This document shows positions 1 through 64,000 of a DNA stretch of 64,000 nucleotides, piece after piece. The notes beneath the pieces were generated by a model. That model saw only the letters and a list, made by a program, of their open reading frames with translations, did not search any database and was not told where the DNA came from. Numbering within the stretch: the first letter of the stretch is position 1; each line of letters opens with the position of its first letter. Source of the DNA: Arthrobacter sp. D5-1 (GTDB lineage: Bacteria > Actinomycetota > Actinomycetes > Actinomycetales > Micrococcaceae); contig NZ_CP014571.1 of assembly GCF_017357425.1 (NCBI RefSeq), positions 62,001 through 126,000 of the forward strand, in the 5' to 3' direction. A program made the translations under genes and the position numbers.

Positions 1-107
1 CTTGGGTATGCCGTCACCGGCTGACGGGAATGCTGAGTCAAGACAACCACACTGTTGGAGCATCAGATAGGGGCTGGAACGCTCCCCCACCCCACTAGTG
101 TTGATCC

Positions 108-1016
108 GTGACCTTTCTCATGGCCGCCCTGGGTGTTCTGGGTGTTGCCTCCTCCGGACCGCTCATTGCGGGCACCCTCGGAGCCACCTCAGTGACGGCA
201 CTGGCTATCGCTTTCTGGCGGAATGCGATCGGTGCGGTGGTGATGGCAGCTCCGGTGGCTGTCCGCGAGCCGAGAGCATTCGGCAGGATCACCCGTCGGG
301 AATTCGGTTGGTCCACTGTTGCCGCCGTTGCACTGGCGTTCCACTTCGCTTGCTTCATCACCGCCCTTGAACTGACCTCGGTGGCGGCCGCCACTGCCTT
401 GGTGTGCTTGCAATCCGCGTGGATCGCGGTCTTCCAGTTGTTCCGGGGCACACGGCATCGCTGGCCGGTGCTGGTGGGCCTGGGGATCGCTTTCGGCGGC
501 GTGGTGGCCATTACCGGGTTCGATATGGGTTCCTCGCCGGAGGCCCTGCTCGGAGACTTGTTGGCGATTGCCGGCGGCGCTCTGGCGGGTCTCTATACAC
601 TTGCGGGCGGGAAGGCCCGCCAATCCATGGGAACGGGCACCTACACCACGCTCTGCTACGGCATGTGCGCAGCGATCGTGGCGGTGCTGGCACTGTTCAG
701 CGCCCAGCCACTGACAGGGTTCGACGCCGGCGGCTGGCTTGGCATCATTGCCATCACCGTTTGCGCGCAGCTGGTAGGGCACACGGCGTTCAACCACTTG
801 CTGGCCACGATGAGTCCGTTGCTGGTGTCCATGATCATCCTGCTGGAGATTCCGGGCGCTGCCATCCTGGCTGCCGTCTTCCTGTCTGAGACCTTGCCGG
901 CCGGGACCTATGCGGGCTTGGCACTGATCCTGGCTGGCCTGGCCGTGGTTGTTGCCGGGCAGCGGCGGGGCCGCCCAGCAGCAGATCGACGCGAAGCTGA
1001 GTTGGGCACGGACTGA
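108..1016 (+). CDS. EamA/DMT-family transporter
   Basis: This is a 302-residue, strongly hydrophobic protein of the drug/metabolite transporter (EamA) type, expected to have about ten membrane helices arranged as two EamA repeats. Such proteins export metabolites or amino acids, but the substrate cannot be read from the sequence. A stop codon at 102-104 lies in frame just ahead of the GTG at 108. An ATG at 120 is an alternative start, and neither has a clear ribosome binding site. The C-terminus turns hydrophilic and basic after the last helix. The next gene is convergent. Confidence 0.8.
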   Translation: MTFLMAALGVLGVASSGPLIAGTLGATSVTALAIAFWRNAIGAVVMAAPVAVREPRAFGRITRREFGWSTVAAVALAFHFACFITALELTSVAAATALVCLQSAWIAVFQLFRGTRHRWPVLVGLGIAFGGVVAITGFDMGSSPEALLGDLLAIAGGALAGLYTLAGGKARQSMGTGTYTTLCYGMCAAIVAVLALFSAQPLTGFDAGGWLGIIAITVCAQLVGHTAFNHLLATMSPLLVSMIILLEIPGAAILAAVFLSETLPAGTYAGLALILAGLAVVVAGQRRGRPAADRREAELGTD

Positions 1017-1054
1017 GGATCCGCCGTCGGGTGCTTGTCATCGGCGCTGCGCGC

Positions 1055-1930
1055 CTAGACACCACCGCGGCGGGCGCCCTGTGCGGCGTTTGCCGTGTGG
1101 ATGGCCCGGAGGATCTTGGCCGGGAAGTACACCGAGAAGAACACCACCATGGGTGCTTTCAGGGCCATCTTTTTGACGTTGTGGGCCTTGTACGTCCGGT
1201 CGAAGCGCTGCACGTAGTAGCGGTAATCGCGGGGTGAATCCTCCAGCCGGCGGGCAGACATCCCGGACACCATCTGCGGCACGTACTGCACTTTGAGGTC
1301 GTGCTCGAAGAGGTGCAGTGACAGATCAATGTCCTCGTGCATTTCGTCCTTGGGATCCAGGCACGCTTCGTCGCGGATGGTCTCCCAGGCGGTGCGGCGA
1401 AGGGCCATATTGGAGCCAAAGAGGAAATGGTATTGGTGCTTGGCCAAGCGCAACATGAGCTGGCGCATTTTGTCGTCCGCCTTGAGGCCGAAGCGGCGCA
1501 TGGGCATGTCGTAATAGACCACAGGACCCGTGGCCGCAGCGATCGACGGGTCTGTGAACGCCTTTTGGACTTGTTCAACCCAGTCCGGTTCCAGAACGGA
1601 ATCTGCATCGATGCGTCCCACTACCTCGCCCGTGGCGCTGTTCAGGCCATGATTGCGGGTGGGGATCAGGCCCTGGAAGGCTTCCTGGCGCAGGAGAATG
1701 ATGGGGCTTTCCGGGTATTCCTGCTGCATCTGGCGCACGATCCTGGCTGTGCGGTCCGTGGAAAGGTTGTCCACCACAATGATTTCGTCAGCAGGAACGG
1801 ACTGGTAGATGGCCGCGATGAGGCACTGGCGAATGACGCTTTCCTCGTTATACGCCGGGATGACGATGGACACGCCCGGGGGCACCGGACCATCCTGAAG
1901 GGCACCCGCAGAGGGTCTATCGGCTGACAT
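1055..1930 (-). CDS. Family 2 glycosyltransferase
   Basis: This 291-residue GT-A fold glycosyltransferase opens with the typical SIVIPAYNEE strand, followed by DNLSTDRTA and the metal/nucleotide-binding GRIDADSVLEPDW segment near residue 110. It should transfer a sugar from an NDP-sugar to a lipid or cell-surface acceptor; the acceptor is unknown. A C-terminal hydrophobic stretch (PMVVFFSVYFPAKIL) may anchor it to the membrane. A GTG at 1933 and an ATG at 1930 overlap as possible starts behind GGAG. It is monocistronic, with a hairpin terminator of the neighbouring gene just upstream. Confidence 0.82.
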   Translation of the reverse strand: MSADRPSAGALQDGPVPPGVSIVIPAYNEESVIRQCLIAAIYQSVPADEIIVVDNLSTDRTARIVRQMQQEYPESPIILLRQEAFQGLIPTRNHGLNSATGEVVGRIDADSVLEPDWVEQVQKAFTDPSIAAATGPVVYYDMPMRRFGLKADDKMRQLMLRLAKHQYHFLFGSNMALRRTAWETIRDEACLDPKDEMHEDIDLSLHLFEHDLKVQYVPQMVSGMSARRLEDSPRDYRYYVQRFDRTYKAHNVKKMALKAPMVVFFSVYFPAKILRAIHTANAAQGARRGGV

Positions 1931-1993
1931 CACTCCAAATCTAACACTCGAGGCAGTGCGTCGGACGGAGCCTTGGGTTACAAGCCGGCAAAC

Positions 1994-2031
1994 ACTGAAG
2001 GGATCCCGGCGACGGCCGGGATCCCTTCAGT
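1994..2031 (-). terminator. Strong hairpin terminator of the 11-mer-repeat gene
   Basis: A perfect 17-bp stem (arms 1994-2010 and 2015-2031, ACTGAAGGGATCCCGGC and its complement) closes a 4-base loop. It lies 43 bases beyond the stop at 2074 on the minus strand and is followed on that strand by a short T run. Confidence 0.75.
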
Positions 2032-2073
2032 AGCTTGACGTGCCGGCCCCTGACAGGGGCCACTTGTCAGTGT

Positions 2074-3036
2074 TTAGTTCTGTACACCCTTGGCGTCGGA
2101 GTCCGAGCCCTCAGTGTCCTTGTGCAAGCTGGCCGCGATGTTCTTGACGGCAGTCTTGGCGTCGGTTGCCACCTTCGCAGAGGAGTCTTCAACGTTCTTG
2201 AAAGCATCCTCGGTGGCCTGCTCTGCCTCTGCTGCGGCTTCCTCCGGCGTGATGTCCTTGGTGCCGGATTCAGTCACTGCGGCAGCCGTTGCTGAGGCAT
2301 CAGCCGAAGCCGGGGCAGCTGGAACCGGAGCGGGCGTCGGAGTAACCGGGGAAGGTGTCTTCCACGGATCCTCCACCGGCTTGGAAGCTTTCCATGCGGC
2401 AACGCCGGCGGCAGCGGCCGCGGCGATAACAGTCACGATCAGCCAGCCGCGCTTCTTAGGCTTTGGCTGTTCCTTCACCAAAGCGGTGGAAACGGCCTTG
2501 GTGGCCTGATCGGTCACTGCCTTGATCTGCTTGCCGGTGGCCTGCGCCTGCTCTTGGACGCTGTGCACAACGCCGGAATCAACCAGCTTCTGCGCTACGG
2601 CGTCAACCTGGGCCGGCGCGTTCTCCAACGCGTGGTGAACGGCTACCGAAGCCTGGCCCAATTGCTCGGACAGCTTGGGCAGGTACTCCTCCACCACTTT
2701 GTCCCGCGCGTGGCCGAGAGCCGGAGTGGCCTTGTTGAGCGTCTCCTGGATCCTGGGCGTTGCGTCCTCCACTACGTCATGGATCTTCGGCGCAAGGTGC
2801 GCCAATCCATCCTGAATCCGCGGCGTAACAACAGCAACGCCGTCGGCAAGGTTGTGCGCAGCGGACTTCAGCCCCTCTTGGATCTTGGGGGAAGCGGTAT
2901 CAATGCCGTGCTGGATACGCGGAACAGCCCAGTTGACGGCGGCTTCCACGCGGGGTGCTGCCCAGTCGCGGGCGTTGTCCACACCTGCCACAACGGATTG
3001 TTCGAGGTCGCGGGCAATACGGTCTGATTTCTTCAC
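2074..3036 (-). CDS. Membrane-anchored protein with apolipoprotein-like 11-residue repeats
   Basis: I do not recognise a named family. The GTG at 3036 is preferred because GGGAGGT stands directly ahead of it; the open frame extends up to 3093. From about residue 26 to 113 the protein is built of eight tandem 11-residue units of the form A-x-P-[RK]-I-Q-x-G-L-x-x, such as AVPRIQHGIDT and ATPRIQETLNK. This is the periodicity of amphipathic apolipoprotein-type helices. A basic patch (KPKKRG) and one membrane helix (WLIVTVIAAAAAAGVAAW) follow near residues 205-225, then a Pro/Ala-rich, acidic low-complexity tail. A lipid-surface or structural role is inferred, not shown. It is divergent from the cyclophilin gene. 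Confidence 0.7.
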   Translation of the reverse strand: MKKSDRIARDLEQSVVAGVDNARDWAAPRVEAAVNWAVPRIQHGIDTASPKIQEGLKSAAHNLADGVAVVTPRIQDGLAHLAPKIHDVVEDATPRIQETLNKATPALGHARDKVVEEYLPKLSEQLGQASVAVHHALENAPAQVDAVAQKLVDSGVVHSVQEQAQATGKQIKAVTDQATKAVSTALVKEQPKPKKRGWLIVTVIAAAAAAGVAAWKASKPVEDPWKTPSPVTPTPAPVPAAPASADASATAAAVTESGTKDITPEEAAAEAEQATEDAFKNVEDSSAKVATDAKTAVKNIAASLHKDTEGSDSDAKGVQN

Positions 3037-3189
3037 AACTACCTCCCGATACACATGCTCGTTTGTTGCTAGCCTACGTCGCTTGTGGAACACCGGCTAT
3101 TCATCTGCCCGATTCGTCCCGGATTTCACCGAGCGCGGAACCGGCTTTACAACTGCAACGGCGTTGACCCTGCATGGAAGAATGGGGCC

Positions 3190-3732
3190 ATGACCATCGC
3201 AACCGCAAAAGCAACGATCCACACGACCCTCGGCGACATCAAGGTTGACCTCTTCGGCAACCACGCGCCCAAGACGGTCGCCAACTTCATTGGCTTGGCC
3301 ACGGGCGAAAAGTCCTGGAACCACCCTGAAACGGGCGAAGACAAGACCGGGACGCCGCTGTACGACGGCACCATCTTCCACCGCATCATCAAGGACTTCA
3401 TGATCCAGGGCGGAGATCCCCTGGGCCGCGGCGTTGGCGGACCGGGCTACCAGTTCGACGACGAAATCCACCCTGAACTGACCTTCAACGCTCCCTACAA
3501 GCTGGCCATGGCCAACGCCGGTATCCAGATGGGCAAGGGCACCAACGGGTCACAGTTCTTCATCACCACCGTGAACACCGACTGGCTCTTCGGCAAGCAC
3601 AGCATCTTCGGCGAGGTCACGGACGAGGAATCCCGCAAGGTTGTGGATGCCATTGAGGCCGTCCGCACCGGCATGGGCGACCGCCCCGTTGAGGACGTCG
3701 TCATCAACAGCATCGACATCGAACAGCTCTAG
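3190..3732 (+). CDS. ppiA: Peptidyl-prolyl cis-trans isomerase, cyclophilin type
   Basis: This 180-residue cytosolic cyclophilin catalyses proline cis-trans isomerisation. The core motifs are present: GTIFHRIIKDFMIQGGDP with the catalytic-type Arg, and GTNGSQFFIT for substrate binding. An upstream in-frame extension to 3085 lacks cyclophilin character, so the ATG at 3190 is taken as the start. In Mycobacterium tuberculosis ppiA occupies the same place ahead of crgA and the pkn block, which supports the call. The rhomboid gene follows after 21 bases and is likely cotranscribed. Confidence 0.93.
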   Translation: MTIATAKATIHTTLGDIKVDLFGNHAPKTVANFIGLATGEKSWNHPETGEDKTGTPLYDGTIFHRIIKDFMIQGGDPLGRGVGGPGYQFDDEIHPELTFNAPYKLAMANAGIQMGKGTNGSQFFITTVNTDWLFGKHSIFGEVTDEESRKVVDAIEAVRTGMGDRPVEDVVINSIDIEQL

Positions 3733-3753
3733 TCAGACTCTGAACCTGAGCTC

Positions 3754-4608
3754 ATGAGTTACGGAATCCCGTCGGCAGAGCCGTCCGCTGATATTCCGGT
3801 GTGCCCGAGGCACCCGGACAGGCCCTCCTATGTGCGGTGCCAGCGCTGCGGGCGCCCTGCGTGCCCCGAGTGCCAGCGGGCGGCCGCCGTCGGGTTCCAA
3901 TGCGTTGACTGCGTCAACGAACAAAAACGTACGACGCCGGTCTACCGGTCGCCGTACGGCGGCGCCCTGGCTGTGGGCAAGCCCTTGGTGACGTACATGA
4001 TCATTGGCTTGTGCCTGTTGATCTTTGTCCTTCAGTGGATCGTGCCCCGGGATGCGGTCTTCCAGAATTTTGCCTTCGCGAATATCTTCGCCGACAGCCA
4101 ACCGTGGCGCATGCTCACCGCGGCCTTCCTGCATTCGCAGGGTTTCCTGCTTCATATCGTGCTGAACATGTACACGCTGTGGATCTTCGGACAAGCCCTT
4201 GAGCCTTTGCTCGGGCGTATCCGGTTCCTCGCTCTGTACCTGATCTCTGCCGTCGGCGGATCGGTAGGCTACCTGGCCCTGACCCCGATGTTTCCGCCCG
4301 TTGCCGTTGTGGGTGCTTCCGGGGCCATCTTCGGCCTCTTCGGAGCCATGCTGGTGGTGCAACGCCACCGTGGCGGTGAAACCAAACAACTCTGGGTCCT
4401 GATCGCCATCAATGGAGCCATCGGTTTCTTCGTTCCCAGCATCGCGTGGCAAGCGCACCTGGGTGGCTTGATCACGGGTGGCCTGGCTGCTGCCGTTATC
4501 GCCTACGCACCAAAGGGCAAGAACCAAGCCCTGCTGCAGGCCGGCGGGCTGATCCTGGTGGCTGGCCTGTTGGCCGTGGTCACGTGGTTCCGCGTCACTG
4601 CCGGATAG
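3754..4608 (+). CDS. Rhomboid-family intramembrane serine protease with N-terminal zinc-ribbon
   Basis: This 284-residue membrane protease has the rhomboid signature GASGAIFGLFGAM with nucleophile Ser189. The catalytic partner is His235 in WQAHLGGLITG, and HIVLNMY lies in the preceding helix. The N-terminal 55 residues carry Cys/His pairs (CPRH, CQRCGRPACPEC, CVDC) that look like a B-box or zinc-ribbon module facing the cytoplasm, an arrangement common among actinobacterial rhomboids. About six to seven membrane helices follow. It cleaves membrane proteins within the bilayer; substrates are unknown. It lies 21 bases after ppiA. Confidence 0.9.
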   Translation: MSYGIPSAEPSADIPVCPRHPDRPSYVRCQRCGRPACPECQRAAAVGFQCVDCVNEQKRTTPVYRSPYGGALAVGKPLVTYMIIGLCLLIFVLQWIVPRDAVFQNFAFANIFADSQPWRMLTAAFLHSQGFLLHIVLNMYTLWIFGQALEPLLGRIRFLALYLISAVGGSVGYLALTPMFPPVAVVGASGAIFGLFGAMLVVQRHRGGETKQLWVLIAINGAIGFFVPSIAWQAHLGGLITGGLAAAVIAYAPKGKNQALLQAGGLILVAGLLAVVTWFRVTAG

Positions 4609-4653
4609 CCGCTCGTCAGCTGGTTTCCCCGTCCGCGGCCGGTTTAGCCTTCG

Positions 4654-5274
4654 TCAGCCTGCAATCGGCATCACCGGCTGCCGCAGGATGGTCTTGAGTT
4701 TCTCCGGTGCGGTGCGGCGCGGATCGCCAAGATAGATTTCATGGTGCTTGCCGGTCATAACCAGTGATTGACCGGGAATGAAACTGTTGTGCATCTCCTC
4801 AAGCACGGGTGCCTCATCATCGTAGGACCCAATGTGGAGCGTCTGCACGCTCATGCCTTCCTCCAACGGCCCCAACCGGAGTTCATCCAAGGCCGGGGCC
4901 TCCCCCTTTTTGGCCACCACTTCGCGTGCTGCATCAAAATGCTCATGCGTGATCCAATCCGGAACCAGGTTCATCAACGTCCAGTCCCACTGTGACTTGT
5001 CCCTGGCGCTGGTGAAGGACTCCATGTCATCGGCCCACCAGAGGGCCTCCAGGGGCATCACGCCGTAATCCTTGTCCAGCTCGTTCTTACTGAAGAACTT
5101 CAGCTTGTAGGCCACCGGATACAGAGTGGTCAGAGCGTCCTTGTAGGCCTGGGCGCTGTTGGGGTCTCCGTGGCCGTCGATCATCAGGAACTGCAGCGGT
5201 GGAACTGTTACTACCGAGAACTCGCCGTGCTTGGCGCTGTAGCTGGGGATCAGTTTCTTGAAGTCGCTCTTCAT
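4654..5274 (-). CDS. GyrI-like small-molecule-binding domain protein
   Basis: The protein has 206 residues from the ATG at 5274 (MKSDFKKLIPSYS); the open frame reaches 5301. It resembles the GyrI-like/SOUL-type effector-binding proteins, with a VPPLQFLMIDGHGDPN opening and a C-terminal HIGSYDDEAPVLEEMHNSF segment that matches the usual x-x-GPYdeexptyxxl-type motif. It has no HTH domain, so it is a stand-alone ligand-binding protein of unknown function. It is convergent with the rhomboid gene, and the DnaA-box region begins upstream. Confidence 0.75.
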   Translation of the reverse strand: MKSDFKKLIPSYSAKHGEFSVVTVPPLQFLMIDGHGDPNSAQAYKDALTTLYPVAYKLKFFSKNELDKDYGVMPLEALWWADDMESFTSARDKSQWDWTLMNLVPDWITHEHFDAAREVVAKKGEAPALDELRLGPLEEGMSVQTLHIGSYDDEAPVLEEMHNSFIPGQSLVMTGKHHEIYLGDPRRTAPEKLKTILRQPVMPIAG

Positions 5275-5381
5275 GCCACCACGGTACGCCCAAGCCCACA
5301 CCCCGTCGGTGTACTCCGTTACGCCCAGCGGCAGTGGCGGCTGTCCGCGATGTTATCCACAACCGTTATCCACACTGTGTG

Positions 5382-5401
5382 TAACTTACATGCGTGTAGT
5401 T
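5382..5401 (+). repeat. 20-bp direct repeat, copy 1, within the DnaA-box region
   Basis: TAACTTACATGCGTGTAGTT lies here and recurs at 5601-5620 with only the central TG changed to GT. It directly follows the first pair of DnaA boxes. It may bind an initiator-associated protein; its function is unknown. Confidence 0.6.
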
Positions 5402-5600
5402 AGGCCCGCTTCCGGTCGTTGGGGCCGTGAGATCGGTAGATATCCCCCGAAAGGCATGAATTTCTCCACACCTGTGGATAACTTTGTCCCCGTTGGCCCC
5501 AGATCTGTGGACAAACAGAGTGATTATGGGCCCAGTGTGGACAACCCTGTTAATTACGTCCCACAGCTGCGTGTATCAACAGGCTTATCAACATTGTTAA

Positions 5601-5620
5601 TAACTTACAGTCGTGTAGTT
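5601..5620 (+). repeat. 20-bp direct repeat, copy 2, within the DnaA-box region
   Basis: TAACTTACAGTCGTGTAGTT is the second copy, 219 bases from the first and adjoining the AT-rich segment. Confidence 0.6.
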
Positions 5621-6094
5621 CAGGGCATTCCAGGGGCTCTGAGCCCCGTCATCGTGGGGATTTCCACTGAGAAACCCACAAGTTTTCCCCACCTGTGGAT
5701 AACTTGTGCGTAGGTGGCTGTTATTAAGTGGGTAACTTTTTGGGCCCCTGCTGCCGGCCGTGTGATCAGCGGGGCAGTGTGGCTGTGGAAGGGCGGAGCC
5801 GATGTGCCGCCGATGTGCCCCCCAAAGCAACCCAGGGCAAAGCCGGCAATCCTACGATGTTGAACATTCGGTGAAACTTGGGGCACTATCCACAGCCCAG
5901 TACACAGTGGGTAAAACTGTTCTTACCCGGGAATGTGGCCAAAATTGGCGCCAGCCCAGCGATCCATGGCCGATTTCCATGGATGTCCACAGAGTTTATC
6001 CACGCCTGTGGATAAAGTTGCGCACTTCTGTGGACAAGGGCTGGGGGTTGCGGGGGTTGCCGCACGGGAATCACACCCACGCTGAGCCGATGGA

Positions 6095-6694
6095 TCAGGC
6101 CCATACTCCCGACGACCCACGGCGATGACTGTCCATTAGATGGGTGTCAATGATGCCGATTGCTTCCATGAGGGCATACATGGTGGTGGGCCCAACGAAG
6201 GCGAAGCCCTTCTTCCGGAGTGCTTTGGAGAGTGCGACTGACTCAGGAGATGTTGTGGGAATGTCCGCATAGGTACGGGGAGCCGGGGTGGTGGGTGGCT
6301 GGAAAGACCATACAAAGTCCACCAGCCCGCCCTCTTCGCGCAGGGCAATAGTGGCCTTGGCATTGGTGATGGCTGCACGGATCTTGAGGCGGTTGCGGAC
6401 AATCCCGGCATCCAGCATCAGCCGTTCGACGTCCTCATCTGTGAAGGCGGCAACGCTGTCCGGGTGGAAGTCCAGGAACGCAGTCCGGAATGCTTCCCGT
6501 TTCCGGAGAATGGTGGCCCATGACAGGCCCGCTTGGAAGGCCTCCAGACTGATGCGTTCGTACATGCCTTGCTCATCGCGGACAGGCATTCCCCACTCGT
6601 GATCGTAGTAAGCCTGCATGAGCGGGTCCGATGCAGCCCACAGGGGGCGGGCAAGGCCGTCCTCACCGACGACTGTGCCGTTGTCCGGGATCAT
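6095..6694 (-). CDS. tag: DNA-3-methyladenine glycosylase I (Tag), zinc-ligand-poor variant
   Basis: This 199-residue protein is clearly of the Tag family: AYYDHEWGMPV, LEAFQAGLSWATILRKRE with the Glu51 equivalent of E. coli Glu38, and FVGPTTMYALMEAIG. It excises 3-methyladenine from alkylated DNA. The E. coli zinc site is Cys4/His17/His175/Cys179. Here the aligned residues are Pro17, Tyr30, His185 and Ser189, so three of four ligands are lost. GGAGGA stands before the ATG at 6694. It is 93 bases downstream of alkB on the same strand and fits the alkylation-repair group. Confidence 0.88.
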   Translation of the reverse strand: MIPDNGTVVGEDGLARPLWAASDPLMQAYYDHEWGMPVRDEQGMYERISLEAFQAGLSWATILRKREAFRTAFLDFHPDSVAAFTDEDVERLMLDAGIVRNRLKIRAAITNAKATIALREEGGLVDFVWSFQPPTTPAPRTYADIPTTSPESVALSKALRKKGFAFVGPTTMYALMEAIGIIDTHLMDSHRRGSSGVWA

Positions 6695-6787
6695 TCATGC
6701 TCCTCCGCAGCCGGGGCTCCTGGAACCCGCGGCCAGTTGTTGTGGCGTCTGGGGATATTCTGCCGGGTGGCCCTGACATTCATCGCC

Positions 6788-7504
6788 TCAAGACATTCCA
6801 GTTACCCTCATGGTGATGTTGATCCGTCCGTGCGACAGGCCGCAGTCCGCGGGAGCAGTTCCGGGAAAGACTTTGGGAATGCCGTGATAGGCAAACCTGG
6901 ACGGCCCACCGAAGACAAACAGGTCTCCGGAGTGGAGTTTCACATCCGTATACGGCTTGGTTCGGGTCTTGGTATTGCCGAAGCGGAAGAGGCAGGCCTC
7001 GCCGATGCTGAGGGACACTACGGGTGCCCCCGAGCGTTCGTCTTTGTCCTGATGCATACCCATGGCTGCGCCGTCGTCGTAGAAGTTCACCAGTGCGGCG
7101 TCGGGCGTGTAGTTCGAGGCAAGATCGGTCACTGACCCTTCCGGGTCGGCTCCGGACGCGTAGGCGTCCGCTACAGCCTTCCGTCCCAAACGAACCATCC
7201 AGTCCGGGAAATCGAGCACGGGACGGCCGTTGACGTCGGTGGCTTCCCGCGTGTACTTGTACGGTTGCCAATGCCACCCAAGGCACACGGTACGGACCGA
7301 CATCCGGCGGCCGCCCGGAAGTGTTGCAGCCCGCAAAGGCACCGGACCCTGGGTCCATTCGCCAAAGCGCCCCACAATCCACCGCTGCTGCTCGGCGTTG
7401 AGCCAGCCGGGGATATGGACCGCGCCCGGGGCAATCAGCCGGGGTCCGGCGTCGTGCGTTTCAGGCTGCACCAGCTCCAACGGAAACAAGGCGTCATCGC
7501 TCAC
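6788..7504 (-). CDS. alkB: AlkB-type 2-oxoglutarate/Fe(II) DNA dealkylase
   Basis: This 238-residue dioxygenase removes methyl groups from 1-methyladenine and 3-methylcytosine by oxidation. Iron ligands are visible as His151 and Asp153 (GMHQDKDE) and His207 (FAYHGIP). The 2-oxoglutarate-binding arginines are Arg227 and Arg233 in HGRINITMRV. The substrate-fold motif VNFYDDGA is intact. Its start overlaps the stop of the preceding methyltransferase by 4 bases (7501-7504), which implies translational coupling in one operon. Confidence 0.93.
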   Translation of the reverse strand: MSDDALFPLELVQPETHDAGPRLIAPGAVHIPGWLNAEQQRWIVGRFGEWTQGPVPLRAATLPGGRRMSVRTVCLGWHWQPYKYTREATDVNGRPVLDFPDWMVRLGRKAVADAYASGADPEGSVTDLASNYTPDAALVNFYDDGAAMGMHQDKDERSGAPVVSLSIGEACLFRFGNTKTRTKPYTDVKLHSGDLFVFGGPSRFAYHGIPKVFPGTAPADCGLSHGRINITMRVTGMS

Positions 7505-8130
7505 GCTGCTGCCTCCAAAGTCAGCAGCGCGCGTTTTGCCTCCGGTCCCCCGAGGTAGCCGCCGAAGCTGCCATCCGACTTCACTACACGATGGCAGGGG
7601 ATGATGACGGGAATCGGGTTGGTGGCACAGGCAGTTCCAACAGCCCGGACCGCATTGGGGCTGCCCGCAGCCAAAGCAACGTCCGCGTAGCTTTCGGTCC
7701 GACCATAGGCAATCCGGGGCAGGTGCTGCAGCACATTCAGCCGGAACCCGCGGGACAGTCGGAAGTCCACGGTGAGATCGAACTCTGTCCGGGTGCCGCC
7801 AAAATACTCCTCGAGTTGCCGCGCAGCACTGTCCAACCGTGCCGGTGCCTGAAGAATGCGGGGACTGATGGTGTCGGACAAGCGCTGCAGGACTTCGGTG
7901 TGGTTTTCCACCTCAAAGGCCACCCGTACGATTCCCCGGTCGGTGGCAGCCAAGAGGAGTTTCCCCACAGGGGAATCCACCACTCTGTAAGCCACGTCCA
8001 GGGTGTGGGTCAGTTGGGCATCGCGGGCAAGCCGGGCGCGCAGGCTCGTAAGGGCGGGTTCCAGGCCGGCGTCGAGGGGTTCCAGGAGTGACAACACGTC
8101 CGCGTGGTCGGGGCTTGATTCAAGGGTCAT
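7501..8130 (-). CDS. ogt: Methylated-DNA-[protein]-cysteine S-methyltransferase (first copy)
   Basis: This 209-residue suicide repair protein transfers alkyl groups from O6-alkylguanine to its own cysteine in the IIPCHRVVKSDGSFGGYLGG motif. The usual helix-turn-helix recognition and Tyr/Arg flip residues lie just ahead (PRIAYGRTESYADVA). The N-terminal 60 residues are longer than in the second copy and have no Ada-type zinc Cys cluster, so it is not a sensor Ada. It overlaps the sigma factor stop and the alkB start by 4 bases each. Confidence 0.9.
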   Translation of the reverse strand: MTLESSPDHADVLSLLEPLDAGLEPALTSLRARLARDAQLTHTLDVAYRVVDSPVGKLLLAATDRGIVRVAFEVENHTEVLQRLSDTISPRILQAPARLDSAARQLEEYFGGTRTEFDLTVDFRLSRGFRLNVLQHLPRIAYGRTESYADVALAAGSPNAVRAVGTACATNPIPVIIPCHRVVKSDGSFGGYLGGPEAKRALLTLEAAA

Positions 8131-8657
8131 CGGATTTCTCCCTTCGAAAGTGAATGTGTCAGCGCCGGAAGGTCAACCAGCACGCTGCGGAGGGCTTTGA
8201 CGCCGTCAGTCCCTGCGCGTCTTGCGGCCTCAGGAGTACCTCCCAGGAGTGCGGCTACGTCCTTATAGGGAAGTCCAGCCAGGTAGTGATACGCCACGGC
8301 TTGCCGTTGTTTGGGTGGAAGATGGGCCACCGCGTCCAGTAACTCGATGTGGTCCCCACCGGGAATACCAAGGTGCGACGCATGCTCGGGCGGGGAATCC
8401 ACCGGGACGGCCCGACGGTTGCCGGCGCGCAGGTGATCGATGCATTTTCGGTGCGCTATGGTGACCAGCCAGGCCTGCACGTTGGCGTCGTGCGGGAGGT
8501 CAGGATAGGCCTGGAGGGCAGCGAGGAAGGTATCTGACCAGGCGTCGTCGGCGTCGTGCACGCCCAGGACCGCACGGCACACCCGGAGGACGGTGGACCC
8601 CTGTTCGTGCACTACCGATTCGAAGGGTTTTTTGCCGATCGCTTGCCGAAGCCCCAT
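8127..8657 (-). CDS. ECF-type RNA polymerase sigma factor inside a DNA-repair operon
   Basis: The 176-residue protein has region 2 (DDAWSDTFLAALQAYPDL, then AWLVTIAHRKCIDHLRAGNRR) and region 4 (LPPKQRQAVAYHYLAGLPYKDVAALLG), so it is an ECF sigma factor. No anti-sigma gene is adjacent. It lies between two O6-alkylguanine methyltransferase genes, touching both (1-base and 4-base overlaps), so it is made together with the repair enzymes. It probably directs transcription of this operon. The activating signal is not visible in the sequence. Confidence 0.87.
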   Translation of the reverse strand: MGLRQAIGKKPFESVVHEQGSTVLRVCRAVLGVHDADDAWSDTFLAALQAYPDLPHDANVQAWLVTIAHRKCIDHLRAGNRRAVPVDSPPEHASHLGIPGGDHIELLDAVAHLPPKQRQAVAYHYLAGLPYKDVAALLGGTPEAARRAGTDGVKALRSVLVDLPALTHSLSKGEIR

Positions 8658-9166
8658 CAGAAAAGTTTTCCTTCTTTCACAGCCGCCGGTTCTTCCAATT
8701 CAAGAAGGAAGCGTTTGTTCCGGAGGCCACCGGCATACCCGGTCAGTTGGCCCTTGCGTCCCACCACGCGGTGGCACGGAATGATGATGCTGATGGGATT
8801 CCGGCCGACGGCGGAGCCCACGGCCTGGGCCAGATGAGGATCGCCCAACTCAGCCGCCAACTCGCCGTAACTGACGGTCTCTCCGAAAGGAATGTCTTTT
8901 AGGCGTGTCCATACCTTTTCCTGGAAGGGGTTCCCGCGTGCCTCATGCGCTACGTCAAAAACGGTGCGGTGGCCACTCAGGTATTCGTCCAGTTCGTGCC
9001 GGACCCGGGTGAACACAGGATCCTCGAACCCAACAGGAACCCCGAAGTAGTCGGGCGGAGGCATATGCCAGTGGCCCTCGTAGAAGATGCCCGTCAAAAA
9101 TTCCCCGCGGGCAGTCAGCGTCAACTGCCCCAACGGGGAATCCATGGTGGTGTGCCGGATGCTCAT
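8657..9166 (-). CDS. ogt: Methylated-DNA-[protein]-cysteine S-methyltransferase (second copy)
   Basis: This 169-residue Ogt/MGMT protein has the acceptor motif IIIPCHRVVGRKGQLTGYAGG and the upstream PFGETVSYGELAAELGDP. It is the first gene of the alkylation-repair operon and is followed without a gap by the sigma factor. AAGGT precedes its ATG, and a perfect 12-bp palindrome lies just upstream at 9172-9183. Two paralogous Ogt proteins in one operon suggest different substrate ranges, or one acting as a sensor; this is inference. Confidence 0.92.
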   Translation of the reverse strand: MSIRHTTMDSPLGQLTLTARGEFLTGIFYEGHWHMPPPDYFGVPVGFEDPVFTRVRHELDEYLSGHRTVFDVAHEARGNPFQEKVWTRLKDIPFGETVSYGELAAELGDPHLAQAVGSAVGRNPISIIIPCHRVVGRKGQLTGYAGGLRNKRFLLELEEPAAVKEGKLF

Positions 9167-9171
9167 ACCTT

Positions 9172-9183
9172 GTAGACGTCTAC
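9172..9183. promoter_or_regulatory. 12-bp palindrome ahead of the alkylation-repair operon
   Basis: GTAGACGTCTAC is perfectly symmetric and lies 6 bases upstream of the first ATG. It may be an operator or part of an ECF promoter, but a chance palindrome cannot be excluded. Confidence 0.35.
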
Positions 9184-9211
9184 GGGCACGGAAATGTGAG
9201 GTGCGGCTTTC

Positions 9212-9466
9212 CTAGGAGCGCCAGCGCGTGGTCATCAGGAAGCCCACAATGGCAATTCCGAAGCCGGCCACGATGTTCCATGAGGCCCAGTCCCGGACCG
9301 GGAATTGTCCCTCGGTGATGTAAAAGGTGATGATCCAGAGGAGGCCGAGGATCATGAGCCCGAACATGACGGCTTTGTACCAAACCGGGTTCGGCTTGTA
9401 CTGCTGCGCTGCGGAAGCCTGCTGGTCCTGACGGGCAGGCCGCTTGCGGGGCTTGGACTCGGGCAC
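9212..9466 (-). CDS. crgA: Cell division protein CrgA
   Basis: This 84-residue protein has a basic N-terminus (MPESKPRKRPARQ), the NPVWYK motif and two membrane helices (VMFGLMILGLLWIITFYI and NIVAGFGIAIVGFLMTT). That is the layout of CrgA, which interacts with FtsZ and peptidoglycan synthases at the septum. Its place between ppiA and the sortase/pabA/pknB block matches other actinobacteria. It is divergent from the sortase gene; about 170 bases between them hold both promoters. Confidence 0.93.
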   Translation of the reverse strand: MPESKPRKRPARQDQQASAAQQYKPNPVWYKAVMFGLMILGLLWIITFYITEGQFPVRDWASWNIVAGFGIAIVGFLMTTRWRS

Positions 9467-9638
9467 GGATCCTCCTTGGCTGTACGTTGGTACCCGTTCC
9501 AGCCAGCCTTGATATCCTGCAGGAAGGAAAATTCCAGCGGTTAACGGCCACGCGGCGTTCCGGGTTGGTTCTAGCTGTCAAGTCTAGCCGCAACTCGGGG
9601 TCCGCCCGCCGCGCCCGCGCCCTATCCGAGGAGACGCT

Positions 9639-10451
9639 GTGGCGCATCAGCAGACGACGGCAACTTCTGCCGTGCCGTCCGGGCGCCGCGGGCAGGAAGA
9701 AACTCCCCGGACGCCCCTCCGCGCTTCGGACGTCATCCGAAAACTCAGCCAGATCCTGGGTGAACTCCTCATCACGGCCGGTGTCGTCCTGCTGCTGTTT
9801 GTGGGCTGGCAACTGTGGTGGACCAACGTTGAGGCAGACGCCAAACAGGCGGAAGCCATCCAGAACTTCGCCCAGCAACTCACAGGGCCCGTTACTCCAT
9901 CAGAGTCCGCGACCCCGGCGGACTACGGGGATCCAGTCGTGGGAACAGCCCCTGCCAACGGGGAAACGATCGGGATCATGTACATTCCGCGTTTCGGTGC
10001 CGACTACACCCGTCCCATCATCGAAGGAACCGGCGCGGACGTTCTGGACACGCTGGGCTTGGGACACTACGGAAGCACCAGCATGCCCGGCGCAATCGGG
10101 AACTTTGCGGTGGCCGGCCATCGGCAGACACACGGAGCGGTCCTGGACAGCATCCACACCCTGGCTCCCGGGGACAAGATCTACGTTCAGACCGCTGACG
10201 GGTACTACACCTACGTCTTCCGCAACAACCAGATCGTGCTTCCCAACCGCACTGATGTATTGCTGCCCGTGCCTACCCAGACGGGCGTCGCGCCTGAGGA
10301 GAGAATCCTTACCATGACCAGTTGCAACCCGCGTTTCGGTTCGCAGGAACGCATCATCGCCTACTCCGTCATGGAAAGCTGGCAACCGGCCTCAGCAGGA
10401 CCGCCGTCGGACATTGCCGCCCAAGTAGCCCAGGCCCAAGGAAAGGGGTAG
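9639..10451 (+). CDS. Class E sortase
   Basis: This 270-residue membrane transpeptidase has an N-terminal membrane helix (about residues 40-60) and a sortase fold. The triad is visible: His161 in AVAGHRQTHG, Cys229 in LTMTSCNPRF, and Arg238 in SQERII. Class E enzymes anchor surface proteins with LAxTG-type signals in high-GC Actinobacteria. No obvious substrate gene lies beside it. It starts at GTG 9639. The short membrane-protein gene follows after 3 bases. Confidence 0.92.
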   Translation: MAHQQTTATSAVPSGRRGQEETPRTPLRASDVIRKLSQILGELLITAGVVLLLFVGWQLWWTNVEADAKQAEAIQNFAQQLTGPVTPSESATPADYGDPVVGTAPANGETIGIMYIPRFGADYTRPIIEGTGADVLDTLGLGHYGSTSMPGAIGNFAVAGHRQTHGAVLDSIHTLAPGDKIYVQTADGYYTYVFRNNQIVLPNRTDVLLPVPTQTGVAPEERILTMTSCNPRFGSQERIIAYSVMESWQPASAGPPSDIAAQVAQAQGKG

Positions 10452-10454
10452 CGG

Positions 10455-10625
10455 ATGTACGCGTGGATTTTCCGTAATCTACCGGGACCCGTCTGGGTGC
10501 GGATCCGGACCTGTTTGGTATTGGTGGCAGCAGCCCTGGTACTGATGGTCCAGTTCCTCTTCCCCTGGTTCTCCCAATTCACCACTTTGACTGACTCAAC
10601 GATTGGTTTAGTGCAGCAGCCATGA
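10455..10625 (+). CDS. Small single-helix membrane protein between sortase and pabA
   Basis: A 56-residue ORF begins at ATG 10455, only 3 bases after the sortase stop, and its TGA overlaps the pabA start (ATGA at 10622). The product has a short polar head (MYAWIFRNLPGPVWVRIR), one membrane helix (TCLVLVAAALVLMVQFLFPW) and a short outer tail. Coupling on both sides argues that it is a real gene. Its function is unknown; it may assist the sortase. Confidence 0.78.
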   Translation: MYAWIFRNLPGPVWVRIRTCLVLVAAALVLMVQFLFPWFSQFTTLTDSTIGLVQQP

Positions 10626-11263
10626 GCACAACAAAAATTCTTGTAGTAGATAACTACGACAGCTTCGTCTACACCTTGGTGGGATACCTCCAGGAGCTCG
10701 GCGCGAAGACCACCGTGGTCCGCAACGACGACGTGACACTCGCCGAGGCCACTGAGCTCGCAGCAACGCGGGACGGCGTCCTCGTCTCGCCGGGTCCCGG
10801 AACCCCGGCCGAAGCCGGCGTCTGCATCGAGCTCATCAAGTGGTGCGGCGACAACAGCAAACCGATGTTCGGCGTCTGCCTGGGACACCAGGCCCTGGCC
10901 GAGGCGTACGGCGGGGTGGTGACCCATGCCCCTGAACTCATGCACGGCAAGACGTCCCCCGTCAGTCATGAAGGCAAGAGCGTTTTCGCCGGGCTCCCCT
11001 CGCCCGTGACGGCAACGCGCTACCACTCACTCGCTGCGGTTCGCGATTCCATCCCGGATGTCCTGGAGATCACTGCCGAAACCACCAACGGCGTAGTGAT
11101 GGGCTTGCAGCACAAGACCGCACCTCTTTGCGGTGTCCAGTTCCACCCGGAATCGGTCCTCACAGAAGGCGGGTACCAGATGCTCGGCAACTGGTTGGAG
11201 TCCTTGGGGATGGCCGGAGCGGCCGAACGCGCCTCCAAACTGAGCCCGCTGATCAAGCAGTAA
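10622..11263 (+). CDS. pabA: Aminodeoxychorismate/anthranilate synthase glutamine amidotransferase subunit
   Basis: This 213-residue class I glutamine amidotransferase supplies ammonia for p-aminobenzoate or anthranilate synthesis. The nucleophile is Cys86 in FGVCLGHQALAEAYGG, and the His/Glu pair is in QFHPESVLTEGG. The family cannot be split into PabA and TrpG by these motifs alone. At this position next to pknB it is called trpG (Rv0013) in M. tuberculosis, although folate synthesis is the more likely role. A hairpin terminator follows. Confidence 0.9.
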   Translation: MSTTKILVVDNYDSFVYTLVGYLQELGAKTTVVRNDDVTLAEATELAATRDGVLVSPGPGTPAEAGVCIELIKWCGDNSKPMFGVCLGHQALAEAYGGVVTHAPELMHGKTSPVSHEGKSVFAGLPSPVTATRYHSLAAVRDSIPDVLEITAETTNGVVMGLQHKTAPLCGVQFHPESVLTEGGYQMLGNWLESLGMAGAAERASKLSPLIKQ

Positions 11264-11274
11264 GTGGCGGGGCT

Positions 11275-11298
11275 GCGGCGGTCGGCAGCGACCGCCGC
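11275..11298. terminator. Hairpin between convergent pabA and pknB
   Basis: GCGGCGGTCG and its complement (11275-11284, 11289-11298) form a perfect 10-bp stem with a GCAG loop. It can serve both converging genes, although no T tract follows. Confidence 0.6.
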
Positions 11299-11368
11299 CC
11301 TCCGTGTGCTAGCTCGTTCCTCGCTTTGATGCACGCTTCCGGGCGCCGGCCCGCTGCCTTCGGTCCGG

Positions 11369-13240
11369 CTATTTCTTGGTGGCCGTCGGTTTGGGGGTCG
11401 GCTTGTCCGTCTCCGTGGGCGTTGGAGTGGGAGTGGGCGTGGGGGTGACGGGGGCCTTGGCCACCGTGATGGTGACGGACTTACCCTGATCCACTTCGGT
11501 GTTGAACGTCTCGCTCTGGGCCGTTACGGTGCCGGGCGCTACCTCGGAGTTCTCCTGCTCCACCACCACCATGGGCAAGCCGTTGGTCTTGAGCGAGGCT
11601 TCCGCTTCAGCCACCGGCAAGCCAATCAGCTGGGGCATGAGTACCTTGCCCGAGGAGACCTGGAGTTCCACCTTGGAGCTGATGGCGATGGCTCCGCCGG
11701 GGGCCGGGCCAGTGTTGATCACCAAGCCCACAGGCACAGTAGCGCTGTGCGTCCGGACAGTCACGATATCGCCGGTGATACCCAGCCTGCGCAGGGCGTC
11801 ACGGGCGTCGGGCTCCGTACGGCCCACGATGTCGGCCGGAATGGTTACCGAGCTGGGTCCGCTGGAAATCTTGAGGACAACTTCGGCGTCCTGGTCGAGC
11901 ATTGAACCTGCAGTGGGCGATGTGCCAATGGTCATGTCCTTGGCCACCGTGTCACTGGCTTCGCGCACCGTTTTAGGCACCAGCTTGGCCGAATAGAGTT
12001 CCTGGATGGCTTGGGACTCTGTCATGTTGGCCACCACGGGCACAGCGATCTTGGCCGGGACCGGCGGTTGCGCGTTCATGAGGTTGTAAAGCCAGAAACC
12101 GCCGCCTGCCAGCACGATAAGAGTGAAGATCACCAGAGTTGCAGCCCACGCACGACGGCGGCTCTTCTGGCCCGCTGTACGCTCGCGTTCCGGTGGGAGG
12201 CCCAAGGGAAGTGCCTCTTCCGGCTGCTGTTCAGCGGGTTCGTCCTTATACTCCGGTTCCTTGAACTGGTCAGCGGCAAGAAAGCCCACTGCGGTGGAGC
12301 TCAGGAGTTGGGTATCCGGGTCCTCTTGGTCCACAAGGTCGTTCGGATCAGTGGGTGCTTCGCTTGCCGGGACAGCCGGGACGGGAATGCCATTGCTTGC
12401 CGCGCGCAGGGCGCGGCGGAAGGAAGCAGCGTCCTGGAAACGGTCTGTCCGGCTCTTCTGCAGGGCCTTGGCAAGGACCGAGTCGAGGGCTTCGGAAACG
12501 TCGGGATTGTGCGAGCTGGGCATATCCGGGATTTCGCGGACGTGCTGGTAGGCCACCGAGACCGGGCTGTCGCCGACAAACGGCGGCCGGCTGGTCAGCA
12601 GTTCATAGAGGAGGCAACCCGCCGAATAGAGGTCGCTGCGGGCGTCCACGGTTTCGCCGCGGGCCTGCTCCGGTGAAAGGTACTGTGCCGTGCCTACGAC
12701 GGCCTGGGTTTGGGTCATGGTGGCAGCGGAATCTGCCATGGCGCGTGCAATGCCAAAGTCCATGACTTTGACGTCTCCGGTGTCAGCACAAACCATGACA
12801 TTGGCTGGCTTGATGTCGCGATGGACGATTCCCGCACGGTGGCTGTATTCCAGGGCGGCCAGGACACCCAGGGTGTAGCCGATGGAATTCTCAACGCCCA
12901 GTTCGTTCGCCTTGATCATGTCCCGCAGGGTGCGCCCTGCGACGTATTCCATGACGATGTACGGAACACGAACATCCTCGCCGGGGCCACCCGGGACGGA
13001 ATATTCGCCGGTATCGAAAATGGCCACAATGGACGGATGGTTCAACGCCGCAACGGCCTGTGCCTCACGTTTGAACCGGGCTTGGAACTGCGGATCGCGG
13101 GCCAGATCTGCACGCAGGATCTTGACCGCGATGGTCCTCCCCAGCAAAGTATCCGTTCCGCGGTATACGTCCGCCATGCCACCACGACCGATCAAATCAC
13201 CGAGTTCGTAGCGTTCATTGAGGATGCGCTGTGAAGACAC
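11369..13240 (-). CDS. pknB: PASTA-domain Ser/Thr protein kinase PknB
   Basis: This sensor kinase phosphorylates cell-wall and division proteins. Counted from the GTG at 13240 (behind GAGAGGAGAG; the open frame reaches an ATG at 13288), the kinase domain fills about residues 1-275. It shows IAVKILRAD, the catalytic loop GIVHRDIKPANVMV and KVMDFGIARA. A membrane helix (VIFTLIVLAGGGFWLYNLM) follows. Outside are at least three PASTA repeats that bind muropeptides, and a tail of Thr-Pro repeats. It is the last gene of the fhaA-fhaB-pstP-rodA-pbpA-pknA-pknB operon. Confidence 0.93.
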   Translation of the reverse strand: MSSQRILNERYELGDLIGRGGMADVYRGTDTLLGRTIAVKILRADLARDPQFQARFKREAQAVAALNHPSIVAIFDTGEYSVPGGPGEDVRVPYIVMEYVAGRTLRDMIKANELGVENSIGYTLGVLAALEYSHRAGIVHRDIKPANVMVCADTGDVKVMDFGIARAMADSAATMTQTQAVVGTAQYLSPEQARGETVDARSDLYSAGCLLYELLTSRPPFVGDSPVSVAYQHVREIPDMPSSHNPDVSEALDSVLAKALQKSRTDRFQDAASFRRALRAASNGIPVPAVPASEAPTDPNDLVDQEDPDTQLLSSTAVGFLAADQFKEPEYKDEPAEQQPEEALPLGLPPERERTAGQKSRRRAWAATLVIFTLIVLAGGGFWLYNLMNAQPPVPAKIAVPVVANMTESQAIQELYSAKLVPKTVREASDTVAKDMTIGTSPTAGSMLDQDAEVVLKISSGPSSVTIPADIVGRTEPDARDALRRLGITGDIVTVRTHSATVPVGLVINTGPAPGGAIAISSKVELQVSSGKVLMPQLIGLPVAEAEASLKTNGLPMVVVEQENSEVAPGTVTAQSETFNTEVDQGKSVTITVAKAPVTPTPTPTPTPTETDKPTPKPTATKK

Positions 13241-13297
13241 AGGTGTGCTCTCCTCTCGATGCGCGGGACCTTGGCGTGGCGTAGACATGGGACTCAG

Positions 13298-15142
13298 TTA
13301 GTTGCTCGGGCTGCCAGTGCCGCTGGGGCTGGCGCTTGAGGAACCGGGGTTGGTGGGTACAACGGCCTTGGACAGGAAGTAGGTCACTGTAGAACCTGCG
13401 GGAACCTCAGCTCCAGCCGCCGGCGAAGACCTTACGAACGTACCGGCCTGTTGGCCTACGGCTCCGTTCACCGGATCCCCGGCTACCCACCGCAGTCCGG
13501 CGCCCTCAATGGCCGCGCGAACCTGTGACTCGCTGGCTCCCACGCTGATGGTGGGGACGGCGACCGCTTCAGGTCCCTTGGAGTACTGAACCGTGATGGT
13601 TTGTCCCGGATCAACAGGCCCTGTGGGGTTGATGTCCACCACGGTCCCTGGAGCAGCCGGGTTGAAGACCTCCACACCGTCGACGCCGAGGCCCAGATTG
13701 CGGAGTTCCGCGCTGACGGTTTGGAAGGGCTGACCCAGATACTGCTCGGGGATCACGTTGATCTTCTGCGGCGTTGACTGCGTCGGCGAGGGTGCCTCGG
13801 ACGTAGGAGGAGGTGTCGTCGCTGTTGGCGTAGCCGAGGTCGACGTCGGGCTCGCCGACCGGCTGGTGCTGGCAGTGGTGGACTGGCTCGGGCTGGGGGT
13901 CGGCGAGAAGAACCCGGACTGAGTGATCAGGAAACCGACCAGCGCGAACAGCACCAGCAGGATCAAGGCAACCATCGGCCAAGTCCAGGGGCTGCGCTTC
14001 TTGCGTTCCGGCTCGGCATCGTCGAAGTTCTCGTCATCGGTGTAGACGACTTCCTCGTCGTCGTTCAGCTGACGCTCTGCCTCCAGGGCGTTGGCGCGTG
14101 ACAGCGGATTGTCGGACGAGGCCGCGGCCGCTCCCACAGCAGCTCCGGCTGCACCGGCGCCCAGCACCGGAAGTGCGGAGGTCGCCGTCGACGACTGCTC
14201 TTTTCCGTAAGGCGAGGTGACGACGCCGGTGGGGGCCGTCGCGGTGTCCACAGGCGCTGTGATGGGTCCGGTAGTGGATTCGAACAGCAGCATGCCGGGT
14301 ACGGCGGCGTGGGCCGTGGCGATGTCGCCGTTGCGGATGGCCTCGGCGGCTTCGGCCAGCTTGATCGCGTTGGCAGGACGGTTCTTGGGATCCTTGGCCA
14401 GCATGGACATCAGGAGGGCGCGGACGGGTGTCGGCAAGGTCTCCGGCAGGGGCGGCGGCGCATCGTTGACCTGCGCCAGGGCAATGGCGATCTGCGATTC
14501 GCCGGAGAACGGACGGTGGCCGGTGAGGCACTCGTATCCGATGACACCCAGTGAGTAGATGTCCGAGGAACCCGTGGCGGTCTGGCCGGTTGCCTGCTCA
14601 GGAGCCAAATACTGGGCGGTGCCCATGACCTGGCCGGTCTGTGTCAGCGGAACCTGGTCCGCCAAACGGGCAATGCCGAAGTCGGTGACCTTGACGCGGT
14701 TGTCCGGCGTGATCAGCAGGTTGCCGGGCTTGATGTCGCGGTGGACCAGGCCCTGCGCGTGTGCCACGGCAAGGGCGCGGGCTGTCTGCGCGATGATGGA
14801 GAGCGTCATGTCCGGAGACAGCACCTGCTCCCGCTCGAGGATTCCGCTCAAGGGATGACCCGGAACGAGCTCCATGACCAAATAGGCCGAGCCGGCTTCT
14901 TCGCCGTAATCAAAGACGTTGGCGATGCCTACGTGGTTGAGGAGGGCGGTGTGCCGTGCCTCGGCACGGAACCTCTGGAGGAACCCGGGGTCACCCGTGT
15001 ATTCCTCTTTGAGCACCTTGATGGCAACGATCCGGCCAAGGATCTGGTCCTTGGCCTTCCAGACCTCGCCCATGCCGCCAATCGCAATACGACTGGTCAG
15101 TTGGAACCTGCCGCCGAGTGTGATTCCCGAAGTAGGCCTCAC
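13298..15142 (-). CDS. pknA: Ser/Thr protein kinase PknA with extracellular PASTA repeats
   Basis: This 614-residue membrane kinase has the Gly-rich loop [10 protein letters not shown], Lys in [10 protein letters not shown], the loop [14 protein letters not shown] and [12 protein letters not shown] long acidic linker precedes the helix ([19 protein letters not shown]). A Ser/Thr/Pro-rich stalk and two PASTA repeats (beginning [13 protein letters not shown] and [13 protein letters not shown]) follow. PknA of mycobacteria lacks PASTA repeats, so this copy is longer on the outside. Its GTG start overlaps the pbpA stop (GTGA). Confidence 0.92.
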
Positions 15143-16596
15143 TTATTCAACACCGCCTCAAAAATCTTCTTTGCGTTCGGACTGGTTAGCTGGGCACCGC
15201 TGAGCACATCCACACCCTCCATGACTATGGTGACGGCTACTTGCGGGTCGTTAGCCGGGGCGAACCCGGTAAACCATGAGTTGTTCAAACCTGAATCGCC
15301 GAGCTCCGCAGTACCGGTTTTGCCGGCTACCTTGACCCCGGACACGGCTGCTCCCTTGGCGATGCCGTTGTCCACGGCACTGGTCATCCACTCGGTGATT
15401 TGGGCCGCGATGGGCTGGGTGGTGCTGGTACGGAGCGCCTCGGGCCTGAGTTCGCTGATGACCCGGAGGTCAGGAGCTCGGACCGTCTTGATCAGGTTCG
15501 GCTTCATCTGCACACCGCCATTGGCGATCGCGGCCGTCATCATGTTGATCTGCAGCGGGGTGGCCTTGACGTCGCGCTGGCCCACGGAGGACTGTGCGAG
15601 CTGGGCCTGGTCGAGGTCCTCGGGGAAAATACTGGGCGCCTGCTGGAGCTTGAGCTGATCGCCGAAGGTCTCGCCGAAGCCAAACTTCTGTGCCTGTTCG
15701 CGGATGGCATCCTGGCCCAGGTCCAGCGCAATGCTGGCAAACGGAGTATTGCAGGACTGCTCCAGGGCAAAGGCGAACGACGCCGTCTCCCGGACGTTGC
15801 AGTTGCCACCGGCGTAGTTGGGCAGGCTGGCACTGGAACCGGGCAACGGCAGGCTGCTGGGGTTCGGCAGCTCGCTGTCCTTGTTGTACTTGCCTGAGTT
15901 CAGAGCAGCAGCTGTGTCGATGAGCTTGAAGACCGAACCCGGCGAGAGCAGGTTGCCCGTGGGGCCGCTGACGTTTTGGTTCAGGTTGATGCCCGGGACC
16001 TGGTTCAGCTCTGCGTAGCTCGCTTCTGCGGCGGCCGTGTCATGGGTTGCAATCAGATTGGGGTCGTAGGACGGTTTGGACACCATGGCCAGAACGGCAC
16101 CGGTCCTCGGGTTGGTGACCACGATGGATCCACGCTGGCCATCGGGTATGAGGTCATAGGCCAACTTTTGGATTTCAGGATCCAGGGTCAGTTCTACCGA
16201 TGCACCCTTCGGCTCGTTGCCCAGGAACATCTGGCTGATGCGGTCCAGGAAGAGCTGGTCCGAGTTGCCGGCGAGGGTGTCCTCCATGGAGAGTTCCAAG
16301 CCGGTTGAACCGAAGCCCTTGGAGAAGTAACCGGTAATGCCGGCGTAGAGCTCAGGCTGGTTGTACTTGCGCTGGAACGCGCAGGACTCTGTGCCGGCAA
16401 CAGACTCAGCCACTGGCTTGCCGCCGACGATGATGGCGCCGCGGTCGTTGCAGAACGAGGCGAGGATGGCGCGCTGGTTCCAGGGATTGGCGTTGAGGTC
16501 GTCAGCGCCAATCACCTGGACATAGCTGATGGCGCCGAAGATCAACGCGAACATGGCGACGGCGGCCATCCAGGAGCTGCGAATAGCCTGGTTCAT
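15139..16596 (-). CDS. pbpA: Penicillin-binding protein 2 (PbpA), class B transpeptidase
   Basis: This 485-residue class B PBP cross-links peptidoglycan. It has an N-terminal signal-anchor ([21 protein letters not shown]), a dimerisation domain, and a transpeptidase domain with the active-site motifs [11 protein letters not shown] in [10 protein letters not shown], and KTG in [10 protein letters not shown]. It pairs with the RodA-type glycosyltransferase encoded just upstream, to which its start is coupled (overlap 16593-16596). Confidence 0.95.
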
Positions 16597-18020
16597 TGGT
16601 GCTTCACCGCCTCTGTTGGTGCGCTGGGTGTCTGTCCTGTGGTGGGTTTACGTGCGGGCGCGCTGCTGCTGGCAGGGGGTTTGCCCACCATGGGAGTGGT
16701 GTCCACCGGCCCGCGGGCCGTGTTGGAGATCATGAGCAGCAAGCCGACGATGATCCAGTTGGCCAAGAGCGAGGAACCACCGGCTGCCAGGAAGGGTGTG
16801 GTCAGGCCCGTCAACGGAATGAGCCGGGTGACACCGCCGATGACGACGAAGCACTGCAGGGCGATCGCGAAGGACAGGCCGCACGCCAGGAGTTTCCCGA
16901 AGGCATCGCGGGTACCGAGGGCGGCGCGGAAGCCGCGCGTGAAGAGCAGCAGGTACAGCATGACGACGGCGAAGAGGCCGATCAGGCCAAGTTCCTCGCC
17001 GATGAGGGCCACGATCATGTCGCTGTTGGCGAACGGAACCAGGTCCGGGCGGCCTTGGCCAAGGCCCGTACCAACCAGCCCGCCGTCGGCCATGCCGAAC
17101 AAGCCCTGCACAATCTGCCCACTGCCACCGGGCGACCTGCCGAAGACCTCCGGGGTGAAGGCGTTGATCCAGCTGTCGATGCGGAAAGCCACGTGCGAGA
17201 AGATCTGCGAGGCAATGAATCCGCCGCCAAGGATCAGCAGCAGGCCAATGACAACCCAGGAGATACGGCTGGTGGCCACGTAAATCATCACGATGAACAG
17301 GCCGAAGAAGAGGATGGAGGAACCGAGGTCACGCTGGAAGACCAGGACCCCGATACTGACCAACCAGGCGGTGATCATGGGCCCGAGGTCCTTGAACCGC
17401 GGGAACTGCATGGGGCCGATCTTCCGGCCGGCCAGGAGGATGAGATCCCGGTTGGAGGAAAGGTACCCGGCAAAGAATATGGCCAGCGTGATCTTGGCGA
17501 TCTCACCTGGTTGGAACGTCATGGGTCCCACTCGGATCCAGACTCGGGCACCGAGGATTTCACCGGCGGAAATGCCCGGTATCAAGGGGAGGATCAGCAG
17601 GAACGCACTGGCTGCCAGTGAGATGTACGTGAAGCGGCGCAAAATCCGGTGGTCCTTGAGGAACCAGATCACGGCGATGGATACTGCCATGGCAATCAGG
17701 GTCCAGCGGAGCTGGTTGTTGCCCGTATCGTCACCTGGACCGTCCATGCGGTGGATCAGGGCAAGCCCCAGACCGTTCAAGGCCACGACAATGGGAAGTA
17801 TTACCGGATCGGCATACTTCGCGCGGAGCCTGAGGACCATGTGGAAGGCAAAAGCCGCCACAGCCAGCAAGCTCGACTGGAACCAGAAGTCCCGGTCCAG
17901 GCCGACGTCGGAATTGATGCTCACCAAGGCACTCGCGCCTACGCCCACGGCAAGGGCCAGCACGATGAGGACAAGTTCAACGTTCCGGCGTGGTTTGGGA
18001 GCAGTTTCAGTCTGTATCAC
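16593..18020 (-). CDS. rodA: RodA/FtsW-type peptidoglycan glycosyltransferase
   Basis: This 475-residue SEDS protein polymerises lipid II into glycan strands. It has about ten to twelve membrane helices and the conserved segments VWIRVGPMTFQPGEIAKI, DLGSSILFFGLF and GGSSLLANWIIVG. The N- and C-termini are cytosolic and hydrophilic. It overlaps both pstP and pbpA by 4 bases, consistent with a RodA-PbpA complex under PknA/PknB and PstP control. Confidence 0.94.
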   Translation of the reverse strand: MIQTETAPKPRRNVELVLIVLALAVGVGASALVSINSDVGLDRDFWFQSSLLAVAAFAFHMVLRLRAKYADPVILPIVVALNGLGLALIHRMDGPGDDTGNNQLRWTLIAMAVSIAVIWFLKDHRILRRFTYISLAASAFLLILPLIPGISAGEILGARVWIRVGPMTFQPGEIAKITLAIFFAGYLSSNRDLILLAGRKIGPMQFPRFKDLGPMITAWLVSIGVLVFQRDLGSSILFFGLFIVMIYVATSRISWVVIGLLLILGGGFIASQIFSHVAFRIDSWINAFTPEVFGRSPGGSGQIVQGLFGMADGGLVGTGLGQGRPDLVPFANSDMIVALIGEELGLIGLFAVVMLYLLLFTRGFRAALGTRDAFGKLLACGLSFAIALQCFVVIGGVTRLIPLTGLTTPFLAAGGSSLLANWIIVGLLLMISNTARGPVDTTPMVGKPPASSSAPARKPTTGQTPSAPTEAVKHQ

Positions 18021-19711
18021 TTGGCCGCCTCACAGGGAGTCGGGACGGGCGAAGGTGTAGCAACGGCTGCAGTACTCGGTACGGGCACGGTACTGGTGGG
18101 CGACGGCGTGGCTGTCGCTGTCGCCGGAGCAGTGGTGGGGCAGTTGGCTGAGGCGCTGCCGGTGTTCTTCAGGTTCTCCACAATGGCCTGTGCGTCGTCG
18201 AGGTCACCTGCGGGAACCGTCTGGCGTACGCTCTGCTGACCGTATTCCGGCAATGAATCCACCTTGATATCGGTTACGGCTTCGAGCCGGGAGAGCTGGA
18301 TGGGGCCGAGTCGCTGCGAGATGCCATTGAAGATAGCGACGCGCTGATCGTATTCGCCCACGTAATAACGGGTTTGGGTCCACGCGTAGCCAAGCCATAG
18401 GCCAACTACGACTCCCACTACAACAACCGCTGCGACGGCGGGCATCAACCAGCGGACGCGGCGCCGTGCAGGTTCCTCGACGTCCAGTCGATCCTGTTCG
18501 GCCTTGTGGGTGAGGACGGTGGCAGCCCTGCGGGCAACCGTCCGGCCTGCCACAGTAGGGATGGAGCCGGTCTCCGCAGCTGTTGCCGCAGCGCCGACCA
18601 GCTCATGGGGGCGGCTGGCCAATTCTTCGCGCAGGACCTCAGCGGACAGGTGCTCGCCCAGGTGCGGATCCGTGGTGATGGGAGGTTCTTTGGACTCATC
18701 CGAGGATGTGGACGCCTCGTCGGATTCGTCGTCTGTGGCGCTGGGGTCGGTGGCACTGAATGACGATCCAGCTTCGGCCTCCCTCGCGGCCTTCTCCTTG
18801 GGCTCGGCCTGCGTGTCCTCGGCCGACTTGGTGGCGGAAGGACCCACAGAGGGCTTGGAGGCGGTGACCGCCCCGGGCTCGTCCACCGCGGCAAGCGCCG
18901 CAGCCGGAACGACGTCGACGGCGGCCGTGTTGACGTCGTCGTCGGTCTCTTCCACGATCTCCAACATCACTACGGTGACGTTGTCCGGGGCGCCGGCTTC
19001 CAGCGTGAGATCAACCAGGATCTCAGCGCATTCGCGAAGGTCCTTGGTCTCACGAACCATGCGCTCCACCACGTGCCCGGCCACGTAGTTGAGGCCATCG
19101 GAGCAGAGCAGCCAGCGTTCGCCGGGTTCGACGTCGAGGACGTCCAGGTCCAGTTCCGGGCTGGCATCGACGTCGCCAAGGACGCGCATCAGGACGTTCT
19201 TGTGGGGATGGGTTTCGGCTTCTTCGGGACGCAGGCGTCCCTCGTCAATGAGCCGCTGCACGAACGTGTGGTCGATGCTGATTTGCTCAAACTTCTTGTT
19301 ACGCAGCCGATATGCGCGGGAGTCACCAATGTGCGCGAAGTGGAGCTTGCGGTCTTCCAGGAGGAGGGCAGTCACAGTAGTTCCCATGCCGGAAAGCTTG
19401 GGATTCTGGTGAACAAGCTCCGAAAGCAGCGAATTGGCCGTCTGGATCTCATCCGCGAGGACAGTCTCTGCGCCGTCAGGATAGTCGTCATGATCGAGGT
19501 GGATCATGTCCAGCACCGTTGACGCCGAGGCAACATCGCCGCCGGCGTGACCACCCATACCGTCGGCCACGACTGCAAGATGGCGGCCCACGTACGCGGA
19601 GTCGTCATTCTTGGAGCGGATCCGTCCGACGTCGGAACGCGCCGCGTAGCGCATGATGAGCGGGCGCTCCGCGGGCTTTTCCTTGCCTTCGGTGGTCTCG
19701 GGGGAGGCCAT
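18017..19711 (-). CDS. pstP: PP2C-type Ser/Thr phosphatase PstP
   Basis: This 564-residue metal-dependent phosphatase reverses PknA/PknB phosphorylation. The PP2C motifs are complete: the RSKNDDSAYVG opening, VADGMGGHAGG, GDSRAYRL, LLCSDGLNYV and GAPDNVTVV. A long acidic Ala/Ser/Glu linker (about residues 265-400) precedes a membrane helix (WLMPAVAAVVVVGVVVGLWL) and an outer domain of about 110 residues. The linker is longer than in mycobacteria. It is coupled to rodA by a 4-base overlap. Confidence 0.94.
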   Translation of the reverse strand: MASPETTEGKEKPAERPLIMRYAARSDVGRIRSKNDDSAYVGRHLAVVADGMGGHAGGDVASASTVLDMIHLDHDDYPDGAETVLADEIQTANSLLSELVHQNPKLSGMGTTVTALLLEDRKLHFAHIGDSRAYRLRNKKFEQISIDHTFVQRLIDEGRLRPEEAETHPHKNVLMRVLGDVDASPELDLDVLDVEPGERWLLCSDGLNYVAGHVVERMVRETKDLRECAEILVDLTLEAGAPDNVTVVMLEIVEETDDDVNTAAVDVVPAAALAAVDEPGAVTASKPSVGPSATKSAEDTQAEPKEKAAREAEAGSSFSATDPSATDDESDEASTSSDESKEPPITTDPHLGEHLSAEVLREELASRPHELVGAAATAAETGSIPTVAGRTVARRAATVLTHKAEQDRLDVEEPARRRVRWLMPAVAAVVVVGVVVGLWLGYAWTQTRYYVGEYDQRVAIFNGISQRLGPIQLSRLEAVTDIKVDSLPEYGQQSVRQTVPAGDLDDAQAIVENLKNTGSASANCPTTAPATATATPSPTSTVPVPSTAAVATPSPVPTPCEAAK

Positions 19712-19714
19712 GGA

Positions 19715-20203
19715 CTACGGCCTCAATTCAATGACCGTCTTGCCGATTCTCACGGGGACGCCAAGCTCAACCGGCAATGCACGGGTGAGCTGTTGATCGG
19801 CCAAGTAGGTGCCGTTGGTGGAGCCGAGGTCCTCAATGAACCAGCGGCTGCCTTGCGGGAACAAGCGTGCGTGCCGGCCCGAAGCGTAGTCGTCTTCCAG
19901 GACCAGGGTGGCTTCCTGCGCGCGGCCCAAAAGAATGGGGCTGGCGGCCAAGGGGACAGTGGTGCCCTTGAGTGGACCCTCTGTCACCACCAGATTGCGG
20001 GCATGCTGGATGGCTGGCGGCGGGGAAGCAGCCAGTTCCGGATGCTTGCGGACTTCGCGGGCTGTGGGAACTCCGGTGACGGCTTTACGGCCGATCTGGA
20101 AGTCGCGGCGCATGGTGGAGACAATGCTGAAGATCAAGACCCACAGCAGCAGGAGGAACCCGAAGCGAAGCGCTGTGATGGTCAGTTCGCTGATGTCGTT
20201 CAC
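19715..20203 (-). CDS. fhaB: FHA-domain protein FhaB (FipA)
   Basis: This 162-residue protein has an N-terminal membrane helix (ALRFGFLLLLWVLIFSIVS) and a C-terminal FHA domain. The FHA phosphothreonine-binding residues appear as ILLGRAQEATLVLEDDYASGRHARL and GSTNGTYLADQQL. It reads phosphorylation by the kinases encoded downstream and links them to septal wall synthesis. It overlaps the fhaA stop by 4 bases. Confidence 0.93.
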   Translation of the reverse strand: MNDISELTITALRFGFLLLLWVLIFSIVSTMRRDFQIGRKAVTGVPTAREVRKHPELAASPPPAIQHARNLVVTEGPLKGTTVPLAASPILLGRAQEATLVLEDDYASGRHARLFPQGSRWFIEDLGSTNGTYLADQQLTRALPVELGVPVRIGKTVIELRP

Positions 20204-20949
20204 GCGTTGCCACCCGGGGTTTGGGGGAGAAGGCGGAAAATGATCTTGGTACGTCCCATCGTGATGGTTGAGCCGTCTGTAAGTTCCACGCTGCCGTTTA
20301 CCTTATGCCCGTTGACGTAGCTGCCGTTGGTGGAGCCAAGGTCAACGGCCCACGTGCTGCCGTTCTGTGTGCGGACCTCAAGGTGTTTCCGGGAGACGCC
20401 GGTGTCATCCACCAGGATGTCGGCCTCCGAGGAGCGTCCCAGCACCACGGACTGGGCATTGAGGGAGTACCGCTGGCCACCAATGTCCAGAACTGGCTGG
20501 AGACGGGTGGGACGCCGGGCCGGTGCGGCCGGAACGTTGGCCCGTGGGGCCTGGGGGGCGGGTGCGGCGTCATCGGAGGATTTCTCGGTCCGGGAAGTGA
20601 TCTCAAAGTGCCCGGCACGTTCTTCGTCATTGCGGCGGAACGAAATCCTGACTGCGCCTTGGAGCGTGTAGCCCTGGCTGCGGACGTGCTGGATGACGAC
20701 GTCGCAGAGTTCCTCTGCCAAGGGAGTTCCCCATTCCTGGGCCCTGGCAAAATCTTCGTCACTGAGCAGGACATCGAAGACATTGGGAGCGAGGGTGCGG
20801 CCGGCAGCGATGGTGATGGACTTGTTGTCCAACTCGCGCCTCAACTTGCTCGCAATCTCCACCGGCTCAACACGTGCCCGCGACCCTGTGGAGAAGACGT
20901 TGCGAACGGCTTTTTCAATGCCGCGCTCGACTTTGTCCAGCAAACCCAT
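20200..20949 (-). CDS. fhaA: FhaA: DUF3662 plus FHA domain protein
   Basis: The start is the ATG at 20949 (MGLLDKVERGIEKAVRNVF), which follows a strong GGAAAGGAGAAGG; the open frame extends to 21042. The 249-residue protein has an N-terminal DUF3662 domain, a Pro/Ala-rich linker, and a C-terminal FHA domain (VVLGRSSEADILVDDTGVSR, DLGSTNGSYVNG). FhaA binds phosphorylated partners such as MviN-type flippase complexes in mycobacteria. It is the first gene of the operon, so the promoter should lie in 20950-21100. Confidence 0.93.
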   Translation of the reverse strand: MGLLDKVERGIEKAVRNVFSTGSRARVEPVEIASKLRRELDNKSITIAAGRTLAPNVFDVLLSDEDFARAQEWGTPLAEELCDVVIQHVRSQGYTLQGAVRISFRRNDEERAGHFEITSRTEKSSDDAAPAPQAPRANVPAAPARRPTRLQPVLDIGGQRYSLNAQSVVLGRSSEADILVDDTGVSRKHLEVRTQNGSTWAVDLGSTNGSYVNGHKVNGSVELTDGSTITMGRTKIIFRLLPQTPGGNA

Positions 20950-21319
20950 GTCCTTCTCCTTTCCTTGCCGCGGCACCCGTTGTGCCTGGTCCGATAGTCC
21001 GTCTGCGCACACGGCGAAGTACGCGCCTGACGGCCCTTCCACTTCCCGATACTACTGGGACTGACTGGGAATGGCCTTAATCCACAACGCCTTGCGACCC
21101 GGAAAAGTTCGCTCCCGGCCCTCGCTGGTGCGGGAGGCGGCCCATGAAATTTCCGTGGAGTTCCGCCGCTGGGACGGGAATTTTCCGGGCTCCGGGGTCT
21201 CGCGGAGGGGGTGCCATCTCCCGATTGGTGTTTTGCCGGGAATGTCCGTTATGCTTTATCTCGCTGCTTTTGAAGGAAACGAAGCTGGGAAACCCGCTGA
21301 ATCTGGAAAAAGAAGTTGC

Positions 21320-21402
21320 GCGCGAGTGGCGGAACGGCAGACGCGCTGGCTTCAGGTGCCAGTATCCGAAAGGGTGTGGGGGTTCAAATCCCCCCTCGCG
21401 CA
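21320..21402 (+). tRNA. tRNA-Leu (anticodon CAG)
   Basis: The 83-base gene folds as a class II tRNA. The acceptor arms are GCGCGAG (21320-21326) and CTCGCGC (21395-21401) with discriminator A. The anticodon stem CTGGC/GCCAG encloses TTCAGGT with anticodon CAG, a variable arm follows, and the T arm is GGGGGTTCAAATCCCCC. The 3' CCA is not encoded. A leucine tRNA sits beside fhaA in M. tuberculosis too. Confidence 0.96.
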
Positions 21403-21411
21403 CGCAATTGA

Positions 21412-21441
21412 AAGAGCCCCGGTCTTAGGACCGGGGCTCTT
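21412..21441 (+). terminator. Intrinsic terminator after tRNA-Leu
   Basis: AAGAGCCCCGGTC and its complement form a 13-bp stem around a 4-base loop, ending in TTTTGTTTT. It lies 10 bases beyond the tRNA. Confidence 0.92.
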
Positions 21442-21457
21442 TTGTTTTCCAGGGGAT

Positions 21458-21523
21458 CCCAACTGGGTGACAGATAACGTTCTGTTGGCGCTTCGTAGGA
21501 GCAGTTGCTGTTACCTAGTTGGG
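21458..21523. repeat. 66-bp palindromic repeat, copy 1
   Basis: The element has terminal inverted repeats CCCAACTGGGTGACAG and CTGTTACCTAGTTGGG around a 34-base centre. A second copy of exactly the same length lies at 58831-58896, with near-identical ends and a diverged centre. Both are intergenic. It may be a MITE- or REP-like element. Confidence 0.7.
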
Positions 21524-21540
21524 TGAGGTGCGCGGAACCG

Positions 21541-22239
21541 TCAGCTGCGCGCAGAACCCGTGAACCGGCGTCGTGAGTTGCTCAGGTGCAGGCGCATGGC
21601 TGCCGCGGCAGCCACTTGATCACCCTCTGCGATTGCTGCGTATATAGAGGAGTGCTCGTGGACGACCTGGGCGAAGCGTTCGGGGGAGTCCTGGTCTTCG
21701 CTGGCGACGAGGCGCGGGCGGGGCATGGTGATCATGGTTTGGCCCAGGGCGGAGATGCAATCCGTATAAAAGGGGTTGCCTGTAGCTGCAGCCACGGCGC
21801 GGTGGAACTCGAAATCCGCTTTCATGGAGTGCGCCGGGTGGCCTGAACTCGCGGTGAACTGTTCCAAGGCGCCGTGCACGGCCTTGAGTTGGTGTTCGGT
21901 GTGGTTTTTCGCTGCCAATGCGGCAGCTTCGGTCTCGACGCCGATCCTGAAATCGAGCATGTGCAGCCGGTCTTCCATGCTGGATACCGAGCGTGTTCCT
22001 GGCGCTGCTGCTGGACCTTCCGCGGGCGGGGTCAGCGCGAAGCTGCCGCGCCCGCGTTCGGTTTCCACCAATCCCTCGGCTTGCAGTCGGGTCAGGGCCG
22101 AGCGGACGACCGTCCGGCTCACCCCGAACTCGCTGATGAGGGTGTTTTCGCTGGGGAGCTTCTCACCTGGTTGGATGGCGCCGTCGACGATGCGGTTGCG
22201 GAGGTCGGCGGCGAGATCCGCGGTCAGGTTTCGGCTCAT
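21541..22239 (-). CDS. GntR/FadR-type (FCD domain) transcriptional regulator
   Basis: This 232-residue regulator has an N-terminal winged HTH (GAIQPGEKLPSENTLISEFGVSRTVVRSALTRLQ) and a C-terminal helical FCD ligand-binding domain (DFRIGVETEAAALAAKNH, DFEFHRAVAAATGNPFY, EHSSIYAAIAEGD). It lies 10 bases downstream of the enolase-superfamily gene on the same strand and probably represses it through the palindrome at 23420-23444. The ligand is probably the sugar acid or its product. Confidence 0.88.
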   Translation of the reverse strand: MSRNLTADLAADLRNRIVDGAIQPGEKLPSENTLISEFGVSRTVVRSALTRLQAEGLVETERGRGSFALTPPAEGPAAAPGTRSVSSMEDRLHMLDFRIGVETEAAALAAKNHTEHQLKAVHGALEQFTASSGHPAHSMKADFEFHRAVAAATGNPFYTDCISALGQTMITMPRPRLVASEDQDSPERFAQVVHEHSSIYAAIAEGDQVAAAAAMRLHLSNSRRRFTGSARS

Positions 22240-22249
22240 GAGTTCAAGA

Positions 22250-23377
22250 TTACGCGCCGAACTCCACTGATTCCGTGGTCCACGCGCGGGCCTGATCGCT
22301 GAGCGTGACTCCCAAACCGGGGCGGTCCGGGACGATCATGCGGCCGTTTTTGGTCTCCAGGCGTTCCTCGAACAGGGGGTCGAGCCAGTCGAAGTGCTCC
22401 ACCCACGGCTCGCGTGGGTACGCGGCGGCCAGGTGCAGGTGGATCTCCATGGCGAAGTGCGGTGCCAGGCCGAGTCCGCGTTCATCCGCGAGGGCGGCGA
22501 GGCGCAGGAATTGGGTGATGCCGCCGACGCGGGGGGCGTCGGGCTGGATGATGTCGCAGCTGTTGGCGTTGATGAGGCCCTTGTGTTCAGCAACGGATGC
22601 GAGCATCTCGCCCGTTGCAATGGGCGTATCCAGGACCTGGGCCAAGTGTGCGTGGCCCTCAAAGTCGTAGGCATCCAGCGGTTCTTCGATCCAGATGAGG
22701 TTGAATTCCTCCAACTGGCGGCCCATGCGCAGCGCCGTGGCACGGTCCCACTGCTGGTTGGCGTCCACCATAAGCGGGACGTCCCAGCCGATGTGCTCGC
22801 GGACTCCGGCCACGCGACGCAGGTCTTCTTTGGAATCAGGCAGTCCGACCTTGATCTTGATGCCGCCGATGCCCTCATCGATTGACCGGGTGGCGCGTTC
22901 CTTGACCTCGTCCAGTGTGGCGTTGAGGAAGCCGCCTGAGGTGTTGTAGGTCTGGACGGAGTCGCGGTAGGAGCCGAGCAGTTTGGCCAGAGGGAGTCCG
23001 GCGCGCTTGGCTTTGAGGTCATAGAGTGCGATGTCGATCGCGGCAAGTGCCTGCGTTGCCACGCCCGAGCGACCCACCGATGCGCCGGCCCAGAGGAGCT
23101 TGGTGTAGATCTTGCCGATGTCGTTCGGGTCCTCGCCGATGATGCCTTCGGCGACTTCCTTGGCGTGGGCGTACTGTGCGGGTCCGCCTGCACGCTTGGA
23201 GTAGCTGAAGCCGATGCCGCTGTGGCCCTGCTCCGTGGTGATCTCGGCGAACAGGAACACTACTTCGGTCATGGGCTTCTGCCTGCCGGTGAAGACTTTC
23301 GCGTCGCTGATCGGTACGGTGAGGGGCAAACGAGCCGTGGACAGCTTGACGTGGCGAATGAGATCTACGGTACTCAT
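22250..23377 (-). CDS. Mandelate racemase/muconate lactonizing-type enolase-superfamily enzyme, probable sugar-acid dehydratase
   Basis: The start is the ATG at 23377 behind AGGAG; the open frame reaches 23413. The 375-residue enzyme has a KIKVG (KxK) acid/base motif. Metal ligands are in LMVDANQQW, IEEPLDAYD and ATGEMLAS, and the opposite-face base is His in APHFAMEIHLHL. KxK plus this His is typical of galactarate/talarate and related acid-sugar dehydratases. The substrate is not determined. It forms a two-gene operon with the GntR regulator. Confidence 0.85.
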   Translation of the reverse strand: MSTVDLIRHVKLSTARLPLTVPISDAKVFTGRQKPMTEVVFLFAEITTEQGHSGIGFSYSKRAGGPAQYAHAKEVAEGIIGEDPNDIGKIYTKLLWAGASVGRSGVATQALAAIDIALYDLKAKRAGLPLAKLLGSYRDSVQTYNTSGGFLNATLDEVKERATRSIDEGIGGIKIKVGLPDSKEDLRRVAGVREHIGWDVPLMVDANQQWDRATALRMGRQLEEFNLIWIEEPLDAYDFEGHAHLAQVLDTPIATGEMLASVAEHKGLINANSCDIIQPDAPRVGGITQFLRLAALADERGLGLAPHFAMEIHLHLAAAYPREPWVEHFDWLDPLFEERLETKNGRMIVPDRPGLGVTLSDQARAWTTESVEFGA

Positions 23378-23419
23378 GGTTCTCCTAGTGGGTGCGGCAT
23401 CCTTGCCTGCCACTTAGGA

Positions 23420-23444
23420 TACAAGTTGTAAACTTATACTACAA
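23420..23444. promoter_or_regulatory. Candidate GntR operator
   Basis: TACAAGTTGTA (23420-23430) is a perfect palindrome. Together with TACAA at 23440-23444 it also gives TTGTA-N9-TACAA. It lies between the divergent dehydratase and 94-residue genes. FCD regulators commonly bind TNGTNNNACNA-like sites. Confidence 0.55.
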
Positions 23445-23446
23445 GG

Positions 23447-23731
23447 GTGGGGATCTTTGTGGCGACGGCTGAGGCTTCGCATACTCACTTGTTTCCCGGG
23501 GCTGTTGTCAAAGTTCACGGATCAGGGGCGCAGTTGGTGGTCACCTTCTCGGACGGCGCTTCCGCAGCCGCTGAAATAGTCGACGACGGCGGCAAGCCCG
23601 CCTTGGTCGTGGAGGCGTACACCACGAGTTCCGGGACGGTGATCCCGCGCAAGATGTGGTTTGTGAGCGCTTCCGAAACAGAGGGTGCTGAAGGGTGGCT
23701 GAAGGTGGGCCGGGCAGTGGTGTTGGAATGA
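23447..23731 (+). CDS. Small hypothetical protein divergent from the sugar-acid dehydratase
   Basis: This is an ORF of 94 codons starting at GTG 23447 (GTG 23459 is an alternative). The protein is soluble and probably all-beta: LVVTFSDGASAAAEIVDDGG followed by PALVVEAYTTSSGTVIPRKMW. No family is recognised. The likely operator touches its start, so it is probably co-regulated with the dehydratase. Confidence 0.5.
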   Translation: MGIFVATAEASHTHLFPGAVVKVHGSGAQLVVTFSDGASAAAEIVDDGGKPALVVEAYTTSSGTVIPRKMWFVSASETEGAEGWLKVGRAVVLE

Positions 23732-23767
23732 TGAACGTTCAGGCGGGCTCGACCGGGTGCGGGGTCA

Positions 23768-24394
23768 TCAGATCCAGCCCTGTTGCCAGGCTTTCTCGGC
23801 CGCTTCGTGCCGCGAAACGGCCCCGAGTTTCATCATTGCCGAGGACAGGTAATTGCGCACGGTTCCGGGGGCGAGTCGCAGTTGCCCGGCAACCTGCGTC
23901 ACGCTGGACGTTGACCTGCTGTACCTCAATACATCAAGTTCGCGGTCGGTGAGGGGGCAGCGCTCGGCGGCCAGGGCCGTAGCTGCAATTTCAGGGTCGA
24001 TATACCGTTTGCCGCCGGCCACGCCCCGGATGACGTGGGCCAGGTCTTCAGCGGGTGTGGATTTGGGAACGAAACCCGAAACCTTCGAGGCCAAGGCCCG
24101 GCGCAACACCCCGGGGCGGGCGTGGCGAGTGACGATGATGACACGTGTTGTGACGGTTGCCAGGATGCGGGTTGCTGCCTCGACTCCGTCCATCCTGGGC
24201 ATTTCCAAATCCAAGAGGCAGATGTCCGGCTGAAACTCCAGTGCCAACTCCGCGGCGGTGACACCGTTGTCGGCGCTGGCAACCACCTCGATGTCAGGCT
24301 CCAGCCCCAAAAGAGCCTCCAAGGCGCCGCGGATGAGATGTTCGTCGTCGGCTATCAGCAAGCGAATGCGCTGCAGGTCATCAAGATCGTTCAC
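23768..24394 (-). CDS. DesR-type response regulator (NarL/LuxR family)
   Basis: This 208-residue protein has a receiver domain (LLIADDEHLIRGALEALL, phospho-acceptor Asp in ICLLDLEMPRMDG) and a C-terminal LuxR-type HTH. The HTH reads LTDRELDVLRYSRSTSSVTQVAGQL, with LAPGTVRNYLSSAMMKLG. It is coupled by a 4-base overlap to the histidine kinase gene and forms a classic two-component pair. The family controls membrane-lipid or export genes in Firmicutes; here no target gene is adjacent. Confidence 0.92.
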   Translation of the reverse strand: MNDLDDLQRIRLLIADDEHLIRGALEALLGLEPDIEVVASADNGVTAAELALEFQPDICLLDLEMPRMDGVEAATRILATVTTRVIIVTRHARPGVLRRALASKVSGFVPKSTPAEDLAHVIRGVAGGKRYIDPEIAATALAAERCPLTDRELDVLRYSRSTSSVTQVAGQLRLAPGTVRNYLSSAMMKLGAVSRHEAAEKAWQQGWI

Positions 24395-25623
24395 GAAGCA
24401 ATTCCTTGGGAGGGGACCGATGCCTGAAGTTCAAAGCGCTCCGCGTCCAAGATCGTTTCGACCTGACCACCCAGTGCCGAAATCCGTTCGCGAAGGCCCT
24501 TAAGGCCATTGCCGGGTGACTTGTTGACGAGCGAATCGCTTGTTACTCCGTTGTTGCGAATGGTGAGGTTGCAGCTATCCGCGGAAGCAACCAGCGTGAT
24601 GGAAGCCAGTGTTGCATCGCTGTGCCTAAGGATGTTGGTGGTGGCTTCGCGAACCGCCATGGCCAGCGCCTTATGAACGTCGGGGTTTCCAGGAATCGGG
24701 TCAATCGTGAGTTCGCAATGCGCTCCAGCGGCCGAAAGTACTTCGCGTGCGTTCTCGAGTTCGTTTTCGAGAACTGTTCCGCGGTATCCGGAGACCAGGG
24801 AGCGGGTTTCCTCCAGCGCCTGTTTCGCGGAGAGCCGCGCATCGTGAATATGCCCGCGGGCAGCATCGAGATCGATAGTGAGCAGTCGTTCCGCAAGTTC
24901 GGACTTCAGGGCAATGACTTGGAGGTGGTGCCCCTGGATATCATGCAGGTCCGCGGCAAAGCGCAGCCGCTCCTGGGCAACGGCCAGTTCCCCTGCCATG
25001 AGCCGGTGCCTGTCCAGCTCCACAACTATCCGCCACCACCACAAGCTGCTGATCAAGACCACGGGCATCAATGCGGCATAGCTGAGAAGCATGCGTAAGC
25101 CGGGCTCTTCCGGGAATCCGTAGCCGTGGCCATGCAGCAGCGAGTAGATGGTGGGATGCAAAAGCGTCGTTGTGAGGCCAGCGCCCAGTACGACCAGCCG
25201 CTGGCGGGAAGGAAGCAGGCAAGCCACCAGGGACGCAGCCAACCACAGCGGCAGGCTCCACATGAGCGCATTGCTGGTAGAGAACAGGCCCAACACCCAA
25301 ACGGCGACAGAAGAAACAAGCAGCGCCAGCGTCCAGGGAGTGCTCGGAAGTCCTCCGTTCAGGCCTGCCCGCAGGAACCAGCAGTACCGGATTTGGGCGG
25401 CCACCACGATGAACAGTGCAAGAAGGAGAAGCCCGGCAACGCCTTCGGAGCGGGAGGTGAACGCTTCCAGGGCAAGAATGACCAGCATGAAATCGAGAAC
25501 CACGAGGATGAACACCATGGAACCGAGGGTGTACGTCCACGTCGTGCGTACGCTGCGACCCGGGCGTGCGGTGGGCTGCGGAACCTCAAGGTTCGTGGCT
25601 GCAAGGTTCGTGGCGGCTGGCAT
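24391..25623 (-). CDS. DesK-type sensor histidine kinase
   Basis: This 410-residue membrane kinase has several N-terminal membrane helices (residues about 30-190), a HisKA_3 dimerisation helix with phospho-acceptor His in FAADLHDIQGHHLQVI, and a HATPase domain (VREATTNILRHSDA, GNGLKGLRERISALGG). The stimulus is probably membrane-related, by analogy with DesK. It is transcribed ahead of its response regulator. Confidence 0.91.
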   Translation of the reverse strand: MPAATNLAATNLEVPQPTARPGRSVRTTWTYTLGSMVFILVVLDFMLVILALEAFTSRSEGVAGLLLLALFIVVAAQIRYCWFLRAGLNGGLPSTPWTLALLVSSVAVWVLGLFSTSNALMWSLPLWLAASLVACLLPSRQRLVVLGAGLTTTLLHPTIYSLLHGHGYGFPEEPGLRMLLSYAALMPVVLISSLWWWRIVVELDRHRLMAGELAVAQERLRFAADLHDIQGHHLQVIALKSELAERLLTIDLDAARGHIHDARLSAKQALEETRSLVSGYRGTVLENELENAREVLSAAGAHCELTIDPIPGNPDVHKALAMAVREATTNILRHSDATLASITLVASADSCNLTIRNNGVTSDSLVNKSPGNGLKGLRERISALGGQVETILDAERFELQASVPSQGIAS

Positions 25624-25753
25624 GACGCCCAGTGTAGGGCAATGACATTTGTCATGGATTCATCTGAAAAAGTGCAGGTGAAACAGTGACAGCAAGGCAC
25701 TACATGGACCCCGATTGGCCCCTGAAGGATGGGACTGTCAACGTTTTCCATCC

Positions 25754-26242
25754 ATGAAAGCAGCCACCATGATTGAGTCCCTGCAAGATTTCACGTCCTC
25801 CCTACCGCCCGTGTTGAAGTGGCTCGGGGTAGTGCTGATAGCGGCCATCCCGTTTGTTGATTCCTACTTCGGCGCTGTGGTGGGAGTGTTGACCGGTTTG
25901 AATCCCGCGGTGGCCATAGCCGCGGCTGTTGTGGGAAACGTCATCTCATTGCTCATCTTTGTCTTTGCCGCACACCGCGTGCGCACCAAAGTGGCGGCAA
26001 ACAGGCCGACCAAGGAAATCACCCCGCGCCGCGCCAAATTGCGCGCCACCTTCGATAAGTTCGGTGTAGCAGGAGTAAGCCTGATCGGCCCAACAATTCT
26101 GCCCAGCCAGATCACATCCGTTGCCATGATCTCCTTCGGAGCCTCCAGGAACGCCGTCATCCTCTGGCAGATCATTTCAATCATTATCTGGGGGACCGCG
26201 TTCGGAATTCTGGCCACTCTGGGCGTTTCCCTGGTCCGCTAG
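25754..26242 (+). CDS. Small integral membrane protein (small multidrug export/Sm_multidrug_ex-like)
   Basis: This is about 162 residues from ATG 25754 (a second ATG lies at 25769). It has four or five helices (VLKWLGVVLIAAIPFVDSYFGAVVG in two parts, AAAVVGNVISLLIFVFAA, IISIIIWGTAFGILATLG). It resembles the small membrane family annotated as putative small multidrug export proteins, whose function is unproven. It is monocistronic and divergent from the kinase gene. Confidence 0.65.
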   Translation: MKAATMIESLQDFTSSLPPVLKWLGVVLIAAIPFVDSYFGAVVGVLTGLNPAVAIAAAVVGNVISLLIFVFAAHRVRTKVAANRPTKEITPRRAKLRATFDKFGVAGVSLIGPTILPSQITSVAMISFGASRNAVILWQIISIIIWGTAFGILATLGVSLVR

Positions 26243-26362
26243 AGCTTTCACGGCGCTGGATACCTTCTGCAACAGGCCGCGACGTTATGCGTGTCCTTCG
26301 AGTTCCGGGAATATTCAGAGCGACTGCAACACACTTGGCTACGTGGCGGACAGGTACTGGGT

Positions 26363-26932
26363 ATGAGCTACCTATCAAGAGCCCCTGACAGGGAAGAGGC
26401 CTTTCGGGCGCTGTACGAATCCGCCTACGCTGACCTGCTCAAGTTTGTTCAGCGTCGCGCGGATGCGGCGAATGCCGAGGACATCGTGGCTGAGGCATTT
26501 CTTATCGTGTGGCGGCGGTTTTCGGAAGCGCCGAAGCACCAGGAGGACGCCCGGGCCTGGCTCTTTGGCATCACACGGAATCTCATGCTGAATGCCCGCC
26601 GCGGAGAACAGCGGCGGCAGGCCCTGGGCGTCCGATTAGCTGAGGCGACAGCCATATCCCCTGTCGATTCCCATGCTGACCTGGTCAGCAGCCGCGTTGA
26701 CTTAGGCAGAGCATGGGCCCTTCTCTCCGAAGTCCACCAAGAGGCCCTTGGGCTTGCAATCTTCGAGAACCTGGCTGCACCCCAGGCGGCGCACGTGGTG
26801 GGCATCTCCCCGGTCGCGTTCAGGCTCCGGCTCACCCGCGCAAGGCGGGCTCTGCGACTGCTTCTTGACCACGTCCCCCAGAATGAGTCGCCGACGCCGG
26901 CGACATTTCCCGTAAAGGCCACGACACCATGA
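26363..26932 (+). CDS. ECF-type RNA polymerase sigma factor
   Basis: This 189-residue ECF sigma has region 2 (YADLLKFVQRRADAANAEDIVAEAFLIVWRRF, continuous across residues about 25-56) and region 4 (LLSEVHQEALGLAIFENLAAPQAAHVVGISPVAFRLRLTRARRAL). The ATG at 26363 starts the sigma fold; the open frame extends to a GTG at 26291. Its stop overlaps the next gene's ATG (26929-26932), whose product is a membrane protein and the likely regulator. Confidence 0.86.
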   Translation: MSYLSRAPDREEAFRALYESAYADLLKFVQRRADAANAEDIVAEAFLIVWRRFSEAPKHQEDARAWLFGITRNLMLNARRGEQRRQALGVRLAEATAISPVDSHADLVSSRVDLGRAWALLSEVHQEALGLAIFENLAAPQAAHVVGISPVAFRLRLTRARRALRLLLDHVPQNESPTPATFPVKATTP

Positions 26933-27750
26933 AAAACAGCCGGAATATCGACACGCTGCTGCGCTCCATGGACGCAGCCGGGCAGAGTGGAGCTCCCAAC
27001 CCGGGCCGTTCGCAGAACGACGTGGAACAGATTCTCAGGTCCCATCGGATCTCTGCGGCCACCGCCTCCAGACCCGCGATCCACAAAACGTCGACGTCGG
27101 GCCCAAGCCGCCGTCGTCGTCGAACCCTCGCTTTGGGTACCTTTGCTTTTGCCGCAACAATAGGGTTCCTCGTCGTGCCGGCATTGTCCGGAGGCGACCC
27201 GGCATACGCCACGTGGACCGCCGCGCCGGGCGCGCTGATAGGTTCGGAGCGCGACGGCGCTGTCTCCGACTGCGTCAGGTCCAGCAAAGGTACTGGTGAT
27301 GGCATGTTCGCCGGCGATGTGGATGCGGCAGAAGTTGCCATCGCCGAGAGGCGCGGCGCTTGGACCACGGTTGTCCTCAGCGGGGCTAACGGCTTCGAAG
27401 CCACATGCACCACCGACTCCACGGCCCCCTGGTTCAGGAAGGGCTCCTTCGGTTCAGTGGGAAAGCCCGGCAATGGACAGGAGCCCACCGGCAGGGGTAT
27501 CAGGACCACCCAGCTGGGAACCGGGGTCATTGCCAACAATCCGCTCTCGATGGCTTCAGGGCAGGTTGGGCCGGACGTTGCTGCCATGAGTTACACCAGC
27601 AGGGCCGGCGAAAGGATTACGGCCACGGTGTCGAAAGGACAGTTCGCGTTTTGGCTTCCGGGCGGGGAACTGCCAAATTCCGGCGAAGACGTGCCTGTCG
27701 AAGTCACGTACACCGACAACACGACGGAAATCCGCTACCTCAGCCTCTGA
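26929..27750 (+). CDS. Membrane protein coupled to the ECF sigma factor (putative anti-sigma partner)
   Basis: This 273-residue protein has a cytosolic N-terminal part of about 60 residues, a basic stop (SRRRRR), one membrane helix (TLALGTFAFAATIGFLVVPAL) and an external domain of about 180 residues. Translational coupling to the sigma gene and this topology fit a transmembrane anti-sigma factor. The HxxxCxxC zinc anti-sigma motif is absent. The external domain matches no fold I recognise. Confidence 0.65.
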   Translation: MKNSRNIDTLLRSMDAAGQSGAPNPGRSQNDVEQILRSHRISAATASRPAIHKTSTSGPSRRRRRTLALGTFAFAATIGFLVVPALSGGDPAYATWTAAPGALIGSERDGAVSDCVRSSKGTGDGMFAGDVDAAEVAIAERRGAWTTVVLSGANGFEATCTTDSTAPWFRKGSFGSVGKPGNGQEPTGRGIRTTQLGTGVIANNPLSMASGQVGPDVAAMSYTSRAGERITATVSKGQFAFWLPGGELPNSGEDVPVEVTYTDNTTEIRYLSL

Positions 27751-27777
27751 CGGTAACCCTTGAGACAAAGGAAAAAC

Positions 27778-28452
27778 CTACCCCCGCAGCGCCCCGAAAC
27801 CCGAAATCAGGGCCTCGAGTCCCAAGCTGAAGGCAACATCAGTGGGACGCGCATGCTGTTCCAGGGCCAGCCGATCCACGGCGGCCGTGAAGTTGGGGAC
27901 CTGTTCGGCGAGGCTGCCGGCGTCGAAAATGTCCTCCGGCGCGGTGACGTCGTAAGCGGCCCCGAACACAAACGCCTCCAAGGCAACGATCGCGGAGATG
28001 ATCTTCTCCTCAGGGAACCCGGCGTCCCGGAAGCCTGCGGTCACGGCCTCGTACATGGCCAGGGTCTTCGGGGCATTGGCCACCGGAAGTACTGCAATCA
28101 CGGGGATCAGCGGCGTATGCTCCGAGAACACATCCCGGTAGGACCACGCCCAACGACGCACGGCAACATCCCACGGCTCCACCCCAAAGGCTGAGACATC
28201 CACCATCGCCGCCAAGTGGTCCTCCAGCAGCAGCAACACGTCATCCTTGGAGGCTACGTGGTTGTACAGGGCAGAAGGCGCGACACCGAGGGAACGTGCG
28301 AGGGCCGCCATGGTGAGTCCGTCATAACCCTTGCTGCTGATCAAGTCGAGTGCCGCCGTCGTGATGCCGTCCTGGTCCAGGATTGCCGCGGTCGGCCGAC
28401 CGGCGCGGCGGCGCGCGGGGAGCGCGGAAGGAGCGGGAGTTGGTGCGGGCAT
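27778..28452 (-). CDS. TetR-family regulator of the putrescine module
   Basis: The start is the ATG at 28452 (behind AAAGG). The 224-residue repressor has the TetR HTH (ALDLISSKGYDGLTMAALARSLGVAPSALYNHVASKDDV) and a C-terminal ligand domain (VFGAAYDVTAPEDIFDAG) like TetR_C proteins. It is divergent from the putrescine oxidase gene, with a perfect 21-bp palindrome between them. Putrescine or an aminobutanal is a plausible inducer. Confidence 0.88.
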   Translation of the reverse strand: MPAPTPAPSALPARRRAGRPTAAILDQDGITTAALDLISSKGYDGLTMAALARSLGVAPSALYNHVASKDDVLLLLEDHLAAMVDVSAFGVEPWDVAVRRWAWSYRDVFSEHTPLIPVIAVLPVANAPKTLAMYEAVTAGFRDAGFPEEKIISAIVALEAFVFGAAYDVTAPEDIFDAGSLAEQVPNFTAAVDRLALEQHARPTDVAFSLGLEALISGFGALRG

Positions 28453-28533
28453 CGGAAGCCTTTCTGCTGCCTGTGTCCCCAGCATTATTCCATCGGGCCT
28501 TCACAGCGGCCGACTCCAACGCTACTATGGATA

Positions 28534-28554
28534 TAAATGAATGGCATTCATTTA
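28534..28554. promoter_or_regulatory. Perfect 21-bp TetR operator
   Basis: The half-site TAAATGAATG (28534-28543) is mirrored exactly by CATTCATTTA (28545-28554) around a central G. It lies 38 bases before the oxidase start and 82 before the tetR start. It resembles the ATGAATG-type sites of some TetR regulators. Confidence 0.8.
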
Positions 28555-28591
28555 TTGGTCAGCCACCACGGACGGCCACGGAGAGGACATC

Positions 28592-29968
28592 ATGCAGAAT
28601 CTTGATCGCGACGTTGTGATCGTCGGTGCCGGACCGTCAGGGCTGACGGCGGCACGCGAATTGAAAAAGGCCGGACTCAGCGTCGCAGTGCTCGAAGCAC
28701 GCGACCGCGTGGGCGGCCGCACCTGGACCGACACCATCGACGGCGCCATGCTGGAAATCGGCGGCCAGTGGGTTTCCCCGGACCAGACGGTGCTCATGGA
28801 GCTGCTGGACGAGCTCGGACTGAAAATGTACTCACGCTACCGCGACGGCGAGTCCGTCTACATCGGCGCAGACGGCAAGCGCACGCAGTACACCGGTGAC
28901 ACTTTCCCGGTGAACGAAACCACCAAGGCCGAGATGGACAAGCTCGTCGCCATCCTGGACGGCCTCGCCGCCGAGATCGGCCCCACCGAGCCCTGGGCAC
29001 ACCCCAAGGCACGCGAGCTGGACACCATCTCCTTCCACCACTGGCTCCGCCAGAACTCCAGTGATGAAGAAGCCTGCAACAACATTGGCCTCTTCATCGC
29101 CGGCGGCATGCTCACCAAGCCTGCCCACGCCTTCTCCGCGTTGCAGGCAGTCCTCATGGCCGCCTCTGCCGGCTCGTTCACGCACCTGACGGACGAGGAC
29201 TTCATCCTGGACAAGCGCGTCATCGGCGGTATGCAGCAGGTCTCGCTGCTGCAGGCAGCAGAGTTGGGCGACGACGTCGTCCTCAACAGCCCGGTCCGAA
29301 CCATCAAGTGGGACGACAACAACGTGACTGTCGTGTCCGAGCAGGCAACCGTCAACGCGCGGTACGTGATCATGGCCGTGCCGCCGAACCTGTACTCCCG
29401 CGTCTCGTTCGAGCCCCCGCTGCCGCGCCGCCAGCACCAGATGCACCAGCACCAGTCCCTGGGCCTGGTCATCAAGGTCCACGCCGTGTATGACACCCCG
29501 TTCTGGCGCGAAGAAGGACTCTCCGGCACCGGCTTCAGCGCAGGCGCGCTGGTCCAGGAGGTCTACGACAACACCAACCATGGCGACACCCGCGGCACTT
29601 TGGTGGGCTTCGTATCCGACGAAAAGGCCGACGCCGTCTTCGAACTCAGCGCCGAGGACCGCAAGAAGGCCATCCTTGAGTCCATCGCCGGCTTCCTGGG
29701 CGATAAGGCCCTCACGCCCGAGGTCTACTACGAATCCGACTGGGGCTCCGAAGAATGGACCCGCGGCGCCTACGCATCCAGCTACGACCTCGGTGGCCTG
29801 CACCGCTACGGCAAGGACCAGCACGCCAACGTAGGACCGATCTACTGGTCTTCCTCCGACCTCGCGGCCGAGGGTTACCAGCACGTCGACGGCGCCGTCC
29901 GCATGGGCCAGGCAACCGCCGCCCGCATTGTTGAGGCCAACAAGCTGAGCGCGCTGCCCGTCGCCTAA
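28592..29968 (+). CDS. puo: FAD-dependent putrescine oxidase
   Basis: This 458-residue flavin amine oxidase has the dinucleotide fold VVIVGAGPSGLTAARELKKAG, the substrate-domain GGRTWTD and GGQWVSPDQ motifs, and a C-terminal FAD contact (YQHVDGAVRMGQATAARIVEA). It closely resembles actinobacterial putrescine oxidases, which convert putrescine with oxygen to 4-aminobutanal, ammonia and peroxide. The start at 28592 (MQNLDRD) follows GAGGAC. The downstream universal stress protein and permease suggest an uptake-oxidation module. Confidence 0.86.
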   Translation: MQNLDRDVVIVGAGPSGLTAARELKKAGLSVAVLEARDRVGGRTWTDTIDGAMLEIGGQWVSPDQTVLMELLDELGLKMYSRYRDGESVYIGADGKRTQYTGDTFPVNETTKAEMDKLVAILDGLAAEIGPTEPWAHPKARELDTISFHHWLRQNSSDEEACNNIGLFIAGGMLTKPAHAFSALQAVLMAASAGSFTHLTDEDFILDKRVIGGMQQVSLLQAAELGDDVVLNSPVRTIKWDDNNVTVVSEQATVNARYVIMAVPPNLYSRVSFEPPLPRRQHQMHQHQSLGLVIKVHAVYDTPFWREEGLSGTGFSAGALVQEVYDNTNHGDTRGTLVGFVSDEKADAVFELSAEDRKKAILESIAGFLGDKALTPEVYYESDWGSEEWTRGAYASSYDLGGLHRYGKDQHANVGPIYWSSSDLAAEGYQHVDGAVRMGQATAARIVEANKLSALPVA

Positions 29969-29985
29969 GGCATTTCGTACGAGCA

Positions 29986-30022
29986 CCGGCAGGCCGGGGG
30001 AGCACCATTCCCGGCCTGCCGG
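29986..30022 (+). terminator. Hairpin between puo and usp
   Basis: CCGGCAGGCCGGG (29986-29998) pairs with CCCGGCCTGCCGG (30010-30022). No T run follows, so it may terminate partially or stabilise the upstream transcript. GTTTAAGCA occurs twice just after it (about 30030 and 30047). Confidence 0.55.
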
Positions 30023-30071
30023 CTCCACTGTTTAAGCAGTAACCGGTTTAAGCACCACAGGAAGGACCACC

Positions 30072-30953
30072 ATGCGCTACGTAGTGGGCTACACCGCCAA
30101 CGCGAGGGGGCACGACGCCGTTCACCTTGCCGTCGCGCTGGCCCGGAACCACGATGTCAGCCTTGACCTGGTCCTGGTGGTGCCTGAGGATTCCCCGTTC
30201 AACGCCGTCTACCCGCCTGAGACCGGCTATGACGACATCCTCAACGAGCAGGCACAGCGCTGGCTCGATGAAGGCCTCGCCTTGGTTCCGGACGACGTCA
30301 CTGCCCGCGCCCACATCCGGCGCGGTGATTCCGAGGCCCAGGCGCTGATCGATGCCGCCGTGGAATTCGACGCTGCGGCACTGGTCATCGGCGCCACCAA
30401 CAGCGGCCTCTTCAAGCGCTTCACCATCGGCTCTGTGGCGGGTTCGCTGCTCCATTCGTCGCCCGTGCCGGTGGCTTTGGCACCTCACGGCTATCACCGC
30501 ACCGAGCCGATCACGCGCTTGAGCTGCGGTTTCGGAACCCGGCCGGGTGCTGACGAACTGCTCGACGTCGCAGTGGAGTCTGCGCGGGACCGTGGCCTTC
30601 CACTGCGGCTCGTCTCCCTGTTGGCGCTCGACGGCGGTAACTCGCCTGGGTTGGCCGACGCCGCCTGGGTGCATGCGGCCGACCGGCTTGCCGCCGTCGG
30701 AAGCTCCGCAGACGCGAGCGGCGGAGCGGGATCCGTAACAGAAGAGCCGGAGATCGTCGTAGCCCAAGGGCGCACCATCGAAGAAGCCGTTGACCGACTC
30801 GACTGGGAAGACGGCGAAATCCTGCTGATCGGTTCCAGCCGCCTGGCCCAGCAGCGGGCCACTTTCCTGGGCAGCACCGCAAACCGGATCCTGCGTGCCC
30901 TCCCTGTACCCATGATCGTGGTTCCCCGCGACTACACGCGCCATAGCGCCTAG
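30072..30953 (+). CDS. Double-domain universal stress protein
   Basis: This 293-residue protein holds two Usp domains in tandem (residues about 1-140 and 150-293). The ATP-binding-type motifs are VIGATNSGLFKRFTIGSVAGSLLHSSPVPVAL in the first and LIGSSRLAQQRATFLGSTANRILRALPVPMIVV in the second. It lies between the oxidase and the permease and may tune the transporter; such pairings are common but the role is inferred. GGAAGGACC precedes the ATG. Confidence 0.87.
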   Translation: MRYVVGYTANARGHDAVHLAVALARNHDVSLDLVLVVPEDSPFNAVYPPETGYDDILNEQAQRWLDEGLALVPDDVTARAHIRRGDSEAQALIDAAVEFDAAALVIGATNSGLFKRFTIGSVAGSLLHSSPVPVALAPHGYHRTEPITRLSCGFGTRPGADELLDVAVESARDRGLPLRLVSLLALDGGNSPGLADAAWVHAADRLAAVGSSADASGGAGSVTEEPEIVVAQGRTIEEAVDRLDWEDGEILLIGSSRLAQQRATFLGSTANRILRALPVPMIVVPRDYTRHSA

Positions 30954-30976
30954 CAATCGCCTGAGAGGCAAAACCC

Positions 30977-32491
30977 ATGTCAACTGCACCAAAGACGGTC
31001 CAGTCGAAAGAATCGCCAGCCCTGAGTGAAAAAGGGCTGAAGGCCGGATCGGTGGGCCTCATCGGCGCCGTCGTGATCGGCGTTTCCTGTATCGCACCCG
31101 CCTATACGCTCACCGCGGCCCTCGGCCCCACCGTGTCCGAGGTCGGTGTGCACCTGCCCGCCATCTTCCTGGTGGGCTTCATCCCCATGTTGCTGGTGGC
31201 GCTGGGCTACCGCGAACTGAACAACGCAATGCCCGACGCCGGTACCTCCTTCACGTGGGCGACGCGCGCCTTCGGTCCGTGGATCGGTTGGATGGGTGGC
31301 TGGGGGCTGATCGCGGCCACGATCATTGTCCTCTCCAACCTGGCGGCTGTGGCGGTGGACTTCTTCTACTTGATGCTTGCCCAGATCTTCAGCAACCCGG
31401 AACTCGGTGAGCTCAGCAAGATCCTTCCGCTGAACATCGCCACCACGCTGGTGTTCATCGCCTTGGCTTGCTGGATTTCGTACCGCGGCATGGAGACCAC
31501 CAAGGGCGTCCAGTACGTGCTGGTGGCCTTCCAATTGCTGGTCCTGGGCTGGTTCGCAGTCTCCGCATTTGCCCACGTGGCAAACGGCACGGCTTTCGAT
31601 GCCACCGCAGTTTCACCTGACTGGTTCAACCCGTTCGCCGTGGACTCGTTCTCACAATTCGCCGCAGGTGTATCGCTCTCGATCTTCATTTACTGGGGCT
31701 GGGACGTCACCCTCACCATGAACGAGGAAACCAGGAATCCGGAGAAAACCCCAGGCCGCGCCGCGACCATCACGGTGCTGGTCATCGTGATCATCTATAT
31801 GACCGTTGCACTGGCTACCTTGTCCTTCGCCGGCGTCGGCGAGACCGGATTGGGTGCCGGAAACCCGGAAAACCAGTCCAGCATCTTCGCCGTGCTTGCC
31901 GGTCCAGTGATGGGTCCCTTTGCGATTCTGATGTCGCTGGCCATTCTGAGCAGCTCAGCGGCATCTTTGCAGTCAACGTTCGTTTCCCCGGCCCGAACCA
32001 TGCTGGCGATGGGCCACTACCGCGCCATCTCGCCGAAGTTCGGCAAGATCAGCCCCACGTTCAAGTCGCCCAGCTTCGCGACCATCGCCGCTGCGATCGC
32101 CGCCGCCGGTTTCTACGTGATCACCCGCACCGTGTCCGAGAATGCGCTGTGGGACACCATCACAGCTCTGGGCATGATGATCTGCTTCTACTACGGCATC
32201 ACAGCACTGGCCTGCGTTTGGTTCTTCCGGGCCGAGGCATTCCGCGGTGCGCGTTCGTTCTTCTTCAGGTTCCTGGCGCCCTTGCTGGGAGGCGTGATCC
32301 TGTTGGTCATGTTCGTCAAGACGGCCATGGACTCAATGGACCCGGAGTATGGTTCAGGCTCCTCTGTGGGCGGCGTGGGGTTGGTGTTCGTCCTGGGAAT
32401 GGGCGTGATCCTGCTGGGCGTCGTGATCATGCTGGTGATGTACAGGGTGCGGCCAGAGTTCTTCAAGGGCAAGGTTCTGACCCGGGCGTAG
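30977..32491 (+). CDS. APC-superfamily amino acid/polyamine permease
   Basis: This 504-residue transporter has about twelve helices. The typical APC opening is SVGLIGAVVIGVSCIAPAYTLTAALGP, followed by INGWMGGWG-like and SWDVTLTMNEETRNPEKTPG-like segments (here GWMGGWGLIAA and YWGWDVTLTMNEETRNPEK). Its position after putrescine oxidase suggests putrescine import. The last 29 bases overlap the 3' end of the convergent S9 peptidase gene. Confidence 0.87.
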   Translation: MSTAPKTVQSKESPALSEKGLKAGSVGLIGAVVIGVSCIAPAYTLTAALGPTVSEVGVHLPAIFLVGFIPMLLVALGYRELNNAMPDAGTSFTWATRAFGPWIGWMGGWGLIAATIIVLSNLAAVAVDFFYLMLAQIFSNPELGELSKILPLNIATTLVFIALACWISYRGMETTKGVQYVLVAFQLLVLGWFAVSAFAHVANGTAFDATAVSPDWFNPFAVDSFSQFAAGVSLSIFIYWGWDVTLTMNEETRNPEKTPGRAATITVLVIVIIYMTVALATLSFAGVGETGLGAGNPENQSSIFAVLAGPVMGPFAILMSLAILSSSAASLQSTFVSPARTMLAMGHYRAISPKFGKISPTFKSPSFATIAAAIAAAGFYVITRTVSENALWDTITALGMMICFYYGITALACVWFFRAEAFRGARSFFFRFLAPLLGGVILLVMFVKTAMDSMDPEYGSGSSVGGVGLVFVLGMGVILLGVVIMLVMYRVRPEFFKGKVLTRA

Positions 32492-34196
32492 CCTCGCGGG
32501 AAATGGACGCCGCGAAGGCGAGCACGGCAGCGGAGAAGTCCAGTACGTCCGGCGCTGCACGCTGGCCGTGACCACCACGGTCCTCGTGGAGCAGCCAGGC
32601 CCGGCCCCCGCGTTCGCGGATTCCGGTAACAACCTCCACGGCGGCTCTGTTGTCCACGCGTTCGTCACGCCCCAGGAGGCAGCACAGGAGGGGCGGAAGC
32701 GCGGCGGCGGAGCCAAGTCCGCCCACCACATGAACCGGGGAGTAGGCCGCCCGATCATGGTCAGAGCACTCCCCGTCGGCGCCAAACTCGTGCAGCCATT
32801 GCTTTCCCAAGCCATGGCGGTGAAGGTCCACGGTGTCCAGCAACGGAGCCACGGCCACCACTCCGCCGAATGAGGCAGGGGACAGGAGCGCTGCTGCCGT
32901 GACCACCAAGCCACCATGCGAGGCCCCGAACGGCACGGTCTGCCCGGGTGTCGTCCAACCGGCCGATGTAAGGAATCCGGCCACGTCGATGAGGTCCTGG
33001 ATGGTCCGCATCTTCCGTGGACCCCGGCCCGCCTCATGCCAGTCCCGGCCCATTTCCCCGCCCCCACGTAGTTGCGCAGCCACGTACACCCCGCCGCTCT
33101 CCAGCCACGCCGGCACGCTGGGTTCGGCCTCGGTCCTGTGTGTCACGCCAAAACCGCCGTAGCACGTGAGAATCAGGGGCAGTGGCCGCGCCGGGAGGCC
33201 GTCCGGCCCAAGGTCTGAAGCCCGTGCGGAGATGACCAGGGGGATGCCGACGCCGTCACTCGCCACCGCTGTGACCCTCTGATGGAGTATGTTGCCGCTG
33301 GGGTCTCTGGAACTTTCGTTCGAGCGCACCGGTTCATCCACACAGAAAACCCCCGATGGACGTTCCGGGGAGGCCGTCTGGAGCCAGAGGTCAGTGCCAT
33401 CGGCATGGGGTTGGATGGCGAAGGATGAGACGTATTCGGCTGGGGATAAACGGTACACGGGGCGGCTATCCAGTGTGACTGTGGTGCCGTGGTGGTCGGA
33501 GGCCAGTTCCACGCGGATCCCGCCGGCGGGCGCGGCGGTGGGATGCCAGGCCCCTGACTCCAACTCCCACTCTCTTGTTCCGGTCCCCGGGTTCTTCGCC
33601 GCCAGTCTGAGATTCCCCCTGGCGCGCGTCAGCGAGAGCCGGCTGCCCGTGGTGCTGCCAAGATCCGTTGGAAACGGGAGCTCCTGGGGGTGACCGGCGT
33701 CGAGCGGGCAATGCATGATCTGCTGGCAGGGCGGCTTGCCGGTCAAGACCCAGATCCCGCCACCGTCTGGCTCCCAAACCGGCGCAGCGTACCAAGCCGT
33801 CGCGCCCGGGATGTGGACCGGCTGCGTCCCGGCAGCGAGGATCCAGGTTTCCGCTAGTTCGCTGGCGGAGGTGCTCAGCAAGGCCGCGATACGCGTTCCG
33901 TCAGGGGAGATGGTGAATCCGCGGACAATGGTGCCCGGTGCCGTGGGGAGCCGGACGCCGGGCGGTGCAGCCACACCCGGGTGGGCCCGGCGAACATTCC
34001 AGGCATCCCGTAGCCCGGCCTCGGCTGCCAAGTGCAAGGACGCAAACGCTTCGCCCGGCCCGCGCCAAAGAAAGGCAGCCTGTCCGCCGGCGAACTGGGG
34101 GAGCCCTTGGCGGGGTGTGGAGTCCCAGCGTTCCAGGAGGGAACGGAAATGCGGCCGAAGTCCTCTGCCAGGAACGGCCTCCTCGAGGGTATTCAC
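32463..34196 (-). CDS. Prolyl-oligopeptidase-family (S9) serine peptidase of the RiPP locus
   Basis: This 577-residue protein starts at GTG 34196, which overlaps the stop of the beta-propeller gene (GTGA); the open frame extends to 34241. An N-terminal propeller-like part (about residues 1-330) precedes the alpha/beta-hydrolase domain. The triad is visible: Ser in VPFGASHGGLVV, Asp in LLGRDERVDN and His in LLHEDRGGHGQ. There is no signal peptide, so it is cytosolic. S9 enzymes cut short peptides after proline or similar residues, and the nearby precursor has a single Pro in ENPFD. A role in leader removal or peptide degradation is inferred. Confidence 0.85.
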   Translation of the reverse strand: MNTLEEAVPGRGLRPHFRSLLERWDSTPRQGLPQFAGGQAAFLWRGPGEAFASLHLAAEAGLRDAWNVRRAHPGVAAPPGVRLPTAPGTIVRGFTISPDGTRIAALLSTSASELAETWILAAGTQPVHIPGATAWYAAPVWEPDGGGIWVLTGKPPCQQIMHCPLDAGHPQELPFPTDLGSTTGSRLSLTRARGNLRLAAKNPGTGTREWELESGAWHPTAAPAGGIRVELASDHHGTTVTLDSRPVYRLSPAEYVSSFAIQPHADGTDLWLQTASPERPSGVFCVDEPVRSNESSRDPSGNILHQRVTAVASDGVGIPLVISARASDLGPDGLPARPLPLILTCYGGFGVTHRTEAEPSVPAWLESGGVYVAAQLRGGGEMGRDWHEAGRGPRKMRTIQDLIDVAGFLTSAGWTTPGQTVPFGASHGGLVVTAAALLSPASFGGVVAVAPLLDTVDLHRHGLGKQWLHEFGADGECSDHDRAAYSPVHVVGGLGSAAALPPLLCCLLGRDERVDNRAAVEVVTGIRERGGRAWLLHEDRGGHGQRAAPDVLDFSAAVLAFAASISREATPGSEPCP

Positions 34197-35416
34197 CGTC
34201 CCACCGTGTCGCCCGGCGCTGCGTCCACAGCAGATACCCAAGCGAGGTGGCCGCCGTCGTGCAGGGGGCTGCCCAGGGTGATGGTGCGCAGGGGGCTACC
34301 GGCCGCTGATGTGTCCACTACGTGCAGTTCGCCATGTCCACCGCGCGTCACGGCGACGAGTTCCGAGGACGGTGAGGCGGCAATGGCGCGTCGTTCGGCG
34401 TTGTCCCAGGGTTCATTGCCGGGCCGTGGGGCGCCGTCCATGTGGGGGAGATCCCACGTGCCCCGCAGCGCCGGTGGGCCTGCCTCCAGCGGTCCAAGGT
34501 GGTGCACCGAAAGCTCGTCGCCCTCCGGATGGACGCGGGCGGTCGCGATGCCGTTGGCAGTCAGCGCGAAACGGAAGACCAACCCCTGGCCCAGTGGTGT
34601 GGTCTGCGTCAGCCCGGTATCCAGGTTGTGCACCCACAAAGTGTTGCCCCATTGGGCCCAGTCTCTGGGCTCCCCGCCACCGTGGCGAAGGACGGCCACC
34701 AGGACACGCCGCCCCGGGCAGAAGCGCAGGAAGTAGGCGCGGCCGGGAGCATCCCACGCGATGGCCTGGAGGGCCTCCGGCTGCGGCTTGCGGATGTCGA
34801 AGCGTTCCAGGCCCTGGCCCGTGGCCACGAACATGGTGCCCGTGACGGGATCGAAGGCGTCGCCGTGGCCGTCGGGGGAGGCCTCAGCCCGCAGCCCTTG
34901 CATGGGCGGGCAGTGCACTCCTTCGGCCAGGATCCGCTCCACGCTGAAGGATTCGATGCCGCCGGGTTCGCGGTGACGCACGACGGCGGCAGGCCCCTCT
35001 GGCGTTTCGCCCACCACGACGCCAGGCTCCCCCGCCCTGGTGCGGATGCGGCGTGAGGTTGGTCCGCCGTCGGACTCCAGGTCCACAACCGTGAGGAGAT
35101 CGCTCCAAGGTTCCCAGGAGACACCAAGCCCGGTGGTGACGGCAATGAAGCGGCCCGAGGGGTCGCAGGCCAGGTGCTCACCCGGGATGGCCACCGGAAT
35201 GGTGCGGAGCGGGGTGTTGGTGAAGGCATCGGCGATGACCAGGGCACCTCCGGCGTCGTCGATGAACGCGCATCGTCCGCCTCCCAACGGCAGGAACCCG
35301 GCGTGCTCCGCCAGGACCACGGAGTCCAGGCGGCGCTGGACTGCCCCGGTGACCGGATTCAGGAACTGTACGTTGCCTGCTTTTTGGTCGGCGACCACCA
35401 AAACTTCGGAGTTCAT
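34193..35416 (-). CDS. YncE/lactonase-like beta-propeller protein of the RiPP locus
   Basis: This 407-residue protein consists of repeating four-stranded blades (VLVVADQKAGNVQFLNPVTG, ALVIADAFTNTPLRTIPV, TMFVATGQGLERFDIRKP, ELHVVDTSAAGSPLRTITLG), which resemble YncE or WD-like propellers. It has no signal peptide, so it should be cytosolic. GGGAG precedes the ATG at 35416, and the Zur-like box lies 23 bases upstream, so it should be derepressed together with the precursor operon. It might bind the peptide or the metal; no catalytic residues are recognised. Confidence 0.7.
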   Translation of the reverse strand: MNSEVLVVADQKAGNVQFLNPVTGAVQRRLDSVVLAEHAGFLPLGGGRCAFIDDAGGALVIADAFTNTPLRTIPVAIPGEHLACDPSGRFIAVTTGLGVSWEPWSDLLTVVDLESDGGPTSRRIRTRAGEPGVVVGETPEGPAAVVRHREPGGIESFSVERILAEGVHCPPMQGLRAEASPDGHGDAFDPVTGTMFVATGQGLERFDIRKPQPEALQAIAWDAPGRAYFLRFCPGRRVLVAVLRHGGGEPRDWAQWGNTLWVHNLDTGLTQTTPLGQGLVFRFALTANGIATARVHPEGDELSVHHLGPLEAGPPALRGTWDLPHMDGAPRPGNEPWDNAERRAIAASPSSELVAVTRGGHGELHVVDTSAAGSPLRTITLGSPLHDGGHLAWVSAVDAAPGDTVGR

Positions 35417-35436
35417 TGGCTCTCCCTTTCACTTAA

Positions 35437-35464
35437 TTTGAGAATGGTTCTCATTAACTATAGT
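35437..35464 (+). promoter_or_regulatory. Sigma-A-type promoter of the peptide operon, overlapped by the Zur-like box
   Basis: TTTGAG (35437-35442; TTGAGA shifted by one) and TATAGT (35459-35464) are spaced by 16 (15) bases, a good vegetative promoter. The metal-regulator box covers the -35 hexamer and most of the spacer, so a bound repressor would exclude RNA polymerase. Confidence 0.65.
35439..35453. promoter_or_regulatory. Fur-family (Zur-like) operator 1
   Basis: TGAGAATGGTTCTCA is a 7-1-7 palindrome with one mismatched pair. It lies between the divergent propeller/peptidase genes and the precursor peptide gene. The layout fits actinobacterial Zur boxes (TGAAAATGATTTTCA type) and not IdeR/DtxR boxes. 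A near copy lies at 46529-46543. Confidence 0.7.
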
Positions 35465-35520
35465 GTGACGTTGTCGCCGCAACAGCGGAGGCAACCACCA
35501 CCACCGAAAGGAGACCAACC

Positions 35521-35622
35521 ATGGAAAAGACCACGGTTTTGGTTGAAGTTGAAGAGACCGAGCAGCTGGCACACCTGTCGGCAACACACTCGAATGCACT
35601 GGTCGAGAACCCGTTCGACTAG
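35521..35622 (+). CDS. 33-residue RiPP precursor peptide (candidate azole-modified metallophore)
   Basis: AAAGGAGA precedes the ATG and the TAG is at 35620-35622. The acidic N-terminal half (MEKTTVLVEVEETEQLA) looks like a leader. The C-terminal half (HLSATHSNALVENPFD) holds Ser20, Thr22 and Ser24, which YcaO chemistry could turn into oxazolines and SagB into oxazoles, plus His18 and His23 and acidic residues suited to metal binding. There is no cysteine. It is the first gene of the YcaO/SagB/ABC operon, under the Zur-like box, and is followed by a strong hairpin, the usual layout for highly expressed precursors. The cleavage site and modifications are inferred. Confidence 0.78.
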   Translation: MEKTTVLVEVEETEQLAHLSATHSNALVENPFD

Positions 35623-35633
35623 TCACTAAGCCA

Positions 35634-35663
35634 GGGGGTGGGCGCGCCGGCGCGCCCACCCCC
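35634..35663 (+). terminator. Attenuator-like hairpin after the precursor gene
   Basis: GGGGGTGGGCGCGCC is followed immediately by its exact complement, a 15-bp inverted repeat, then TTAG. It lies 11 bases after the peptide stop and 33 before the next start. It would allow much more peptide than enzyme to be made, or stabilise the peptide mRNA. Confidence 0.75.
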
Positions 35664-35696
35664 TTAGCTCCACCCCCGCAACTCTTGGAAGGAACC

Positions 35697-36428
35697 ATGG
35701 GCACCGCAATAGACAGCTTTGACGTCGCGGGAAGATCAACCATCCGCAGCGGTGACGGCGCCTTCTTTCATCTCCCACCCTCGGCAGGCAGTGGCCAGAA
35801 CCTGGCGACAGGCATCAGCGACGAACTGCTGCAACGCCGCCAGGCTGGTGCGCGTCCCCTCGCCGGACGGGAGCGAATCGGGCTGGTAGCCCCCGAACCC
35901 GTTGCTGCCGCACTCCTGCCGGTGTTCCACGAGGCCGGGCTTGAACTGACGGTGGGTGACGACCGGGGACCCGGCTCCGTAGGACTCCTCCTCCACCTGG
36001 CGGCTACGCCCGCCGAGCGGAACCGCTTTGAGGCACTGCCGGGGGGCCGTGCGGCCGTGCTCCGCTTCTACGGAGAAGGCGACCTGGTCTTCGTAGATCC
36101 GCTGGCTCTTGAACCGGCAGACCCAACAGGGTGGCAGGTACTCCGGCGCAGGCTCGCAGCCTCACCGGCCGCCGCCGAACTGAGGGCCTGGCTGGATACG
36201 CCCGCTGCTGCCGCGGACTTCGCTCCCCAAGGGGTAGCCATGGACCTGCTCACGGCCAGACTGCTCACCATCATCACCGCTTGGCAAAGGAATTCGCCGT
36301 CACTTGCCGCTCACCGCCGTAGGCTCTGGCGGCTGGACACCCTGACGTTGGCAGCCAGCGAACATCCCGTTCTGCCCTTCCCGGAACCCGCCAGCCTGGG
36401 CGAGGGCTTGCGGGCTCCGCTGCCATGA
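35697..36428 (+). CDS. Unknown protein in the azoline cluster (candidate leader-peptide-binding partner of YcaO)
   Basis: The 243-residue protein starts at ATG 35697 behind GGAAGGAA; the open frame extends to 35685. I recognise no catalytic motif. It lacks the CxxC zinc motifs and glycine-rich loop of ThiF/E1-like proteins. N-terminal residues 10-45 (TIRSGDGAFFHLPP) and the segment LRFYGEGDLVFVDPLAL could form a RiPP recognition element-type winged helix or a reduced cyclodehydratase C protein. It is coupled to the CocE-like gene by ATGA. Azoline-forming YcaO enzymes normally need a partner protein, and this is the only candidate in the operon. Confidence 0.5.
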   Translation: MGTAIDSFDVAGRSTIRSGDGAFFHLPPSAGSGQNLATGISDELLQRRQAGARPLAGRERIGLVAPEPVAAALLPVFHEAGLELTVGDDRGPGSVGLLLHLAATPAERNRFEALPGGRAAVLRFYGEGDLVFVDPLALEPADPTGWQVLRRRLAASPAAAELRAWLDTPAAAADFAPQGVAMDLLTARLLTIITAWQRNSPSLAAHRRRLWRLDTLTLAASEHPVLPFPEPASLGEGLRAPLP

Positions 36429-37534
36429 GACCCGCCACTGCGCCGGATCACCTGGACATCACCGCTGACGACGGCGTTCGGCTCACCGCAGACCACTACC
36501 GCGCACCGGCGGAAGGGGAAGCCCAAGGGGCGGTCCTGATCCGGACACCCTACGGCCGGGCCCAGTACGCGGCCCAAGCCCACGCATGGTGCCGTGCCGG
36601 ATACGACGTAGTGGTCCAGGACGTCCGGGGGCGCTACGGGTCCGCCGGCGCATGGAATCCCTATGACAAGGAGGGCGCGGACGGAGCTGCAACCGTCCGC
36701 TACCTCGCCGGGAACGGGTTGCTCAGGGGCCCCCTCATTCTGGCTGGAGCCTCCTATGATGCCCACTGCGCAGTTGAAGCAGCACGGGTTCTGGAGAAGG
36801 AACGGGCTCCGGAGGAAACACGGCGTCCGGTGGCAGCCGCTCCCAAACCCCTGGCCGTGGTGGCGATGGTGCCGGCGCTGGGCCTCTGCGAAACAGCCAG
36901 GGAACCTGATGGCACACCGCGCCTGCGGGACCGGATTGGTTGGTGGCACCAGCACGGTTTCGGCAAGGAGTCCGGCCACCCTTTACCTGCCGCAGAGCTC
37001 CGGCGGATATACCGGCAGGCTGAGGAGCGCGGGATGGACTGGATGATTCACAACCTCATGGATGACGCCACGTATGGTCCGGGGTCCACCGCTGGTTGGA
37101 AGCGGCTCTGGGACGCCACACCAGCCGATCTTCACGCCCTTTATGGCCAGCTGAACACGCCGCTCCTGATGATTTCGGGACAACGGGACTTCTTTGTTGC
37201 CGAAGCTGCGAACCTGGTGAGGGCCTGGGGCAGCGCAGCACCGCGGACCTTGGTGGAAACCCTTTGGGGACCATGGGGACACCGACTCGCCAACGACCTC
37301 GGCGCCGGAGCCGCCGCAGCACTCCGCCAACAGGGTGGCCTGATGGCCCGGATCAAGGACTTTCTGGCTGCCGCCAGCGGCTGGGATCCAAACGGCGCCC
37401 AGCCCGGGCCCCTTGGAGACCGCCGCCCACCAGTCCTCCAGTGGGAACCCGGCGACCAGCCACACACATGGCACTGGGCGCCTGCGACCCCCGAGACGTT
37501 GCCGCACCACCTGAACAACCACGGAGAATCATGA
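36425..37534 (+). CDS. CocE/NonD (X-Pro dipeptidyl-peptidase S15)-family hydrolase
   Basis: This 369-residue alpha/beta hydrolase has the family signatures VLIRTPYGR (oxyanion Tyr43), VVVQDVRGRYGSAG and the nucleophile elbow LAGASYDAHCA with Ser110. A C-terminal WGPWGHRLAND segment supplies the likely catalytic His. The family cleaves esters, amides and X-Pro peptides. In this operon it may trim or hydrolyse the modified peptide. It is shorter than typical CocE enzymes, which carry an extra C-terminal jelly-roll. It overlaps both neighbours by 4 bases. Confidence 0.78.
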   Translation: MRPATAPDHLDITADDGVRLTADHYRAPAEGEAQGAVLIRTPYGRAQYAAQAHAWCRAGYDVVVQDVRGRYGSAGAWNPYDKEGADGAATVRYLAGNGLLRGPLILAGASYDAHCAVEAARVLEKERAPEETRRPVAAAPKPLAVVAMVPALGLCETAREPDGTPRLRDRIGWWHQHGFGKESGHPLPAAELRRIYRQAEERGMDWMIHNLMDDATYGPGSTAGWKRLWDATPADLHALYGQLNTPLLMISGQRDFFVAEAANLVRAWGSAAPRTLVETLWGPWGHRLANDLGAGAAAALRQQGGLMARIKDFLAAASGWDPNGAQPGPLGDRRPPVLQWEPGDQPHTWHWAPATPETLPHHLNNHGES

Positions 37535-38922
37535 CCACAACAGCCGAAACCCTGGGCCTGCTTCCCTTGCACACCTTGGTGGACGAGCAGACCGGGATCA
37601 TCCGCAGGGTCCGTCCCGTTCTCACCCCGGAGAACGCCCCACCCGCATACACGTCCATGACCGCGGAGGTATCGAACGCGCGGTGGCTGGGAGACTGGCC
37701 CGCCGACCGCGTTTCACTGGGCACCACGTTCGGCGACAGCCGGCAAGCCTGGATCGCGGCCGTCGCCGAAGGCATGGAACGGTACTGCGGCAACTTCATC
37801 CCCGCAGACCTCCCGGACCACCACTACTTCACCGGGACGGCCCGTGAGCTGACGGCGTCAGGCCGGGCCGCCGTCGGGCTTGAACAACTGCCGCGATTCG
37901 CGGACTGGCAGCTGGAGCGTGCGGCATTCCCCTACCGGAACCTCGACGCCGATACTCCCGCGCTGTGGACAGCGTGCAGGCGGGAATCTGACAGCTCGGA
38001 GGTGTGGCTTCCTGCGAGCCTCACCCTCCTGAACTGGCGGCAACGGCGCTTCCGTGACCTCCCGCGGATCCATCATCTGAACTACGCGGGGATCGCCACC
38101 GGGCAGGGCCGCGCTGATGCCACGGACAGGGCGGTGCTGGAAACCATCGAACGCGACGCCCTGGAACTGTGGTGGCATTTGGACGGTCCCACCCGCGGTA
38201 TCAGGCCGGAGAGTGTTCCCGGGCTGGTGGACGCCATGGCCGGTTGCTGGCTGCAGTACTGGGTGGTGGAAATGCCCAGTGAGTTCGCACCCTGCATGGC
38301 GGCCCTGGTGTTCGATCCGGACACGGGGCTGTACGCCGCCGGATTCTCCTGCAAGAACGAACCCGCTGAAGCGGCACGCAAGGCAGTCCTGGAGGCTGTC
38401 CACACCTGGATCTACTCCCAAGGTGCCACCGACGCGGACGGTTGGGTGTTCCAAGCGGTGGAGGCAGGGCTCATGGCCAAGGGGCTGTACTTGGAACACC
38501 GTGAAGACCGTCAATACCTGGACGACGTGGGGCCCGGGTTCGGTTCAGTCCGCGACCTCGGTGCGCATGTTCAGGTGTGGCTTGATCCCCGGACACACGT
38601 CCTTGCGGAACGCTTCACCAAGCCCGCAGGTGGGCTGGTGGACATTGCTGCCGTGGATGACGTGTCCATGCCGGAGCTCTACAGGCGGCTGGAATCGGCC
38701 GGCCACACCGTCTATACCCGTGAACTGACCACTCCCGACGTCGCGGCGACCGGCCTGAGTGTTGTCCGCGCCGTGGTGGGAGGGCTGGTTCCCAACGCAC
38801 CGGCCGCTTTCGCCTACCTCGGCTGCCGCAGGTTCGCCACGGCGGCGTTGGAGCGCGGGTGGCGTGAAACGGCGCCGGCCCTGCCTGAGGACTTCACCCT
38901 CACCCCGCCTCCCCACATGTAA
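37531..38922 (+). CDS. YcaO-domain azoline-forming cyclodehydratase
   Basis: The ATG at 37531 overlaps the preceding stop (ATGA); the frame is open further upstream but reads through the hydrolase gene in another phase. The 463-residue protein has the YcaO ATP/Mg motifs: AVAEGMERYCG (Glu80, Glu83), AVLETIERDALELWW (residues 202-215) and CKNEPAEAARKAVLEAVH (274-291). Its C-terminus is proline-rich (PALPEDFTLTPPPHM), as in azoline-forming YcaO enzymes that use a PxPxP tail. It should cyclise Ser/Thr side chains of the precursor onto the peptide backbone with ATP. Confidence 0.9.
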   Translation: MTTTAETLGLLPLHTLVDEQTGIIRRVRPVLTPENAPPAYTSMTAEVSNARWLGDWPADRVSLGTTFGDSRQAWIAAVAEGMERYCGNFIPADLPDHHYFTGTARELTASGRAAVGLEQLPRFADWQLERAAFPYRNLDADTPALWTACRRESDSSEVWLPASLTLLNWRQRRFRDLPRIHHLNYAGIATGQGRADATDRAVLETIERDALELWWHLDGPTRGIRPESVPGLVDAMAGCWLQYWVVEMPSEFAPCMAALVFDPDTGLYAAGFSCKNEPAEAARKAVLEAVHTWIYSQGATDADGWVFQAVEAGLMAKGLYLEHREDRQYLDDVGPGFGSVRDLGAHVQVWLDPRTHVLAERFTKPAGGLVDIAAVDDVSMPELYRRLESAGHTVYTRELTTPDVAATGLSVVRAVVGGLVPNAPAAFAYLGCRRFATAALERGWRETAPALPEDFTLTPPPHM

Positions 38923-40052
38923 TGGACGTCCCCCACGTACTCCTAGCCCCAGGATTTGCCCGCGCCTGGAGCCACGAGGTTCCCGGTCCCGTGCAGCCGC
39001 CCGGCCCTCAAGGTTCCCCGGCGTCCGGCACAGTTGAGAGCCAGCGGCATGATGGGCTCCCGGTGGCCGCCATGCTGCGGGCCATCTGGTGGAGCGAGGA
39101 CTTCCACCCGAATCCCGCAACCGGCCTGCCCGGGAAGGTGCGGAAACGCCCAGTGCCGTCGGCCGGCGGGTGCTACCCGGTGCAACTGCGGGTCCTCTGC
39201 GGGGAAGGCTGCGACGTGCCGCCCGGAACATACGTGTTTAACGGCACCGGATTCAACGGCAGCGGCGGTGAGCTGCTACGCCTGCGGAACCACGACGACG
39301 GTCTGCGGGCACCCGCGCGGGGCGCCGTCGTCGTGCTGACCGTGCTGCCGCAGCGAACCCTGGCAAAGTACCACCACCGTGCGGGTCCGCTGCTGATCGC
39401 GGATACTGCCTACGCGGCGGTGGCCTTGGTTCACCATGCCGCTGCCCGGGGTGTGGACGCCCGGTGGGATGCCGTGGCACCCCGCCGTTGGCCGGGCTCT
39501 GTTCCGGAGTTCGCGCTGGCCACGGTCTCTCTGGGAGTGTCCCCGGCGAGGTGCCGGCAGCCCCGCCATGACCGGATCGCCGGGGTTTCGGAGGCGCAGC
39601 TGGCTGCCCGCAGGAGCTGTGGGTTATCCCGCTTGCGTGCCCGCCCGGCCGCCGACGCAGGCCGGGTGGTTGGGGAACTCCTGGACCGTTCCTTCCTTTC
39701 CTTCCCGCAGCCAGCCCCTTCGTCCTGCCGTGCCCGGGTCCTGTCCGCGGAGTCGCTCCGTGATCCGGAACTAGCCGATCGATGTGCCGGGCAGTCCTGG
39801 GTCAGGAGCCTCGACGCCCTGTTGGTTTTCGAGATCCTGGGCACGCCAACCCCGGCTGCCATGTGGTGGACCGCCACGTTGGCCGCTCATATCCTCTACA
39901 CCGCGCTTGGCGCGGACCTGCCCCTGGAATTTCGTCCGGTGGGCGGTTGGACCGGCTCCCGCTGCGGCTGGACCACACTCCATGGGCTGGGCGTAGCAAT
40001 CCGGAAACCACTCACCACAAACCACGAAAGGGCCGCGAATGCTGGTCAATAA
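38922..40052 (+). CDS. SagB-type FMN azoline dehydrogenase
   Basis: This 376-residue nitroreductase-fold protein has the SagB signature RKRPVPSAGGCYPVQL (about residues 75-89) and the Lys149-Tyr150 pair in TLAKYHHRAGPLLIADTAYAA. That pair is catalytic in azoline dehydrogenases. A C-terminal nitroreductase-like region (CGWTTLHGLGVAIRKP) completes it. It should oxidise azolines to azoles with FMN. Its ATG shares a base with the YcaO stop, and its end overlaps the ABC gene by 14 bases. Confidence 0.85.
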   Translation: MDVPHVLLAPGFARAWSHEVPGPVQPPGPQGSPASGTVESQRHDGLPVAAMLRAIWWSEDFHPNPATGLPGKVRKRPVPSAGGCYPVQLRVLCGEGCDVPPGTYVFNGTGFNGSGGELLRLRNHDDGLRAPARGAVVVLTVLPQRTLAKYHHRAGPLLIADTAYAAVALVHHAAARGVDARWDAVAPRRWPGSVPEFALATVSLGVSPARCRQPRHDRIAGVSEAQLAARRSCGLSRLRARPAADAGRVVGELLDRSFLSFPQPAPSSCRARVLSAESLRDPELADRCAGQSWVRSLDALLVFEILGTPTPAAMWWTATLAAHILYTALGADLPLEFRPVGGWTGSRCGWTTLHGLGVAIRKPLTTNHERAANAGQ

Positions 40053-41784
40053 GAGGCTCTTCCAAATGACGGCTGGGCACCGCGGCCGGCTGGCTGGAGT
40101 GACAGCCCTGCTCTGCGTCACCACGGCGAGCTACTGGTTGCAGGCGTGGTTCCTGGCCCAGGCCCTGGCGGCGCTGGTGGTTCTGGTGCGGGTTCCCGGA
40201 AACCCCGACGGCGGCACGTACGTGCCGCTGGCTCCCTACCTTGCCGGGGTTCTCGCCTGTGGCCTGGGGCGCCTTGTGATCCAGCAGTTCCACGCCCGGC
40301 TTGCCAGTTCTTTGGGCTCCGGGGTGCGGTTGCAGGTACGACGGAAGTTGGCCGACAGCCTGCTCCAGCCCGAACGACTCAGGGATACCTCGGACCGCGG
40401 CGGAGCCCGGCGGCTGGCCCTGAGCGAGGGTGTGGACGGAGTGGACAGCTACATCAGCCAGTACATCCCCCACGCTTTCCAAGTGCAGATAGTGGTGCCC
40501 GCGCTTCTTGTCTGGATCGCGTGCCTGAATCCCTTGCTGGCACTCGCCTTGGCCCTTGCCGTGGCCGTGGCTGTTGGTGCGCCGAAACTCTGGGGAAAGG
40601 CCTTGGCGAAACGCGGAAAGCAGCACTGGGACAGTTACGAGGCACTCAGTGCCGACTTCCTGGAGGCCCTTCAAGGGATGCGGACCCTCAAGATCCTTCA
40701 CGCGGTTCCCCGGACCAGGGCGCGGCTCCATCACAGGTCCCAAGAGCTTCATAAAGCAACCGTGTCCACCATGCGCACGTCCTTGGTGGACACGGCGTTG
40801 GCGGACTTCGGAATCCAGTCAGGGATGCTGGCCGCCGCCGCGCTGGCCGCATACGCAGCGCTGGGGCAGCGGCCGTTGCCCGGACCGGAGACTGCGGCGA
40901 TCACGTATTTCCTGCTGATGCTCTCGTCGGAAGTTTTCAGGCCGGTGCGGGATCTTGCACGGCAATGGCATGCCGGGTATCTGGGGCTCTCGGCCTTGGG
41001 CAGTATTGACGCGGCGGGAGGCGCGGACGCCCGCGGCGATAGCACGCTGACGGGCGAGGGGCAGGCGCGTTCCGCGCAAGTAGACCCTTCCGCGCCCGGG
41101 ATGCGCCCCGGCGTCGTGCCTCCCGGTCGTCTCACTCTGCAGAACGTGAGCTTCCGATACTCAGCTGCGGACCCCTGGGTTCTGCGGGATGCGTCGGCGG
41201 AGATCCAGCCCGGCGGCCTCACCGCGCTGGCGGGGGTGTCAGGGGCGGGGAAGAGCACACTGTTCGATCTTCTGCTGGGTTTCCTGCCGGCGGGGGAGGG
41301 CCGTATCCGCCTGGACGGTCAACCACTCAGGCCAAGTGACGTCAGCGTGGTCTCACAACGCAGCTACCTCTTTCCGGGGACCATCCGGGAGAACCTCCGC
41401 GTGGTGGCGCCTGCTGCTACGGAGGAGGAGATCCAGCGTGTCGTGGAGATTGCCGGCCTGGCAGACGATCTGCGGCAGTGGCCCCACGGGCTGGACACTG
41501 TGCTGTCCGAAGGGGGCGGATCCGTCTCGGGAGGCCAGCTCCAGCGGCTTTCGATTGCACGGGCACTCCTGGTGGACAGGCCGGTTCTCCTGCTGGACGA
41601 GCCAACGTCCGCCCTCAACACCGAGCTCGCTGGGCGGGTGTTGGAGGGGCTTCGCCGCGAAGCCGGACGCCGGATTGTGCTCATGATCGCCCACCGGCCC
41701 GAAGCCCTCGCTGCCGCGGACACCGTACTCCGCCTGGCACACGGCCAACTCCACACACAGCAACAGGAAGCAGCCACGTTATGA
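40039..41784 (+). CDS. Exporter-type ABC half-transporter 1 (CydD-like)
   Basis: This 581-residue protein has an N-terminal six-helix membrane domain (to about residue 310) and an ATPase domain with VSGAGKSTLFDLLLG (Walker A), VSGGQLQRLSIARAL (signature) and PVLLLDEPTSALN (Walker B). It resembles CydD-type half-transporters. It probably pairs with the next gene product to export the mature peptide. It is translationally coupled on both sides, and no C39 peptidase domain is present. Confidence 0.88.
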   Translation: MLVNKRLFQMTAGHRGRLAGVTALLCVTTASYWLQAWFLAQALAALVVLVRVPGNPDGGTYVPLAPYLAGVLACGLGRLVIQQFHARLASSLGSGVRLQVRRKLADSLLQPERLRDTSDRGGARRLALSEGVDGVDSYISQYIPHAFQVQIVVPALLVWIACLNPLLALALALAVAVAVGAPKLWGKALAKRGKQHWDSYEALSADFLEALQGMRTLKILHAVPRTRARLHHRSQELHKATVSTMRTSLVDTALADFGIQSGMLAAAALAAYAALGQRPLPGPETAAITYFLLMLSSEVFRPVRDLARQWHAGYLGLSALGSIDAAGGADARGDSTLTGEGQARSAQVDPSAPGMRPGVVPPGRLTLQNVSFRYSAADPWVLRDASAEIQPGGLTALAGVSGAGKSTLFDLLLGFLPAGEGRIRLDGQPLRPSDVSVVSQRSYLFPGTIRENLRVVAPAATEEEIQRVVEIAGLADDLRQWPHGLDTVLSEGGGSVSGGQLQRLSIARALLVDRPVLLLDEPTSALNTELAGRVLEGLRREAGRRIVLMIAHRPEALAAADTVLRLAHGQLHTQQQEAATL

Positions 41785-43442
41785 GCCTCACCGCACGCAC
41801 ACCCCGCAACCCGCTCCTGGGTTTGGTTCCGCACATGTCCGGCGAGTGGGCAGGGATAGTGTGGACCGCCGTTGTGGGCATCCTGAACAACCTGGCCCTC
41901 ATTGTCCTGGCGGTGGTGGGCTCCTACGTTGTGGCGCTGGCTGTGATGAGGCAGGAGCCCGCAGCCGCCGAATGGTGGGTTGCCGGGGCGGCGGCCGTGG
42001 TGTTCAGGGCGGTGTTGACGTGGCATGAGATGGACATCTCGCACAGCATCGCGTACCGGATCCTGGCCGCGCTGCGCATGGCGCTCTTTGACGGTTTCGC
42101 GCGCGGCGTCCCTTCCCGCACGCCGGACCAGCACACCGGAAAACTCGCCGCCACGGCCATGGGCGATGTTGAAAAGCTGGAGTTCTTCTACGCCCACACG
42201 GTTGCCCAGCTGGCTGGCTCCGCAGTGCTGTTCGTGGCCGGGGTGGCTGCGGTGTGGCCGCTGGGGCCGGGCCTGGCCGTGGCCTTGCTGCTGGGGTTCG
42301 TGGCGCTGGTGGCGGTGACGCTCCCGGGATTGCGCCGGGGCGCCGTGCTGGGGGCGAGGGTGCAGGAGGCCAGATCCGGGGTGTCGGTACTCGCCGTGGA
42401 CCTGCTGGCCGGCACCCGCGAGATCCTGGGTTTCGGACTGCGGGAGCACGCGCAACGCCAACTAAAGGAACAGAGCCTGGCAGTGGATGCCGGCCAGCGC
42501 AAGCTCAATTCCTTCCTTGCCTTGGCAGCGTCCTTGCGCGAGCTGTGTGTCCTGGGCACCGTGGTGGCGGTCTTCGTCGCCGCCATCTCACAACCCGGAC
42601 TGGATTCTGTGTGGTTGCCCGCCCTGGTTGCCGGCACTCTGACTCTCCTGGCTCCAGTGGCCGAGGGCGTTGCCACCGTAACCCAGCTCCAGCCGCACCG
42701 TGCCAGCGCCCAGCGCGTTGGGGAGGGCATCAGCCTGCCCTCGGCCGCAAAGGTTTCGGGGCCCCTCGTGGAGTTCAGCTCCCAAGGGCCGCTGGGTCTG
42801 GAGGTCCGGAACCTGCAGTTCACGTACGACGACGGCGCGCCGGCTTTGCGCGCGACGTCCCTGTCCGTGGCGCCCGGCGAGCATGTGGGGATCAGCGGCC
42901 CATCCGGTGCAGGAAAGACCACGTTGGCCCGGTTGTTGGTGCGCCTGTGGGTGCCGGATTCGGGGAGTATCTCGCTGGTGTCGCGCAGCGGGGAGTCCGT
43001 GGACGCCTGGGCCGTGGACGAGGCGTCGTTCCGGCGTATGGTCACGTTGGTGGAGCAGGACGCCCCGGTTTTCCATGGTTCCGTCCTGGACAACATGCGC
43101 CTGGCCCAGCCCACGGCAACTGAAGCCGACGTCCTGTCAGCCTTGGACCTGGCCGGGCTTCCGCTCGCTGGCGAACGATGGGCGGATGGCGTGGATACTG
43201 TGATCGGCGAGCAAGGGGTGAGCCTGTCCGGTGGTGAGCGTGCCCGCTTCTGTTTGGCGAGGGCCCTGCTGATCAAGCCGAAGATTTTGGTGCTGGATGA
43301 AACCACAGCAAGCCTGGACCCTGCCTCGGAGCGTGCTTTGGTGGAGGCTGTTGCTGCAATCGCCGGCGACACCACGGTAATCACCGTGTCCCACAGGGAG
43401 TCCACCCTGGCCGCATGCCACCGGCGGGTGCAGCTGGGCTAG
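41781..43442 (+). CDS. Exporter-type ABC half-transporter 2 (CydC-like)
   Basis: The ATG at 41781 overlaps the stop of the first half-transporter; the frame is open upstream to 41478 but lies inside the previous gene. The 553-residue protein has a membrane domain followed by ISGPSGAGKTTLARLL, VSLSGGERARFCLARAL and KILVLDETTASLD. It forms a heterodimer with the preceding protein by inference. It is the last gene of the operon and ends at a strong hairpin. Confidence 0.88.
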   Translation: MSLTARTPRNPLLGLVPHMSGEWAGIVWTAVVGILNNLALIVLAVVGSYVVALAVMRQEPAAAEWWVAGAAAVVFRAVLTWHEMDISHSIAYRILAALRMALFDGFARGVPSRTPDQHTGKLAATAMGDVEKLEFFYAHTVAQLAGSAVLFVAGVAAVWPLGPGLAVALLLGFVALVAVTLPGLRRGAVLGARVQEARSGVSVLAVDLLAGTREILGFGLREHAQRQLKEQSLAVDAGQRKLNSFLALAASLRELCVLGTVVAVFVAAISQPGLDSVWLPALVAGTLTLLAPVAEGVATVTQLQPHRASAQRVGEGISLPSAAKVSGPLVEFSSQGPLGLEVRNLQFTYDDGAPALRATSLSVAPGEHVGISGPSGAGKTTLARLLVRLWVPDSGSISLVSRSGESVDAWAVDEASFRRMVTLVEQDAPVFHGSVLDNMRLAQPTATEADVLSALDLAGLPLAGERWADGVDTVIGEQGVSLSGGERARFCLARALLIKPKILVLDETTASLDPASERALVEAVAAIAGDTTVITVSHRESTLAACHRRVQLG

Positions 43443-43456
43443 CTTCCCGCTCCCGC

Positions 43457-43486
43457 TTCCCCCGCCCGTCCTCTCGGGCGGGGGAA
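43457..43486. terminator. Bidirectional hairpin between exporter and importer genes
   Basis: TTCCCCCGCCCG (43457-43468) pairs perfectly with CGGGCGGGGGAA (43475-43486) around a 6-base loop. It separates two convergent transcription units. Confidence 0.75.
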
Positions 43487-43495
43487 TTGGAGGGC

Positions 43496-44515
43496 TTAGA
43501 ACGCGTCGGGGTGGAGGCCCTTGGCGATCTGCTCCACGGCGCGGAGGTTGCCCCAGGTTCCGGGCATGACGTCATCGGAGTCGACGGCCACCAATCGCTG
43601 GTTCTTCACTGCGTCTACCTCAGGGAACTTCTCCTGAAGGAAGGTGCGGGTGGCGTCCTCGTGGGCCTTGTCCAAGGTGGTGAACACGATGACCTCGGGG
43701 TTCTTCTGTACAAGTGTCTCCGGAGAGATCATGGCAGAGAAGAACGTGGCGAAGGCTTCATCGGACGGGCTGAAGAGGTTCTCGCCACCGGCAGTCTTGA
43801 TCATGTCGTACTCGATTCCCGCCCCGATGGCCGCAATGGAGTTCCCCTCAACAAACAGCTCCACCACGGTGGGCTTCTCTTTGCCTTCCACCTTTGATGC
43901 AACCGAAGCCAGCATCTCAGCTGCTTCCGTCCGAACGGCTGACGTACGCTCACCCGCGCCAACCACAGCGCCGATGTTCTCGATATCCGTGAGGATGTCC
44001 TTGACCTCGGCCTTGCTCCGGCGTTCCATGCAGCCCGCCGTTGCTATGTAGGACTCAGAGCCTGCAGCTTTGAGTTGTTCGATGCTCGCAAAGCCCTGCT
44101 CGGCAGTGAACTCATACGCTGTGGGGGAGTAGACGAAATCGGGGTTGGCGCCCAACAGGACTTCGCGCGACGGCGGCATCTGATCACTCAACCGCTGCAC
44201 GTTACCGCGCTCTTTAAGTTCCGGCAGCAGCTCGCTGCCTTTGCTCTGTGCCTCGGCCACTACCTTGTCCGCGGCGCCCAGCTTCACCAACAGCTCGGAC
44301 TGTCCGGGAGTCATGGCCACCACCCGCTGGGGCACGGAGGTGAAGGTCAGGGTGCGGCCGCAGTTCTCGATTGCTCCCGCGGGCTGCGCAGCGACACCGG
44401 CGTTTTCCTTGGCAGGTGTTTGGCTGACCGCTTGACCGCAGCCGGACAACAGCATTCCGCTGAGTGTCATCACGCTCAGGACCGCAGCGGTTTTGGGCAG
44501 GGTGGATTTCTTCAT
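43496..44515 (-). CDS. FecB/BtuF-like substrate-binding lipoprotein of a metal-chelate importer
   Basis: The ATG at 44515 follows GGAGG; the open frame reaches 44560. The 339-residue protein has a lipoprotein signal with lipobox LLSGCG. A cluster C binding fold follows (RVVAMTPGQSELLVKLGAADKVV, REVLLGANPDFVYSP, SAMISPETLVQKNPEVIVFTTL). Such proteins bind siderophores, cobalamin or other chelates. Because the importer shares its operator with the peptide cluster, the mature peptide or its metal complex is a candidate ligand. A described family of putative F420-0 importers is similar, so that is an alternative. Confidence 0.85.
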   Translation of the reverse strand: MKKSTLPKTAAVLSVMTLSGMLLSGCGQAVSQTPAKENAGVAAQPAGAIENCGRTLTFTSVPQRVVAMTPGQSELLVKLGAADKVVAEAQSKGSELLPELKERGNVQRLSDQMPPSREVLLGANPDFVYSPTAYEFTAEQGFASIEQLKAAGSESYIATAGCMERRSKAEVKDILTDIENIGAVVGAGERTSAVRTEAAEMLASVASKVEGKEKPTVVELFVEGNSIAAIGAGIEYDMIKTAGGENLFSPSDEAFATFFSAMISPETLVQKNPEVIVFTTLDKAHEDATRTFLQEKFPEVDAVKNQRLVAVDSDDVMPGTWGNLRAVEQIAKGLHPDAF

Positions 44516-44556
44516 GTGTGTGCCTCCAGTTGGGTTGTATCGGGTGATGGGTACGT

Positions 44557-45378
44557 TCAATGGCGGGCGGCGGAGAAGTCCGCATCCTGGCTGGGCGGGG
44601 GCGTCTGTTCCGGCGTCTTCGCTGCAATGGCGATCAGCGCCCGCCCGGTCAAAGGATGCTCCAGCGTCCGGGATTCAACACCGAAACAGCGGCGGACCAG
44701 TTGGGGGTCCAGCAGCGTTGACGGCGGACCGAAAGCCTGCAGCCGCCCGGACTGCAGCACTGCCACCTGGTCACAGAATTCAGCCGCCAGGTTCATGTCA
44801 TGCAGGGCGGCCAGCACGGTCCTTCCCCGCGAAGTGACCAGATGCATGAGCTCCAGTTGGAAGGCGACATCGAGGTGGTTGGTAGGTTCGTCCAGGACCA
44901 GGACCGGTGCTTCCTGAACGAGCGCCCGCGCCAGGAGGACCCGCTGCTTTTCCCCGCCGGACAACCCCGCAAAGTAGCGGTCCGTCAGGGAGGAGGCTCC
45001 GACGTCGAGCATTGCTTGGTGGACGAGGTGGTGATCCCGGTCTGAATCCGCACCAAACCCGCGCTGATGCGGGGCGCGGCCCAGCATCACAACCTCGCGG
45101 GCCGTCATGGGAAAGTCCTGACTGGATTCCTGGGCCATCACGGCCACGCGGAGCGCGGCCTGCCGGGAGGTAAGGGCGCGAACATCCCGGCCGCCTATGG
45201 TGACGGTCCCCGAGGTGGGTTTGTTCACCCGGTACAGGGCACGCAAAAGAGTGGATTTGCCGCATCCGTTGGGCCCCAGAATGCCAACCACGGAGCCGCT
45301 GGGTGCAGTAAAAGTGACGTCGTGAACCACCGGAGTGCCGCCAAGGGCGATGCTGACGTTGAGGAATTCCACCTTCAT
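44557..45378 (-). CDS. FecE/FhuC-like ABC importer ATPase
   Basis: This 273-residue protein starts at ATG 45378 (MKVEFLNVSIALGG), overlapping the permease stop by 4 bases; the open frame extends to 45423. It has GILGPNGCGKSTLLRALY, the Q-loop region VMAQESSQDFPM, the signature LSGGEKQRVLLARAL and LVLDEPTNHLD. It drives the type II importer made with the flanking permease and binding lipoprotein. Confidence 0.93.
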   Translation of the reverse strand: MKVEFLNVSIALGGTPVVHDVTFTAPSGSVVGILGPNGCGKSTLLRALYRVNKPTSGTVTIGGRDVRALTSRQAALRVAVMAQESSQDFPMTAREVVMLGRAPHQRGFGADSDRDHHLVHQAMLDVGASSLTDRYFAGLSGGEKQRVLLARALVQEAPVLVLDEPTNHLDVAFQLELMHLVTSRGRTVLAALHDMNLAAEFCDQVAVLQSGRLQAFGPPSTLLDPQLVRRCFGVESRTLEHPLTGRALIAIAAKTPEQTPPPSQDADFSAARH

Positions 45379-46493
45379 CGTTTGATGCCACCCCTTACAG
45401 CGCCGTTGCCGCGCATGAGCCACAGGAAGAAGGGCGCTCCGACGGCAGCGGTGAGGATGCCCAACGGAATCTCGGCCGGTTGCGCCACCGTGCGGGCCAG
45501 CAGGTCAGTGAGCATGAGGAAAAGAGCCCCGCCAAAGATGGTGACGGGCAGCATGCGGCGGTGATCGGAGCCCACCAGCATGCGCGCGGCGTGCGGCACC
45601 ACCAAGCCAACAAATCCGATGCCGCCGCACACGGCAACCGTGGTGGCAGTCAGTAATGCCGTGGCCAGCAAGAGTGTCCGACGCAGCGATTCCACGTTGA
45701 CGCCCAGGGCCGTGGCCGTTTCGTCGCCGGCCAGGAAGGCGTTCAGCGCGCGGGATCGGAACATCGCGAAGACGCTGATGGCCACGAGTGCCACGCCCGG
45801 CAGCAGCAGTTGCGGATAGGTGGCTGCGGAAACGCTGCCCAACAGGAAAAACAGCACACTGTAGACGTTCTGGGCGTCGGTGGTGATGGTCAGGAAGTTG
45901 GTGATCGCGGAGAGGAGTGAGCCCAACGCCACGCCTGCCAGGATGAGCCGGGAGGGTGCAATCACGCCATCCTGTTTCGCGAGCAAGTACACCAGGGCCG
46001 TCGCCGCCGCAGCTCCCGCGAATGCCGACGCGTTCAAGCCCAGCCCGCCCACCGCCGTCGAGCCTGCCACGATGGCCAGAACGGCTCCCACTCCCGCCCC
46101 GGCTGAAACACCCAGAATGTAAGGCTCGGCGAGTGGGTTGCGGACGTTCGCCTGGAGCAGGGCTCCGGCCAGCGCGAGGCTGGCCCCGGCAATGCCGGCC
46201 AGGAGCGCCCGGGGGAGCCGGAAGCTCCACACGGCTTGGTCCTGGGACACGGTGAGCGAGCCGTCCGACATCCATGGCAGGCCAGGGATCAGGTGCCCGG
46301 CCATGATCCGCAGCGATTCCAAAAACGTTGTTTGCAGCGGCCCGGTGCTGCCCGAAACCACCAGAAGCACAACGATTCCGAGCACCAGCATTGGTGTCAG
46401 CAAGCGTTCAAGCACTGACCTGCGTGGGCGGGCGGGGCCGGCTGATGGGGCGGGGCGGTTGCCGCTGACTGGGCGTTCGAGGTCAGCGGTCAT
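45375..46493 (-). CDS. FecCD-family importer permease
   Basis: This is 372 residues from ATG 46493 (the open frame reaches 46505). About ten helices carry the family motifs RLPRALLAGIAGASLALAGA and NPLAEPYILGVSAGAGVGAVLAI. A GxG-type VGLVVPHAARMLVG loop contacts the ATPase. It is the first gene of the importer operon, and the Zur-like box 46529-46543 stands 36 bases upstream. Confidence 0.93.
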   Translation of the reverse strand: MTADLERPVSGNRPAPSAGPARPRRSVLERLLTPMLVLGIVVLLVVSGSTGPLQTTFLESLRIMAGHLIPGLPWMSDGSLTVSQDQAVWSFRLPRALLAGIAGASLALAGALLQANVRNPLAEPYILGVSAGAGVGAVLAIVAGSTAVGGLGLNASAFAGAAAATALVYLLAKQDGVIAPSRLILAGVALGSLLSAITNFLTITTDAQNVYSVLFFLLGSVSAATYPQLLLPGVALVAISVFAMFRSRALNAFLAGDETATALGVNVESLRRTLLLATALLTATTVAVCGGIGFVGLVVPHAARMLVGSDHRRMLPVTIFGGALFLMLTDLLARTVAQPAEIPLGILTAAVGAPFFLWLMRGNGAVRGGIKR

Positions 46494-46528
46494 GGAGGAG
46501 TCCAATCACGCCCTGACACTATCTTAAA

Positions 46529-46543
46529 TGAGAATGATTCGCA
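46529..46543. promoter_or_regulatory. Fur-family (Zur-like) operator 2
   Basis: TGAGAATGATTCGCA is a 7-1-7 palindrome with one mismatched pair, extended by A/T on each side. It differs from the box at 35439 by only two bases. It should place the importer operon under the same metal-dependent repressor. Confidence 0.68.
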
Positions 46544-46606
46544 TATATGTGATTGCCGGGTTGGTACCTCAGTGCCCGTGTTGTCGGGTGGGATTGCTGT
46601 TGAGTG

Positions 46607-47155
46607 TTACCTCGGCGCGGGCACTCCGGCAGCGCGCTCAGCTTCTTCGAGCGCCTCTGCGAGGCGTTCGACGGCGGCCCGGTAGTCAGTTCCAGCCGTC
46701 ACCTTGCAGTATTCGGCCTCCCGCATGGCCCGGGTGAGCGCAGCAGTCTCCGCTGACCTCACGTCCGTCATGGCGGGGAAATCGATGGTGCGTGCGGGGT
46801 CCAGTTCATACCGGCTCCACTGCTCCAGGACGTACTCGTGGCGGGCGGCGTCGTCGGCAAAGCCGGCACGACGGCGGGGCTCGGCTGCGTGGATCCGTTC
46901 CACTTTGCGGATGCTGACCAAGGTTGCTGCCGCCGTGGCGAGGCCGATGGAAATCATGATGAGCCCTGCCGGCGGCCATTGCACCGCGGGGACCAAGATG
47001 GCGGGCGCCACCACAACGAGCCCTCCGAACACGTCCCAAAAAAGCCCGTCCGGCTCCGCGCCGCGGCCGTAGGTCAGTTTCCTGTGCAGGACATAGGTGG
47101 TTGCTGCGGTTGCGAGAACCAGAGCAACACCCCACAGGAGCATCATGGCGGGCAT
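46607..47155 (-). CDS. Hypothetical membrane protein with cytosolic helical tail
   Basis: This is a 182-residue protein with GGAGGTGG before the ATG at 47155. It has three helices (MMLLWGVALVLATAATTYVL, FGGLVVVAPAILVPAVQW, AGLIMISIGLATAAATLV) and a soluble C-terminal part of about 95 residues rich in Ala, Glu and Arg (VERLAEALEEAERAAG). No family is recognised. Confidence 0.6.
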   Translation of the reverse strand: MPAMMLLWGVALVLATAATTYVLHRKLTYGRGAEPDGLFWDVFGGLVVVAPAILVPAVQWPPAGLIMISIGLATAAATLVSIRKVERIHAAEPRRRAGFADDAARHEYVLEQWSRYELDPARTIDFPAMTDVRSAETAALTRAMREAEYCKVTAGTDYRAAVERLAEALEEAERAAGVPAPR

Positions 47156-47255
47156 CGGACCACCTCCAGGCGAATTCGCTGCTTTGCCTTCAGTATGCGG
47201 CAGTGCCCGCGTTGGCGCGAGGGGTCATCTTGCCCCGGGGCGTAGCCTAGGCACC

Positions 47256-47639
47256 ATGAGACTGAAAATGTGCAGCATCCACGTCAAAGACCCGGCAGCA
47301 GCCCATGTTTTCTACACGGAGACGCTGGGTTTCGAGACCTTGATGGCCATGCCCGAGTACAACCTCTTCATCATCAAGGATCCCGGAGCGGACAACAGCA
47401 CGTCGCCTGGCCTGCTGCTGGAACCCAGCGACAACCCCATCGCCTCCAATTACATGAACGCCCTGCACGAGTCCGGGCTGGCGGCCATTACGTTCGGGGT
47501 GCCTGATGTCCAGGCCGAGTACGAGCGCTTGCTGGCTGCCGGTGTGACCTTCCAAGGCGAGCCCACCGAGGATCCCTCAGGCGTCAGTGCGGTTTTCGAC
47601 GACGGATGCGGCAACTTCATTCAGCTTCACCAAGACTGA
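47256..47639 (+). CDS. VOC/glyoxalase-superfamily protein
   Basis: This 127-residue protein is from ATG 47256. The two beta-alpha-beta-beta-beta modules are seen in MCSIHVKDPAAAHVFYTETLGFE and ITFGVPDVQAEYERLLAAGV, with a C-terminal FDDGCGNFIQLHQD metal Glu/His-type position (here Gln in the usual Glu place). Its substrate is unknown. It may be a small dioxygenase or a resistance-type protein. Confidence 0.82.
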   Translation: MRLKMCSIHVKDPAAAHVFYTETLGFETLMAMPEYNLFIIKDPGADNSTSPGLLLEPSDNPIASNYMNALHESGLAAITFGVPDVQAEYERLLAAGVTFQGEPTEDPSGVSAVFDDGCGNFIQLHQD

Positions 47640-47650
47640 GCTTAAACAGT

Positions 47651-47679
47651 TGTGGCCGGGACCATTGGTCCCGGCCACA
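47651..47679. terminator. Bidirectional hairpin between VOC gene and DUF5997 gene
   Basis: TGTGGCCGGGACC and its exact complement (47651-47663, 47667-47679) enclose ATT. It separates two convergent genes. Confidence 0.8.
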
Positions 47680-47691
47680 GCTCAGGCAGAC

Positions 47692-48141
47692 TTAAGCGTG
47701 GTCGCGCTTGGAGGTCTTCGGGGCGTCGCGCTTTGCGGCGGCGTTGTCCCGGGCTTCCTTGGTGGCGGCCTTCTTGGCGGCTTCGTCCTTGACCCGCTGG
47801 GCTTCGGAGCGGACGGCAGCGTGGGTGGCGCGCTCGGTGACCAGCCACTGCGGCGGAGCCTGCAGCAGCTCGGTGATTTCCGCCGTCGTGAGCGCATCTT
47901 CAACGCCGCCGCGGGCGAGGCCGCTGATGGAGACGTTCAGCTTCTGCGCGACGACCGGGCGGGGGTGCGGGCCGTTCCGGCGAAGTTCGGCGAGCCATGC
48001 CGGGGGATTGGCCTGGAGTTCGGCGAATTCGTCACGGGTGATGGACGAATCCTGGAACTCTTGGGGTGTAGCGGGCAGGTAGATGCCGAGTTTCTTGGCA
48101 ACTGTTGCCGGCTTCATGGACTGGGAGTTCGAGGACGTCAT
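47692..48141 (-). CDS. DUF5997-family protein
   Basis: This 149-residue protein opens KPATVAKKLGIYLPATPQEF and includes an HTH-like QKLNVSISGLARGGV stretch, matching the actinobacterial DUF5997 family, with a basic Lys/Ala-rich tail (KDEAAKKAATKEARDNAAAK). Its function is unknown. It is divergent from a LysR effector-domain protein with which it appears to form a conserved pair. Confidence 0.7.
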   Translation of the reverse strand: MTSSNSQSMKPATVAKKLGIYLPATPQEFQDSSITRDEFAELQANPPAWLAELRRNGPHPRPVVAQKLNVSISGLARGGVEDALTTAEITELLQAPPQWLVTERATHAAVRSEAQRVKDEAAKKAATKEARDNAAAKRDAPKTSKRDHA

Positions 48142-48174
48142 GCTTCAAGGGTATCTGGCCGGTACTGTGAGTGT

Positions 48175-48900
48175 GTGCCAGACGCTGAAGATTCCGCCGA
48201 AACAACCGGGCCCCTTGCCGGCCTCCGCTTCGCCTACGTTGCGGGTGTGACCCCTGGGAAATGGATCCGACGGTGGGAAGAGCGCATGCCCAACTTTCCG
48301 TTGCACTCGTTCATGTCCGACGACGACGCCCAGGTTTCGGTGTTGCATGACGGTTCCGCTGACCTGAGCTTCGTTCGGTTGCCCGTGGACCGTGAAGGCC
48401 TGAACGTCATCCCTCTTTATGAAGAGCAGCCAGTGGTGGTCGCTCCCAAGGGGCACGAGATCTCCGTGTTCGAAGAGGTGGCCCTTGAAGATCTTTCCGA
48501 CGAGAACTTCCTCGACATCGAGGAAATGGGCGGGCCGGACATGGCCCTCCAGGTTGTCGCGTCCGGTGCTGGGCTGGCGATCCTGCCAATGTCAGTTGCA
48601 CGGCACTTGAACGCCAAGGACACCGTTATGCGCCGCCTGACCGGCGCTCCCGGGACGCAGATCGGCCTGGCTTGGCTGGTTGGAACCGACAGTCCCGTGA
48701 TCGAGGAGTTCATTGGAATTGTGCGTGGGCGGACCGCGCAGAGTTCACGCCAACCCTCGGCCCAGCAGGAGAAGCCCAAGAAGGAACCCAAGCCCGACCG
48801 CCGCGGGGGAGGCCCCAGGAAGCCTGCAGTCGCGCAGCGTTACGCCCCGAATCCTGACAAGGGCCGGGGCAAAGGTTCGCGCAAGAAGGGCAAGCGCTAG
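48175..48900 (+). CDS. LysR-type effector-binding-domain protein without HTH
   Basis: Translation from GTG 48175 gives 241 residues. The frame is open far upstream but only as a shadow of the DUF5997 gene. It starts directly in a LysR substrate-binding fold (LAGLRFAYVAGVTPGKWIRRW, ADLSFVRLPVDREGLNVIPL, ASGAGLAILPMSVARHL). The winged-helix domain is missing, and instead it ends in a basic Pro/Lys/Arg-rich tail (KKEPKPDRRGGGPRKP and GRGKGSRKKGKR). The tail may bind nucleic acid. The function is unknown. Confidence 0.72.
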   Translation: MPDAEDSAETTGPLAGLRFAYVAGVTPGKWIRRWEERMPNFPLHSFMSDDDAQVSVLHDGSADLSFVRLPVDREGLNVIPLYEEQPVVVAPKGHEISVFEEVALEDLSDENFLDIEEMGGPDMALQVVASGAGLAILPMSVARHLNAKDTVMRRLTGAPGTQIGLAWLVGTDSPVIEEFIGIVRGRTAQSSRQPSAQQEKPKKEPKPDRRGGGPRKPAVAQRYAPNPDKGRGKGSRKKGKR

Positions 48901-49599
48901 CTACGCGCCGTGAATTGCGGTCTGTTGCTGCTCTGAACGGTTGAGATAGGCCAGAAGAAGGTCGCCGGCCCGTTCCAGCTCTCCAGCCTCCAGCGCTGAA
49001 CAGATGCGCTCGTTTTCTGTGAGCCAGTCGCTGTAGAAGTGCGCATTCAGGGTGGCCTTGTGGAAGTAAAGGCGCATCTCGGCCAGAATCTGGGCCATGA
49101 TCGTGTTCAGCCGGTTGCTCTCGGCGAGGGCAACAATCGCGCCGTGGAAATGCTGGTTGGCACTTCCCAAGCCTTCGTTGTCCCCGGCTGCCGCGGCCCG
49201 CTTACCCTCGTCGACGGCGGCCCTGACGGCGGCGATGCGTTCCGGTGAACCGCCCGCCCGGATGGAACTGACCTCAATCGCACGGCGAACCGTGTAAACG
49301 TCGTGAATGTCGCCTGCTTCAAGGGTGGCAACAAAAACGCCCTTATTGGGCTGGCGGAGGAGCAGCCGTTCACCGGCCAGCTCAGCGAATGCTTCGCGGA
49401 CCGTGTTCCGGGAGACGCCCAGATCCTCGGCAATGGTGGCTTCGGTCAGCTTGGCCCCCGGGACCAGGAAACCTTCGGCCAGCTGGTAGCGCAGCTCTTC
49501 GGCGACTCTTTCGGCAACGGAAGGAACTCTCATGCGGACCCGGGCCCGCGCGCTGACAAGGCCAGCGGTTCCGTCTTTTTCCTGATCTGCACTGGCCAT
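48901..49599 (-). CDS. GntR-family (FCD) regulator of the 5-oxoproline operon
   Basis: This 232-residue repressor has a winged HTH (LVPGAKLTEATIAEDLGVSRNTVREAFAEL) and an FCD effector domain (DVYTVRRAIEVSSIRAG, ANQHFHGAIVALAESNRLN, ICSALEAGELERAGDLL). It is divergent from pxpA with a perfect 19-bp palindrome between the genes. Its stop is directly adjacent to that of the LysR-domain gene. Confidence 0.88.
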   Translation of the reverse strand: MASADQEKDGTAGLVSARARVRMRVPSVAERVAEELRYQLAEGFLVPGAKLTEATIAEDLGVSRNTVREAFAELAGERLLLRQPNKGVFVATLEAGDIHDVYTVRRAIEVSSIRAGGSPERIAAVRAAVDEGKRAAAAGDNEGLGSANQHFHGAIVALAESNRLNTIMAQILAEMRLYFHKATLNAHFYSDWLTENERICSALEAGELERAGDLLLAYLNRSEQQQTAIHGA

Positions 49600-49637
49600 G
49601 ACACCAAAATTACACGATTGCCCAAAACTTGGATCGC

Positions 49638-49656
49638 TGGATTGTTGAACAATCCA
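49638..49656. promoter_or_regulatory. Perfect 19-bp GntR operator
   Basis: TGGATTGTT-G-AACAATCCA is exactly symmetric. It lies 39 bases upstream of the gntR start and 53 before pxpA, where it can control both genes. Confidence 0.78.
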
Positions 49657-49708
49657 ACAGATTGAGGCATTCTAGATGTAACGCACATCACGAGGCAGGG
49701 ATCACATC

Positions 49709-50467
49709 ATGGCAATCATCGACATGAACAGCGACGTCGGAGAGTCTTTCGGGCGCTGGACACTCGGCGATGACGCAGCCATGTTCGAGTCGGTCTCCAG
49801 TGCAAACGTTGCCTGTGGATTCCACGCTGGGGACCCCAGCGTCATCCGCAGCACCTGCGACAAGGCGGCGAAGGCCGGCGTCGTCATCGGCGCCCATGTT
49901 GGCTACCGCGACCTCGCTGGATTCGGTCGCCGCTTCATGGACATCCACCCCAGGGAACTGGCGGATGATGTGGTGTACCAGATTGGTGCCCTCCAGGCTC
50001 TGGCGGCCACCGCCGGTGCACGCGTCCAGTACGTGAAGCCCCATGGTGGCCTCTACAACGCGATCGTGAAGCACACGGCCCAGGCCCGTGCCGTCGTCGA
50101 AGCTGTGAAATCGGTGGACCCCAACCTCCCGATTCTCGGCCTCCCGGGCTCCGAAGTCCTGCGTCTCGCCGAAGAAGCAGGCCTTCGAGGCGTCGCCGAG
50201 GCTTTTGCCGACCGTGCCTACAACCCGGATGGAACACTGGTTTCCCGCTCACAGGCGGGCGCCGTTCTCCATGATCCGGCTGAAGTGGCAGAGCACGTCC
50301 TTCGCATGGCCACCGAACAATCCGTCAAGACCATTGATGGTTCCATCCTGAAAATCCGCGCAGAAAGCATTTGCGTGCATGGTGACTCGCCGGGGGCCGT
50401 TGCAATGGCCACCGCAGTGAAGTCCGCTTTGGGCGAGGCCGGCGTCACCGTCGGCTCGTTCCTCTAA
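49709..50467 (+). CDS. pxpA: 5-oxoprolinase subunit PxpA (LamB/YcsF family)
   Basis: This 252-residue protein carries the family opening [17 protein letters not shown] and [17 protein letters not shown] motif (here [17 protein letters not shown]), then [15 protein letters not shown] and [11 protein letters not shown]. With PxpB and PxpC it splits 5-oxoproline to glutamate with ATP. It is the first gene of an operon with an MFS carrier, a PxpB-PxpC fusion and a biotin carboxylase. Confidence 0.93.
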
Positions 50468-50516
50468 TCCGTTCCATTCAGGCCCAGCACTACATCCCTC
50501 ACCCCCGGAGGAAACC

Positions 50517-51866
50517 ATGACCAGCACCAACAAGGCAGCCAAGGCCGTGACAAGGAAGCCACCGGCCGGCGCCATCAAGGCGTACGTCGCCAGCCTCACC
50601 GGCACCTCGCTTGAGTACTACGACTTCGCCATCTACTCGGTGGCTTCGGCCCTCGTGTTCCCCAAGATTTTCTTCCCCGGCAATGACGAATTTGTCGCGT
50701 TGCTGCTCTCGTTCTCGGCCTTCGCAGTTGGCTACCTGGCCCGACCCATTGGCGGCGTCATCTTCGGCCGACTGGGCGACAAGATCGGCCGCAAGTATGT
50801 CCTGGTCTTCACGCTCGTCCTGATCGGTGTCGCAACTGTCCTGATCGGCGCTTTGCCCGACTACTCGGTGATTGGCGTCGCGGCTCCCACCATTCTCGTC
50901 CTGCTGCGCCTGGCGCAGGGCATTGGCGTTGGCGGCGAATGGGGCGGGGCTGTACTGCTCTCCAGCGAATTCGGCGATCCCAACAAGCGGGGTTTCTGGT
51001 CTTCCGCAGCACAGATCGGCCCGCCTGCCGGTAACCTCATGGCCAATGGTGTCCTTGCCATCCTGGCCGCCTCGCTGAGCGAAGAGGCCTTCCTCTCCTG
51101 GGGCTGGCGCGTAGCCTTCCTTGCCTCCGCGTTGCTGGTTGTGTTCGGCCTGGTCATCCGACTCAAGCTCGAAGAAACTCCGGTGTTCAAGGCCATCCAG
51201 GCCCACGGTGATCGTCCCAAGGCTCCTATCAAGGAAGTCTTCACCACGCAGCCCAAGGCACTGGTCGCCGCAGCCCTGTCCCGAGTTTGCCCTGACATCC
51301 TTTACGCGCTGTTCACGGTGTTCGTCGCCGTTTACGCCACCAAGGAACTGGGCATGACAACGGGCAACGTCCTGTCCGCCATCCTGATCGGCTCTGCCTT
51401 CCAGCTCTTCCTGATCCCGTTGGCCGGCGCGTTGACGGACCGCTTCAACCGACGCTGGGTCTACGGCATCGCTGCAGCTGCGACCGCAGCCTATATCCCG
51501 CTGTTCTTCCTGCTGATCCAAGGCAAGTCAGTAGCCATGCTGACCGTCGGTACGGTCATCGGCCTGGCCCTGCACGCCTTCATGTACGGACCTCAGGCGG
51601 CCTTCATCACCGAACAGTTCCCGGCCCGTCTCCGTTACGCCGGCAGCTCGCTGGCGTACACCTTGGCCGGTGTGATCGGTGGGGCGGTTGCACCCATCAT
51701 CTTCACCGCTCTCTACGGAGCAGCAGGTGGCGGCTGGTACCTGATCGCTGTGTACATCCTCGTCGCTTCTGTTGTGACGATCGTTGGCATGCTCCTCGGT
51801 CGCGACCCCAAACCGGAAGAAGACGTCCGTTTGATGCAGGGGACGCACGCTCAGCCGGCGTCGTAG
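50517..51866 (+). CDS. MFS transporter, metabolite:H+ symporter type
   Basis: This 449-residue carrier has twelve helices and the MHS-type signatures GTSLEYYDFAIYSVASALVF, RPIGGVIFGRLGDKIGRK and GIGVGGEWGGAVLLSSEFG. Placement between pxpA and the pxpBC fusion suggests import of 5-oxoproline or a related carboxylate. GGAGGAAACC precedes the ATG. Confidence 0.9.
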   Translation: MTSTNKAAKAVTRKPPAGAIKAYVASLTGTSLEYYDFAIYSVASALVFPKIFFPGNDEFVALLLSFSAFAVGYLARPIGGVIFGRLGDKIGRKYVLVFTLVLIGVATVLIGALPDYSVIGVAAPTILVLLRLAQGIGVGGEWGGAVLLSSEFGDPNKRGFWSSAAQIGPPAGNLMANGVLAILAASLSEEAFLSWGWRVAFLASALLVVFGLVIRLKLEETPVFKAIQAHGDRPKAPIKEVFTTQPKALVAAALSRVCPDILYALFTVFVAVYATKELGMTTGNVLSAILIGSAFQLFLIPLAGALTDRFNRRWVYGIAAAATAAYIPLFFLLIQGKSVAMLTVGTVIGLALHAFMYGPQAAFITEQFPARLRYAGSSLAYTLAGVIGGAVAPIIFTALYGAAGGGWYLIAVYILVASVVTIVGMLLGRDPKPEEDVRLMQGTHAQPAS

Positions 51867-51872
51867 CGAAAA

Positions 51873-53582
51873 ATGGAAACCGTGATGCACACAGCCACCG
51901 CAAAAAGGGTTCGTTCTGTCAGGCCTGTCGGTACCCGTGCCGTGCTGGCTGAACTGGATGGGCTGCAGGACGTATTGGCCCTGCAGGACATGCTCAACAA
52001 GTCCCCGCTGCAGGGACAAGTGGACGTTCTTGCCGCCGCCGAAACTGTCATGGTGGTGGGCGAGTCCGCAGCGGCCACCCGCGCCATCGGCACCCGGTTG
52101 CTTGAGCTGGAAATCACGGCTCCGGAAGTCACCGACTCCGGGCTGGTGGTCATCGAGACCGTATACGACGGCGACGACCTCGCCGACGTCGCGGAGCTCA
52201 CCGGCCTGAGCGTGGACGGCGTCATAGCCGCCCATACCGGCCAGATCTGGACCGTTGCCTTCGCAGGCTTCGCACCAGGTTTCGGCTACATGGTGGGCGA
52301 GAATGAAGCACTCACGGTTCCCCGCCGCTCTTCCCCGAGGACAGCTGTCCCCGCTGGATCTGTAGCCCTTGGTGGCCAATACTCGGCCGTTTATCCCCGC
52401 AGTTCACCAGGCGGTTGGCAGTTGATAGGCCGGACCGGGGCGCGGATGTGGGACCTTGACCGTGCACAGCCTGCCTTGGTCCGCCCCGGTGACCGTGTGC
52501 ATTACAAGGCCGTCCGCGAGGTTGTGACAGCCGGCGTACACCCGGCAGGGGATACCTCAGCCGGCGACTCCCCGGCCGGCGGCTCCGACAAGGAGCGCCA
52601 CACTGAGTCCGGTCTTCGGATACTGAATCCAGGGCCGCAGAGCCTTGTCCAGGACCTCGGCCGCCGGGGCTTCGGTCCGCTGGGAGTGTCTGCTGCCGGG
52701 GCGTTGGACCGGGCATCGCTGCGCCGCGCCAACAGACTGGTGGGGAACGCTTCGTCGGCTGCGGCCATTGAGAGCGTCAACGGCGGCCTCACGGTGGAAG
52801 CAATCGGCGACCAAGTGATTGCCGTGGCGGGTGCGCCGACGACGCTGACCATCGAGTCGCCGTCGTGGGTTGATTCTGAAGGATCCGACGACGACGGCTA
52901 CGTCCAGCCCGGCTCTCAGCGGACCGTCCCCATGGCCGCGCCCTTCGCACTGCTCGACGGCGAAGTGCTCACGGTGGGGGCTCCCAAGTCGGGATTCCGA
53001 AACTATGTGGCGATCCGTGGCGGCGTTGATGTCCCTGAGGTTCTGGGCAGCCGGTCCGCTGACACGATGTCCGGGATTGGTCCTGCTCCTTTGACAGTCG
53101 GCCAGGAACTTCCGGCTGGTGAAGACACCGCATCCACAGCCGTGGGAAGCCCAGAGCTCCAACCGGATTTCCCCGGGCTCGCCGGCCACGGCGTCACGGT
53201 ACTTGACGTCGTTCCCGGACCACGTGCCGACTGGTTCGACCAGGAAGCGCTTGATTCCCTCTGCGGCCAGGACTGGCTGGTCACGCCGCAGTCCAACCGC
53301 GTGGGCATGCGCCTGGACGGGACCCCGTTGCGGCGCACCCGTGAGGGCGAGCTCCCCAGCGAGGGCACCATGGCCGGCGCCCTTCAGATTCCACCCGCGG
53401 GGCTGCCCGTCCTCTTCCTGGCGGACCACCCCATCACAGGCGGCTATCCGGTGATTGGCGTGGTGCGTGACGAACACCTCGACCTCGCTGCCCAGGTTCC
53501 CATCGGCGGACGGATCCGTTTCCGCCTCGTTCCGGATGCGCCGGACTTCACCACGACGTTTACCAAGACCCCAGAGAATTGA
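51873..53582 (+). CDS. pxpB-pxpC: Fused 5-oxoprolinase subunits PxpB-PxpC
   Basis: This 569-residue protein joins two usual genes. Residues about 5-215 are the AHS1/PxpB domain ([42 protein letters not shown]). A Gly/Asp/Ser linker (about 216-240) follows, and residues about 245-565 are the AHS2/PxpC domain ([52 protein letters not shown]). It lies 6 bases after the carrier gene. Fusions of this kind are known in Actinobacteria. Confidence 0.9.
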
Positions 53583-53589
53583 GTATGTG

Positions 53590-55353
53590 ATGCGCAAGGT
53601 CCTGATCGCGAACCGCGGCGAAATCGCAGTCCGCGTCGCCCGAGCCTGCGACGACGCCGGCATCCAGTCAGTCGCCGTCTATGCAGACATCGACGCAGAT
53701 GCCATGCACGTTGGTGCTGCCGACGAAGCCTACAGCCTGCGCGGCAACTCGCCGGCTGATACCTACCTGAACATTGGGAAGCTACTGCATGTTGCCGAGG
53801 AATCCGGCGCTGACGCCGTCCATCCCGGTTACGGTTTCCTGTCCGAGAACGCTGACTTTGCACAAGCAGTGCTCGACGCCGGACTCAAGTGGATCGGCCC
53901 GTCGCCGGAGTCGATTCGCCAGCTGGGCAACAAGATCACGGCGCGCGATATCGCCGTCCGCGCCGGTGCACCTTTGGTGGCCGGCAGCGACGGCCCGGTG
54001 TCGTCTGCGGCAGAGGCCCGCGCTTTCGCCGAGGAACACGGACTCCCCCTTGCGATCAAGGCGGCCTTCGGCGGCGGTGGCCGCGGCCTGAAAGTGGTTC
54101 GTGAGCTCGCCGAAGTAGAGGAAGCCTTCGACTCCGCAGTGCGTGAAGCAGTGGCTGCATTCGGTCGCGGCGAGTGCTTCGTGGAGCAGTACCTCGACCG
54201 GCCCCGGCACGTGGAGGCGCAGGTCATCGCAGACATCCACGGCAACGTGGTGGTGGTGGGAACCCGCGACTGCTCCCTGCAGCGACGCCACCAGAAACTC
54301 GTGGAAGAAGCCCCGGCCCCTTTCCTGAGCGACGAACAGCGAAAGCAAATCTACGAGGGCTCCAAGGCCATTGTCCGCGAAGCAGGCTACTACGGTGCCG
54401 GGACAGTGGAATTCCTGGTCTCAGCTGACGGGGCCGTGGCTTTCCTGGAGGTCAACACGCGCCTTCAGGTCGAGCACCCCATTACGGAAGAGACTGCGGG
54501 GATTGACCTTGTCCAGGAGCAATTCCGCATTGCTGCCGGTCTGCCGCTGAGCATCACGGAGGACCCCATTGCCCGTGGACACTCCTTCGAGTTCCGCATC
54601 AACGCAGAGGATGTCGGGCGCGGGTTCCTCCCCTCGCCGGGCACCGTTGCGTTGTTCGAAGCACCGACGGGACCCGGCATCCGAATGGATACCGGTGTCC
54701 GGTCCGGTTCCTTCGTGGCGCCCCAGTTCGACTCCCTGCTGGCCAAGTTGATCGTGAGCGGAGCTGATCGCCAGCAGGCACTCCGCCGCGCACGCCGGGC
54801 CCTTGCCGAAATCAACATCACCGGCCTCCCCACCGTTCTGCCGTTCCACCGCGCGGTTCTGGAATCCGAAGACTTCACGTCCATTGCCGGAATGCGGGTC
54901 CACACCCGATGGATCGAAACCGACTTCGCGGACCAGATCCCGGTGGATCCCGAGTACAACGTGGTGGCCCCGGAAGGTGCGCGCAGAACCATCACCATCG
55001 ATGTGGACGGAAGACGCCTCGCCGTGGGATTACCGGCGGACCTGCTGGACGGCTGGGCCCGATCAGGGCAAGGCCTTCCTGCCGCGCCAGACGTGACGGG
55101 TTGGCCGGGTTCTGCCGCCGGTACCGGGGACTCGCCAGCCGAATCCGCGCTCGTCTCCAGCATGGCCGGCACAGTAGTGAAGTGGCTGGTGGAACCCGGT
55201 GAAGAAGTCGCCGCGGGTGACCCCTTGGTGGTCCTTGAAGCCATGAAGATGGAAACCCAAGTTCCCGCCCACCGGACTGGTACGCTCTCCGAGGTCCTGT
55301 CCGCACCGGGCGGAGTTGTCACCGCTGGCGCCGTGCTGGCCCACATCCAGTAG
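53590..55353 (+). CDS. Biotin carboxylase with C-terminal biotin carrier domain
   Basis: The ATG at 53590 ([20 protein letters not shown]) starts the biotin carboxylase domain. The 587-residue protein has the ATP-grasp loop [13 protein letters not shown] and the signatures [18 protein letters not shown] and [17 protein letters not shown]. Its C-terminal biotinyl domain has the lysine motif EAMKMETQV. No carboxyltransferase gene lies next to it, so the acyl acceptor partner is elsewhere or is the Pxp complex. It is the last gene of the pxp operon. Confidence 0.92.
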
Positions 55354-55358
55354 CTCCG

Positions 55359-56612
55359 CTAGGCGTGTGCCGCCGCTGATATGCCCAGCACGCTGTCCAG
55401 CAAGCTGTTGCGGAACTTACCTGTGGGGTCGTTCGCCTGAACCAAGGCGCGGAAGTCTTCGAACCGCGGGTAGAGCGCGGCAAAGTCGTACTGCCCGGTT
55501 GTGAAGAGTTTGCCCCAGTGCGGGCGTGCGCCGAACGGACGCAGAGCTTCCTCAAGCTCCGGGAGCACTGCTTCCACGTCAGACTGGAGGGGCTTCCACG
55601 TGAAGTGCAGCGCCACACTTTGCTGCTGATAGAACGGGCTGAGCCAGAACTCGTCAGCGGCAATGGTGCGGATTTCCGAGATGAACAGGAGCGGCGCCAG
55701 CTTGCCTGCAAGCGCGCGGACTGCCTGCAAGGCAGCAGGCGCCTGGTCCAGCGGCAGAAGGAACTCGCTCTGCAGCTCCTCACCGTTGCTCGGTGTGAAT
55801 TCGTGGCGGAAATGCGGCAAGCGGTCCAGCCATTTTCCAGCGACATCCAGCTGCTCGGTGCAGTTTTCGGCCGACATGTCCGGCAGGGGGTGCATGGCCG
55901 CGGTCGCCGCTGTTGCTCCAAAGAGGTCCGGCAGGGGAGCCTCGGAGTCGAGTGCTTTGAGCCAGACCTGCGGGATGGTGTCTCCGGTGTAATCCGTGAA
56001 GAAGCTGACGCTGTAGGCGCTGGATGCGATGGCCTGGAAGTTCGCCAAGGCACCTTCCCACGACAACCCGGTGAGCACACGCTGCCGGACCTCGTAGCTC
56101 GGGCGGACTGCCAGCTCAAGTCCCGTGACGATGCCAAGGGCTCCCACGCCCACCACGCTGGCGGGGAATTCGTCGTCGTCCGCTGTCAGTGTCACCAGCT
56201 CGCCGGAGGCGCGCACCAGGTCAACACCCACGACGGCGGCAGCCAGCGAGGGGTTGTTGACCCCACTACCGTGCGTGCCGGTTTGGATGGCGCCGGCGAC
56301 GGAGATGTGGGGGAGCGAAGCAAGATTGTGGATGGCGTAGCCCTGCTCCTCGAGCGCGCGACCCAGGGCGCCGTAGCTGATGGCGCCGCTGACCTTGACC
56401 GTGCCCTTCGCGACGTCCAGCAAAACTTCCTGGGGGAGGGCGTCGAGGAGGATGTGGGTGCCGTCCGTGTCTGCCACTGTGTTGAAGGAGTGCCTGGAGC
56501 CGAGGGCCTTGATCTTGGTTGCGTTCGCCACGAGCTCCTGCAGTTCAGCCACCGAGGTGGGGCGGTGGACTTCCGCGGAGGAGTATTCGAGGTTTCCTGC
56601 CCAGTTCTTCAT
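55359..56612 (-). CDS. FAD-linked alditol/xylitol oxidase
   Basis: This 417-residue VAO-family oxidase has the FAD motif IKALGSRHSFNTVADTDG, whose His is the likely covalent flavin site, and NLASLPHISVAGAIQTGTHGSG. The C-terminal ALO domain is present (FLLPLDQAPAALQAVRAL, HWGKLFTTGQYDF). It resembles actinobacterial alditol/xylitol oxidases, which oxidise sugar alcohols to aldoses with oxygen. Divergence from a LacI regulator suggests sugar-alcohol induction. Confidence 0.85.
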   Translation of the reverse strand: MKNWAGNLEYSSAEVHRPTSVAELQELVANATKIKALGSRHSFNTVADTDGTHILLDALPQEVLLDVAKGTVKVSGAISYGALGRALEEQGYAIHNLASLPHISVAGAIQTGTHGSGVNNPSLAAAVVGVDLVRASGELVTLTADDDEFPASVVGVGALGIVTGLELAVRPSYEVRQRVLTGLSWEGALANFQAIASSAYSVSFFTDYTGDTIPQVWLKALDSEAPLPDLFGATAATAAMHPLPDMSAENCTEQLDVAGKWLDRLPHFRHEFTPSNGEELQSEFLLPLDQAPAALQAVRALAGKLAPLLFISEIRTIAADEFWLSPFYQQQSVALHFTWKPLQSDVEAVLPELEEALRPFGARPHWGKLFTTGQYDFAALYPRFEDFRALVQANDPTGKFRNSLLDSVLGISAAAHA

Positions 56613-56653
56613 TGAAGGATCTTCCCATCTGGCGTTATACGGACGTCCATAAA

Positions 56654-56669
56654 TTGTTAACGTTCACAA
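56654..56669. promoter_or_regulatory. Candidate LacI-type operator
   Basis: TTGTTAACGTTCACAA is a 16-bp palindrome with a central CG and one mismatched pair. It sits in the gap between the oxidase (start 56612) and the lacI gene (start 56742). Confidence 0.65.
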
Positions 56670-56741
56670 CTAATTGAGTCAAGGGGTGTCCAGCCCTTGC
56701 CGATAGAGTTCAAGAAACCCGCTGTCTACCAGGAGCTGCAC

Positions 56742-57746
56742 GTGAGCCAGGGATCCAAGCCCACCATCCGGGACGTTGCGAAGGCGGCTGACGTATCGCT
56801 GACCACTGTGTCCTACGTGCTTTCCGGCCGTCACGGCGGGACAACGCGGATCAGCCAGCCCACACAGGACCGGGTGTTGGCGGCCGTGAAGGAGCTCGGT
56901 TACGTGCCCAATCAGGCCGCGCGAGGCATGCGTCGGGGGAAGACGGACGTGGTGGCGGTGGCTATCGGGAACCTCGATTGGCCATGGGACCGCGCCCTCG
57001 CCACGGCGGCGGCCCGGATCCTCCCGGAGCGTGGGTACCAACCGGTGATCCTGCTGGGCGACGATTGGCGGAAGTTCATGATGTCCGGGGGCGCCGATGG
57101 TGTCATCATCGGCTACTTCCCCGAGGCCAAGGCAGACGACGAAACCGTCACCGAACTGGCTCGCCGCGGCGTCGCCCAAGTAGTGATCTCCGGAACCATG
57201 AAGCCCGCCGGGTTTGATGTCCTGGCCCCCGAATCCGATGAAGGGCTCGCGGAGTGCATGGAATTCCTCACCAGATCCCACCGCAGAATCGCGTGCATCC
57301 GCAGGGCAGACCCAGCTGGACGGCCCAAGAGCCGCTTTGCCGCCTATGCTGCCGGGTTGGAGAAGGCTCGCATACCTCTGGATGAGTCCTTGGTCAGGAC
57401 GTCGCAGCACCACCCTGCCACCGCGTATCGGTCAGCGGTGGAACTACTCCAACTGCCGGACAGGCCCACGGCCATCTTCTGCACGGACGACATGGAAGCG
57501 CTGCAAGCCATCCGTGCCGCGTACCGCCTGGGCCTGCGGGTCCCTGAGGATATCCAGATTGTTGGCGTAGGAAACTCCACTGAGGGCCAGGAGTACGACC
57601 CGGCCCTGACCACTGTTGGTCCGGACCCCATTTTTGAGCAGGTGGTCAGGATGCTGCTTGATCGCTTGGCGGGTGTGACGCCAGCGGAGGGAATCCGGAT
57701 TGCTTCGCCATGGAAGTTGCACCATCGAGGCACCACGCAGCCCTAG
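56742..57746 (+). CDS. LacI-family transcriptional regulator
   Basis: This 334-residue repressor is from GTG 56742, which follows AGGAG; the frame is open to a TTG at 56697. The HTH is TIRDVAKAADVSLTTVSYVLSG. A periplasmic-binding-protein-like effector domain follows (DVVAVAIGNLDWPWDRALA, GRPKSRFAAYAAGLEKA, PTAIFCTDDMEALQAI). It probably senses a sugar alcohol and controls the divergent oxidase. Confidence 0.88.
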   Translation: MSQGSKPTIRDVAKAADVSLTTVSYVLSGRHGGTTRISQPTQDRVLAAVKELGYVPNQAARGMRRGKTDVVAVAIGNLDWPWDRALATAAARILPERGYQPVILLGDDWRKFMMSGGADGVIIGYFPEAKADDETVTELARRGVAQVVISGTMKPAGFDVLAPESDEGLAECMEFLTRSHRRIACIRRADPAGRPKSRFAAYAAGLEKARIPLDESLVRTSQHHPATAYRSAVELLQLPDRPTAIFCTDDMEALQAIRAAYRLGLRVPEDIQIVGVGNSTEGQEYDPALTTVGPDPIFEQVVRMLLDRLAGVTPAEGIRIASPWKLHHRGTTQP

Positions 57747-57749
57747 GAG

Positions 57750-58745
57750 CTAGTCCTTCAGTGGGCGGCGCGCCAGCCAGGCGGCCACAGTTGCCCCCGA
57801 GATGTTGTGCCACACCGAGAACACGGCAGACGGCAGTGCGGCCAAGGGGCTGAAATGCGCTGTGGCCAGTGTGGCGGCCAGGCCGGAGTTCTGCATGCCA
57901 ACCTCAAACGCGAGGGCGCGGCGTGCCTTGTCGTCCAGCCTGCCGACCTTGCCCGCGAGGTAACCCAAGCCCAGACCGAAACCGTTGTGGAGAACGACTG
58001 CCAGGAAAACGATCGCGCCTGCAGCCACGATCTTGCTGGCACTTCCCGCGACGACGATGGCCACGATCAGTGAAATCACGACGGCGGACGCCCACGGAAG
58101 TGCGGGAAGAACCTTTGCGACGAGCTTCGAGAGGAACAAACGGGCCAGCAGGCCCGCGATCACCGGCAGCAGCACTGTCTTCACGATGTCCATCACCATC
58201 GCGCCGGCATCGATGTGTAGGAAAGAGCCGGCCAGGAAGAGTGTCAGGGCGGGGGTCACGATGGGCGCGATCAGCGTGGAAACCGAGGCGACGGCCACGG
58301 ACAGGGCTACATCGCCCTTTGCCAGGAACGCCATGACGTTCGAAGCGGTACCCGAAGGTGCGCAACCCACCAGGATCAGCCCGACGGCCAGTTCCGGCGG
58401 CAACTGCAGAAGGACGGCGATGAGCCATCCGGCGCCGGGCATGATCACGTAGTGCGCCACAATGCCAAGGGCAACGGCCCATGGGCGCCGGGCCACCGAG
58501 GCAAAGTCCGGCGGGGTGAGCGTGAGCCCCATGCAGAACATGATGACGCCCAGCAGGTAGGGAACCGCGACGCCCATTGGTTTGAACAGATCCGGAACCA
58601 GGAAGCCGAGGACTCCCGCTGCAACCACCAGGAGTGGGAACACAGTGACAGCGATGCGCGCAATCTTGGCTTCAGCCGCAAGGGCGGCGTTGACGGGCGC
58701 AACGGCTTGTTCGGTTGTCGACGGGGTATTGGTTGCCTCAAGCAT
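57750..58745 (-). CDS. Bile acid:sodium symporter (BASS)-family transporter
   Basis: This 331-residue carrier has about ten helices and the family sequences LLGVIMFCMGLTLTPPDF, GCAPSGTASNVMAFLAKGDVALSV and EVGMQNSGLAATLATAHF. Bacterial BASS proteins transport organic acids such as pantoate or keto acids with sodium; the substrate here is not known. It is convergent with lacI, with stops 3 bases apart. Confidence 0.88.
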   Translation of the reverse strand: MLEATNTPSTTEQAVAPVNAALAAEAKIARIAVTVFPLLVVAAGVLGFLVPDLFKPMGVAVPYLLGVIMFCMGLTLTPPDFASVARRPWAVALGIVAHYVIMPGAGWLIAVLLQLPPELAVGLILVGCAPSGTASNVMAFLAKGDVALSVAVASVSTLIAPIVTPALTLFLAGSFLHIDAGAMVMDIVKTVLLPVIAGLLARLFLSKLVAKVLPALPWASAVVISLIVAIVVAGSASKIVAAGAIVFLAVVLHNGFGLGLGYLAGKVGRLDDKARRALAFEVGMQNSGLAATLATAHFSPLAALPSAVFSVWHNISGATVAAWLARRPLKD

Positions 58746-58830
58746 TCATCCATGCTCACACTCGGCGTCCAACCCGAACGACTTCTTTACATCCACGCAG
58801 GGGTATATGTCAGACAACCGCTGTTTCGCA

Positions 58831-58896
58831 CCCAACTAGGTGACAGTAAACGCACCACTGAGCCCTTATTAGGACGTGTGCTGTTACCTAGTTGGG
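58831..58896. repeat. 66-bp palindromic repeat, copy 2
   Basis: The ends CCCAACTAGGTGACAG and CTGTTACCTAGTTGGG are inverted copies. The element has the same length and the same ends (one base different) as the copy at 21458. It lies just beyond the sulP stop, in the short gap before the BASS gene. Confidence 0.72.
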
Positions 58897-58905
58897 AGCG
58901 GCGGA

Positions 58906-60402
58906 TCAGGAGTTGAGCTTCCCGGCCAATCTCTCGCGCATGCGGATGCTGGCCTCGTTGAGCCCGATAAATTCCACCTCGCGCCCGTGATTCCGGTACT
59001 TTTCGGTCACGGAATCCAGCACGGCAACAGTGGACGCGTCCCAAATGTGGGAGCCGTGCAGATCGATGATCACACGATCTATGCCTTCTGAGGAATCTTT
59101 TGCATAGTCGAACTGCGTGTACAGATCATTGGACGACGCAAAGAACAGCTCGCCGTCCACGGTGTACGTGGCAACAACTTCGCCGTTGAGCTCGAGTTCC
59201 GTCCGCTCCACCGTTGCGAAATGAGCCACCCGCCGCGCGAACAGCACCATGGCAGTCAAAACGCCGACGCCGACACCCACCGCGAGGTTGTGGGTCGCCA
59301 CAACAGCGGCAACAGTTATCAGCATGACGGCGGTCTCCGACTTGGGCAGCCGCTTCAGGGTTGAGGGCTGGATGGAGTGCCAGTCGAAGGTGATCAGGGA
59401 AACGAAAATCATCACGGCAACCAGCGCGGCCATGGGGATCATGCCCACGACGTCGCCGAGGACCACTACGAGCACCAGCAGGAAGACACCGGCCAGGAAC
59501 GTCGAGAGCCGGCTCCGGGCGCCGGAGCCCTTGACGTTGATCATGGTCTGCCCGATCACCGCACAGCCACCCAGGCCCCCAAGGAACCCGGTGACGATGT
59601 TCGCCGCACCTTGTCCCCAAGAGACGCGGGTCTTGTTGGACCGGGTGTCCGTGATGTCGTCAACCAGCTTGGCGGTCATCAGCGATTCGAGCAGGCCCAC
59701 CAATGCCATGGACAGCGCGAAGGGTGCAATGATCTGGAACGTCTCCAGGTTCAGGGGAACGTTGGGGAGGAAGAAGCCGGGCAGGCTGTCCGGGAGTTCA
59801 CCCTTATCGCTGACAGTCGGAACATCGATGCCACCCAGTACGGTGACCAAGGTGATGGCAACAATAGCCACCAAGGGAGCCGGAATGGCAGTTGTCAGGC
59901 GGGGCAGTCCGAACACAATGACCAGGCCAACGACGACAATCGGGTAGACCATCCACGGCACGTTGAAGAGCTCTGGCATCTGGGACATAAACACCAAGAT
60001 GGCCAGCGCGTTCACGAAGCCGATCATCACGGACCGAGGGATAAACCGCATCAACTTGGTCACGCCGAGCACCGCCAGGATGATCTGGAAGACGCCGGCC
60101 AGGATGATGGTGGCAATCAGGTAGTCGAGCCCGTGTTCCTTCATGACGGGAGCGATCACCAATGCCACCGCGCCAGTGGCAGCGGAAATCATGGCAGGAC
60201 GGCCGCCCACCAGCGCGGTGACCACGCCCATGGTGAACGATGCGAACAAGCCAATACGAGGATCCACACCGGCGATCACCGAGAACGCGATTGCTTCCGG
60301 GATTAAGGCCAGAGCCACCACAAGTCCCGCGAGGGACTCCGTCAGCAGCCGGCGGGGCGAGCGAAAAGTCGCCCGCAATGACATGAGTTGCTCCGGAGTC
60401 AT
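58906..60402 (-). CDS. SulP-family anion permease with STAS domain
   Basis: This 498-residue carrier has the SulP membrane core (GLVVALALIPEAIAFSVIAGVDP, GGLGGCAVIGQTMINVKGSGARSRLSTF) and a C-terminal STAS domain from about residue 390 (IDRVIIDLHGSHIWDASTVAVLDS). It may import sulfate, bicarbonate or other anions. It lies 22 bases downstream of the RelA/SpoT-type gene and is probably cotranscribed with it. Confidence 0.9.
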   Translation of the reverse strand: MTPEQLMSLRATFRSPRRLLTESLAGLVVALALIPEAIAFSVIAGVDPRIGLFASFTMGVVTALVGGRPAMISAATGAVALVIAPVMKEHGLDYLIATIILAGVFQIILAVLGVTKLMRFIPRSVMIGFVNALAILVFMSQMPELFNVPWMVYPIVVVGLVIVFGLPRLTTAIPAPLVAIVAITLVTVLGGIDVPTVSDKGELPDSLPGFFLPNVPLNLETFQIIAPFALSMALVGLLESLMTAKLVDDITDTRSNKTRVSWGQGAANIVTGFLGGLGGCAVIGQTMINVKGSGARSRLSTFLAGVFLLVLVVVLGDVVGMIPMAALVAVMIFVSLITFDWHSIQPSTLKRLPKSETAVMLITVAAVVATHNLAVGVGVGVLTAMVLFARRVAHFATVERTELELNGEVVATYTVDGELFFASSNDLYTQFDYAKDSSEGIDRVIIDLHGSHIWDASTVAVLDSVTEKYRNHGREVEFIGLNEASIRMRERLAGKLNS

Positions 60403-60424
60403 GGGTCCTTACAGGGCAGGTTTC

Positions 60425-61531
60425 TTACAGTGCAGTCTGGCGGTAGCGCTCAATCTGCTTAAGACGCCGCTGGAGGCTGTCGCGCCGCGGGTGCGGAACG
60501 GCGTCGGGCGCCTCAGCAGTGAGATCAATGTGTTCGGTTCCGTACTGCCACAACAAGAGGTCATCCAGGAGGCGGTCGGGGCCGGGTGAATAGCGATGGT
60601 CCAGGGCCTTGCGGACCTCGGTGATCCGGTTGGCACTGAGAAGCCCGGCCAGCTCCACGGTCTTGGTGAGCCCGTGGGCGGCGAGCAGTTCGGCAGCCCA
60701 TCCCCAGTCGTCATCAACTTTACGGTCAACGTGCGGCAGGAGCGTACGCCAGACGTCCCGGACCCGGTTGGGGGTCAGCGGCGAGCCGCCCTCACCCTCC
60801 AGGTCCCAGTAGCCCCGGACTTCCTCGTACCGCTCGTGAAGATCGGCGAAGGCGCTCTCCACTGTTTCCAACATGGCAGCTGTGGCAGTGAACTGGCGGT
60901 CAAAGTGGGGCGTCCACGCACGCGGGTCTTCGGCCTTGAACCGGATGTCGTGCTCGATCTCGCTCCAGGCGTGGGCAAAAACGGTGCGGATCTGGCATTC
61001 GAAGAAGTAGCTGCCGTTGGCAGGCATGTCCGGATTGAAGACGTGCTGGTATTCCTTCACGGCCTCGTTCTGGATGGTCCTCAGAATGAGGTGGCGGCTG
61101 GAGTATCCGTAGGTTCCCGACTCGATGGAGCCGATGTCCTTTTCACGGTCTCCGCGGCAATCGAAGAGCTGCCGCTGCCGCTTGATGATGTTGGCCACGG
61201 CGGCGTTCTCGGCCGGTAGCTTGGTGATGACACGGATGCCCACCATGTCATTCAACGTGCGGAAGGGATCCGGAAACTTCAACAACCGGGGGCCACCCGG
61301 CTCCAAGGGATCATCGGTGCGGGAGATCTTTTCCCGAAAGGACTCCACTGTTTTGGTCCGTCCTGTGACAAACAACGGAGTGACCTCGGCGTCATTCAGC
61401 ATGTCCCTCAAGGTGAGCAGGACATCACGCGTGACCCGTTTCAGGGCAGGGCGGACACGCTCATAGAGCGCCACGTTTGCTTCCACTGCGTCGCGCTGAT
61501 CCTGGTCCAGGCTGTCCCAATTGCTTGCCAT
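60425..61531 (-). CDS. RelA/SpoT-domain (p)ppGpp synthetase, single-domain type
   Basis: This 368-residue protein has a (p)ppGpp synthetase domain but no HD hydrolase, TGS or ACT domain. Visible motifs are VTGRTKTVESFREKISR, FRTLNDMVGIRVITKLP, GYSSRHLILRT and FECQIRTVFAHAWSEIEHD. The C-terminal part of about 120 residues is longer than in RelQ or RelP and has no domain I recognise. It likely makes alarmones or a related pyrophosphorylated nucleotide. Confidence 0.86.
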   Translation of the reverse strand: MASNWDSLDQDQRDAVEANVALYERVRPALKRVTRDVLLTLRDMLNDAEVTPLFVTGRTKTVESFREKISRTDDPLEPGGPRLLKFPDPFRTLNDMVGIRVITKLPAENAAVANIIKRQRQLFDCRGDREKDIGSIESGTYGYSSRHLILRTIQNEAVKEYQHVFNPDMPANGSYFFECQIRTVFAHAWSEIEHDIRFKAEDPRAWTPHFDRQFTATAAMLETVESAFADLHERYEEVRGYWDLEGEGGSPLTPNRVRDVWRTLLPHVDRKVDDDWGWAAELLAAHGLTKTVELAGLLSANRITEVRKALDHRYSPGPDRLLDDLLLWQYGTEHIDLTAEAPDAVPHPRRDSLQRRLKQIERYRQTAL

Positions 61532-61641
61532 GCCCCCAGCTTACGGGGCGGGTCCGACACTGAACCGAGCCACTCGCCGTCGGGGTGCCTCTAGCCAAAC
61601 TAGTGAATCGTCACGATAGGCTCAGTACAAAGGAGGGCGCA

Positions 61642-62463
61642 ATGTTGCGGCACAAGTACAGCTACGGCGAACACCCCAGCCAATGGGGCGAACTCTTCAT
61701 ACCTGAACCGTCCAACGGAAACCATCGCGGCGCGCCTGCGCTGGCCGGAGGGATCGCCGTTGTGATCCACGGCGGTTACTGGCGGTCCCAGTACGGCGCG
61801 GAGCTCGGCGAGCCCCTTGCACGGGACCTCGCAGCGCACGGCATCACCGCCTGGAACCTCGAGTATCGGCGGGCCGGCAACGGCGGTGGTTGGCCCCACA
61901 CTTTCGAGGACATCCTGGCCGGCATCGACCACTTGGCCACCATCGCCGGTGATCACAATCTCCAGCTCGGCAAAGTGGTCGCGTTGGGTCACTCGGCCGG
62001 CGGCCATTTGGCGGTCTGGGCTGCTGGACGGCAGCGGCTCTCGGACATCGGAACGCCTGACGCCGACCGCCAACTCCAGCGCAGCCCGGAGGACAATGCC
62101 GTCCACCTGACTGGCGTCGTCAGCCAGTCCGGCCTCCTGAACCTCGCGGCCGCGGAGAAGCTGAACCTCAGCAACGGAGCCGTCTGCAACCTCATGGGCG
62201 GGGATTCCCATAGATTCCCCAAACGGCATAAGTACGCGGACCCCATGAGTTCGCTGCCGCTGGACGTTCCGGTATATGCCGTCCATGCCACGGACGATGA
62301 GGACGTTCCCGCCAGCCAGTCCGAGGCATACGTTGCTGCAGCCACGGCGGCAGGAAGCGCCGCCCAGTTGCTCCGGGTTCCCGGTGACCACTTCGACCTG
62401 ATCGACCCCAAAGCCGTCGCCTACAAGAAGTGCCGCGAACTGGTCCAACGACTACTCTCGTAA
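61642..62463 (+). CDS. Alpha/beta hydrolase (kynurenine-formamidase/esterase-like)
   Basis: The start is ATG 61642, behind AAAGGAGG; the open frame extends to 61585. The 273-residue enzyme has the oxyanion motif VVIHGGYWRSQYG and the nucleophile VVALGHSAGGHLAVWAAG. A C-terminal Asp/His pair lies in YAVHATDDEDVP and VPGDHFDLID. HGGYW plus GHSAGG is common in kynurenine formamidase-like esterases, but the substrate is not fixed by sequence. A PfkB kinase follows after 40 bases. Confidence 0.82.
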   Translation: MLRHKYSYGEHPSQWGELFIPEPSNGNHRGAPALAGGIAVVIHGGYWRSQYGAELGEPLARDLAAHGITAWNLEYRRAGNGGGWPHTFEDILAGIDHLATIAGDHNLQLGKVVALGHSAGGHLAVWAAGRQRLSDIGTPDADRQLQRSPEDNAVHLTGVVSQSGLLNLAAAEKLNLSNGAVCNLMGGDSHRFPKRHKYADPMSSLPLDVPVYAVHATDDEDVPASQSEAYVAAATAAGSAAQLLRVPGDHFDLIDPKAVAYKKCRELVQRLLS

Positions 62464-62503
62464 ACTGTACGTCGCAGGGGCTTGCCTCTGGCAGAGTTGT
62501 CCC

Positions 62504-63439
62504 ATGCTGACAGTCATTGGTGAAGCTCTTGTTGATGTGGTCCAACGCTCGTCCGGAATCGAGGCGCACGTTGGCGGCAGTCCGCTCAACGTAGCCGTCG
62601 GTCTGGCGCGCCTTGACCACCCGGTGCAGTTCATCGGGCGCTATGGCCGGGACGCCTACGGTGACTCCGTGGCGGCCCACCTCCGCTCAAGCTCCGTAAT
62701 GGTGCCGCTTCCGCCGGACGAGAAGCCCACCAGCGTGGCCACTGCCACAATCGACGACGACGGCGCCGCCACCTACGTCTTTGACCTCGCCTGGGAATTG
62801 CCCGGACTCGCCGCAAGGTTGCCGCTGATGCTGCAGGGCGCCACCTTGCTGCACACAGGTTCCATAGCCACCGCACTGGAGCCCGGCGCCGCAGAGGTGC
62901 TTGCCGCCGTCGAACACGCCCACCCGGGCAGCACCATCAGCTTCGATCCCAACTGCCGTCCGAGCATCATTACGGACGTTGATTACGCGCGGACGCAAGC
63001 CGAACGCTTCGTGGCGCTGTCCGACGTCGTCAAGGCCTCCGACGAGGACCTTGAGTGGCTGTACCCCGGCATCGATCCAACGGAATCCGCGCGCCGCTGG
63101 CTGACGTTGGGAGGCGCCGGAGGTCCGGCCCTGGTTGTGGTGACACGTGGTTCTCGAGGTCCGTGGGGCATCACCAGGGCAGGCGAGACCCAGATTCCCG
63201 CACCAGCTGTGAACGTGGTGGACACTGTGGGCGCGGGGGATTCGTTCATGGCGGGGTTGTTGTCCGCCATTGTTGACCATGGGCTGGATGGCGCGCAGAA
63301 TCGTGACGCCTTAAGGGCCATGCCGGCTGAGACCTTGGCAGCCATCATGGATCACGCAACACGTGCGGCCGCCGTGACGGTGTCGCGGGCAGGCGCGAAT
63401 CCGCCCACGCGGGCTGAGCTCAACCACGGAGTGGCGTAA
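62504..63439 (+). CDS. PfkB-family sugar kinase (fructokinase-like)
   Basis: This 311-residue kinase has the PfkB signatures HVGGSPLNVAVGLARLDHPVQ near residue 25 and VDTVGAGDSFMAGLL, with catalytic Asp, near residue 245. GRYGRDAYG and FDPNCRPSI are also typical of fructokinase and 2-keto-3-deoxygluconate kinases. The exact sugar cannot be assigned. Confidence 0.88.
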   Translation: MLTVIGEALVDVVQRSSGIEAHVGGSPLNVAVGLARLDHPVQFIGRYGRDAYGDSVAAHLRSSSVMVPLPPDEKPTSVATATIDDDGAATYVFDLAWELPGLAARLPLMLQGATLLHTGSIATALEPGAAEVLAAVEHAHPGSTISFDPNCRPSIITDVDYARTQAERFVALSDVVKASDEDLEWLYPGIDPTESARRWLTLGGAGGPALVVVTRGSRGPWGITRAGETQIPAPAVNVVDTVGAGDSFMAGLLSAIVDHGLDGAQNRDALRAMPAETLAAIMDHATRAAAVTVSRAGANPPTRAELNHGVA

Positions 63440-63462
63440 CCACGGGCCGAAAGCGTAGGGGT

Positions 63463-64000
63463 CTAGCTGGCCCCGTGACCGGCGGCCACTTCCTCGCCGG
63501 CCTTCACTGGTCCCGGCGGGGTGCCTTCCCCGAACGGACTTCCTCCCAGGGATTCCCGTCCGTGCGGACTCAGCCAGCCGGATAGATCCGGTCCAGCAGG
63601 AACGATCTGCGTGGGATTAATGTCCTCGTGGACGATGTAGTAGTGCTGTTTGATCTGCACAAAGTCGATGGTGTCCCCAAACCCAGGCGTCTGGAACAGG
63701 TCCCGGGCGTAGCCCCACAATGCCGGCATTTCGCTGAGTTTGTTGCGGTTGCACTTGAAATGACCGTGATAGACGGCATCGAAACGCGCCAAGGTGGTGA
63801 ACAGCCGGACGTCGGCCTCGGTGATGGTGTCACCCACGAGGTATCGCTGGCCGGTCAGCCGTTCCTCAAGCCAGTCCAAAGCGTTCCAGAGACGGGTGTA
63901 CGCCGCATCGTAGGCTTCCTGTGATCCGGCGAAGCCGCACCTGTAGACCCCGTTGTTGACCTCGGTGAAAACTCTCTTGTTGACGGCGTCGATTTCCTCG
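63463..64000 (-). CDS. Glutathionyl-hydroquinone-reductase-like GST (5' end outside window)
   Basis: The gene is cut by the right edge, and only the C-terminal 178 residues are visible. These read EEIDAVNKRVFTEVNNGVYR, CGFAGSQEAYDAAY, LVGDTITEADVRLFTTLARFD and VYHGHFKCNRNKL, the C-terminal domain of Xi-class/omega-like GSTs that reduce glutathionyl- or mycothiol-type hydroquinone conjugates. The catalytic Cys region is beyond the edge. An internal Met at 63879 is not the start, because the family sequence continues ahead of it. Confidence 0.88.
   Translation of the reverse strand, partial: EEIDAVNKRVFTEVNNGVYRCGFAGSQEAYDAAYTRLWNALDWLEERLTGQRYLVGDTITEADVRLFTTLARFDAVYHGHFKCNRNKLSEMPALWGYARDLFQTPGFGDTIDFVQIKQHYYIVHEDINPTQIVPAGPDLSGWLSPHGRESLGGSPFGEGTPPGPVKAGEEVAAGHGAS

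Follow-up and report, generated by a model that had tools for sequence, protein, structure and literature searches.

The closest described system is the streptamidine (ami) cluster of Streptomyces albidoflavus (PMC8442711). A precursor with the core HLSATH gives rise there to a peptide with a six-membered amidine in which Ser and Thr are unmodified by NMR, and this peptide, streptamidine, is a major product both in its native host and in heterologous ones. The YcaO protein AmiD is needed for the amidine peptide, AmiB is predicted to be TruD-like (RRE/E1-like) and to partner the YcaO protein, and AmiC is a proposed leader peptidase, a role inferred by the authors. The ALV stretch of the follower was suggested as a recognition sequence. 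AmiE is essential, yet streptamidine carries no oxidation; hydrolysis of an oxidised part is one option that the authors list for this puzzle, and the amiE mutant gave oxazoline-like shunt products. More than 230 species carry clusters of the streptamidine type. Metal import was already proposed for the cluster. For none of Fe, Co, Cu, Mg, Mn, Ni and Zn did CAS assay or LC-MS detect binding, and an amiD mutant behaved like the wild type under metal starvation (PMC8442711).

Arthrobacter sp. D5-1 carries a streptamidine cluster, a known and widespread kind of bacterial RiPP locus, in the window, the 64,000-nt stretch of DNA that was analysed (Table 1). An earlier sequence-only reading named the same genes in the same order, and all of them are open; its statement that no described system has this composition is wrong: the family was described in 2021 with these genes, and metal import was put forward for it then (PMC8442711).

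Table 1. Genes and Zur-type boxes of the Arthrobacter sp. D5-1 ami locus (window positions).
Feature	Position	Strand	Evidence or placement
S9 (prolyl-oligopeptidase family) peptidase	32463..34196	-	PF00326, 90.7 bits, scored on the longer frame 32463-34241
amiX-like protein	34193..35416	-	divergent from amiA; tblastn relatives
Zur-type box TGAGAATGGTTCTCA	35439-35453	+	22 nt from amiX, 67 nt from amiA
amiA, streptamidine precursor, 33 aa	35521..35622	+	NF040714, 65.9 bits (cut-off 40)
amiB	35697..36428	+	tblastn relatives; role from PMC8442711
amiC, CocE/NonD family hydrolase	36425..37534	+	TIGR00976, 83 bits (cut-off 66.3)
amiD, YcaO protein	37531..38922	+	PF02624, 137.6 bits (cut-off 25.7)
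amiE, flavin-dependent dehydrogenase-like	38922..40052	+	TIGR03605, 22 bits (cut-off 78.4)
amiT1, ABC half-exporter	40039..41784	+	PF00005 and PF00664
amiT2, ABC half-exporter	41781..43442	+	PF00005 and PF00664
FecB-type substrate-binding lipoprotein	43496..44515	-	PF01497, 66.4 bits; lipobox LLSGC by eye
FecE-type ATPase	44557..45378	-	PF00005, 118 bits
FecCD-type permease	45375..46493	-	PF01032, 294.4 bits
Zur-type box TGAGAATGATTCGCA (+ strand letters)	46529-46543	-	35 nt upstream of the importer operon

The AmiA precursor is recognised by the NCBIfam family NF040714. AmiD, a standalone YcaO protein, belongs with the ami-type YcaO proteins through PF02624 and 60-97% identity to the YcaO proteins of the best 80 of 167 loci, and scores 190 bits against TIGR03604, under the cut-off of 219. 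Gene order and homology likewise assign amiB, amiC, amiE, amiT1 and amiT2 to the family, and the family's FecBCDE importer is represented by a version of three genes, one of them for the single permease. The labels first given to the S9, CocE, YcaO, ABC exporter and FecB/FecCD/FecE genes agree with Pfam and NCBIfam matches, some NCBIfam scores being under cut-off; the exporter halves score highest with CydD (319 bits) and CydC (257 bits), both in that category. The SagB label of amiE holds as a distant likeness and no further, given its TIGR03605 score, and the amiX-like "propeller" exists as a gene while no Pfam or NCBIfam family stands behind the name. Profile searches matched no such family to amiB, the "unknown" protein of the earlier reading, or to the amiX-like protein, which at E up to 5 has a single sub-threshold Pfam match. 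From its position beside the cluster, the latter probably corresponds to published amiX. Among solved structures its profile found no convincing relative (best E 0.032). A kinship of amiX with the zinc chaperone AztD, which shares the predicted regulon, was considered and rejected (hhalign probability 0.6%).

Relatives were taken as the best 80 of 167 YcaO loci. In these, tblastn found amiA in 75, amiX in 73, amiB in 74, amiC in all 80, amiE in 78 and each exporter half in 77; a FecE-like match in 77 may include other ABC ATPases. The S9 peptidase has relatives in 16 of the 80, none of them in Streptomyces. The amiA search drew a blank in five loci (L021, L028, L045, L085 and L087), in four of which the contig ends near the cluster or within it; in L028, from Austwickia, about 10 kb upstream is without a match to amiA or amiX, and the importer box is present. 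Across 396 genomes of the phylum, an NF040714-positive amiA was found in three, Arthrobacter sp. D5-1 included, and a related YcaO protein (E <= 1e-20) in five.

The AmiA core is HLSATH and the follower SNALVENPFD. Its identity with the published S. albidoflavus core makes streptamidine, a peptide with a six-membered amidine, the expected product rather than an azole. The core holds one Ser and one Thr, and Cys is absent from the precursor. In 83 core units from the 75 amiA-bearing loci, His1, Ser3 and His6 are invariant (83/83). Three of the six core positions vary, as do two of ten in the follower, whose consensus SNALVENPF[D/E] is nearly invariant.

The two boxes of Table 1 lie where the sequence-only reading had placed Fur-family sites, and both have the 7-1-7 operator form that fits published actinobacterial Zur motifs. 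Counted by eye, the 35439 box matches the quoted znuA motif TGANAANNNTTNTCA at 10/10 positions and the 46529 box at 9/10; each matches the S. coelicolor Zur ChIP motif at 10/11. The former is so placed that it could control both divergent directions, amiX and amiA. Significance could not be drawn from the window alone, where a scan with three mismatches gave a chance-level result (four matches, a mean of 2.39 expected, and 23 of 100 shuffles reaching four). It comes instead from the conservation of the box across relatives and from the company it keeps genome-wide.

The neighbourhood survey of YcaO relatives that the earlier reading had called for bears this out. TGANAANNNTTNTCA at 8/10 or better precedes amiA in 73 of 75 loci, against 31/1500 shuffles and 19/1500 windows from the same loci; at 9/10 or better the counts are 47/75, 1/1500 and 12/1500. 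Each shuffle resamples the same 250 nt by a Markov-1 scheme and is not an exact doublet shuffle, and the control windows, drawn from the same loci, include real importer boxes. The Zur ChIP motif at 10/11 or better precedes amiA in 60/75 loci (1/1500). The 75 loci are bound by kinship, with Streptomyces in the majority, and are not independent. In the amiX-amiF1 gap of the Streptomyces type, TGANAANNNTTNTCA reaches at least 8/10 in 55/55, a count outside the shuffle control, which covers the amiA side only.

In the Arthrobacter genome, four of five two-strand box matches are promoter sites, those of amiA, the importer, aztD and a CobW_C GTPase gene. AztD scores 444 bits with NF038015 (cut-off 400); the CobW-type GTPase has the CobW_C domain and stays under NCBIfam cut-offs, and its box fits the Zur ChIP motif at only 7/11. 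A loose pattern gave 25 strand matches against 12 for the reversed control, so many single matches are due to chance. Genes were read at seven of the 20 box places (L001, L002, L003, L009, L015, L016 and L019), the remaining 13 being one-strand matches; L003, which falls within an open reading frame, was set aside as chance. The genome encodes two ZnuA-family proteins, its znuA has weak boxes only, and one of its two Fur-family genes neighbours an ABC-3 permease gene and a ZnuA gene, the other a catalase gene.

Five other ami genomes hold 17 exact sites. Eleven have ami or zinc-type company: six lie at ami, two at ZnuA, two at CobW and one at a divergent FUR/CobW pair. Of the other six, without a firm zinc link, two lie at SBP_bac_5 proteins and one each at a FecCD permease, PhoX and an MFS gene; the last is an unclear site. 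Reversed-pattern controls gave 0, 0, 1, 0 and 0; genomes and search patterns were picked after the ami boxes had been seen. In S. coeruleorubidus a second pattern marks three places, an ABC-3 permease/ATPase pair, ami and a FUR regulator (control 0). The operator is common to known zinc genes, AztD and the CobW_C GTPase in Arthrobacter and ZnuA, CobW and FUR elsewhere. Motif fit, conservation before amiA and zinc-gene company support the Fur-family metal control first proposed, with zinc as the most likely metal, and we conclude that the locus probably encodes a Zur-controlled zinc-starvation RiPP. The words 'Zur' and 'promoter' are absent from the main text of PMC8442711. The searched open-licence literature, in which subscription journals are mostly absent, yielded no paper joining streptamidine to Zur.

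A FecCD gene accompanies 76 of the best 80 of 167 loci, and the four without one are contigs of 3.7-11.3 kb. Two distinct importer types occur, usually behind a Zur-type box: FecCD identity to that of the window is at most 39% in 57 loci and at least 62% in 19, the latter including two Streptomyces loci (L034 and L072). A box scoring at least 16 stands just upstream of 10 of the 19 three-gene importers; the other nine follow amiX and S9 on the same strand and, judged by these positions, could share one divergent box, so that a separate box at every importer was rejected. In the four-gene type (amiF1-F4), so called after PMC8442711, tblastn found FecE and FecCD, and the FecB query had no match; in L110 inspection by eye picked out one FecB-like lipoprotein. 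Oddly for a mere importer role, deletion of amiF1-F4 abolished streptamidine production in S. albidoflavus (PMC8442711).

More distant loci vary the arrangement. L139 joins, in one run, a gene for a CobW-type GTPase, a 37-aa peptide ORF containing NSNHHSHSSALG, a YcaO gene, two exporter halves and FecCD/FecB/FecE, adjoining fragments that resemble a Fur-family gene. It follows the ami logic in a different layout and was the only such locus in a class-wide search (1/399). L140 has a FecB-type protein (PF01497, 77.4 bits) at the contig edge and no FecCD match within the 18 kb read. The best box in L139 is 8/10 and none in L140 reaches 8, so the evidence for a Zur link comes from the closer relatives.

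By analogy with S. albidoflavus, AmiA would be modified by AmiD with AmiB and AmiE, AmiC would trim it to the amidine peptide HLSATH, and AmiT1 and AmiT2 would export it; product and gene requirements are established there for the identical core, and single steps are partly inferred (PMC8442711). Motif and regulon make it very probable that zinc-loaded Zur on both boxes shuts off the divergent amiX-S9/amiA-T2 promoters as well as that of the importer, and that zinc shortage opens them. In the simplest case streptamidine, or a longer or later form, may bind zinc with the two invariant histidines and the amidine as ligands, and the FecBCD-type importer may take the loaded peptide back, a recapture that falls just short of being probable. 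As a whole, a Zur-controlled ami cluster whose product serves zinc starvation is the likely explanation. The conserved operator points to zinc starvation as the candidate signal, and its Zur-type form suggests a role for the peptide in enduring zinc shortage.

What the peptide does under this control can be read in several ways. Importer and invariant histidines are suggestive of zinc binding and return to the cell, and a recaptured zincophore is plausible. It is quite possible, and put forward tentatively, that streptamidines are ribosomal amidine-ring zincophores in a Zur-controlled make-export-recapture loop, widespread in actinobacteria, with two distant FecBCD-type importers serving the same peptide. 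The published data speak against this and partly contradict the metal chelator of the earlier reading, since binding was detected for none of seven metals and no starvation phenotype appeared (PMC8442711). Those assays may have seen nothing because other zinc importers, such as the two ZnuA-family proteins here, can cover, or because the active form is not the trimmed peptide. The same null results, together with undetected antimicrobial activity and the authors' own suggestion of signalling or development (PMC8442711), favour an exported signal or other zinc-shortage tool, sensed or cleared via the FecB-type protein. This is a rather doubtful though serious possibility, as a chelate-type importer in nearly all loci and two invariant histidines fit uptake better, and two importer types suggest selection on import itself. 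It is unlikely that the true ligand is larger or different, with the follower or an AmiE-oxidised form in the active compound and the HLSATH-amidine as its trimmed product. The follower does vary less than the core, and AmiE is essential for an unoxidised product, with loss of an oxidised part by hydrolysis among the options; however, streptamidine is a major product in both kinds of host, and a recognition sequence, the role suggested for ALV, would likewise be expected to stay invariant (PMC8442711).

The preferred reading of zinc as the signal meets a quite improbable rival in which the boxes serve a Fur-, PerR- or Nur-type regulator of iron or another metal and the importer takes up iron chelates. 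The 7-1-7 box is common in the Fur family, the importer has FecBCD homology and an 'iron transporter' annotation, and a further FecCD gene with a box occurs in Nocardiopsis; but the inspected sites share the box with ZnuA, AztD, CobW, FUR and ABC-3 genes, the box fits published Zur motifs, and actinobacterial iron is mostly under DtxR/IdeR. The azole-bearing histidine peptide chelator of the sequence-only reading, made by YcaO and SagB, is very improbable indeed. A YcaO protein and a distantly SagB-like dehydrogenase are present and the amiE mutant made oxazoline-like products, but the NF040714 match and the amidine published for the same core, with Ser and Thr unmodified (PMC8442711), led to the azole being rejected, and a precursor without Cys and a TIGR03605 score far under cut-off also speak against it.

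The J1074 ami cluster of S. albidoflavus shares with the Arthrobacter locus the NF040714 precursor family, the amiA core HLSATH, amiB-E, amiT1, amiT2, an amiX-like gene and a Fec-type importer (PMC8442711). Here the importer is a convergent three-gene operon behind its own box, whereas there amiF1-F4 lie between amiX and amiA, and the S9 peptidase gene is extra in Arthrobacter. The zincophore NRPS locus of S. coelicolor likewise places metallophore-type biosynthesis under 7-1-7 Zur boxes, and the word 'YcaO' is absent from its description (PMC5472717). Its product is a non-ribosomal peptide, unlike the RiPP here. We take the product of that Zur-controlled NRPS to be coelibactin, and we know of no other ribosomally made zincophore with an amidine ring. 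Bottromycin and klebsazolicin have a YcaO-made amidine ring, as in streptamidine (PMC8442711). Their precursors are other than those of ami. To our knowledge, both are antibiotics without an importer or zinc-type control. Methanobactin is a copper RiPP metallophore. Bufferins are described as RiPP metallophores of copper stress. Both are metal-handling ribosomal peptides whose metal, copper, and enzymes differ from those of ami: as far as we know, they are made with MNIO enzymes, with neither YcaO nor amidine.

All of the genes proposed by the sequence-only reading are present in the window, at their positions and in their order. The peptide gene leads an operon in which the six genes that follow it overlap or abut: the first encodes an unknown-family protein, the next three a CocE-type hydrolase, a YcaO and a protein distantly resembling SagB, and the last two are ABC half-exporters. 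An S9 peptidase and a protein without a known family are divergent from this operon, and the FecB/FecE/FecCD importer is convergent with it on its right. The two predicted 15-base boxes are likewise in place.

Coordinates of the features discussed
Feature	Location	Position	Description
Peptide gene (amiA)	window	35521-35622	33 residues; first in operon
Box before amiA	window	35439-35453	15 bases
Box before importer	window	46529-46543	15 bases
Ordinary gene run	window	11369-19711	two PASTA kinases, penicillin-binding protein, FtsW/RodA-type protein, PP2C phosphatase
tRNA-Leu (cag)	window	21320-21403	
Distant YcaO operon	L139, genome G105	2765-13142	YcaO 33% identity
His-rich 37-aa ORF	L139, genome G105	11672-11785	contains NSNHHSHSSALG; peptide by our reading

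The boxes resemble published Zur motifs. The passages of PMC5472717 used here give the S. coelicolor Zur ChIP motif, tGaNNatSatNNtCa, and taaTGaNAANNNTTNtCANta, a motif quoted for actinobacterial znuA genes; each window box matches 10 of the 11 positions in the ChIP motif as given there. The search covered the 250 nt upstream of amiA in 75 loci, with Markov shuffles and windows from the same loci as controls (1500 each). The core of the quoted znuA motif is matched at 8/10 or better in 73/75 loci, against 31/1500 shuffles and 19/1500 same-locus windows, and at 9/10 or better in 47/75, against 1/1500 and 12/1500, respectively. The quoted ChIP motif is matched at 10/11 or better in 60/75 loci against 1/1500. 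The Streptomyces layout has a second box between amiX and amiF1 (at least 8/10 in 55 of 55), and the box before amiA on the annotated Rhodococcus rhodochrous plasmid pNit scores 10/10.

Several of the genes that share these boxes elsewhere are of the zinc type. The box pattern, with up to two mismatches, gives 25 strand hits at 20 places in the window's own genome, against 12 strand hits for the reversed control. Matches on both strands occur at five of these places, namely the two ami boxes, one site within coding sequence, and the promoters of AztD (NF038015, 444 bits) and a CobW_C GTPase. Of the two Fur-family genes in this genome, one neighbours a ZnuA gene as well as an ABC-3 permease, the other a catalase. 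Five other ami genomes, picked by the author, hold 17 exact sites of TGANAAYNRTTNTCA, with 0, 0, 1, 0 and 0 in reversed controls. Six lie at ami, two at ZnuA, two at CobW, one at a divergent FUR/CobW pair, two at SBP_bac_5 proteins and one at another FecCD; the remaining three are PhoX, an MFS gene beside an ArsR-like frame (judged by eye) and an unclear site. A second pattern, with at most one mismatch, marks three places in S. coeruleorubidus: an ABC-3 permease/ATPase pair, ami and a FUR regulator. Because of this company of AztD, CobW, ZnuA, FUR and ABC-3 genes, the window boxes are very probably Zur operators, and the earlier guess of zinc was a good one.

Streptomyces sp. HM190 and S. coeruleorubidus carry an exact Zur-like box close upstream of an SBP_bac_5 protein, possibly another zinc or metallophore importer; in Nocardiopsis metallicus such a box lies upstream of the PhoX alkaline phosphatase gene.

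Candidate genomes, one per species, contained 167 YcaO relatives. Among the best 80, tblastn matched amiA in 75 loci; four of the five without a match are cut contigs. The fifth, in Austwickia sp., has the importer and its box, but neither amiA nor amiX was matched there by tblastn. All 83 core units in the 75 loci follow the pattern H-x-S-x-x-H and then SNALV[EA]NPF[DE] (HDSASH 28, HLSATH 23, HLSASH 17, HASASH 8, HASATH 6, HLSSTH 1). One genome, G144, has three ami YcaO matches with nearly equal scores near contig ends, reflecting either several copies or an assembly effect. FecCD was matched in 76 of the same best 80 loci, the four without a match all being short contigs, and falls into two types. 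In 57 loci it has at most 39% identity to the window's and the layout is that of the published amiF1-F4, while in 19 loci identity is at least 62%. In two Streptomyces loci, L034 and L072, the importer is of the second type and lies downstream, and amiX and amiA are immediate neighbours. That one importer can take the place of another beside the same cluster is an argument that import as such is important.

Two outer relatives share parts of this plan. On one strand, L139 encodes a leading CobW-type GTPase (186.6 bits), the small ORF, a larger YcaO, two exporter halves, FecCD, FecB and FecE. Its divergent stretch gives weak Fur-family matches in two frames (best E 6.6e-4), with no Pfam match in one frame. 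This single genome supports the zinc link through gene company, not a strong box. L140 (genome G113) has two tandem YcaO matches, CocE, exporter halves and, at the contig edge beside the exporter genes, a FecB-type binding protein; no box was found at the locus.

Read from gene anatomy, a cell short of zinc would produce a small peptide containing His, export it and then recover it. Such recapture of zinc has a little under an even chance of being right. Against its take-back step stand the negative metal-binding tests of streptamidine and the silent amiD mutant, as reported in the portion of PMC8442711 used here. A Zur-controlled role other than chelation is the less probable reading, though a substantial one. 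These negative results may reflect redundancy with znu-type importers, since the window's own genome encodes two ZnuA-family proteins, or LC-MS may have missed a zinc complex that is too weak or forms too conditionally. It is also possible that the active form differs from the trimmed peptide; the follower, which is less variable, and the requirement for AmiE, which is unexplained, point to this last option.

The window peptide matches NF040714, 'streptamidine family RiPP', at 65.9 bits (cut-off 40). According to the sections of PMC8442711 used here, streptamidine and its cluster were described in 2021, with amiX, amiF1-F4 (FecBCDE), amiA, amiB, amiC, amiD (YcaO), amiE (flavin dehydrogenase), amiT1 and amiT2. 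The published core, HLSATH, is that of the window, and the product of the published cluster carries a six-membered amidine joining the His1 N-terminus to the Leu2 carbonyl; neither Ser nor Thr is modified. An identical core that yields an amidine makes the azole peptide of the sequence-only reading very unlikely, and the published cluster overturns its statement that no such system had been described. The observation is genuine and well drawn, and concerns an already known family. What is new, within the literature searched, is the conserved Zur-type control of ami clusters, which makes an orphan, very common peptide a testable zinc-starvation system.
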